Positions 1 to 25,872 of a DNA stretch of 25,872 nucleotides are shown here, one piece after another; within the stretch, counting starts at the first letter, position 1, and the number at the start of each line of letters is the position of its first letter. The position numbers and the translations under genes were made by a program. The stretch is from positions 1-25,872 of IMG/VR virus record IMGVR_UViG_3300009159_000278, one strand, 5' to 3'. This DNA comes from a virus. Under the pieces are notes generated by a model. That model was not told where the DNA came from, did no database searches, and saw nothing but the letters and a program-made list of their open reading frames with translations.

Positions 1-186
1 ATCAACGTGTGGCAAAAACAACTCCTTCCGGATTTATTTGAGCCGATTTACCTTGAGCCAGAAAAAGGGAAAGCCAACGCATCGTTGTGGGCAAAACATA
101 AGACCACCGGATTAGTAACGCAATTTGTTCGCGGAAAAAAGAAAGAACATTATCGAGCCATGATTCTCGAAAAAGCAGGCGCATGA
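1..186 (+). CDS. C-terminal end of an unknown phage protein (partial)
   Basis: Frame 1 is open from the first base to a TGA at 184-186, giving 61 residues; the start lies outside the window. The fragment has a Pro/aromatic stretch (LLPDLFEPIYLEP, residues 8-20) followed by a basic tail (RGKKKEHYRAM). I do not recognise the family. Its stop overlaps the ATG of the RusA gene (ATGA at 183-186), so the two are probably translated together and the fragment may belong to the replication/recombination block. It is about 43% G+C by hand count over 1-180, clearly lower than the gene that follows. Confidence 0.6.
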   Translation: MNVWQKQLLPDLFEPIYLEPEKGKANASLWAKHKTTGLVTQFVRGKKKEHYRAMILEKAGA

Positions 187-554
187 TGCTCTGCCTGCCT
201 TGGCCGCCAAGCAACAACCGTTACTACCGGCATATCGCTAAAGGCAAGCTGGCCGGGCGCACGCTGTTGTCTGAGGGCGGCAGGGCGTATCGGGCGGCAG
301 TGCAAGCCGTCGTGGCGGCGCAGGGCGTCCAGACGCCGCTAGAAGGCCGTCTGATCGTGCGCATTTTGGCACATCCTCCCGACGCTCGCAGGCGTGACGT
401 TGATAATCTTTTTAAGAGCGTTCTGGACTCGCTTCAGCACGCCAATGTTTTTTTAGACGACTCGCAGATTGATCACTTGAGCATTCACCGCTGCGGAAAA
501 CTGGCGGGTGGCAAACTGGATGTGTTCGTGGAGGAAATTGAAAATGAAATTTAA
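183..554 (+). CDS. rusA: RusA-family Holliday junction resolvase
   Basis: A 123-residue protein, the usual length for RusA (E. coli RusA is about 120). RusA enzymes are homodimeric, Mg-dependent endonucleases that cut four-way DNA junctions, helping phages resolve recombination or replication intermediates before packaging. The N-terminus has the family signature PWPPSNNRYY (residues 6-15). The acidic catalytic set is present: D72, D74 and D93 with K78, matching E. coli D70, D72, D91 and K76 with a constant offset of two. The start at 183 overlaps the upstream stop; a second ATG at 186 is also possible. It overlaps the next small gene by 11 bases. The catalytic residues are all intact, so it is likely active. 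Confidence 0.93.
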   Translation: MMLCLPWPPSNNRYYRHIAKGKLAGRTLLSEGGRAYRAAVQAVVAAQGVQTPLEGRLIVRILAHPPDARRRDVDNLFKSVLDSLQHANVFLDDSQIDHLSIHRCGKLAGGKLDVFVEEIENEI

Positions 555-672
555 CGATCCGTGGTCTTGGGGAATTGTGTGGATGTGGACGGCAATCTAC
601 GCCGGGTTTGGTCTGTCTATCTGGGGCTCGCACTACGTGGCCTCGATGCTCAACGATTGGTTGGCATCATGA
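544..672 (+). CDS. Tiny Trp-rich single-span membrane protein
   Basis: A 42-residue reading frame, ATG at 544 to TGA at 670-672, overlapping rusA upstream and the gmhA-like start (ATG at 669) downstream by four bases. This overlap on both sides is the main support that it is real. The protein has six tryptophans (W7, W9, W13, W15, W27, W39) and one hydrophobic stretch from about residue 10 to 28, so it is probably a small inner-membrane protein with a charged N-terminal tip (KFNDP). Size and topology would fit a minimal holin-like or membrane-anchoring peptide, but there is no family match I recognise and no endolysin next to it. The function is therefore open. Confidence 0.6.
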   Translation: MKFNDPWSWGIVWMWTAIYAGFGLSIWGSHYVASMLNDWLAS

Positions 673-1274
673 GTGAGTTTGACGAACACCGGAGCGTTTT
701 GTTGGATACCGAGTGGATGTTGGGCCTCCAGCTTGACCCAGCAACCCAAATGCTCCTGCGCACGTTCGCGGAGGGCGGCAAGGTTCTGGCTTGCGGTAAC
801 GGCGGCAGCGCGGCGCAGGCGAGTCATCTGGTAGGTGAACTCACCATTAGGTTCATCCACGACAGGCGGGCCTTAGCGGCGGTCTCCTTGGCATCTGATG
901 CCGTGGCCCTGACTGCTGCCGGCAACGACTACGGGTTTGAACGAGCATTTAGCCGGCAAGTGGAAGCGCTGGGACAACCTGGTGATTGCTTGGTGGCGTT
1001 CAGCACAAGTGGCACCAGCAAGAATGTAAACGAAGCGCTGGCGATGGCCAGTCGAATCGGAATGCGCACGCTGGGCGTTTCTGGGCGGAAAGGTTTCACT
1101 GCTCACTGTGACGTTGACTTGATTGTGCCCAGCAGCTCGACGGCGAGGATTCAGGAGACGCACTTGTTGATCACGCATCTACTCCTGACTGGAGTAGAGA
1201 AACATCTGCCAGCGCTGCCGAACAAGCGAATGGTGGTTGATTTGGATTTGCAGGCGATGTATACGGTTCCTTAG
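669..1274 (+). CDS. gmhA: Sedoheptulose-7-phosphate isomerase (GmhA-like, SIS domain)
   Basis: A 201-residue SIS-fold protein, close to the ~192 residues of E. coli GmhA. GmhA converts sedoheptulose 7-phosphate to D-glycero-D-manno-heptose 7-phosphate, the first step toward ADP-heptose for LPS core synthesis. Visible family features: CGNGGS (residues 42-47), GNDYGFERAFSRQVEALG (85-102), STSG (112-115) and RIQETHLLITH (160-170). The metal/catalytic residues align with E. coli H61, E65, Q172 and H180 as H53, E57, Q162 and H170, all conserved, so activity is plausible. The start at 669 was chosen because it makes an ATGA overlap with the small membrane gene; the frame extends upstream to 561, but that region is better explained by the other gene. 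A related SIS protein with another sugar phosphate substrate cannot be excluded. No gmhB or hldE is in the window, so later steps would rely on the host or on genes outside it. Confidence 0.88.
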   Translation: MSEFDEHRSVLLDTEWMLGLQLDPATQMLLRTFAEGGKVLACGNGGSAAQASHLVGELTIRFIHDRRALAAVSLASDAVALTAAGNDYGFERAFSRQVEALGQPGDCLVAFSTSGTSKNVNEALAMASRIGMRTLGVSGRKGFTAHCDVDLIVPSSSTARIQETHLLITHLLLTGVEKHLPALPNKRMVVDLDLQAMYTVP

Positions 1275-1300
1275 TACTTTGTGCTCGACCTTGGGCGAAT

Positions 1301-1329
1301 CTGGGTTAGGTCGTTAATCGGGAACCCAG
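1301..1329. other. Perfect 7-bp hairpin, 15-base loop
   Basis: CTGGGTT (1301-1307) pairs perfectly with AACCCAG (1323-1329) around a 15-base loop. It begins 26 bases after the gmhA-like stop. No T-run follows, so it is not a classic intrinsic terminator. It could protect or attenuate the upstream transcript or be a protein-binding site. Confidence 0.4.
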
Positions 1330-1383
1330 TAGTCATCTCGTCGCATCGGGATGTGGATCAGACTTCCCTCTCTCCCATACCTT

Positions 1384-1398
1384 GGGGGGGTAGGGGGG
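1384..1398 (+). repeat. Paired G-runs (G7-TA-G6)
   Basis: A run of seven G, then TA, then six G, in the gap before the small basic genes. A pyrimidine-rich stretch (CCCTCTCTCCC) lies about 15 bases upstream and could pair partly with it through G-C and G-U pairs. Such a motif is rare in this otherwise mixed sequence. It may be a structural or polymerase/terminase recognition element, or an assembly-prone homopolymer. Confidence 0.35.
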
Positions 1399-1442
1399 CT
1401 GTATTCTGAACGCTCGAACATGGATCAGGGGTTAAGAGTAAT

Positions 1443-1458
1443 ATCTAGATCTAGATCT
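1443..1458. repeat. ATCTAG tandem repeat / palindrome
   Basis: The 16 bases read ATCTAGATCTAGATCT, a 6-bp unit repeated about 2.7 times that is also self-complementary (14-bp palindrome 1443-1456, 12-bp palindrome 1447-1458). It ends five bases before the GAGGA ribosome binding site of the gene at 1475, so in RNA it could fold near the start site, and in DNA it could be an operator for a dimeric regulator. Confidence 0.45.
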
Positions 1459-1474
1459 CTTTGAGGAACTCAGA

Positions 1475-1702
1475 ATGTCTATCCAGAAAAAACGGTCGGA
1501 TGGTTATCCCTGCCATCAGTGCGCACCAAGGGACTGGCGCAACGTGCCGGTTATCACTGGGGACTACGATTTCGACGCTACAATCCTGCATCGAAAGAAC
1601 CTGGACATGATTGGCCGACTTGAACTCTACGTGCGGCCAAAACGTGCGAGTTACGGGTACAAAACCTCGTATGATGCTTACGAATCTTCAGGAGATGATT
1701 GA
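1475..1702 (+). CDS. Small unknown protein with a CHQC motif
   Basis: A 75-residue protein with a well-placed GAGGA ribosome binding site (1463-1467) seven bases before the ATG. The N-terminal third contains CHQC (residues 13-16), a possible half of a metal site, but no second Cys/His pair is evident, so zinc binding is only a possibility. The rest is rich in Tyr, Asp and Arg (VITGDYDFDAT, YGYKTSYDAYES) and has no membrane segment. I do not recognise a family. It is the first gene after the non-coding gap and leads the run of small genes upstream of the terminase. Confidence 0.6.
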   Translation: MSIQKKRSDGYPCHQCAPRDWRNVPVITGDYDFDATILHRKNLDMIGRLELYVRPKRASYGYKTSYDAYESSGDD

Positions 1703-1703
1703 C

Positions 1704-1856
1704 ATGATGAAAAAAAAATCGGGCTACACGATGACGGACAAAAATGAAGGCACTTTGGCTACGAAGATGAAGGCCAAAAAAGCCGACACCTCGACCGGCG
1801 CCATGAAGAAATCCGCTAAGTACGAAAAGAGTTCGCCGAAGAAGACCCGCAGCTGA
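1704..1856 (+). CDS. Small Lys-rich protein
   Basis: A 50-residue protein beginning one base after the upstream stop, with AGGAG at 1690-1694, nine bases before the ATG at 1704 (ATG at 1707 or 1695 are alternatives; the frame itself runs open from 1611). About a quarter of the residues are lysine, in runs such as MKKKS and KMKAKKAD, and the end is SSPKKTRS. It is likely an unstructured nucleic-acid-binding peptide. It is the first of four consecutive strongly basic genes. I do not assign a family. Confidence 0.6.
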   Translation: MMKKKSGYTMTDKNEGTLATKMKAKKADTSTGAMKKSAKYEKSSPKKTRS

Positions 1857-1987
1857 TGCCGCTCAAAAAGGGTAAAAGCAAAAAAACCATCTCGGCCAAC
1901 ATCAAAACCGAGATGGCCCACGGCAAACCTCAAAAGCAGGCTGTGGCGATTGCGCTGCGCACCGCTGGTAAACCGAAGGCGAAATGA
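1856..1987 (+). CDS. Small basic phage protein, DUF6496-like
   Basis: A 43-residue protein starting at an ATG that overlaps the previous stop by one base and ending at 1985-1987, overlapping the next start. The motif KTISANIKTEMAHGKPQKQ (residues 10-28) followed by AVAIAL closely resembles the conserved core of the small DUF6496-type phage proteins, which have a (H/S)GKxQKQAxAIAL pattern. The function of that family is not established, to my knowledge. The assignment is from memory of the motif and needs a profile search. High Lys content and the position before the terminase suggest a DNA-binding or packaged accessory role, which is inference. Confidence 0.72.
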   Translation: MPLKKGKSKKTISANIKTEMAHGKPQKQAVAIALRTAGKPKAK

Positions 1988-2238
1988 TGGCTAACCTGTC
2001 CGTAGGCCGTGGCGAAAAACTTCCGACCAAGTCTGGCGCTGGCCTGACCGCGAAGGGCAGAGCGAAGATCAACCGGGAGGAAGGCAGCAACCTGAAAGCT
2101 CCGGCGCCAAACCCGAAGACCGAGAAGGATGCTGGCCGGAAGAAGAGTTTCTGCGCACGGATGCAAGGTGTCGTCGATAACGCCAAAGGTGATGCTCCAC
2201 GGGCCAAGGCCAGCCTCAAGCGATGGAACTGCAAATGA
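1984..2238 (+). CDS. Small basic phage protein, DUF6321-like
   Basis: An 84-residue protein. The start at 1984 (or ATG at 1987) overlaps the previous stop. The blocks GAGLTAKGRAKINREEGSNL (residues 18-37), RKKSFCARMQGV and the ending SLKRWNCK match the pattern of the DUF6321-type proteins common in tailed phages, which have LTAKGRAKYNR...GSNLK, KSFCARM and a C-terminal RRWNC. The conserved cysteines (C56 and C83 by count) are characteristic. The biochemical role of the family is not known to me. It lies in an operon with other small basic genes just upstream of the terminase pair. Confidence 0.75.
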   Translation: MMANLSVGRGEKLPTKSGAGLTAKGRAKINREEGSNLKAPAPNPKTEKDAGRKKSFCARMQGVVDNAKGDAPRAKASLKRWNCK

Positions 2239-2390
2239 CGAAACCTGGGCTCTATGCCAACATCAACGCGAAGAGAAAACGCATCGAGGCCGGCAGCGGT
2301 GAGAAGATGCGCAAGCCGGGAGATGCTGGGGCCCCGAAGGCCAAGGCGTTCAAGGAATCGGCAAAAGGATCGGCAAAGGCCAAAAAATGA
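2235..2390 (+). CDS. Small basic phage protein (GLYANINAKRKR motif)
   Basis: A 51-residue protein with an ATGA overlap to the gene before and to the gene after. The motif GLYANINAKRKRIEAGSGEK (residues 5-24) followed by MRKPG and APKAKAFKESAK is a recurrent small protein of podoviruses and cyanophages, often near terminase or virion genes. I recognise the motif but cannot name a function. It is too short to be enzymatic and, with lysine and arginine in clusters, is probably a nucleic-acid-associated or virion-associated peptide. Confidence 0.68.
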   Translation: MTKPGLYANINAKRKRIEAGSGEKMRKPGDAGAPKAKAFKESAKGSAKAKK

Positions 2391-2524
2391 CCATTGAAGA
2401 CATCCAGAAAATCTATCGCGAAGCGGCAGAAATCAGCCATTTAGAAGGTCTTGTGGCGGTTTTTGAGGCGGGCGCCAAGGCTCAGCGGGACGATCCCGAA
2501 ACGGCCAAAGTGTCAAACGGTTGA
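2387..2524 (+). CDS. Small acidic/helical unknown protein
   Basis: A 45-residue protein whose ATG overlaps the upstream TGA (ATGA, 2387-2390). Unlike its neighbours it is not basic: it is mainly a predicted helix (IEDIQKIYREAAEISHLEGL, residues 3-22) with a polar tail. No family is recognised. The overlap and the clean fit between the basic cluster and the terminase small subunit are the reasons for calling it. Confidence 0.5.
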   Translation: MTIEDIQKIYREAAEISHLEGLVAVFEAGAKAQRDDPETAKVSNG

Positions 2525-2536
2525 CGTTAGTATCAG

Positions 2537-2866
2537 ATGGCAGGAAAAGGCGCACCAAAGGGTAACGATTTCGCAGCACGTGGAGCACGCGTCAGACAGT
2601 CGTTGGAGCGAGCACTAGCAAGGCTAGGTGGCACGGTAGACAAGGGTCTTGACCGGGTGGCCGACCAGATAGTCGGGCTGGCCGTTGAAGGCGAACAGTG
2701 GGCCTGCACGATGATTGCCGACCGACTTGACGGCAAACCCCACACTACGATTGAAATGGCAGTGACAGACGAGAGGCCAACAGCACTTAATGCAGAGCAA
2801 CTCGCAGACAAACTCGCAGGCGCTCTCGCAGGTCGAGCACCAGTTACAGAGCGCAGCATTCAGTAG
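2537..2866 (+). CDS. terS: Putative terminase small subunit
   Basis: A 109-residue basic, helical protein directly upstream of and overlapping the large terminase gene by 77 bases. The start MAGKGAPKGNDFAARGAR and the block MIADRLDGKPHTTIEMAV resemble the N-terminal GNP..R and ADRLDGKP patterns of a group of small phage packaging proteins. TerS proteins form rings that recognise the packaging site and load the large subunit on DNA. The assignment is mainly by position and motif; no helix-turn-helix could be drawn with confidence. The 3' end contains the 12-bp repeats at 2801-2831. Confidence 0.6.
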   Translation: MAGKGAPKGNDFAARGARVRQSLERALARLGGTVDKGLDRVADQIVGLAVEGEQWACTMIADRLDGKPHTTIEMAVTDERPTALNAEQLADKLAGALAGRAPVTERSIQ

Positions 2867-4418
2867 CCTGCTGGCCGTCTGGGACGCACTGGATGGCAAA
2901 GGCCAAGACCACGCGGCGATGCGCTGGCTGGCCACCGTTGACCGTTACTATCTCCTGGTCAAACTCCTTGGCCGCACTGACGTCTGGCACCCGTGGCTGT
3001 ATGACCGCTGCCGGGAGGTCGAGCAGCGACCAGACAACCACCTTGACCTCTGGGCGCGGGAGCACTACAAGTCCACGATCATCACGTTCGCGGGCATCAT
3101 CCAAGAGATTTTGAAGAAACCCGAAATCACCATCGGGTTGTTCTCCCACACCAAGCCAATCAGCAAAGCATTCCTCGCCCAAATAAAACGAGAGTTTGAA
3201 GGTAACGAACTGCTCAAGACGCTGTTCCCTGATGTTCTTTGGAGCAACCCACAGAAAGAGGCGCCGGTCTGGAGTCTCGACGCTGGCATCGTGGTCAAGC
3301 GGCAAGGCAATCCCAAAGAAGCCACCATTGAGGCCCACGGATTGGTGGACGGCCAGCCGACATCTCGCCACTTCTCGCTGCGGGTGTACGACGACGTGGT
3401 CACGCTTGAGTCGGTCAGCACGCCGGAGCAAATCAACAAAACCACCGAGGCGTGGTCGATGAGCGACAACTTGGGCACTGCCGGTGGTCGCTGGTGGCAC
3501 ATCGGCACTCGATACAACTTCGCCGACACTTATGCGCACATCATGGGCACAGGCATCAAGCCGAGAATCCACCCAGCCACGCACGACGGCACCAAGGACG
3601 GCAGGCCGGTGCTGTTCTCAGAAGAGGAATGGGAACGGCGTCTGCGCACGCAGCTGGAAGCCACCATTGCGTGCCAGATGTTGCAGAACCCGCTGGCCGG
3701 GACTCAGCGCTGGTTCAACCCGGATGACCTCCAGACCTACGAAGCACGGCCCGAAACGCTGATGTGTTACCTCATGGTTGACCCGGCCCGCAGCAAGAAG
3801 AAAGGCTCGGCCAACACGGCGATGGCCGTCATCGGCATTGACTTCCAAGGCAACAAATATCTGCTCGATGGCTACGACCACAAAATGGATTTGCTGGAGC
3901 GCTGGACGCACATGCGAGACCTCTGGCGCAAATGGCGTGTCGCTCCCGGCGTCATAGGCATCAAGGTCGGTTATGAGCGTTTCGGTGCGATTGCCGACAT
4001 GGACTATTTCGAGGAACGCATCCGCACGGAGAACGTCCAAGGACTGAGCATTGACCCGCTAGAGTGGCCGCACGACTCGCCGGGTTCAAAGGACGACCGA
4101 GTGCAGCGCCTGTTGCCCGACATCAGGAATCACGCGTTCCATCTTCCGAGAGAGCCGGGAGACGACGAGCCAGACATGAGTCCCCAGCAGCAGCGGATGA
4201 TTGCCCAGGGCTACGATTACCGGGTGGCGAGGCCTATCGTGTACCGGGACGAGAACGGTCAGCTGTACAACCTCAGTGAGCGTTTCAAGATGCAAGTGGC
4301 GTATTATCCGTTCTGCGGGCTCAAGGACTTGATCGACGCTGTGTCAAGAATCTACGACATGGATCCTCGGGCGCCTGAATACATTGATTCTGACATCATG
4401 GAACCGGAGTACAGCTAG
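2790..4418 (+). CDS. terL: Terminase large subunit
   Basis: A 542-residue protein with the two-part layout of phage packaging motors. The N-terminal ATPase has a deviant Walker A, WAREHYKST (residues 88-96, K94), and a Walker B, LRVYDDVV (D201-D202). The C-terminal nuclease has its first acidic residue in MVDPARSKKKG (D331) and a further acidic region around YERFGAIADMDYFEE. It hydrolyses ATP to pump DNA into the prohead and cuts the concatemer. The start at 2790 lies inside the small-subunit gene; the first 17 residues are Ser/Gln-rich and encoded by the 12-bp repeat. The ribosome binding site is weak (GAGAGG, 13 bases away), suggesting coupling to the upstream gene. The glycine-free Walker A is like that of several podovirus terminases. 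Confidence 0.93.
   Translation: MQSNSQTNSQALSQVEHQLQSAAFSSLLAVWDALDGKGQDHAAMRWLATVDRYYLLVKLLGRTDVWHPWLYDRCREVEQRPDNHLDLWAREHYKSTIITFAGIIQEILKKPEITIGLFSHTKPISKAFLAQIKREFEGNELLKTLFPDVLWSNPQKEAPVWSLDAGIVVKRQGNPKEATIEAHGLVDGQPTSRHFSLRVYDDVVTLESVSTPEQINKTTEAWSMSDNLGTAGGRWWHIGTRYNFADTYAHIMGTGIKPRIHPATHDGTKDGRPVLFSEEEWERRLRTQLEATIACQMLQNPLAGTQRWFNPDDLQTYEARPETLMCYLMVDPARSKKKGSANTAMAVIGIDFQGNKYLLDGYDHKMDLLERWTHMRDLWRKWRVAPGVIGIKVGYERFGAIADMDYFEERIRTENVQGLSIDPLEWPHDSPGSKDDRVQRLLPDIRNHAFHLPREPGDDEPDMSPQQQRMIAQGYDYRVARPIVYRDENGQLYNLSERFKMQVAYYPFCGLKDLIDAVSRIYDMDPRAPEYIDSDIMEPEYS
2801..2831 (+). repeat. Three CTCGCAG repeats at 12-bp spacing (candidate pac element)
   Basis: CTCGCAG occurs at 2801-2807, 2813-2819 and 2825-2831, exactly 12 bases apart, inside the stretch shared by the small and large terminase genes. 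In one frame it encodes LADKLAGALAG, in the other NSQTNSQALSQ. In P22-type phages the pac site lies within the small terminase gene, and iterated sites there are plausible TerS binding targets. This is position-based inference; the spacing could also simply reflect a heptad-like helix in the small subunit. Confidence 0.45.
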
Positions 4419-4419
4419 C

Positions 4420-6267
4420 ATGGCTCAACAGACGATCAACGTAGGCACTGTGGCCGGCGACAACACCGGAGATCCTGGGAGAACTGCGTTTCAGAAGGTC
4501 AACAGCAACTTCAACGAACTGTATGCAGCCAACACCTACGCGCAGACAACGAACGTCAAGGCCTATGGCGCAAAGGGAGACGGGATCACTGACGATACAA
4601 GCGCCATTCAAACTGCCATCACCTCAAATCCGGGACGGACAATTTTCTTCCCAGCTGGCAAATATCTAATTACGAGCACAATCAGCATCACATCTCCGGC
4701 CACGGTTCTTGAGGGAGAGTCTAGCGGTCTTGAATATGTCACCGCCGGCAGCGGAGGTGCAGTGATTGTCTGTAACACCGCAACCGACGCGGTCTATTTC
4801 AACAACACCGCCGCGCCAACTGGTGCCTTGCAAGGCTGTGGCATGAAAAACCTGTCGATTGCCCGAACGGTGCATGTGGCAACTGGTTCTGGTTTGAAGT
4901 TGCGCGACACCGCGAACTTCTCTGCTGAAAACATTGGTGTAAGTGAGTTTTTCATCTGCATTGACATGGTGGACGCTCAGAGCAGCACGTTTAGAAATGT
5001 GCGCCTTTACACCGGGAATGCGTTCACCGGCGCGACCAACAGCACGATGGTGAGCATCACCGGTTTGTATCCGCTGGTCAGCAGTTCCGACGCGGGCTGG
5101 ATCAATTCGTTTGATCAATTTCTCATCACGTCAAACAGAATCACCGACCACGGGTTTAGAGTTCAAAGCATCGACGACCTGCGAATTTCCAATGGGTACG
5201 TTGGCTGGATGAAGAACAACGGGGCGCTGATTGAACTACAGGACGCAACAGCCCCGCTGTATTCAATCAATTTTGAACAGGTGTACATCGACGGCGTAAA
5301 AACTGACGGCACGCAAACGCCAATCGGCATTTGGGTTAAAAACAACGGAGTGTCGCCATCCGGGTCTACGCCTGCCATTTTCGATATGAAATTGACTGGC
5401 TGCACGTTCGGCCAGCTGACCAACGCACTCTACATTGACCAGCCCAGCGTGGCGGCCATCACGGTTGAGAACTGCGAGTTCCACAACACTGAGCAAACAG
5501 CGGTTTACATTGGCGTGACCACGGGCGCCTATGTGTTTTCTGGGTGTTCGTTCTACAAGGTCGGGTACAACTTCGCGGCGACCACCTATTCAGGTATCAA
5601 GTGCGACGGCTCATACAGCACGACCATCGCGAACTGCTCGTTCAATAACTTGTTCGATACCACTCGCGTGATTGCGTTTGTCGGAACTCAATTCAACATC
5701 GTCATCACCAACAATTCGTTTGTGGGCGTGGGAACTTACGCATTCACGCCGCTCTACACGACAGGCGCCACCATCTCGCGCCTCGTGTATGGCAACAACA
5801 ACAGCAACGGAACTGACCTCGGTATTTTTGGGCTGCGCGTCGCTAACCAAAACAATACCGACACTAATGCGTTGGATTGGTATGAGGAGGGCACCTGGAC
5901 GCCAGCGCTTGCATTTGGCGGCGGTTCGACGGGCATGACTTATTCAACCAGAACCGGGCGGTATACCCGAATCGGAAACCGCGTTTTCACCGAAGCATAT
6001 TTTCAGCTGTCTGCAAAAGGCAGCTCGACCGGCGTCGCCACAATCACCGGGATGCCATTTGCGTCAGACACAGCAGTGAGCCAAGCATTCGCAATTCGTC
6101 CGGGCAACATGGCGGCGACCATTGGCGACACTCACCTCGTCGCTGCATTCAGCAACAGCACCACCATCCGAATCGACAGGATGTCAGGGGGCAGCCCGAC
6201 GCAGCTGGCCGATACAGATTTTAACGCCACGTCCTATGTGGCCATTTCCGCGAATTACAAAGTATGA
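4420..6267 (+). CDS. Tailspike / tail fibre with pectate-lyase-type beta-helix
   Basis: A 615-residue protein. The start at 4420, two bases after the terminase stop, was preferred over an in-frame ATG at 4384 inside terL. Residues 5-36 carry the phage tail-fibre motif NVGTVAGDNTGDPGRTAF then KVNSNFNELY, a short virion-attachment type N-terminus. From residue 46, VKAYGAKGDGITDD starts a right-handed beta-helix of the Pectate_lyase_3 type, with many short Thr/Ser/Asn/Gly rungs up to about 490. The C-terminal ~130 residues (TWTPALAFGGGSTGM, RTGRYTRIGNRVFTEAYF) look like a tail-tip carbohydrate-binding or trimerisation module. Such proteins bind and often degrade host surface polysaccharide. No catalytic residue can be assigned by eye. 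Confidence 0.85.
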   Translation: MAQQTINVGTVAGDNTGDPGRTAFQKVNSNFNELYAANTYAQTTNVKAYGAKGDGITDDTSAIQTAITSNPGRTIFFPAGKYLITSTISITSPATVLEGESSGLEYVTAGSGGAVIVCNTATDAVYFNNTAAPTGALQGCGMKNLSIARTVHVATGSGLKLRDTANFSAENIGVSEFFICIDMVDAQSSTFRNVRLYTGNAFTGATNSTMVSITGLYPLVSSSDAGWINSFDQFLITSNRITDHGFRVQSIDDLRISNGYVGWMKNNGALIELQDATAPLYSINFEQVYIDGVKTDGTQTPIGIWVKNNGVSPSGSTPAIFDMKLTGCTFGQLTNALYIDQPSVAAITVENCEFHNTEQTAVYIGVTTGAYVFSGCSFYKVGYNFAATTYSGIKCDGSYSTTIANCSFNNLFDTTRVIAFVGTQFNIVITNNSFVGVGTYAFTPLYTTGATISRLVYGNNNSNGTDLGIFGLRVANQNNTDTNALDWYEEGTWTPALAFGGGSTGMTYSTRTGRYTRIGNRVFTEAYFQLSAKGSSTGVATITGMPFASDTAVSQAFAIRPGNMAATIGDTHLVAAFSNSTTIRIDRMSGGSPTQLADTDFNATSYVAISANYKV

Positions 6268-6297
6268 CGATGCGGGCAGTCTCAAGAGCGGTGACAC

Positions 6298-6669
6298 ATG
6301 GCGTATAGCAACGCATGGCAGAACAATTTGGCGTTCACCGCCGACAGCGTTTTGATCAACGCCAGCGGTTCGCCAGGTTATGTCACCAGCCCCAGCACGC
6401 CATCGTCCGGCGGCACCTATGCGCAGTGGTCTGCTGATGGGTACTACTCCCTGTATCTGTATCCTCCGGCAAATCAGGTGCGCGGAGTCCCTGCCGATTT
6501 GGGTTTGCCAGTCACCACGCGTCAATTCAGCTGGAACGAAATGGTGAGGCGTGCGTGGGGCAGCGAGTTTTCGGCACCAGACCGCCGGGTTTACGAGTTC
6601 TCAAATGGCCGAGGCTTCGACAGCACCGACCGGGGCGACACCGGATTTTACGAACCACCGAGCACCTAA
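6298..6669 (+). CDS. Unknown protein, probably virion-associated
   Basis: A 123-residue protein, 30 bases after the tailspike stop. It is rich in Ser, Tyr and Pro with aromatic clusters (YYSLYLYPP) and shows no membrane segment. The C-terminal half (RRVYEFSNGRGFDSTDRGDTGFYEPPST) is charged and Gly-rich. I do not recognise a family. Placed between the tailspike and the portal, it may be a chaperone or a minor tail part, without direct evidence. Confidence 0.6.
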   Translation: MAYSNAWQNNLAFTADSVLINASGSPGYVTSPSTPSSGGTYAQWSADGYYSLYLYPPANQVRGVPADLGLPVTTRQFSWNEMVRRAWGSEFSAPDRRVYEFSNGRGFDSTDRGDTGFYEPPST

Positions 6670-6670
6670 T

Positions 6671-7030
6671 ATGCACATCATGGAACACGGCGACCCGGAA
6701 GAGCGCAGTCAGATGGAACTGGCCCTTGAGGTCGGAAAGGCGCTGAACCAGCATTATCCCAATCATCCGTGGATTGTTGGATTTCAAGGCGGAGGCATCG
6801 TTGTTCGCCATCTGTTGATTGCCGGCGCCGTGGCTGAGGAACTGGGCCGGGAAGGTTTCGCATCACTTCTGCCACGCAACAAGCTGGGCACGCAAAAGGA
6901 AATCCAGCGGTCTGCGGTCGAATTCGGCGGGCAGCTGCTGGAAGCGTTCGGTCTCAAGCGTGGCGCATGGACTGGTGAGCCTGCCATCGTTCCGGCGTCG
7001 TGGCGTTATCGACAGGAGAGTTTCAGATGA
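6671..7030 (+). CDS. Conserved-looking unknown protein upstream of portal
   Basis: A 119-residue protein with ATG at 6671 immediately after the upstream stop; its own stop overlaps the portal start (ATGA, 7027-7030). The sequence alternates acidic helices (EERSQMELALEVGKALNQHY) with a Gly-rich turn (WIVGFQGGGIVVRHLL). Similar proteins with a LALEVGKAL..HYP..PW pattern occur next to portals in marine podoviruses, as I recall, without a known role. The tight coupling to the portal gene suggests it acts in head assembly. Confidence 0.62.
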   Translation: MHIMEHGDPEERSQMELALEVGKALNQHYPNHPWIVGFQGGGIVVRHLLIAGAVAEELGREGFASLLPRNKLGTQKEIQRSAVEFGGQLLEAFGLKRGAWTGEPAIVPASWRYRQESFR

Positions 7031-9201
7031 GCGAAAGCACGCAGGGAAGACCCCAGCCGCCCAGCATTTCAGACCCTAAATCGGGCGACGCTCCGCTGTG
7101 GTTGCTCGGCACCGAGAACATGGACGAGGGTGGCATTGAACCGGAGCAGTACGACACCGAAGAAGAAGACTTTGAATACGAGACCGACCAACCCAACTGG
7201 TCGCGCCGAGCCAAAGACGCATGGCGATTCTCAACGTCATATGTTGACAGCAACTATCGCCGTCTGTGGGATGACTCAATCCGGGCTTTCAACAATCAGC
7301 ATCCCGGCGACAGCAAATACAACAGCGAAATCTTCCGCAAGCGCTCGCACCTGTTCGTTCCGAAGACTAGAACAATCGTGCGCAAGAACGAGGCGGCTGC
7401 GGCTGCGGCGTTCTTCTCGAACCTCGACCGCATCGCTGTCACCGCTCAGAACCAGAACGATCAACAGGAACGCGTTTCAGCCGAGGTAATGCAGCAGCTG
7501 TTGCAGTACCGGCTCACGAAATCTATTCCGTGGTTCCAAGTTGTCCTGGGCGGTATGCAAGATGCGCAGGTGCAGGGCGCAGCCGTCGCGCATGTTCACT
7601 GGCGATACTCGATGAAACGAGACGCCAAGGGCAAGCTGGTGCGCAACGAGGACAAGCCCTGCGTTGACCTCATCCCGATTGAGAATTTCCGCTTCGACCC
7701 GTCTGCGCACTGGACAGACCCGGTGAACTCATCGCCATACTTGATTCACGTCATCCCGATGTACGTAGTCGATGTGAAGGCCCGCATGTCGCGACCAGAC
7801 CCGAAGGGCCGGCAGTGGAAATCCTATCCGGACTCCGCTCTTGTGTCCGAGAGCGCAGACGACTCCACCCGGCGCACGCGTGTTGGCAACCAGCAAGACC
7901 CAGCGCTGGAACGGCGCTCGGTGTCCGATTACGACATTTGCTGGGTGCACCGGCATATTCACCGATGGAACGGCACGGACTACGAGTTCTACACGTTGCG
8001 AAGCGAGAGGATGCTGACCGAGCCTGAGCCGTTGGAGATGACCGTGTTCCACGGCAAGAGGCCCTACGTGATGGGCTCGATGATGATCGAGACCCACAAG
8101 CCGTTGGCGCAACCGCTGCCCAATCTCGTGAAGGACTTGCAAGAGGAAATCAACGAGATCAAGAACCAGCGTTTGGACAACGTTAAGTTCGTTTTGAATA
8201 AGGGATATTTTGCCAAGCGCGGCAAGAATGTTGACCTCCCGGCACTGGTGCGAAACGTTCCTGGGCGAGTCGTCTTGATGGACAACCCGCAAGAAGACGT
8301 TGTTGAAAACCAGTGGCAGGACGTCACGCAGTCAGCCTACCTAGAAGAAGACCGGAACACCGCGAACTTCGATGAGCTGGTCGGCAACTTCAGCAGCGCG
8401 AGCGTGCAAACCGCGAGGTCACCACGTGAGCCTGCGCGGGCCATGACGCTGTTGCAGGCGCCAGCCAACATGCTGACTGAGTACGCCCTGATGACGTACG
8501 CCGAAACGTTTGTGCAACCCATCCTGCGTCAGTTGGTTTTGCTCGAGCAGCACTACGAGACCGACCAGAACGTTTTGAACCTTGCCGGCCAGAAGAGCAA
8601 GCAGTTCCAGAAGTTCGGCATGGACAAGGTCACGGATGACCTGTTGGAAAAGGAAATGGTGGTGAACGTCAACGTTGGGATGGGAAACACCGACCCCGTG
8701 ACGAAGATGCAGAAGTTCTTAGCCGGCATCAATTCGTTTGCCGCCGTGGCCGCGCGACCACCGCCGGGGATGAACCTGTCAGAGGTTTGGAAGGAGATCG
8801 CGGCGCTGTCCGGCTATCAGGACGGCGAGCGCTTCACGATGGGCAACGACCCGGAACTGATGAAACTTCAGCAGCAGAACCAGCAGTTAATGCAGGCGAT
8901 TCAGAAGCTGATGGCAGAGCGCAAGGACAAGAGCGAGGCCAATCAGGTCAAGATCGACACGAACCGAGAGAACAACATCGTCAAGCTGTTGCTGGCCGAC
9001 CAAGAAGACCAACACCTAAACCTTCAGATGTACGCAAAGCATCTGGCGCAGAAGGACTTGGCCGAGCACGCCAATCCCATGCAGCCGCAAGGCGGCGCAC
9101 CCGCTGCCGGCCAGCCTATCCCGCAGGCGCAATCGCCGGCTCAGGCCATGCCAGGACAAGGAATGCCGGGAGTTGAGCAGATGGCGGTGATGAAACGATG
9201 A
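7027..9201 (+). CDS. Portal protein
   Basis: A 724-residue protein, almost the size of the P22 portal (725). The start at 7027 has AGGAG at 7014-7018 and overlaps the previous stop; upstream in-frame ATG at 7000 has no such site. The N-terminus is acidic (residues 30-55), then comes SKYNSEIFRKRSHLFVPKTR and RKNEAAAAAAFFSN, typical of this portal group, a long mixed core, and a C-terminal helix-rich region that becomes Gln-rich (LMKLQQQNQQLMQAIQKLM) and ends in Pro/Gln/Gly repeats. The portal is the dodecameric channel at one vertex through which DNA is packaged and ejected. It is followed by an ATGA-coupled small gene and the scaffold. Confidence 0.88.
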   Translation: MSESTQGRPQPPSISDPKSGDAPLWLLGTENMDEGGIEPEQYDTEEEDFEYETDQPNWSRRAKDAWRFSTSYVDSNYRRLWDDSIRAFNNQHPGDSKYNSEIFRKRSHLFVPKTRTIVRKNEAAAAAAFFSNLDRIAVTAQNQNDQQERVSAEVMQQLLQYRLTKSIPWFQVVLGGMQDAQVQGAAVAHVHWRYSMKRDAKGKLVRNEDKPCVDLIPIENFRFDPSAHWTDPVNSSPYLIHVIPMYVVDVKARMSRPDPKGRQWKSYPDSALVSESADDSTRRTRVGNQQDPALERRSVSDYDICWVHRHIHRWNGTDYEFYTLRSERMLTEPEPLEMTVFHGKRPYVMGSMMIETHKPLAQPLPNLVKDLQEEINEIKNQRLDNVKFVLNKGYFAKRGKNVDLPALVRNVPGRVVLMDNPQEDVVENQWQDVTQSAYLEEDRNTANFDELVGNFSSASVQTARSPREPARAMTLLQAPANMLTEYALMTYAETFVQPILRQLVLLEQHYETDQNVLNLAGQKSKQFQKFGMDKVTDDLLEKEMVVNVNVGMGNTDPVTKMQKFLAGINSFAAVAARPPPGMNLSEVWKEIAALSGYQDGERFTMGNDPELMKLQQQNQQLMQAIQKLMAERKDKSEANQVKIDTNRENNIVKLLLADQEDQHLNLQMYAKHLAQKDLAEHANPMQPQGGAPAAGQPIPQAQSPAQAMPGQGMPGVEQMAVMKR

Positions 9202-9479
9202 GGCACCTCGACCCATCCGACCCGGTGGTGAGCTCAGCGGTGTTTGGCAAACAGGTTGAAGCGTTCCTGACCAGCGACCTTGGCACCTACCTTATCCGTA
9301 AATCAGAGGAGGAGGAGGCGCTGGCCGCAGAGCGTTTGATTGTTGGGGCGCACACCATGTCGATAAAAGACATCCTCGCCGAGCAGGCGACGATAACGAG
9401 GGCACGGACTTTCCGTGATTGGCTTGCGTACGCCGTGCAGGACGGTTTGCAGGCTTTGGAGATGTTGGAGAGCGAATAA
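9198..9479 (+). CDS. Small unknown protein between portal and scaffold
   Basis: A 93-residue, largely helical, acidic protein. Its ATG overlaps the portal stop by four bases and its TAA shares a base with the scaffold ATG (TAATG, 9477-9481). A Glu/Ala run (RKSEEEEALAAERL) and an amphipathic C-terminal helix (AVQDGLQALEMLESE) suggest a small assembly partner. No family is recognised. The operon position supports a role in procapsid assembly. Confidence 0.62.
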   Translation: MRHLDPSDPVVSSAVFGKQVEAFLTSDLGTYLIRKSEEEEALAAERLIVGAHTMSIKDILAEQATITRARTFRDWLAYAVQDGLQALEMLESE

Positions 9480-10414
9480 TGACCGACGAAGAAGCGAAAC
9501 GAGAGCAGGAAGCGAAAGCGGCGAACGACCAGCGCAACAACGAGCGATTGGAGCGGCTCAACGCTATTGCCAACCAGAATGACGAGAGCGGCGAATTCGA
9601 CGACGTCGAAGACGAGGCGTGGGACGACCAGACGCCGGCAGCAGACGTCCCGGACGCTGAGCCGGAGGAGGTTGCCGAGGCCCGCAGTCACGGCGCTGAC
9701 GATGTGCGCGAGACCAACGGCGAGACGTATTACCGGATTATCGTCAACGGGCAAGAGCGCTGGCTGACGTTGGCGCAATTGCGTGAGACGTCGTCGAAAG
9801 TTACTGCCGCTGACGAATACTTGCGCAATGCCAAGCAGGCCATGCACAATGTCACCGGGGCTCCATCCACGGACGAGCCTCAAAGCCGGGAGACCGGCGT
9901 CCGCGACATGCTCACGCGGGCCTTGATGGGTGAGCAGGAAGCCATAGATGAGTTGGCACGGAGACTTGAACGGACACCATCCCAAACGGACGTGCTCCGC
10001 TCTGTGGACGAACGCATTGATGGTCGGTTGACGTTTCGGCAGGCAGTCGATTGGTTTGAGACTGAGTACGCCGACACGCTGAAGATTGAGCCGGTACGTG
10101 CGAGAGCCGTACAGGTAGATGCAGAGTTAGCGGCCCAGAATCCCGACATGGATTTCAAGGCCAGACTGAAGATGGTCGGCGATGACGCCAGAACCTATCT
10201 CCAGCAGCTCCGCAGCCAACTTGGTGTTGTCGCGCAGGAATCAGGCAGGAGCCAGAAGGAAGCCCGAAAAGCGTCAGTTCGCAGTTTGCCAGTTGCCGGA
10301 GGTCGGCAATCGGACGGCGGCGAAGAAGGAGACGACGAGACCTACGAGACGACCATTTCCAAAATGGCGCAGTCACGGGGTCAGGGTCGGCCGATCATTC
10401 ATAAACGTTCGTAA
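9479..10414 (+). CDS. Probable scaffolding protein
   Basis: A 311-residue, highly charged protein located between the portal and major capsid, the place of gene 8 in P22. The first ~80 residues are strongly acidic (DDVEDEAWDD, DAEPEEVAEA) with a preceding KR/E-rich helix, then a folded-looking segment (TYYRIIVNGQERWLTLAQLR), long helices through the middle, and a basic tail ending RGQGRPIIHKRS. Basic C-terminal tails bind coat protein in P22-like scaffolds. The start at 9479 was selected for the TAATG junction; the longer frame from 9419 would overlap the upstream gene. There is no direct motif for the fold, so the call is by position and composition. It is about the same size as the P22 scaffold (303). 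Confidence 0.7.
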   Translation: MTDEEAKREQEAKAANDQRNNERLERLNAIANQNDESGEFDDVEDEAWDDQTPAADVPDAEPEEVAEARSHGADDVRETNGETYYRIIVNGQERWLTLAQLRETSSKVTAADEYLRNAKQAMHNVTGAPSTDEPQSRETGVRDMLTRALMGEQEAIDELARRLERTPSQTDVLRSVDERIDGRLTFRQAVDWFETEYADTLKIEPVRARAVQVDAELAAQNPDMDFKARLKMVGDDARTYLQQLRSQLGVVAQESGRSQKEARKASVRSLPVAGGRQSDGGEEGDDETYETTISKMAQSRGQGRPIIHKRS

Positions 10415-10420
10415 AGGAGG
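10414..10420 (+). promoter_or_regulatory. Strong Shine-Dalgarno of the capsid gene
   Basis: AAGGAGG, near-perfect complement to the 16S rRNA 3' end, sits five bases before the capsid ATG and starts on the last base of the scaffold stop codon. It is the strongest ribosome binding site in the window, as expected for the most abundant virion protein. Confidence 0.8.
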
Positions 10421-10425
10421 CCAAA

Positions 10426-11397
10426 ATGGCTGGTCAAGTCTGGGCTGTAAACTCGCTGGGTGGCTTCATGTATAGCCGCCAGCTTTCCAACGTGCTGCGT
10501 GCCAACGTGCAGCCGCTCGTCAAATTCCGTCAGTTCGCCGACGTCCATGACATCAGTCAGCAGGGCAAGAAGAAAGGCGATTTGTTCACGTGGGACGTGT
10601 TTTCTGACGTGGCCACTCCGGGCGTGGTGCTCACCGAAACGAACACGATGCCGGAAACTAACTTCACGATTGTCCAGGGCACTCTGACGATCACCGAGGC
10701 CGGCAACTCCATTCCGTACAGCGGCAAGCTCGACAACCTGTCGAAGTTCCCGATCGAAGACGTTATTAAAAAGGTCTTGAAGAACGACTGCGTCAAGTGG
10801 CTTGACCGTTCTGCTTGGACTCAGTTCAACCAGACCCTGTTGCGTGTTGTGCCCACTGCCGGCACGTCCACCACGGCGGTCACGCTGACCACCAACGGCA
10901 CTGCGACGCTGACCAACTCGGTGGCGCTGAACAACAGCCACGTGAAGGCGATTGTTGACACGATGAAGGAACGCAACATTCCGGCCTACATCGCTGACGA
11001 CTACTACAGCCTTGCTTGGCCGACCACGCTACGCACGCTCAAGAACAACCTCGAGGTCATCCACCAGTACAGCGACACCGGCTTTGCGCTTATCATGAAC
11101 GGCGAAATTGGCCGCTACGAGAACGTCCGGTTCATTGAGCAGACCAACGTGGCCAAGGGCACTGGCACTGACGGTATCACCACGACTGCGTGGTCGGTCG
11201 GCGCGTCCGACTGGTGTTTCTTCTTTGGCAACGACACGGTGGCCGAAGCGATTGCTGTGCCCGAAGAAATGCGCGGGAAGATTCCGACCGACTACGGTAG
11301 GTCAAAAGGCATCGCGTGGTACTACCTCGGCGGTTTTGGCATCGTCCACACTCTCGCTACGAACGCTCGTATCGTGAAGTGGGATTCGGCGGCTTAA
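10426..11397 (+). CDS. Major capsid protein (N4 gp56-like type)
   Basis: A 323-residue protein with the strongest ribosome binding site in the window. Between residues 60 and 125, TNTMPETNFTIVQGTLTITE and then NSIPYSGKLDNLSKFPIEDV followed by IKKVLKNDCVKWLDR resemble the spine-helix region of the N4-gp56/phage major capsid type with an HK97-like fold. The middle (VDTMKERNIPAYIADDYYS) and the end (GIVHTLATNARIVKW) are also in keeping with that group. It forms the icosahedral head. It follows the probable scaffold and is followed by small virion-type genes. The family name is from motif memory; the role itself is firm from position and composition. Confidence 0.85.
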   Translation: MAGQVWAVNSLGGFMYSRQLSNVLRANVQPLVKFRQFADVHDISQQGKKKGDLFTWDVFSDVATPGVVLTETNTMPETNFTIVQGTLTITEAGNSIPYSGKLDNLSKFPIEDVIKKVLKNDCVKWLDRSAWTQFNQTLLRVVPTAGTSTTAVTLTTNGTATLTNSVALNNSHVKAIVDTMKERNIPAYIADDYYSLAWPTTLRTLKNNLEVIHQYSDTGFALIMNGEIGRYENVRFIEQTNVAKGTGTDGITTTAWSVGASDWCFFFGNDTVAEAIAVPEEMRGKIPTDYGRSKGIAWYYLGGFGIVHTLATNARIVKWDSAA

Positions 11398-11409
11398 GGA
11401 GCAATAGAC

Positions 11410-11952
11410 ATGGCACTTAACAACACCCAAACCAACTTTGGTTACGATCACCCGGCCTATCTGGCCCGTGGTACATGGAGCGCCACGATTGCCGCTGGTG
11501 CGTCTGGGACGGCCAAGTTTGTGGCGCACGCCAACTTGCAGCTGATGGCTGTCAACGTTGCGTTGACCGCTGCTGGAACGTCTACGTACACGCGCACGCA
11601 GTTCTACAACAATGGCACCAATAGCATCACCGTTCATGCGAATAACAACCAGTACACGGTCACGCGTGTGACCAATACTGCGGCGTCCGGTGCGGCGGCA
11701 TCGTTCTCCACTTCCACGCTGGCCATTTTCTCTCCTGACATTTATTCGACGGTAAACGCCGGCACCAGCACTGGTGTGGTGGGTTCGTGGTTCGGCCAAG
11801 CACTGAACTCAAGCACCGGCACCGCCGGTCTGTTCGGTGTTGCGATCAACCAGGGCGATGTCATCACCATCACCGGCGGTACGGATGCCACGGCGGCGTC
11901 TGTCCTGTCGTTTGACTGGGCGGTTCAGCCTCTCGCTAACGTGATTGCTTAA
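11410..11952 (+). CDS. Probable head decoration or minor virion protein
   Basis: A 180-residue Thr/Ser/Ala/Gly-rich protein with no charged helices and many alternating beta-type stretches (STYTRTQFYNNGTNSITVH, QGDVITITGGTD), typical of an Ig-like or jelly-roll beta protein. AAGGAG at 11396-11401 gives a good ribosome binding site eight bases before the ATG. Placed directly after the capsid gene, it may be a surface decoration or head fibre protein. No specific family could be assigned. Confidence 0.65.
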   Translation: MALNNTQTNFGYDHPAYLARGTWSATIAAGASGTAKFVAHANLQLMAVNVALTAAGTSTYTRTQFYNNGTNSITVHANNNQYTVTRVTNTAASGAAASFSTSTLAIFSPDIYSTVNAGTSTGVVGSWFGQALNSSTGTAGLFGVAINQGDVITITGGTDATAASVLSFDWAVQPLANVIA

Positions 11953-11964
11953 GGAGTAATCGTC

Positions 11965-12447
11965 ATGCCTAAATTGAACCAGCAAGGGCGGAAGATGTAC
12001 GAAACGCCGCAGGTTGATGCTAAAGCGTATAGCACCAAGATGTATGGAGACATGGCGCCTAACATGGAAGACGTCATTAAGTCCGCGAACGCTCGTGGGC
12101 AGTCTCGCCATGAGTTGAAGAACACGGAAGTGGCTGACGTTGACAACCTCCCGGAGAGCGCACGGATGGTGCGCAACGAGATGGTGGGCGTTAAGCAGAA
12201 CGGGTATCTGGTCAAGAAGAATCTTGAGTTCGGCGTCAACGCGTTTTACAACACGCTGCCTCCGGGGATGGATATTGAAGATCAGGAACTTAACGACATC
12301 CGAGAGATGAAGATGGTTGCCTACGAAGGCGGTTTGAGTTTCCCCGGCGATGGTTGGACTGACCGCGCCGAGGGTTCGCAGATGCCGGACACGTTGGACA
12401 TGGGGCGACCCGAAATGACCAACAAGCGCGGCACTTCGAAAATCTAA
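11965..12447 (+). CDS. Unknown protein A with the LPPGMDIEDQE motif
   Basis: A 160-residue, polar, Met-rich protein with AAGGAG at 11951-11956. Its distinctive part is FYNTLPPGMDIEDQELNDIR (residues about 94-113), nearly repeated in the next gene. N-terminal to this is a Lys/Glu-rich helix-like region, C-terminal a short Gly/Pro stretch and an end NKRGTSKI. It shows no membrane segment and no recognised domain. As the second gene after the capsid, and paralogous in part with its neighbour, it could be an internal or minor capsid component or an assembly chaperone. Confidence 0.6.
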   Translation: MPKLNQQGRKMYETPQVDAKAYSTKMYGDMAPNMEDVIKSANARGQSRHELKNTEVADVDNLPESARMVRNEMVGVKQNGYLVKKNLEFGVNAFYNTLPPGMDIEDQELNDIREMKMVAYEGGLSFPGDGWTDRAEGSQMPDTLDMGRPEMTNKRGTSKI

Positions 12448-12462
12448 GCGGAGCACCCAGCC

Positions 12463-12906
12463 ATGCCGAAAGTCGTTCAAGAAAAGTTTCAAGTCACGTT
12501 AAGTGAAGACTCCAAAGACGAGGGACAGTATGGTTGGGTGACTGATACTGAGATGCGGGCCAAGAAGGGCAACTCCGGTCGAGAAGGCAAAGCCGGTGGC
12601 GACCATGCGTCGCGTGTGATCAATAATGCGATGTTTGTTAATAGTTTGCCGCCGGGGATGGACATCGAAGACCAGGAGTTTGCCGACATCCGCCAGATGG
12701 GAATCAACACCTCTGGCAACATGACCAATGCTTTGGCGCAGGGTGATGTCACAAACTTTGAGGTGACCGCCGATTCGTTGCGCAAAGGCTTTGACAAGAA
12801 AGCGCTGCTGCAAACCGACGACGAATACACCCGCGAACACAACGACGCTTTTTACGACGACGTGGGCGGTTTCGTTGAGCGCAACAATTACCTCGACAGG
12901 TTGTAA
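12463..12906 (+). CDS. Unknown protein B with the LPPGMDIEDQE motif
   Basis: A 147-residue, acidic, polar protein, 15 bases after protein A. Residues about 59-79 read FVNSLPPGMDIEDQEFADIR, 14 of the 17 positions starting at the N of NSLPPG identical to protein A's block. The surroundings differ: an N-terminal DE-rich segment (VTLSEDSKDEGQYGWVTDTE) and a charged C-terminal region (DDEYTREHNDAFYDDVGG). It shows no known domain. The shared motif suggests that A and B bind the same partner or each other. No Shine-Dalgarno better than GCGGAGC is seen. Confidence 0.6.
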   Translation: MPKVVQEKFQVTLSEDSKDEGQYGWVTDTEMRAKKGNSGREGKAGGDHASRVINNAMFVNSLPPGMDIEDQEFADIRQMGINTSGNMTNALAQGDVTNFEVTADSLRKGFDKKALLQTDDEYTREHNDAFYDDVGGFVERNNYLDRL

Positions 12907-12909
12907 GCC

Positions 12910-13287
12910 ATGCCAGTTACTCCGCCAAGCAACATGATGCCGCTGGGCATCTGCAACATCGACCCGACCACTGGCAACGTGTATTCGATGGGCTGCGCGA
13001 ATTATTACGTGATCAGCACGGCGGGCACGACAACCATTAAAAACGGTGGTGGCGTTTACTACGGAATCAACTGCATCAGCACTGGAACCACATGGACGCT
13101 GACCCCGTATGACATTGTAGTGGCGGGCACCACGACGACCACCAACACGTTGCACGCGACGCAGACGGCAGCCAACAACGGATTCCAAGCGAACCCCGGC
13201 CCTGGCGGTACTGGCGTTGCATTTCTCGGCGCTCTTACCATTGTCACTACCGGCACGCCGGGACTGTGGAACGTCTTATGGGATTAA
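12910..13287 (+). CDS. Small Thr/Gly-rich unknown protein
   Basis: A 125-residue protein starting three bases after protein B. It is Thr/Gly/Asn-rich (STAGTTTIKNGGGVYYG, VVAGTTTTTNTLHATQTA) with no charged clusters, so a secreted-type beta structure or a virion surface protein is likely. Three cysteines lie near residues 15, 29 and 56. No family is recognised. It may be a second decoration protein like the one at 11410, but there is no clear similarity. Confidence 0.55.
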   Translation: MPVTPPSNMMPLGICNIDPTTGNVYSMGCANYYVISTAGTTTIKNGGGVYYGINCISTGTTWTLTPYDIVVAGTTTTTNTLHATQTAANNGFQANPGPGGTGVAFLGALTIVTTGTPGLWNVLWD

Positions 13288-13460
13288 AGTTTGACCCAGA
13301 CCAGCCGCACGGCGTCATCTACTCTGGCGGCACCTACGAAGGCCGTTACGAGCAGAATGGCGTTGTGTTCAAGGCGAACGGTGAACCACTTGACTCACCG
13401 GTTGACACATCACTTGACTCATTGCCAGACGCACCACCAGAGCGTCGCAAGCGTTCTTGA
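13278..13460 (+). CDS. Small unknown protein preceding the terminator
   Basis: A 60-residue protein. The start at 13278 is chosen so that only 10 bases overlap the upstream gene; an ATG at 13266 is also in frame. The N-terminal half, FDPDQPHGVIYSGGTYEG then RYEQNGVVFKANGEPL, resembles a short phage protein of the form F(D/N)P..PHGV.YGG....YEQ.G..F. The tail is acidic then basic (SLPDAPPERRKRS). The function is unknown. Its stop is 31 bases before the intrinsic terminator, so it ends the capsid transcription unit. Confidence 0.58.
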   Translation: MGLKFDPDQPHGVIYSGGTYEGRYEQNGVVFKANGEPLDSPVDTSLDSLPDAPPERRKRS

Positions 13461-13491
13461 ACTCCTCCAGAGCCCTCCAAGCTCCCCCTCC

Positions 13492-13518
13492 GCCCCGGTC
13501 GTCCGGGGCTCTTTTTTT
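13492..13518 (+). terminator. Rho-independent terminator
   Basis: GCCCCGG (13492-13498), loop TCGT, CCGGGGC (13503-13509), then TC and seven T (13512-13518). This is a textbook GC-rich hairpin with a U-tract. It lies between the capsid-region genes and the methyltransferase/glycosyltransferase gene and probably reduces, rather than abolishes, read-through into the downstream tail genes. Confidence 0.88.
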
Positions 13519-13554
13519 GTATCATGGACGGATTCAAAGAACGAGGAATGAGCA

Positions 13555-15222
13555 ATGGTTTGGAGAGCAGAAGACCCGCAGGGGAATGAGTCAGGGAAAA
13601 TCGTCTGGGAATTGCCACGCTGGACGCGGGGCCGAGTCCTCGATGTCGGCTGCGGGCCTAACAAAGGATTTCCACATTTCATAGGCTTGGACTCCGGCGT
13701 TGACACGCAGCTATTTGGCATTCAGATGAAGCCGGACATCTGGATTGAGGACGCCAGCAATCTGGCCCTGTTCGGTTCCGAAGCGTACGACGCTGTCTAC
13801 TCATCGCATCTCCTTGAACACATCGCGCCGGAAAAGGTCGAGGAGACTTTGCGCGAATGGTGGCGGGTGTTGAAGGTCGGCGGCTATCTGGTGCTTTATC
13901 TGCCACACGAAGACCTGTATCCCAAAGTGGGACAACCTAACGCGAACCCAGACCACAAGTGGGACGTGAACGAGCAGCGCCTATTGGCGTACATGCGACC
14001 CGTTGGCTCGTGGGATTGCCGGGTTCTTGAGCAGCGCAACGAAGGCATGGAGTACAGCCTGTTTGCAGTGTTTGAAAAGATACCCGAGCCAGAACGCTCC
14101 ACAAAGGCCAACAAGGCGTTCCAGTGGCGCTACAGCCACCAGAAGCCACGGCCAGAGAAGACAGCCGCTGTGGTGCGCTACGGGGCATATGGCGACATCC
14201 TGCAAGCCTCCAGCGTGTTTGCCGGTCTGAAAAAGCAGGGCTACCACGTCACGGTCTTTTGCTCGCCACCGGGCAGTGATGTGATCAAGCACGACCCCAA
14301 CATTGATGACTTCTACTATCAGGACGTCAACCAAGTGCCGAATGAGCACCTCGGTGCGTTCTGGGGCCATCACCGGAAGAAGTTCGACAAGTGGGTTCAG
14401 TTAAGCGAAAGCGCGGAAGGTACGCTTCTGCCGATTCCTGGGCGGTTCATGTACGAGGCGCCGCCTGCGGTTCGCCACAAGATGTGCAACCAGAACTATC
14501 TAGAATTCCAGCACGATTGTGCCAAGGTTGAGCACAAGCCAGCCGTAAAGTTTTTTGCGCTACCAGAAGAAACTTTATGGGCCAAAAAACAGCGCGAGGA
14601 GATGGGCAAGTTCGTTATTGTCTGGGCGCTGGCCGGGTCATCGGTGCATAAAACGTGGCCGCACATTGATACCGTTTTTGCGAGGCTGTTGATCGACTTT
14701 CCGGAGGTTCACATTGTATTGGTAGGCTCTGAGGCCGGGACAATCCTCGAGCAAGGGTGGTTCATTCCTGATGAGCAGACCGGACGCCCAAAACGCATCA
14801 AGGGAAGGAAAATTAAAACCGAGCCACGCATCTGGCCGATGTGCGGAGAGTGGAAAATCCGTGAGACTTTGGCCTTTACCTTGCTGGCCGACATGGTCAT
14901 CGGGCCAGAAACCGGCGTTCTCAACTCAGTCTCGCATGAGCCCATGCCAAAGGTTGTTTTCCTGAGCCACAGCAGCGCGGAAAACCTCACCAGAGACTGG
15001 GACAACGCCACACCGCTGATGGCAGCGAACACGCACTGTCCGGGCCGTGGAGCCAACGAAGCGCCGGCCTGTCATCAGCTGCATTACAACTGGAGCAACT
15101 GTCAGCAGGCCAAAGACGCTGACGGAAACGACATGGGCGTGGCCCAGTGTCAGGCTGAAATCACTGCCGACATGGCATACGATGCGATATATCCGACAAT
15201 CAAAAAGGCGCTTAAAAGATGA
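13555..15222 (+). CDS. Fused SAM methyltransferase - GT9 heptosyltransferase-like protein
   Basis: A 555-residue two-domain enzyme with GAGGA at 13543-13547. Residues 1-175 form a class I methyltransferase: VLDVGCGP (28-35), acidic D46 after IGLD, YDAVYSSHLLEHI (78-90), and WWRVLKVGGYLVLYLP (102-117). Residues ~200-555 resemble GT9 (WaaC/WaaF-type) glycosyltransferases, which move heptose from ADP-heptose to LPS: RYGAYGDILQASSV (208-221), WALAGSSVHKTWPH (357-370), and ADMVIGPETGVLNSVSH (445-461). The usual GT9 DTGxxH is changed to ETGVLN. The end holds four Cys (495, 506, 516, 532) with a CHQLHY block, possibly a metal site. Its stop overlaps the gp4-like start (ATGA). The acceptor is unknown: LPS, virion protein or DNA are all possible. 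A fusion of these two activities is unusual in my knowledge; the methyltransferase could finish the transferred sugar. Confidence 0.82.
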   Translation: MVWRAEDPQGNESGKIVWELPRWTRGRVLDVGCGPNKGFPHFIGLDSGVDTQLFGIQMKPDIWIEDASNLALFGSEAYDAVYSSHLLEHIAPEKVEETLREWWRVLKVGGYLVLYLPHEDLYPKVGQPNANPDHKWDVNEQRLLAYMRPVGSWDCRVLEQRNEGMEYSLFAVFEKIPEPERSTKANKAFQWRYSHQKPRPEKTAAVVRYGAYGDILQASSVFAGLKKQGYHVTVFCSPPGSDVIKHDPNIDDFYYQDVNQVPNEHLGAFWGHHRKKFDKWVQLSESAEGTLLPIPGRFMYEAPPAVRHKMCNQNYLEFQHDCAKVEHKPAVKFFALPEETLWAKKQREEMGKFVIVWALAGSSVHKTWPHIDTVFARLLIDFPEVHIVLVGSEAGTILEQGWFIPDEQTGRPKRIKGRKIKTEPRIWPMCGEWKIRETLAFTLLADMVIGPETGVLNSVSHEPMPKVVFLSHSSAENLTRDWDNATPLMAANTHCPGRGANEAPACHQLHYNWSNCQQAKDADGNDMGVAQCQAEITADMAYDAIYPTIKKALKR

Positions 15223-16202
15223 GCACCAGCGGCACGTACGCATTCACGGTTACTCGAGACGACATCGTTAGGGAAGCGATGTTAAACATCGGCAGACTTG
15301 ATGCGTACGGCACCATCGATGCGCAGGAAACCACCGACTGTTCGCGCAAGCTGAACATGCTGGTTAAACAGTGGATGGGCCGCTACGACTTTGCTCCGGG
15401 TCTCAAAATCTGGACGCGTCAGCGCGGGGATTTGTTCCTGTCGTCCAGCCAGTACCGTTACAACCTCGGCCCATCTGGAGACAACTGGGCGGCAGGCGTC
15501 ACGGCGGTTCCCGGCGCCAACTACGCAACAAATCAGACCAGTGCGTATGCAGCTGCTGCCGCAACGAGTCTCTCGTTCGCCAGCACCAGCCAATTCACTG
15601 CCGGCGACTATGTTGTCATCCAGCTGTCCACTGGCGACATTCAGAGCACCACGGTGGCCAGCAAGACATCGACGAGCATTTCGTTGAATGCGGCGCTCAC
15701 CGCTGCCGTGAACCAAGGTGCTTACGTGTGGAACTACACCACCAAGGGGCAACGCCCGCTGGAGATTGTCACGGCGGTTCTAAGAGACCCCAACGCATCG
15801 GATACACCGTTGGATTTTATGACGGTGCAGACTTATGAGCAGTTGCCGACAAAGACGAGTAGCAATTATCTGAGCGATCCAACGGCCATCTATTACGAGG
15901 CCCAACTGACCAACGGCCAGTTGTACATCGACTGCGGCGGTGCGCAGGACGTCACGAAGGTGATTCACATCGTCTACCTGCGTCCAATTCAGGATTTCAA
16001 CGCAGCGCTAGATAACCCGGAATATCCAGCCGAGTGGTTCAACGCGTTGTGCTGGGGATTGAGCAAGCAGATTTGCCCGATGTTCAGCGCAGTGTGGACG
16101 CCTGAGATGGATGCGAACTACACCGAAGCGCTGGCCTACGCTCGCGAGGCAAACCCGGACACGACTGAAGTCTATTTCCTGTCGAATCAGTTCATGCCAT
16201 GA
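15219..16202 (+). CDS. Head-completion / tail accessory protein, P22 gp4-like
   Basis: A 327-residue protein beginning with an ATGA overlap. The N-terminal helix region (ARDDIVREAMLNIGRL-like: VTRDDIVREAMLNIG) and C-terminal NPEYPAEWFNALCWGLSKQI are typical of the gp4/tail accessory factor type adaptor that sits under the portal. P22 gp4 is only about 166 residues; this one is longer because residues ~80-175 hold an inserted Thr/Ser/Ala-rich beta domain (SAYAAAAATSLSFAS, FTAGDYVVIQLSTGDI), of a kind seen in related phage adaptors. The following gene is gp10-like, which fits P22 order. Confidence 0.78.
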   Translation: MSTSGTYAFTVTRDDIVREAMLNIGRLDAYGTIDAQETTDCSRKLNMLVKQWMGRYDFAPGLKIWTRQRGDLFLSSSQYRYNLGPSGDNWAAGVTAVPGANYATNQTSAYAAAAATSLSFASTSQFTAGDYVVIQLSTGDIQSTTVASKTSTSISLNAALTAAVNQGAYVWNYTTKGQRPLEIVTAVLRDPNASDTPLDFMTVQTYEQLPTKTSSNYLSDPTAIYYEAQLTNGQLYIDCGGAQDVTKVIHIVYLRPIQDFNAALDNPEYPAEWFNALCWGLSKQICPMFSAVWTPEMDANYTEALAYAREANPDTTEVYFLSNQFMP

Positions 16203-17623
16203 AAGTTTATCCGCTTTTCGGAAACGGCATCGCCGGGCATTCGTTCCCGGTTACTCGGCAACGTCGTCTGAACTGCTATCTGGAAAACAGGCCGGATGGT
16301 GATAAGGCCAAGGTGGTCATCTTTGGCACGCCAGGACTAAAACTAAAGTTCACGCTGGCCGGTGTGGTGCGCGGGATTCTAGGCACGGAGTCGAATCTAT
16401 ACGCGGTCATCGGAGGAACGTTCTATTCACTCTCCAGCACCGGCAGCACGCTGTATTCAAGCGCAACGATTGCCAGCGTTTTCGGCAACGTATCGATGGC
16501 AAGAGACCCCGACCAGATTGTGATCGTGGACGGCTCCAAGGGCTACATTTTTAACACCACCACGCAAGTGCTATCTCAAATCACATCGTCAGGCTTCCCG
16601 AACGGCGCCAAGACTGTCGCATTCGTGGGCGGATATTTTGTGTGTGAGAAACCCAACACGCAGTATTTCTTCTGCTCAGACACGTTCGATGGTTCCACAT
16701 GGAACGCGTTGGCTTTTGCAGCTGCAAGCCAATACTCGGACAACATTCTGGCGGTTGATTCGCTGGCCGGTAATTTGGTGGTGTTCAGCGAGCGCCACAC
16801 GGAGTTCTGGCAGAACGTTGGCAGCAGCCCGCAGCCGTTCGCACCGATTCTGTCTGTCACCAGCGAATATGGCATCAACGCCATTTACAGCCGAGGCCAC
16901 GTTGGCAGCACGTTGTTGTTCTTGGCTCAGAACCCGCAGGGCACATCTCAGGTTTGCCAGATTAATGGTTACACGGTGGCCGTGGTCAGCACGCCAGACC
17001 TAGAGGACATCATCTCGCAGTTCTCAACCGTCGCTGACGCCACGGCGCTGACGTACGTCATCAACGGTCACCCGATGTATCAACTCACGTTCCCCACGGA
17101 TAACCGTTCGTTTCTTTACGACCTGAGCACCGGCATTTGGTCTGAGACGCAAAGCGGTGTGCCGAGTGGTTATGCGCAGCGCCACATCGGCCAGCTTTCG
17201 ACGACGTACCAAAACCAAGCGCTGATCACCGACTACATCAGCGGCAAGGTCTACACCATCGACGAAAACACCTTCACCGACAACGGCCAGACGATTGTTC
17301 GCGAACTGGTCACCCGCCACGGCAGCCAAGATTTTAACGTGATCACCGTGGCCGAGTTTTTCCTTGATATGGAAACCGGCGTTGGGCTGCAAACCGGGCA
17401 GGGGAGCCAGCCACAGATAACGCTGGACGTTTCTAAAGACAACGGCAGAACATGGAGCAATCCAAGGCTGTTGTCTGTCGGAGCTGTGGGAAAGTACATG
17501 ACACGAGTGATTGCACGACGGTTCGGATCTGCGCGTGATTTTGTGTTTCGTATTCGGATGACCGACCCGGTCAAATTTGTGGTCACCGAGGGCGCTGCCG
17601 TCGTGCAGGAACGCAGGCAGTGA
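16199..17623 (+). CDS. Packaged DNA stabilisation protein, P22 gp10-like
   Basis: A 474-residue protein, almost the same size as P22 gp10 (about 472), with a four-base overlap to the gp4-like gene. The repeated beta-propeller-like strand pattern is visible: LYAVIGGTFYSL (residues ~70), VSMARDPDQIVIVDGSKGYI, TEFWQNVGSSPQPFAPI and GINAIYSRGHVGSTLLFL, each resembling the Phage_stabilise family. It forms the plug/tail hub that closes the portal after packaging and carries the tail needle or spike. The C-terminal part (FFLDMETGVGLQTGQ) also fits that family. It is followed by a GTGA overlap with the tail fibre gene. Confidence in function is good; fold-level details are from family knowledge. Confidence 0.85.
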   Translation: MKVYPLFGNGIAGHSFPVTRQRRLNCYLENRPDGDKAKVVIFGTPGLKLKFTLAGVVRGILGTESNLYAVIGGTFYSLSSTGSTLYSSATIASVFGNVSMARDPDQIVIVDGSKGYIFNTTTQVLSQITSSGFPNGAKTVAFVGGYFVCEKPNTQYFFCSDTFDGSTWNALAFAAASQYSDNILAVDSLAGNLVVFSERHTEFWQNVGSSPQPFAPILSVTSEYGINAIYSRGHVGSTLLFLAQNPQGTSQVCQINGYTVAVVSTPDLEDIISQFSTVADATALTYVINGHPMYQLTFPTDNRSFLYDLSTGIWSETQSGVPSGYAQRHIGQLSTTYQNQALITDYISGKVYTIDENTFTDNGQTIVRELVTRHGSQDFNVITVAEFFLDMETGVGLQTGQGSQPQITLDVSKDNGRTWSNPRLLSVGAVGKYMTRVIARRFGSARDFVFRIRMTDPVKFVVTEGAAVVQERRQ

Positions 17624-18984
17624 GTTTTCCACCCGTCCCATCAACTGAGATCACCAAGGACGGGAAGAACCTTTCTCCGGCGTGGATTGCCTTTTTCTCG
17701 CAAGTCTTCAGCAACGGTGGCATCTCGGCTGCGGCGGTCAACAGTGGCACGCCAACGTTCAGTGGCAACGTGACCGTGACCAACCTCACTGTGACCGGCA
17801 CATCGTCAGTGGCCGGCGCTGCCGGGTTCTCCGGCCCTGTGGCTTTCTCAAACACCGCAACGTTTGCTGCTGATGCCACATTTTCTGGCTTGTTCCAGAC
17901 ATCGAACACGGCGAGTTTCAACGGCGCAACCAGTTTTAATTCAACGGCGCAATTCAACGGCGCCACGACGTTTTCAACTGCTGGATCTGTTTCATTACTA
18001 AATGGGTTCACCTCGACCACCGGAACGTTCACGTCATTGATCACCGGCACCACGCTGACGCTGTCGGGGCTCGCCACGTTCAATGCTGGGGCCACAGGAA
18101 CCAATGCATCGTTTACCACGGGCTCGCTCGCGGGTTATTCGTTTTCTACCGATGACATGACCTCCACTGGCGCGACGGGCGGGTCGGGCCAAATGAATTT
18201 CTACACGCTCAACACCGACCTTCCGGGGTATGTGCTGGCGATGAACATCGACAATCAGCAGCGGCTGAACTTTCCGGCGGTTTCGTTAGTTGGTGGCCCT
18301 CCAGGCTTGATCAATCCGACCAACTTCTACCAAGAAGGCCGGTCATTCACGGACAACATCTCACCGCCGTCAACAACAAACACCTACGCCGTTTCCAACG
18401 TATTTGCGCCTGCAACGATTGCCGCCGACAACACCGGCATCGTTTACAACTACGGCATCACGATGTACATCGGCGGGCCGTTGCAGGAAGGCACAAATGT
18501 CACCATCGACGAAGAACTTGCGGTTGTGGTCAACAGCGGGAACTCTGCTTTTTCGGGCACGCTGTTCGTTGGCGGTGGATCTGGCAGCGTGGCCACATCA
18601 GACGCGCAGGGCGTGTTCTGCTCGCAGGGCGTTCTTGGTTACGGCAAGGACGCGTTTACCAACTCACCCGGCGGCGCGGTCACTCAGCTAACCTCTAAAT
18701 CGCAAGGCGTTACGCTGAACAAAGGTTGCGGAGCCATCACGATGAACAATGCGGCGCTCAATGCCGGAACCTCAGTGGAGTTCGTGTTGACGAACAGTTT
18801 TATCGCAGCGACCGACACCGTTGTTTGCAACATGGGGCCGGGAGGAACCGCATCAACGTATCTGGTGCAATGCCAAGCCGTGGCCGCTGGCAGTTGTCGA
18901 TTTCGGGTGAGCAATTACAGCGCCACGAACAGGTCTGAAGCCTGCGTTGTCAATTTTTCGATAATAAAAGCAACAAATGCGTAA
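17620..18984 (+). CDS. Tail fibre protein
   Basis: A 454-residue protein with a GTG start at 17620 that overlaps the gp10-like stop. The N-terminal end has WIAFFSQVF, a common anchoring signature of phage fibres. Residues ~45-130 are built of short FSG/FNG-type repeats (TFSGNVTVTNLTV, ASFNGATSFNSTAQFNGA) suggestive of a triple-stranded fibre shaft. The C-terminus (CGAITMNNAALNAGTSVEFV, then VVCNMGPGGTASTYL, CRFRVSNYSATNRSEACVVN) resembles the tip domain of many phage fibres that recognise the receptor. It follows the gp10-like hub gene, so it is probably attached near the tail tip. Whether it or the tailspike at 4420 is the primary receptor-binding protein cannot be told. Confidence 0.8.
   Translation: MSFPPVPSTEITKDGKNLSPAWIAFFSQVFSNGGISAAAVNSGTPTFSGNVTVTNLTVTGTSSVAGAAGFSGPVAFSNTATFAADATFSGLFQTSNTASFNGATSFNSTAQFNGATTFSTAGSVSLLNGFTSTTGTFTSLITGTTLTLSGLATFNAGATGTNASFTTGSLAGYSFSTDDMTSTGATGGSGQMNFYTLNTDLPGYVLAMNIDNQQRLNFPAVSLVGGPPGLINPTNFYQEGRSFTDNISPPSTTNTYAVSNVFAPATIAADNTGIVYNYGITMYIGGPLQEGTNVTIDEELAVVVNSGNSAFSGTLFVGGGSGSVATSDAQGVFCSQGVLGYGKDAFTNSPGGAVTQLTSKSQGVTLNKGCGAITMNNAALNAGTSVEFVLTNSFIAATDTVVCNMGPGGTASTYLVQCQAVAAGSCRFRVSNYSATNRSEACVVNFSIIKATNA
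17917..17963 (+). repeat. TTCAACGGCGC x3 in the tail fibre shaft
   Basis: The 11-base word TTCAACGGCGC occurs at 17917-17927, 17940-17950 and 17953-17963 and encodes the FNGA units of the fibre shaft. Such short identical units can expand or contract by slippage or recombination and change fibre length. Confidence 0.6.
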
Positions 18985-18994
18985 TGGAGGACTG

Positions 18995-19540
18995 ATGAAA
19001 AATTTCCAGTTTGTAACCAACTTCGACCCGTTGACCCTGCTGCATCAAGTGCAGCGCAAACCCGACTTGTGGAACGAGAACACGTTGCGCACGACGCACG
19101 AGGCGACCCCGCACAAACAGGTGGACGACATCTGGGTGCGGTTTAACGACCTGAGCGAATACGAGAACAACCTTGTGGGCGTGATCGATGAGCATGAATC
19201 GATGTGGTATCCGCCAATCTACGAACTGCCGGCAGTGCGCTCTATCGTTTTTGGGCTAATGGCTCGCGTTGAAGGTGAGCGGCTTGGCAGGGTGCTCATC
19301 ACCAGACTGGCACCGGGCAAGGTCATCACGCCACACGTAGACAGCGGAAGCCACGCCAGCTATTACGAGCGGTATCACTGCGTGCTGCAAGGCTTGCCGG
19401 GTTCTCTGTTCCGCTGCGGAGATGAGCAGATAACCATGCGCACGGGCGAAGTGTGGTGGTTCAACAACGCCATCGAGCACGAGGTTGTGAACAACTCGAC
19501 CGATGACCGCATCCACCTGATAGTTGATATTCGATGCTGA
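18995..19540 (+). CDS. 2-oxoglutarate/Fe(II) dioxygenase, aspartyl/asparaginyl hydroxylase-like
   Basis: A 181-residue enzyme; the start at 18995 has GGAGG at 18986-18990 (an ATG at 18977 lies inside the fibre gene). The Fe-binding set is visible as H114-x-D116 (ITPHVDSGSH) and H162 (NNAIEHEVVN), with R172 as the 2-oxoglutarate anchor (DDRIHLIVDIR). The double-stranded beta-helix core and motif GEVWWFNNAIEHEVVN match the Asp_Arg_Hydrox type (PF05118), which hydroxylates Asp or Asn side chains using O2 and 2-oxoglutarate. The substrate is unknown; the position between the fibre gene and the ejection genes makes a virion protein a candidate. It overlaps the acetyltransferase gene by seven bases. 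Confidence 0.83.
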   Translation: MKNFQFVTNFDPLTLLHQVQRKPDLWNENTLRTTHEATPHKQVDDIWVRFNDLSEYENNLVGVIDEHESMWYPPIYELPAVRSIVFGLMARVEGERLGRVLITRLAPGKVITPHVDSGSHASYYERYHCVLQGLPGSLFRCGDEQITMRTGEVWWFNNAIEHEVVNNSTDDRIHLIVDIRC

Positions 19541-19989
19541 CGCTACAGGTAGAGTCGTTCACCGAGCTGCTGGACGAACTCAAGCCGCTGTTGCCGCTCC
19601 ACTGGGAAGAACTGGCGATGGACAAGGACAAGGTGCCACTAGACCCACAGTTCGACGTCTACACCCGGCGCGAGGCCGCAGGCGAGGTCATGATGGTGAC
19701 CGCTCGGCAGGACGGCAGGCTGGCCGGGTACTTCATCGGGTTCGTGGCTCCAGGACTGCACTACAAAACATGCCTGACGCTGATCATGGATATTTTCTTC
19801 ATCCATCCAGATTCCCGGAATGGTTTCGCCGGGATAAAGCTGTTCAAGGCTGTTGAGACAGAGGCAAGACGCAGGGGCGTGCAACGGATCATCGTTGGGA
19901 GCAAAATGCACGCAGACGCATCGATATTGTTTGAGCGTTTGAGTTATTCGCCGGTCGAGACGTATTACTCGAAATGGATAGGAGGCTGA
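19534..19989 (+). CDS. GNAT-family N-acetyltransferase
   Basis: A 151-residue protein with the GNAT layout: N-terminal helices, beta strands (EVMMVTARQDGRLAGYFIGF), the central strand LIMDIFFIHPDSRNGFAG and a following helix with the acetyl-CoA loop (residues about 85-105), and a C-terminal strand/helix (RIIVGSKMHADASILFERL). GNAT enzymes transfer an acetyl group from acetyl-CoA to an amine. Similar short GNATs are frequent in phage late regions, with unknown targets. The seven-base overlap with the hydroxylase suggests the two act together or are expressed together. Confidence 0.8.
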   Translation: MLTLQVESFTELLDELKPLLPLHWEELAMDKDKVPLDPQFDVYTRREAAGEVMMVTARQDGRLAGYFIGFVAPGLHYKTCLTLIMDIFFIHPDSRNGFAGIKLFKAVETEARRRGVQRIIVGSKMHADASILFERLSYSPVETYYSKWIGG

Positions 19990-19990
19990 C

Positions 19991-20701
19991 ATGGTAATGG
20001 TAGCGGTTGGAGTTAGTGCTGTCGCTGGTGTGGCCGGGAGCGCAATCTCTGGATCGATGGCCGCTGACGCCACCGAGGAAGCGACGCAAAAACAAGTAGA
20101 GGCACAACGCGAAGCGCTGGCCCAGCAAGAGCGGTTGAGCGCTCCGTATCGAGCGCTGGGAGAGTCTGCCATCCCTGCGTATCAGCGCCTGCTCGGAATC
20201 GGGCCAAACGGCCAGCAACTAAGCCCTCAACAGATTACCCAGCAGCTAACGCAGATGCCGGGCTATCAGTTCCAGTTGAGTCAAGGTCTTGACGCTACGA
20301 AACGGCAGGCGGCGGCTATGGGCCTTGGCCTATCCGGCAACACGCTGCAAGCGCTGAACAAATACTCTCAAGGACTGGCCTCGACGTCCTACCAGAACCA
20401 GCTTGAAAACCTGTTGAACCCCATCAAGATTGGGCAAGCGGGGGCCGCCAATCAAGCCGCAGCCGCATCGCAGACAGGCGCAAACTTGGGGAACATCTAC
20501 GGTGCGCAGGGCCAGAATCAGGCCAACATTGCCACCGGGATGGTTGGTGGTATCACCAATGCGCTGGGTGGAGCTGCCAACAATTATGTGACCATGAACA
20601 CGCTTCAGGGTTTGACGGACACCGGAGGTATTGGCGCTGCTTATCGTCCCGAAGTCACCAACATGAGCCAGTTATACGGCCCGCAAGTTTTTGCGCGATA
20701 G
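19991..20701 (+). CDS. DNA ejection protein 1 (P22 gp7-like position)
   Basis: A 236-residue protein (P22 gp7 is about 229) with GGAGG directly before the ATG. A hydrophobic Gly/Ala/Val N-terminal segment (residues 2-25) is followed by a Gln/Glu-rich coiled-coil region (QKQVEAQREALAQQERL) and low-complexity Gln/Ala/Asn stretches (AGAANQAAAASQTGANLG). SAPYRALGESAIPAYQRLLG and PGYQFQLSQGLDATKRQAAA are typical of the small ejection/DNA transfer proteins. These leave the virion with the DNA and help form a channel through the host envelope. The function is inferred from composition, size and position. Confidence 0.72.
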   Translation: MVMVAVGVSAVAGVAGSAISGSMAADATEEATQKQVEAQREALAQQERLSAPYRALGESAIPAYQRLLGIGPNGQQLSPQQITQQLTQMPGYQFQLSQGLDATKRQAAAMGLGLSGNTLQALNKYSQGLASTSYQNQLENLLNPIKIGQAGAANQAAAASQTGANLGNIYGAQGQNQANIATGMVGGITNALGGAANNYVTMNTLQGLTDTGGIGAAYRPEVTNMSQLYGPQVFAR

Positions 20702-20710
20702 GAGTCTGAC

Positions 20711-22207
20711 ATGCCCATAAACCCATCAGACATTTCAAACATCGGATTGGCCGGCGGCAGTCCGGTTGAGGCTATGGCGCAGGGTTACAAGTTGGCCGAC
20801 TTAGTCGATCAACGTGCCATCAACAAAATGAAAATGGCCGGGGCCCAGCAAGACATGCAGGACATGCAGACGCTCAAAAGCTTGTCGAGCAAGTTTGACG
20901 TCAGCACGCCAGAGGGACAGGCGCAGTTCGCAGCCGAGGCTATCAAAGTCAACCCGGAAATGGGTCTGAAGATTCAGAAGCAGTTCACCGAATCGCAGAC
21001 CAGTCAAAACGAACTGACAAAGAGCCAGTACGACATTTTCGGAAAAAAGCTCGAAATGGAAGCGCAGTCCGTTGCACCTCTATGGCAGCAGGCCAGCCAG
21101 ATGCAGGCTCAGGGCAGGAGCCAGCAGGAAATCGACGCAGCCTTGTTGCCGGCAGTCTCGCAGACGCTAAAAACTCTTTCGCAGCAGACGTTGCCCAACG
21201 GCAAGCCGGTACTCTCGCAGGAAGAGATTGCGGCATTTAGCGCCAAACTTCAGCAAGGCAACGTGAAGGGCGCTCTCGACGGCATCATGATGAACCACGC
21301 TAAGGGCGCAGAACTGCTCAAGTCTCAGCAGCAGAAGGTTGGCCGACCGTTTGCCATGACCGGCGAACAAGGCCCTGGCATGTATGTTATGGGCGAAAAC
21401 GGTCAACCACGGTTTGTGGGCGGACAGGCGACGACTGCTGGTGATGGCGGTGGTAGCGCCCCGAAAGTGCAGCGCTCAGAAATTCTGACCGGCGGCGCAG
21501 TAATGACCGTGATGGACAACGGGGAAAGCATTGTCAGAGACACCGACGGGAACGTGGTTACCGGGAAAGAACGTTCAGAACTCTTAAAAAATGCTGGACT
21601 CAGCAAAATTGAACAATCCGGGGAAATGGCGGCGACGAAACAGTTGCGCGAAGATGCGGTGAAGAATGCTGATGTTGCGTTTAAGTCTTCTCAATCCATC
21701 AGAAGCAACATCGTTAACCTTAAGGAAGCCATTGCCCAAATCGATGCTGGGGCAAACACGGGCGTGATCGCAAGCAAATTCCCCAACCTGTTGAACGCAT
21801 CAATCGAATTGCAAAACATTCAAAGCAGGCTGGGCCTTGATGTCGTCGGCCAGACAACGTTTGGAGCGCTGTCAGGCTCAGAATTAAACCTCGCATTGCA
21901 AACTGGATTACCGACCAATTTAGAGGGGCCGGCTCTTAAACAATGGCTGATAAAACGCATTGAGGCCCAAGAAAACGTTTCTAAGTACCTCACCAAGCAG
22001 GCCACTTATCTGTCAAAACCCGGAAACACTTTAGCGGGATGGATGGAAAAGATGCAAAACGAGGCAGAAGAAAAACAGCGGTCTGAAGCTCAGGGCGGTG
22101 GGGCTCAGGGCGGTGGTGCGCAAAATTATCAGGAAGGCCAGACAGCCACAAATGCCAAAGGTGATCGCAGGATTTTCAGAGGTGGCAAATGGCAACCGAT
22201 GCAGTAA
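20711..22207 (+). CDS. DNA ejection protein 2 (P22 gp20-like position)
   Basis: A 498-residue protein, similar to P22 gp20 in size (about 471), with AGGAG at 20700-20704. It is rich in Gln, Ala, Met and Lys with long helices (residues ~40-170 and ~270-450), consistent with a rod-like internal virion protein. It has no membrane anchor. A Gly/Gln repeat (GGGAQGGGAQ) lies near residue 460 and the end is DRRIFRGGKWQPMQ. It overlaps the next gene by 19 bases, and the three-gene order matches the P22 ejection proteins. The identity is inferred from size, order and composition. Confidence 0.68.
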   Translation: MPINPSDISNIGLAGGSPVEAMAQGYKLADLVDQRAINKMKMAGAQQDMQDMQTLKSLSSKFDVSTPEGQAQFAAEAIKVNPEMGLKIQKQFTESQTSQNELTKSQYDIFGKKLEMEAQSVAPLWQQASQMQAQGRSQQEIDAALLPAVSQTLKTLSQQTLPNGKPVLSQEEIAAFSAKLQQGNVKGALDGIMMNHAKGAELLKSQQQKVGRPFAMTGEQGPGMYVMGENGQPRFVGGQATTAGDGGGSAPKVQRSEILTGGAVMTVMDNGESIVRDTDGNVVTGKERSELLKNAGLSKIEQSGEMAATKQLREDAVKNADVAFKSSQSIRSNIVNLKEAIAQIDAGANTGVIASKFPNLLNASIELQNIQSRLGLDVVGQTTFGALSGSELNLALQTGLPTNLEGPALKQWLIKRIEAQENVSKYLTKQATYLSKPGNTLAGWMEKMQNEAEEKQRSEAQGGGAQGGGAQNYQEGQTATNAKGDRRIFRGGKWQPMQ

Positions 22208-24759
22208 GCCTGCCAGAAGGTTTCACGTTGGACGCGGCATCTGGGCAAGGCGCTCAGTTGCCAGAAGGTTTCACGCTGGATGCGCCACAAGCCGCTCAGG
22301 AAGCGCCAGCAGGCCGTAGCCTGTTAGGCCAGCCGGTACAGGCCCAAGAGCGCCCCGGATTCTTTGGCGGCGTTAAAGACGTCTTGCAGGGCGTGGTGGA
22401 AGTTCCGGCTACGATGGTCAGCGGCGGCGCTGGTGCTGTGGTTGGAGGCTTGCGCGGTTTGGCTGGTTTGGCGTCTGGCCAATCATTAGAGCAAGCAGCA
22501 CAAACCGTTGGCGAAACTCAAGAGGCTTTGACGTATCAGCCACGCAGTGCTCCAGGACAAGCGCTGACGCAGGACATTGGTCTTGGTTTCCAGCAACTGG
22601 CGAAACCGGGTGAGAAACTGGCCTCTGCTGGTTATCCAGCCGCAGGAGCAGCAGTGACCACGGCCCTGCAAGGAGCGTTGCCGTTGGCCGCTCCCGGCAT
22701 GGTGAAGACCGGAAAAGGCATCATCGAGGCAGCAACGCCAGCAGCTCGGCAAGCGGTAATGAAGGCTGGAGGTGCGGTGAAGCAGGCAGCAGAGCCTTAC
22801 ATCAACGCAGCAGAGGCAGCAACGGCAGCACGGCGTGAGCGAATGATGGCCGAGGCCGAGGCTCCAAGAGAATCGATGGGCGCTGCGTTGACCTCTACGC
22901 CAACCGAAATCGCGGCAGCCATTGCCAACGCCAGCCCAGAACTGAAACAGATTGTTTCCAACATTCCGATCAACGAAATCAGCAAGCCAACGCTTGTTGC
23001 GCATCTTGAAGCGGATTCGTTGCCGAAACCTGTTCGCCTGATGGGGCCGCAAGCATCGCAAGACCCGGTGGCGCTTTCGGATTTGTACAACCAGCGCGGA
23101 GTGCCGGGTTCTCGCGTGCCGGAACTGATGCAACAACAAAACCGGGATCTGATTGAAAACACCGATTTAATCCGGGACACGGTCGCGCCTGATGTGTACA
23201 GCACCCGAAAGATCGAAGCATCCGAAAACATCATTGATGCTTATCGGGAGCTGGATGCGGGAAAACGTCAGGGAATCAGAGCGGCATATAAAGCCCTTGA
23301 AGATGCTAACGGTGGGCAATTTCCAGTGGATGGTGCGGCGATTGCCCAAAACTCATTTGCGGCCTTAGCGAAAAAACTGAAAACGGATTACCTGTCGTCT
23401 GCTATTCGCAACCAGCTGGATGCGTTCATGCGTGGCGAACCGATGACGTTTGAGCAATTTGAAGCCATGCGCACGAATCTGGCCGACGAAATCAGAACAG
23501 CAGAACGCGCAGGGAATGGAAACGCAGCGATGGCCGCAAGCATCGTTCGCAGCGAAATGGAAAAATTGCCCATGACGCCCGGCACTGGCGAAAGGCTCAA
23601 AGGCTTGTCAGACACTGCCAGAGGCTTGGCAAAAGACCGATTCGACATGCTCAAAAAAGACCCGGCATATAAGGCCATCGTCAAAGCTGAAGATGCGTCC
23701 ATCAACGAAAAACTGCCAGCAGACAAGTTCTACGAAAAATTTGTCTTGAATGGTGGGCAGCGCAATCTGCAAACCATGATCGAAACATTTGGAGAAAACT
23801 CCCCGGTGCATCAAGAAATTCGCGCCGGAACGATGTTTCATCTGAAAGAACGCGCCGGAATCGATTCAGAGAATCGAGGAAACTTCACGCAAGCCGGGTA
23901 CAACAAAGCGCTGGAAAAGTTAGACCGCTCAAACAAGATGGGCATTATTTTTGATGCAGAAGGCCAAAGATTGACCAGAGCCTTGGGAAATACCGCATTT
24001 CGCATCCAATTCCAGCCCAAGGGTTCATTTGTGAGCAATCCCAACACGGTTGTGGGTTTGATCCGAGAGGCAAGCGCTGGGGCGCTTGAAAAAGCATTCA
24101 ACATGACCGGCATTCCGGCAGGCACGTTGGTCCGACAAGCGCTGGAGGCGGCAAGCCAGCGAAAAGCAGCAGAGCCATACTTGGCGCCGTTGGCCGGAGT
24201 TCGCATCCAGCGAGTCTCCGGCCAGCCGAAAGCGCCAACGCTCAAAGACTTGGAGAAGCGCACGGCTCCCGGCATGACGCCAAAAGGTAGGGGGCAGAGA
24301 GGAGCAATCACACTGGGCGGTGTGCCTAAGCCTGAAGTCAAAACAGGCGCACCGACACTTGGACAATTTCCGGAAAATCAGAAAATGGGCCAGACTCTGA
24401 TTGGGAAAAAACAGCGTGGGTCTGTGGAGATAAGTAAATCAAAACAAGATCCCATGTTGATCAGCAGTCAGCGCTATTTAGACCCAGAAATAATTGCAGA
24501 AAAACAAAAAAACAAGGATTACGTTGTCACTATATCTCCTGCTTTTGAAGCAAACGGAGAAACCATGCAAGTTGTGATTGATGGGCATCATTCATTAGCC
24601 GCTGCCAAAAAAGATAAGGTCAAACCTAAATTTGTTGTTGCAAAAAAACAAAATGATGACCGTATTGGGTTGTTAGAGAAATCCGTAGATGATTATCTTG
24701 AAAGCAACTATATGGATTCGGATTGGTATGACGTAAAAAGTGGGGATACTGTTTTTTAA
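22189..24759 (+). CDS. DNA ejection protein 3 (P22 gp16-like) with a ParB/Srx-like C-terminal domain
   Basis: An 856-residue protein with a GAGGTGG-type ribosome binding site directly before the ATG. P22 gp16 is about 609, so this is ~250 longer. The N-terminus has two copies of LPEGFTLDA, followed by a Gly/Ala-rich hydrophobic segment (residues ~60-105) that may enter membranes, then long helical regions. The C-terminal ~110 residues (about 745-856) are different in kind: YLDPEIIAEKQKNKDYVVTI and QVVIDGHHSLAAAKKDKVK, with DGHH at 798-801. This is the signature of ParB/sulfiredoxin-fold domains, which include nucleases and kinase-like enzymes and occur in phage polyvalent proteins. The DNA of this part is only about 37% G+C (hand count over 24421-24720), against 60-67% for nearby samples, so it was probably acquired separately. 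Confidence 0.75.
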   Translation: MATDAVSLPEGFTLDAASGQGAQLPEGFTLDAPQAAQEAPAGRSLLGQPVQAQERPGFFGGVKDVLQGVVEVPATMVSGGAGAVVGGLRGLAGLASGQSLEQAAQTVGETQEALTYQPRSAPGQALTQDIGLGFQQLAKPGEKLASAGYPAAGAAVTTALQGALPLAAPGMVKTGKGIIEAATPAARQAVMKAGGAVKQAAEPYINAAEAATAARRERMMAEAEAPRESMGAALTSTPTEIAAAIANASPELKQIVSNIPINEISKPTLVAHLEADSLPKPVRLMGPQASQDPVALSDLYNQRGVPGSRVPELMQQQNRDLIENTDLIRDTVAPDVYSTRKIEASENIIDAYRELDAGKRQGIRAAYKALEDANGGQFPVDGAAIAQNSFAALAKKLKTDYLSSAIRNQLDAFMRGEPMTFEQFEAMRTNLADEIRTAERAGNGNAAMAASIVRSEMEKLPMTPGTGERLKGLSDTARGLAKDRFDMLKKDPAYKAIVKAEDASINEKLPADKFYEKFVLNGGQRNLQTMIETFGENSPVHQEIRAGTMFHLKERAGIDSENRGNFTQAGYNKALEKLDRSNKMGIIFDAEGQRLTRALGNTAFRIQFQPKGSFVSNPNTVVGLIREASAGALEKAFNMTGIPAGTLVRQALEAASQRKAAEPYLAPLAGVRIQRVSGQPKAPTLKDLEKRTAPGMTPKGRGQRGAITLGGVPKPEVKTGAPTLGQFPENQKMGQTLIGKKQRGSVEISKSKQDPMLISSQRYLDPEIIAEKQKNKDYVVTISPAFEANGETMQVVIDGHHSLAAAKKDKVKPKFVVAKKQNDDRIGLLEKSVDDYLESNYMDSDWYDVKSGDTVF
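22211..22275 (+). repeat. 17-base direct repeat, 48-base spacing (LPEGFTLDA unit)
   Basis: TGCCAGAAGGTTTCACG occurs at 22211-22227 and again at 22259-22275. It encodes the duplicated LPEGFTLDA of the ejection protein N-terminus. The unit is reminiscent of the LP.GF.LD repeats found in other phage internal proteins. Confidence 0.65.
24421..24758 (+). other. AT-rich segment encoding the grafted C-terminal domain
   Basis: A hand count gives 110 G+C of 300 bases (about 37%) over 24421-24720. The same count in 22381-22440 is 40 of 60 and in 25141-25200 is 36 of 60. The shift begins near 24410-24420, at the boundary between the linker (Gly/Lys/Arg-rich) and the ParB/Srx-like domain, so the composition border and the domain border coincide. 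Confidence 0.7.
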
Positions 24760-25872
24760 TGAAAATCCTAATCCTCGAGCACGAAGACGCCGGCTGCGGA
24801 TTGGATTTCGTTCTGCGCTGCGTGTCTGCCGGCCATCAAGTGCGCTACTGGCTCTCTCCAGACGCATCGCCCCACATCGGGCAGGGCTTCAAGGGCGTTG
24901 AGTTTATCAAGAACTGGACTGGCTCGGCCAAATGGGCAGACCTCGTGTGGTGCACCGGCAACGACCGCTACATCGACCGTCTGGAGTTCTTCCGCAAACA
25001 GGGTGCGTGCGTGTTCGCCCCATCGGTGAAATCCGCACAACTGGAAATCGACCGGGCATATGGCATGAAGTTCTTGGATGACCACGGCATTGAGTGCCCA
25101 GAACACCAGACATTCAAGACGCTGGCCGATGCTGAGCGGTTCGCACGCAAGACCGATGAGCGCTTCGTGTTCAAGACGCTGGGCAGCGAGGAGGACAAGA
25201 GCCTGTCCTATTGCGCAAAGTCGCCTGCCGACCTTGTGGCACGGCTCCAGCGCTGGCAGCGGATGGGCATGAAGTTAAAAGGCCCCTGCATGTTGCAGAA
25301 GTTCATCCCCGGCGTTGAGTTTGCGGTCAGCGCGTGGATGGGCACCGAGGGATTCGTGGGGTTGCCCAACGAGAACTTTGAACACAAGAAACTGCTTTCC
25401 GGCAACTGCGGGCCAAACTGCGGAGAAGCCGGGACGGTCATGAAGTACTGCAACGACAGCACGTTGTTTGAAGAAGTGCTGAAACCGCTTGAGCAGTCTT
25501 TGATTGAACTCGGCCACCTCGGTGACATCGATGTCAACTGCATCATCGACGAGGACGGCAAGGCGTGGCCTTTGGAGTTCACCGCTCGCCCAGGTTGGCC
25601 GGCGTTCAATATCATGATGGCCACGACTAAGGGAGACCCAGCGCAGTGGATGTACGATGCCTGCCGTGGCGAGGACACGCTGGAAGTGAGCACGGCCATC
25701 GCGGTTGGCGTGGTCGTGGCGCAACCGGATTATCCGTACAGCAAAGCGACGCAGAAGGAAGTGACCGACATCCCGGTGTACGGCGTGACTCCCAAGAACC
25801 GCCGGTTCATCGCGCCCCAGTCAATCAAAATGGCCTCAATGCCTGACATGGACGGCGAGCAGCTCGTTGAGC
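24759..25872 (+). CDS. PurD-like ATP-grasp ligase (partial, runs off the window)
   Basis: Open from ATG 24759 (TAATG overlap with the ejection protein) to the window end, 371 residues so far with no stop. It resembles phosphoribosylamine-glycine ligase (GAR synthetase, PurD): KSAQLEIDRAYGMKFLDDHG aligns with PurD AAQLEGSKAFTKDFL..., HKKLLSGNCGPNCGEAGT with HKRVGDKDTGPNTGGMGA, and GDIDVNCIIDEDGKAWPLEF then TARPGWPA with the PurD active-site strand ending in EFN.RFGDPE. The N-terminus (MKILILEHEDAGCG) is a typical PurD Rossmann-like start, without the GGREHA motif. The known reaction joins 5-phosphoribosylamine and glycine with ATP in purine synthesis. The altered motifs (GPNCGEAG, TARPGWPA) leave open a different amine or acid substrate. 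Confidence 0.78.
   Translation, partial: MKILILEHEDAGCGLDFVLRCVSAGHQVRYWLSPDASPHIGQGFKGVEFIKNWTGSAKWADLVWCTGNDRYIDRLEFFRKQGACVFAPSVKSAQLEIDRAYGMKFLDDHGIECPEHQTFKTLADAERFARKTDERFVFKTLGSEEDKSLSYCAKSPADLVARLQRWQRMGMKLKGPCMLQKFIPGVEFAVSAWMGTEGFVGLPNENFEHKKLLSGNCGPNCGEAGTVMKYCNDSTLFEEVLKPLEQSLIELGHLGDIDVNCIIDEDGKAWPLEFTARPGWPAFNIMMATTKGDPAQWMYDACRGEDTLEVSTAIAVGVVVAQPDYPYSKATQKEVTDIPVYGVTPKNRRFIAPQSIKMASMPDMDGEQLVE

Follow-up and report, generated by a model that had tools for sequence, protein, structure and literature searches.

We have shown that the gmhA-like gene of the window (the whole stretch of 25,872 nucleotides of viral DNA analysed here) is what is left of a set of ADP-heptose genes borne by phages, comprising gmhA, hldE1, hldE2 and sometimes gmhB, which in related phages is sited upstream of the terminase. 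The window also encodes a methyltransferase fused to a GT9-type glycosyltransferase (MTase-GT9) beside the capsid and neck genes. MTase-GT9 is a core gene of these phages and the heptose genes are accessory ones of patchy occurrence, so gmhA and MTase-GT9 do not form an obligate pair. The link between the two genes that had been put forward in the preliminary description thus stands in part: they co-occur across related phages, with at least one ADP-heptose gene in 13 of the 29 other MTase-GT9 contigs and gmhA linked to terL, and the pairing is not obligate. We propose a scheme, which we hold with about even confidence, in which a GT9 enzyme of the virion module is fed by host ADP-heptose topped up by the products of phage genes.

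The heptose locus upstream of the terminase

The features of this locus are as follows.
669..1274, + strand: gmhA-like gene, sedoheptulose-7-phosphate isomerase of 201 aa (ATG at 669, stop at 1274), with H53, E57, Q162 and H170 intact
1275..1474, + strand: gap, in which relatives have hldE1 (kinase) and hldE2 (adenylyltransferase)
1475..1702, + strand: conserved gene of 75 aa, function unknown, an anchor of the locus that in relatives comes after the heptose genes
2537..4418, + strand: terS (2537-2866) and terL (2790-4418), the downstream anchor of the locus

The GmhA of the window matches Pfam SIS_2 (E 2e-20), and among solved structures its sequence comes closest to Campylobacter GmhA (1tk9, E 6e-46). 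Judged by its score of 167 bits against NCBIfam TIGR00441 gmhA, which lies under the curated cut-off of 209 bits, it is a divergent member of the family. H53, E57, Q162 and H170 align to the catalytic and metal residues H61, E65, Q172 and H180 of E. coli GmhA and are invariant among close phage homologues. The earlier claim of an intact GmhA-like isomerase was borne out, since the reading frame and all four residues were confirmed in their places and the protein appears catalytically intact by sequence; isomerase activity can be predicted for it with considerable assurance. Could the SIS protein be a DiaA-like replication initiator factor with no isomerase activity? DiaA shares the fold family of GmhA, the DiaA model matches the protein with an E of 4e-29 and rusA lies nearby. 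However, in E. coli DiaA the catalytic Glu and the second His have given way to S62 and N180, positions two and four of the set, whereas every phage homologue of the clade retains both, and GmhA models score far higher than the DiaA model. The catalytic residues rule out the DiaA identity, and we give this explanation almost no weight.

Between gmhA and the terminase, relatives have hldE1 (TIGR02198, E 2e-71) and hldE2 (TIGR02199, E 3e-22). The set of kinase, adenylyltransferase and isomerase is complete in G008, G009, G025, G044 and G056; G048 carries hldE1-hldE2-gmhB upstream of terL (GmhB E 8e-32), and G056 encodes all four ADP-heptose steps in adjacent overlapping genes. The window has gmhA only. 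We found no remnants of hldE1 or hldE2 between gmhA and the 75-aa gene, and at this place L028, a close relative, carries an ORF that is unrelated. As the window lineage kept gmhA alone, host GmhB and HldE would be needed. The suggestion in the preliminary description that these host enzymes could supply the intermediate steps fits well with the presence of hldE1 and hldE2, sometimes with gmhB, at the same locus in relatives, and host genomes bearing MTase-GT9 prophages encode their own HldE. No phage hldE2 copies were evident in genomes with MTase-GT9 prophages, where the matches lay on non-prophage contigs.

The gmhA of the window lineage was found only in phages of this type, and in all 26 loci with at least 57% identity it stands directly upstream of terL wherever the contig includes terL. 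The phage GmhAs of this group form a single clade separate from host GmhAs, which indicates that the heptose set belongs to these phages. The dN/dS values (NG86) are low (gmhA, 0.03-0.12; fusion, 0.05-0.08), and both genes are therefore maintained by purifying selection. Compared with the Gram-negative ADP-heptose pathway (GmhA, HldE, GmhB), all four steps are encoded across the phage group with their catalytic motifs retained: SPEAP, GG-NV and GAGD in the kinases, slightly varied in those of G056 and G048, and HxGH in the adenylyltransferases. The phages differ in that relatives of the window phage divide HldE between two genes, and most HldE1 proteins lack about 60 residues that E. coli HldE has. 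None of the phage heptose-pathway members tested reached the curated NCBIfam cut-offs.

Phage heptose gene sets have already been annotated in cyanophages. Cyanophage S-CAM1, for example, also bears a kinase, an adenylyltransferase (nucleotidyltransferase) and a phosphoheptose isomerase; however, it is a T4-like cyanomyovirus whose set adjoins genes for tail fibres and carbamoyltransferase and whose kinase shows only about 33% identity, whereas the phages described here have the set upstream of the terminase, in genomes with a core capsid-linked GT9. In the literature covered, our search for phage ADP-heptose pathways or a capsid-linked MTase-GT9 yielded no paper on a system of this kind.

The MTase-GT9 fusion and its capsid-neck neighbourhood

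The fusion gene and its neighbours in the window are the following.
10426..11397, + strand: major capsid protein gene, the upstream anchor of MTase-GT9 in relatives
13555..15222, + strand: MTase-GT9 fusion ORF, 555 aa
13555..14127, + strand: N-terminal class I SAM methyltransferase domain, with motif VLDVGCG and invariant D30, G32, G34 and D46
14149..15222, + strand: C-terminal GT9-type GT-B glycosyltransferase domain, with D214 at the base position and H365-K366 of GSSVHKTWP and GPETG 450-454 invariant
15037..15150, + strand: four-cysteine cluster (C495, C506, C516, C532) near the C-terminus
15219..17623, + strand: neck gene (15219-16202) and head-closure Hc3 gene (16199-17623), directly downstream of MTase-GT9

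Residues 61-114 of the fusion match Methyltransf_11 (E 3e-9). Pfam PF01075 (Glyco_transf_9) did not match the window protein itself at E<=1; it matched 4 of 16 fusion homologues weakly (best 2e-4) and half of the GT domains of the wider family (7/14, best 7e-8). In a profile-profile comparison (hhalign), the phage GT domain aligned with WaaF/WaaC and host GT9 proteins over 307 columns covering both lobes, with a probability of 97.7 and a P of 2e-12. The best matches in the PDB to the AF2 model of the fusion, searched with Foldseek, were GT9 3tov, WaaF 1psw, WaaC 6dfe/2h1h and TibC 4rap/4rb4, and 3tov and 1psw were also the best structure matches of a stand-alone GT9 of a relative. We are therefore highly confident that the C-terminal domain is a GT9-type transferase; the profile comparison, the fold matches and the PF01075 matches of homologues all uphold the original description of a GT9-type domain fused to a methyltransferase. 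The phage GT9 shares with WaaF/WaaC the fold, the domain order, the position of the catalytic Asp (D214 in the GD motif) and the K-x-WP motif with K366, and both residues are invariant and aligned with WaaF. It differs in its identity of only about 10-14%, its extra four-Cys cluster, the fused methyltransferase, the capsid-gene neighbourhood and its sugar-site motif, in which the 'DTG' of GT9 is 'ETG' (GPETG) in all members of the phage family.

In every case MTase-GT9 follows the capsid gene at a distance of a few genes, and the neck gene, wherever detected, is its direct neighbour; in the window the two overlap by ATGA. A position of this kind is expected for a late enzyme of the virion module. 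At least 594 loci matched. The gene occurs in hundreds of uncultured phages and also in prophages of Gram-negative bacteria, among them Paraburkholderia rhynchosiae WSM 3937, Paraburkholderia sp. C35 and Aromatoleum anaerobium LuFRes1. No MTase-GT9 was found among the 50,697 phage records searched, and a direct sequence search of isolate phages with the fusion protein gave no match. A GT9-class glycosyltransferase is a conserved member of the head-neck block in a widespread phage group, and around it the sugar-supply genes have come and gone.

The sugar donor and its acceptor

According to the scheme we propose, host HldE and GmhB, which relatives encode themselves, would complete ADP-heptose synthesis starting from GmhA. 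The GT9 domain, made late together with the capsid and neck proteins, would hand the heptose to its acceptor, for which a virion protein is the likeliest candidate, and either sugar or acceptor would be methylated by the methyltransferase domain. Phages that carry no heptose genes would draw on the host ADP-heptose pool. The hldE, gmhA and gmhB genes of relatives suggest that ADP-heptose is probably the donor. Methylation is only a possibility, because in two distant relatives the GT9 stands alone and the methyltransferase is absent.

Several observations speak against the scheme. The 'ETG' of the whole phage family may mean that the donor differs from ADP-heptose, and the heptose genes are patchy, hldE1 and hldE2 being wholly missing from the window. 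The shortening of most phage HldE1 proteins also counts against it, as do other glycosyltransferase-like genes at the heptose locus of some relatives (G029, G031), which could be the real heptose users. Is there, then, no functional link, gmhA being a remnant or an accessory gene of metabolism and another sugar nucleotide serving the core GT9? This would accord with the replaced motif, with gmhA standing without hldE1/hldE2 in the window lineage and with the total absence of heptose genes from several long MTase-GT9 contigs (G013, G014, G031 and G052). However, the dN/dS of gmhA speaks against decay, and the heptose genes are rare in phages overall (gmhA matched 11 and hldE1 28 of the 50,697 records), yet present in 13 of the 29 other MTase-GT9 contigs. 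We consider the absence of a link rather unlikely.

If ADP-heptose is the donor, what is the acceptor? The inner core of LPS has ADP-heptose as its precursor, and where phages carry genes for this compound they have usually been interpreted as serving LPS tailoring. The GT9 might put heptose on the LPS core during infection or lysogeny, with the heptose genes feeding LPS synthesis, and so block superinfection or change a receptor. The nearest GT9 structures, WaaF and WaaC, act on LPS, the prophages are present in Gram-negative hosts and the LPS genes of other phage genomes were so interpreted by their authors (PMC7029224). However, the gene lies within the capsid-neck block of every relative, a late core site that is unusual for lysogenic-conversion genes, and by fold the protein heptosyltransferase TibC is as close as WaaC. 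We regard modification of the host surface as a minority possibility, a little ahead of the absence of any link.

DNA modification, also raised in the preliminary description, would attach heptose to a modified base of the phage DNA. In G056 the four heptose genes have as neighbours a gene of the 5-hmdU DNA kinase type (HMUDK_hel, E 7e-34), one resembling thymidylate synthase and a third that is unassigned; this ties them to DNA hypermodification genes and would be a different use. However, the thymidylate-synthase family occurs in only 1 of 28 contigs and the window has no such gene; the usual precursor enzymes are missing outside this one relative. As a general role it is disfavoured, and we find it improbable.

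A virion protein is thus favoured over LPS as acceptor, with DNA disfavoured except in G056, although taken by itself the virion-protein assignment falls somewhat short of an even chance. If the particle is the acceptor, these virions would be heptosylated. More tentatively still, temperate phages of Gram-negative hosts that together form a large clade, almost all of it uncultured, may use a core capsid-linked GT9 to glycosylate the proteins of their own virions with heptose, perhaps methylated, many members carrying their own ADP-heptose genes to supply it.

Four-cysteine clusters similar to that of the phage fusion may also be present in ordinary GT9 proteins and be general in GT9. TibC has four conserved cysteines near its C-terminus (C339, C342, C358 and C370, the iron finger of its family; PMC4358343), and TibC/BAHT autotransporter heptosyltransferases resemble the phage protein both in these and in the GT9-type fold. 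They differ in Cys spacing, which in the phage relatives is CxxC-x9-C-xn-C, with 8 aa inserted between the first and second Cys in the window; the phage proteins also lack the N-terminal beta-barrel and have there a methyltransferase or nothing. Since the spacing differs and similar clusters may be general, we set the cluster aside as proof of TibC-type protein heptosylation. Decoration of the virion by phage-encoded glycosyltransferases has a parallel in mycobacteriophages Che8 and Rita, whose capsids are glycosylated according to Freeman 2023 as cited in PMC11256854; for the phages described here such modification is only inferred. Those phages have actinobacterial hosts and keep their glycosyltransferase genes close to the genome's 3' end (Maravista), whereas here the gene is beside the capsid gene.

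The isomerase gene and the methyltransferase-GT9 fusion

The preliminary description proposed a phage heptose pathway from a GmhA-like isomerase and a methyltransferase-GT9 fusion in the window, and both genes are indeed present where it placed them. The window, a linear 25,872-base IMG/VR virus record, is a tailed-phage fragment with an SU10-type portal, a PHROG 1357-type major head protein and a weak T7-type terminase match. It was compared with metagenomic contigs, and the functions discussed here are predictions based on sequence, modelled structures and gene order. The features concerned are:

669-1274, gmhA-like gene (SIS_2, E 2e-20; GmhA models, E about 1e-50)
1475-1702, gene for a 75-residue protein beginning PCHQCAPRDWRNVPVITGDYDFDATI, directly after gmhA
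13555-15222, fusion gene: class I SAM methyltransferase in the N-terminal 190 residues, the remainder GT9

The isomerase scores under the curated cut-offs of the GmhA models despite these E values, and Campylobacter GmhA matches it best in the PDB (E 6e-46). Aligned with E. coli GmhA and DiaA, its residues H53, E57, Q162 and H170 correspond to H61, E65, Q172 and H180 of E. coli GmhA, while DiaA carries Ser at the Glu position and Asn at that of the second His. The GmhAs of this phage group form one clade separate from host GmhAs, with that of contig G056 basal, which would fit early acquisition followed by repeated loss.

Pfam did not recognize the C-terminal part of the window fusion. Several lines of evidence nevertheless show that it is a GT9 domain: homologues gave PF01075 matches, a profile of 16 phage members aligned with E. 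coli WaaF/WaaC and host-genome GT9 proteins over 307 columns (P 2e-12), and AlphaFold models of the fusion and a stand-alone relative (mean pLDDT 78 and 81) both matched GT9 structures first (3tov, WaaF; next WaaC and TibC). D214 lies at the catalytic-Asp position and K366 at the Lys of the K-x-WP motif. All phage members have GPETG where DTG is usual, a warning against taking ADP-heptose as the donor too readily. Four cysteines in the C-terminal region are invariant across the fusions; their spacing in the wider family is commonly CxxC-x9-C-xn-C, and in the window lineage the first pair carries an 8-residue insert. In TibC, iron is bound by four conserved cysteines (PMC4358343), possible counterparts of those in the phage proteins. 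The dN/dS value was lower in the methyltransferase domain (0.043) than in the GT domain (0.095).

Gene position and the possible acceptor

The fusion occurs at no fewer than 594 viral-contig loci, with no match among 50,697 phage records. Its place is consistent across about 20 long contigs: a few genes past the major capsid gene and, if a neck gene could be detected, with that gene next downstream. The same position holds in bacterial genome contigs, including Paraburkholderia, Aromatoleum and Pseudothauera isolates. At two loci (L229, L230) a stand-alone GT9 without the methyltransferase takes this place, so the GT9 is the component that does not vary.

What, then, is glycosylated? On the best reading, the GT9 would be a late glycosyltransferase of the virion module with ADP-heptose as its donor, and from the gene position we infer a virion protein as acceptor. 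Capsid glycosylation has been reported for mycobacteriophages Che8 and Rita, as cited in PMC11256854. The main rival is LPS, in terms of which the rfaE of pelagimyophages was interpreted (PMC7029224).

At 18977-19989 the window also holds an aspartyl/asparaginyl beta-hydroxylase-type gene and, after it, one for a GNAT acetyltransferase; the pair is kept in several relatives and possibly encodes further virion-protein modifiers. A PurD-like ATP-grasp gene (24759-25872, cut by the window end) is kept in most relatives at 45-97% identity.

Predicted ADP-heptose genes near the terminase

Viral gmhA loci of at least 57% identity number 26; each has gmhA a short way upstream of this group's terminase genes, provided that the contig includes these. 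In L030/G009, L131, L135, L126/G044 and others the order is gmhA, HldE-kinase-type gene (TIGR02198, up to E 2e-71), HldE-adenylyltransferase-type gene (TIGR02199, E 2e-21 to 7e-25), 75-residue gene and terS/terL. Locus L119 has gmhA and the kinase only, and G048 has kinase, adenylyltransferase and GmhB-type phosphatase genes upstream of terL. The SPEAP, GG-NV and GAGD motifs are retained, slightly varied, in the kinases, most of which are missing about 60 residues that E. coli HldE has; the adenylyltransferases keep HxGH. Nearly all relatives have the 75-residue gene, placed between terS and the accessory sugar genes. Between gmhA and this gene in the window we found no trace of a kinase or adenylyltransferase, and GmhA is the only ADP-heptose step encoded there.

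At least one ADP-heptose gene was present on 13 of 29 contigs, which were selected through the fusion gene rather than gmhA and are mutually related, so that the figure does not count independent events. Many of the remainder are fragments; several long fusion contigs (G013, G014, G031, G052) have no such gene. Such genes are rare in the 50,697 phage records: gmhA was matched in 11 of them and the kinase in 28, some being evidently bacterial sequence.

The host would supply ADP-heptose; HldE2 is present in nine of ten genomes with methyltransferase-GT9 matches. Phage genes may contribute one to four steps in many members, and the window phage would add GmhA, the entry step, alone. Sedoheptulose-7-phosphate, the GmhA substrate, comes from the pentose-phosphate pathway; since GmhA draws on it, boosting this enzyme alone could raise the pool.

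One paper (PMC9238414) calls gmhA a familiar phage auxiliary gene, and in cyanophage S-CAM1 a heptose kinase/adenylyltransferase and a phosphoheptose isomerase are already annotated near tail-fibre genes. Our literature search found no description of a capsid-linked methyltransferase-GT9 combined with phage ADP-heptose supply. As far as that search shows, the combination is new: a core capsid-linked GT9, mostly methyltransferase-fused, accompanied at the terminase end of those genomes by an ADP-heptose supply that varies.

Variants of the sugar locus

Could the acceptor be DNA? Outside G056 this is disfavoured. In that contig kinase, gmhA, adenylyltransferase and gmhB genes overlap one another past the endolysin, on the opposite strand. 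This complete set adjoins thymidylate-synthase-like and 5-hmdU DNA kinase-type (HMUDK_hel) genes in a region (L183, 12195-18501; contig 52195-58501) with one more, otherwise unassigned gene that resembles, by eye, a glycosyltransferase. Heptose-containing DNA hypermodification is thus possible in this one phage.

Sugar genes appear to have a hot spot at the locus upstream of the terminase. There, G029 (L186, 17064-18212) and G031 (L195, 10160-11407) have a second glycosyltransferase-like gene (382-415 residues, assigned by eye), in G031 beside a methyltransferase-like gene and with no heptose genes. In those two contigs, these genes could be the ones that truly use the heptose. A small cupin-like gene adjoins the heptose kinase in G048 (L189, 17241-17600), G029 (L186, 16756-17079) and G045 (L198, 18429-18842). 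It is weakly like sugar isomerase/epimerase cupins and might act on a heptose intermediate.

Follow-up and report, generated by a model that had tools for sequence, protein, structure and literature searches.

An AT-rich ParB/sulfiredoxin-fold domain added in frame to the C terminus of a probable phage ejection protein

For DdrB-like ParB domains, which are encoded beside or within phage virion proteins and occur in phage heads, injection has been proposed, along with a function in sensing or degrading nucleotides at an early stage of infection (Iyer et al. 2017, PMC5512222); in one such case, the late genes include a fusion of the domain to a lysozyme domain (PMC5512222). Portal and MuF proteins fused to enzymatic PBECR, 2H, and InPase effector domains have been described as well (PMC5512222). 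Binding of ATP or CTP has been shown for several phage proteins with a ParB fold, DUF6551 fusions among them (Hocher et al., PMC12704722), and the GxxR sequence of the ParB P motif contains the Arg that is characteristic of the superfamily (PMC12704722). Among ejection proteins, T7 gp16 has an N-terminal transglycosylase that acts in the periplasm, and its C terminus is placed in the cytoplasm (PMC8954989).

Here, a ParB/sulfiredoxin (Srx)-like domain at the end of a phage ejection gene was analysed in a viral contig of 25,872 nucleotides (IMG/VR record IMGVR_UViG_3300009159_000278, positions 1 to 25,872; hereafter, the window). Like the DdrB-like domains, it has a predicted ParB/Srx fold, is encoded by a phage within a probable virion protein, and would be injected. 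In contrast to them, it is compact and C-terminal, and its family is carried by a gp16-like ejection protein and by PF06381 portals; moreover, DdrB-like domains possess an additional helix containing a Tyr, and their active-site Arg is highly conserved, whereas every member of the window family has Ser, Asn, or Thr at the position of that Arg. The PBECR, 2H, and InPase fusions likewise place a module on a head or portal protein, but the module is a different one, and the carrier in the window is an ejection protein rather than a portal or MuF protein. The carrier shares its gene position with P22 gp16, to which no sequence match was found, and its relatives share with T7 gp16 an N-terminal peptidoglycan hydrolase. 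To our knowledge, neither T7 gp16 nor P22 gp16 carries a ParB-like domain. Members of phrog_4807, including Salmonella phage SEN34_48 and the Si3 "chromosome partitioning protein," belong to the same sequence family as the window domain, with motifs shared along its whole length; they are free-standing early or accessory proteins, whereas the window copy is a fusion. SerK (242 aa) has the same fold and the same DGHH sequence, but the window domain lacks both the Arg that follows in SerK and the rest of that protein, just as it lacks the superfamily Arg of sulfiredoxin, whose fold it shares. Injected ParB domains are already known as a concept, and the novelty of the present case lies in the domain family, its carriers, and the missing Arg.

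An in-frame addition to a gp16-like gene

The ORF at 22189-24759 (+ strand) encodes 856 aa with no interruption, and the ParB/Srx-like domain forms its C-terminal end. The initial annotation had described the last ~110 codons as AT-rich and as encoding a ParB/Srx-type motif (IDGHHSLAAAKKDK), and both points proved correct at the coordinates given: the last 112 codons (24421-24756) have a GC content of 0.366 and a GC3 of 0.31 in a window that averages 56%, while 528 other 112-codon coding segments of the contig have a mean GC of 0.563 (SD, 0.031) and a minimum of 0.467 (36.6% G+C for the domain, compared to 46.7% for the lowest of the 528). Within the gene, a change point in GC was located at ~24365, with a log-likelihood gain of 21.9 versus at most 13.4 in 300 codon shuffles. 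The coordinates first assigned to the domain hold, but the border of the foreign DNA does not lie at 24421; comparison with locus L002, the closest relative of the gene (74.5% nucleotide identity), places the beginning of the added DNA upstream, at 24263. The blastn alignment of L002 to the window extends to 24262 and resumes at 24758, a position within the next gene, an ATP-grasp ORF whose start overlaps the stop of the ejection gene in both the window and L002. The intervening 495 bp have been added cleanly and in frame to the 3′ end of the ejection gene, and comprise a ~55-codon linker of near-normal composition followed by the AT-rich domain from ~24424 (Table 1).

Table 1. Positions of the ejection genes and of the segments of the fusion gene in the window
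Feature	Position	Strand	Basis or remark
P22 gp7-like ejection protein	19991..20701	+	phrog_598 (DNA ejection), E 3e-30
Protein at P22 gene 20 position	20711..22207	+	Synteny with P22; phrog_26675, 1.6e-17
Ancestral ejection-protein body, residues 1-691	22189..24261	+	79 IMG/VR homologues; P22 gene 16 position
In-frame addition relative to L002, 495 bp (exactly 165 codons)	24263..24757	+	Codons 692-856; blastn of L002 vs window
Linker, residues 692-745, GC 0.55	24262..24423	+	Low pLDDT in full-length model
AT-rich leader of domain, VEISKSKQDP	24424..24453	+	From sequence
Predicted ParB/Srx-fold domain, phrog_4807 family, MLISSQRYLD...IDGHHSLAAAK...DSDWYDVKSGDTVF	24454..24756	+	Profile match, alignment, AlphaFold2, Foldseek
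DGHHSL motif	24580..24597	+	S58 at position of Arg in ParB/Srx/SerK

Searches with the linker found no relative or source for it. A near-repeat (GRGQRGAITL / GKKQRGSVEI) is present within 24262-24453. Free-standing relatives of the domain begin at a Met just after the position of VEISKSKQDP, or near that Met, and this decapeptide may be a 5′ leader that once preceded a free-standing gene and is now read in frame. The internal ATG at 24454 was evaluated as a start for separate translation of the domain; no ribosome-binding site is present at a suitable distance, making the fusion the more likely product.

Rather than being carried with normal composition by all homologues, the domain is absent from 79 of 79 homologous ejection proteins in IMG/VR loci, whose similarity to the query ceases at residues ~681-696 or earlier and is followed by a short tail. 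Together with the empty site in L002 and the AT-rich composition of the domain, this bears out the recent acquisition proposed in the initial annotation. The accompanying suggestion that the C terminus might be exchanged for other domains among relatives fared differently: no such exchange was seen in the 79 homologues, in which it is the N terminus that varies, and the C terminus as a general swap site of this ejection family was rejected for the homologues seen. The metagenomic origin of the contig and the abruptness of the composition border could also point to an assembly chimera joining unrelated sequence to the ejection gene, but this is most improbable because both flanks are common to the window and L002 and run into the same neighbouring genes, with an in-frame junction and the same stop/start overlap in both.

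The gene order around the carrier is that of P22 (gp10 ... gp7-gp20-gp16), with a gp10-like gene upstream (phrog_578, 1.7e-99) and the carrier as the third ejection gene, at the gene 16 position. Peptidoglycan hydrolases are found at the N terminus of carrier homologues, namely, SLT in 6 of 39 and VanY in 5 of 39. An hhalign comparison of the carrier body to P22 gp16 gave no significant profile match (probability, 0.24%), and a Foldseek search of the PDB with the full ejection protein returned chance helical matches only, with no fold match for the body. The gene 16 position and the SLT/VanY domains of its relatives agree with the earlier designation of the carrier as an ejection protein and suggest that it is very likely ejected into the host; by analogy to T7 gp16, the grafted C terminus would be expected at the cytoplasmic end of the protein and probably reaches the cytoplasm.

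Several other features of the carrier family and its gene neighbourhood were observed. N-terminal SLT and VanY domains are exchanged across the ejection-protein family (e.g., L004:4315-6879), and the window copy has neither. The ATP-grasp protein directly after the ejection gene (24759-25871; GARS_A, 7e-7), which is also present in L002, is an unusual neighbour for a gp16-like gene. A GNAT acetyltransferase-like ORF (19534-19989; phrog_1249, 8.9e-12) occupies the P22 gene 14 position, and a 555-aa ORF among the structural genes (13555-15222) has a weak methyltransferase match (phrog_22502, 4.2e-7).

Fold, conserved residues, and relatives of the domain

The domain matched the phrog_4807 profile (E 1.1e-11) over residues 11-111 of 112, corresponding to profile positions 6-107 of 133. 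The AlphaFold2 model of the domain (pLDDT, 93; pTM, 0.82) was compared to the PDB using Foldseek, in which ParB (6t1f; probability, 0.90) and Srx (2rii; 0.84) were the top matches and SerK (5x0j; 0.47) appeared lower down; the first 15 matches are all ParB, Srx, or the Atu1540 protein, with a best E value of 0.046 and none below. The fold predicted is thus ParB/Srx, as initially proposed, and not another one.

In an alignment of 54 members, Q17 and D54-G55-H56-H57 are invariant in all, free and fused forms alike, and G46, A60-A62, G66, and P69 are near-invariant, the window copy having Lys at position 66. Position 58, which corresponds to the superfamily active-site Arg, is occupied by Asn in 32 members, Ser in 21, Thr in one, and Arg in none; at the equivalent position, the SerK motif reads DGHHR and sulfiredoxin carries GCHR. 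The ParB/Srx fold is therefore supported for this family, but the canonical chemistry of the superfamily is not. Among the 54 members, Pfam yielded no ParB-type model above a weak level, with a weak DUF6551 match in 28 of them (best, 1.2e-5), and NCBIfam yielded no convincing family, the SerK model matching a single member (E 0.0058). A Pfam match to Tad8, a Thoeris inhibitor, was set aside (one member only, E 0.19). The PADLOC defence library gave no convincing match. With the single domain sequence as a query, chance matches only were obtained from the PDB and no relatives from IMG/VR; the IMG/VR relatives were recovered using an alignment query.

Most relatives are free-standing phage genes encoding 105-140 aa, located in phages or prophages of Salmonella, Burkholderia, Pseudomonas, and Pantoea. 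About two dozen IMG/VR loci, mostly free-standing, make up the closer branch of the family, and the free-standing copies for which annotation or ORF lists were read lie in early or accessory regions, as a rule not among structural genes. Seed genomes aside, a sample of 369 genomes of one class contained one weak partial match and a sample of 385 from another class contained none, indicating that the family is rare. In the free-standing copy of Salmonella phages SPN1S/SPC32H (L083:6001-6153), homology ends after ~50-60 residues.

In eight relatives, the domain is the C-terminal portion of a phage portal protein (L091, L104, L110, L111, L133, and L216-L218). The first five of these were scanned, and their bodies all matched PF06381 (E<1e-72), while L216-L218 were recognised as portal fusions on visual reading and from their similarity to the other fusions. 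The domain of L091 has a GC of 0.39 in a locus of 0.56 and is missing from the nearest portals, L223 (81%) and L224 (75%), which end without it; L091 therefore repeats the pattern seen in the window. For six other portal fusions, the GC of the domain matches that of its own gene, suggesting that these fusions are older. The domain tree requires three changes between free and fused states, of which at least two are forced by well-supported branches, and places the window copy as sister to the free-standing L088 (support, 96/85), although the exact number of fusions is uncertain because the domain is short. The module was attached to portal proteins of other phages on at least one or two further occasions, a recurrence suggestive of a travelling cargo riding in virus particles. 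Two relatives of the L091 portal (L227:2393-4372 and L238:2294-4297) end in other long C-terminal tails (104 and 164 aa), neither of which is related to the ParB-like domain.

Possible roles of the added domain

In the best explanation, for which the chances appear about even, the fused product of a free-standing domain gene and an ejection gene would be packaged and delivered as a nucleotide-binding effector directed at the host. A free-standing accessory phage gene encoding a ParB/Srx-fold protein of ~100 residues, along with the linker, would have become attached by recombination, in frame, to a P22/T7-type ejection gene at its 3′ end. The fusion protein would be packaged alongside the other ejection proteins and would enter the cell ahead of the DNA, and its domain, like the C terminus of T7 gp16, would be positioned where the DNA conduit opens into the cytoplasm at the very onset of infection. 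In that position, the domain would most likely bind a nucleotide via its DGHH pocket and serve in early takeover or counter-defence. Against an effector role, the Arg of the P motif is replaced in all aligned members, which may mean that nucleotide binding or catalysis has been lost; the portal fusions would sit in the capsid and need not be injected; and no supporting anti-defence gene adjoins the fusion to favour counter-defence in particular. A broader proposal, which for now is doubtful, is that the Arg-less, DGHH-type branch of the ParB/Srx superfamily constitutes a mobile virion-delivered effector, attached independently to ejection proteins and portals, that would work on nucleotides as a putative enzyme where the conduit opens into the cytoplasm and defeat first-minute host defences.

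The locus is a sharp case of a phage adding cargo to a protein that probably enters the cell before the DNA, and the empty site in L002 provides a natural control. Should the domain act on the host, the carriers of injected effectors would come to include gp16-type ejection proteins in addition to MuF, portal, and polyvalent proteins, and an unstudied ParB-fold family would gain its first functional setting.

The domain could instead be a part of the virion or DNA conduit that senses NTP or binds DNA, and that aids packaging, ejection, or DNA ratcheting without being directed at the host. Its fusion to two kinds of proteins around the DNA channel, portal and gp16-like, is consistent with such a role, as are the binding of DNA in the cytoplasm by the C-terminal part of T7 gp16 (PMC8954989) and the function of ParB folds in other proteins as NTP switches that contact DNA (PMC12704722). 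However, the domain has neither the HTH nor the dimerisation parts found in DNA-clamping ParB, close relatives of the carrier manage without it, and most relatives of the domain are free-standing, with the copies read lying in early or accessory regions, so that a conduit function, although worth considering, is unlikely.

Escape from a superinfection exclusion system aimed at ejection proteins is a further reading of the extension, since P22 escapes SieA through changes in the C-terminal regions of gp16 and gp20 (PMC10883804), and the addition likewise lies at the C terminus of an ejection protein of this kind; this reading leaves the conserved DGHH pocket, the free-standing copies, and the portal fusions unexplained, and is quite improbable. 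A neutral or decaying gene capture, in which an accessory gene became fused by read-through and currently has no function in the virion, would fit the very recent date suggested by composition and the finding of the ejection-protein fusion in one contig only, with no close relative from which selection could be measured. Neutral capture is nonetheless rather unlikely, given that the family-invariant residues are intact and the frame is open, that fusion to virion proteins has recurred, and that one clade of portals kept the domain until its GC matched that of the gene.
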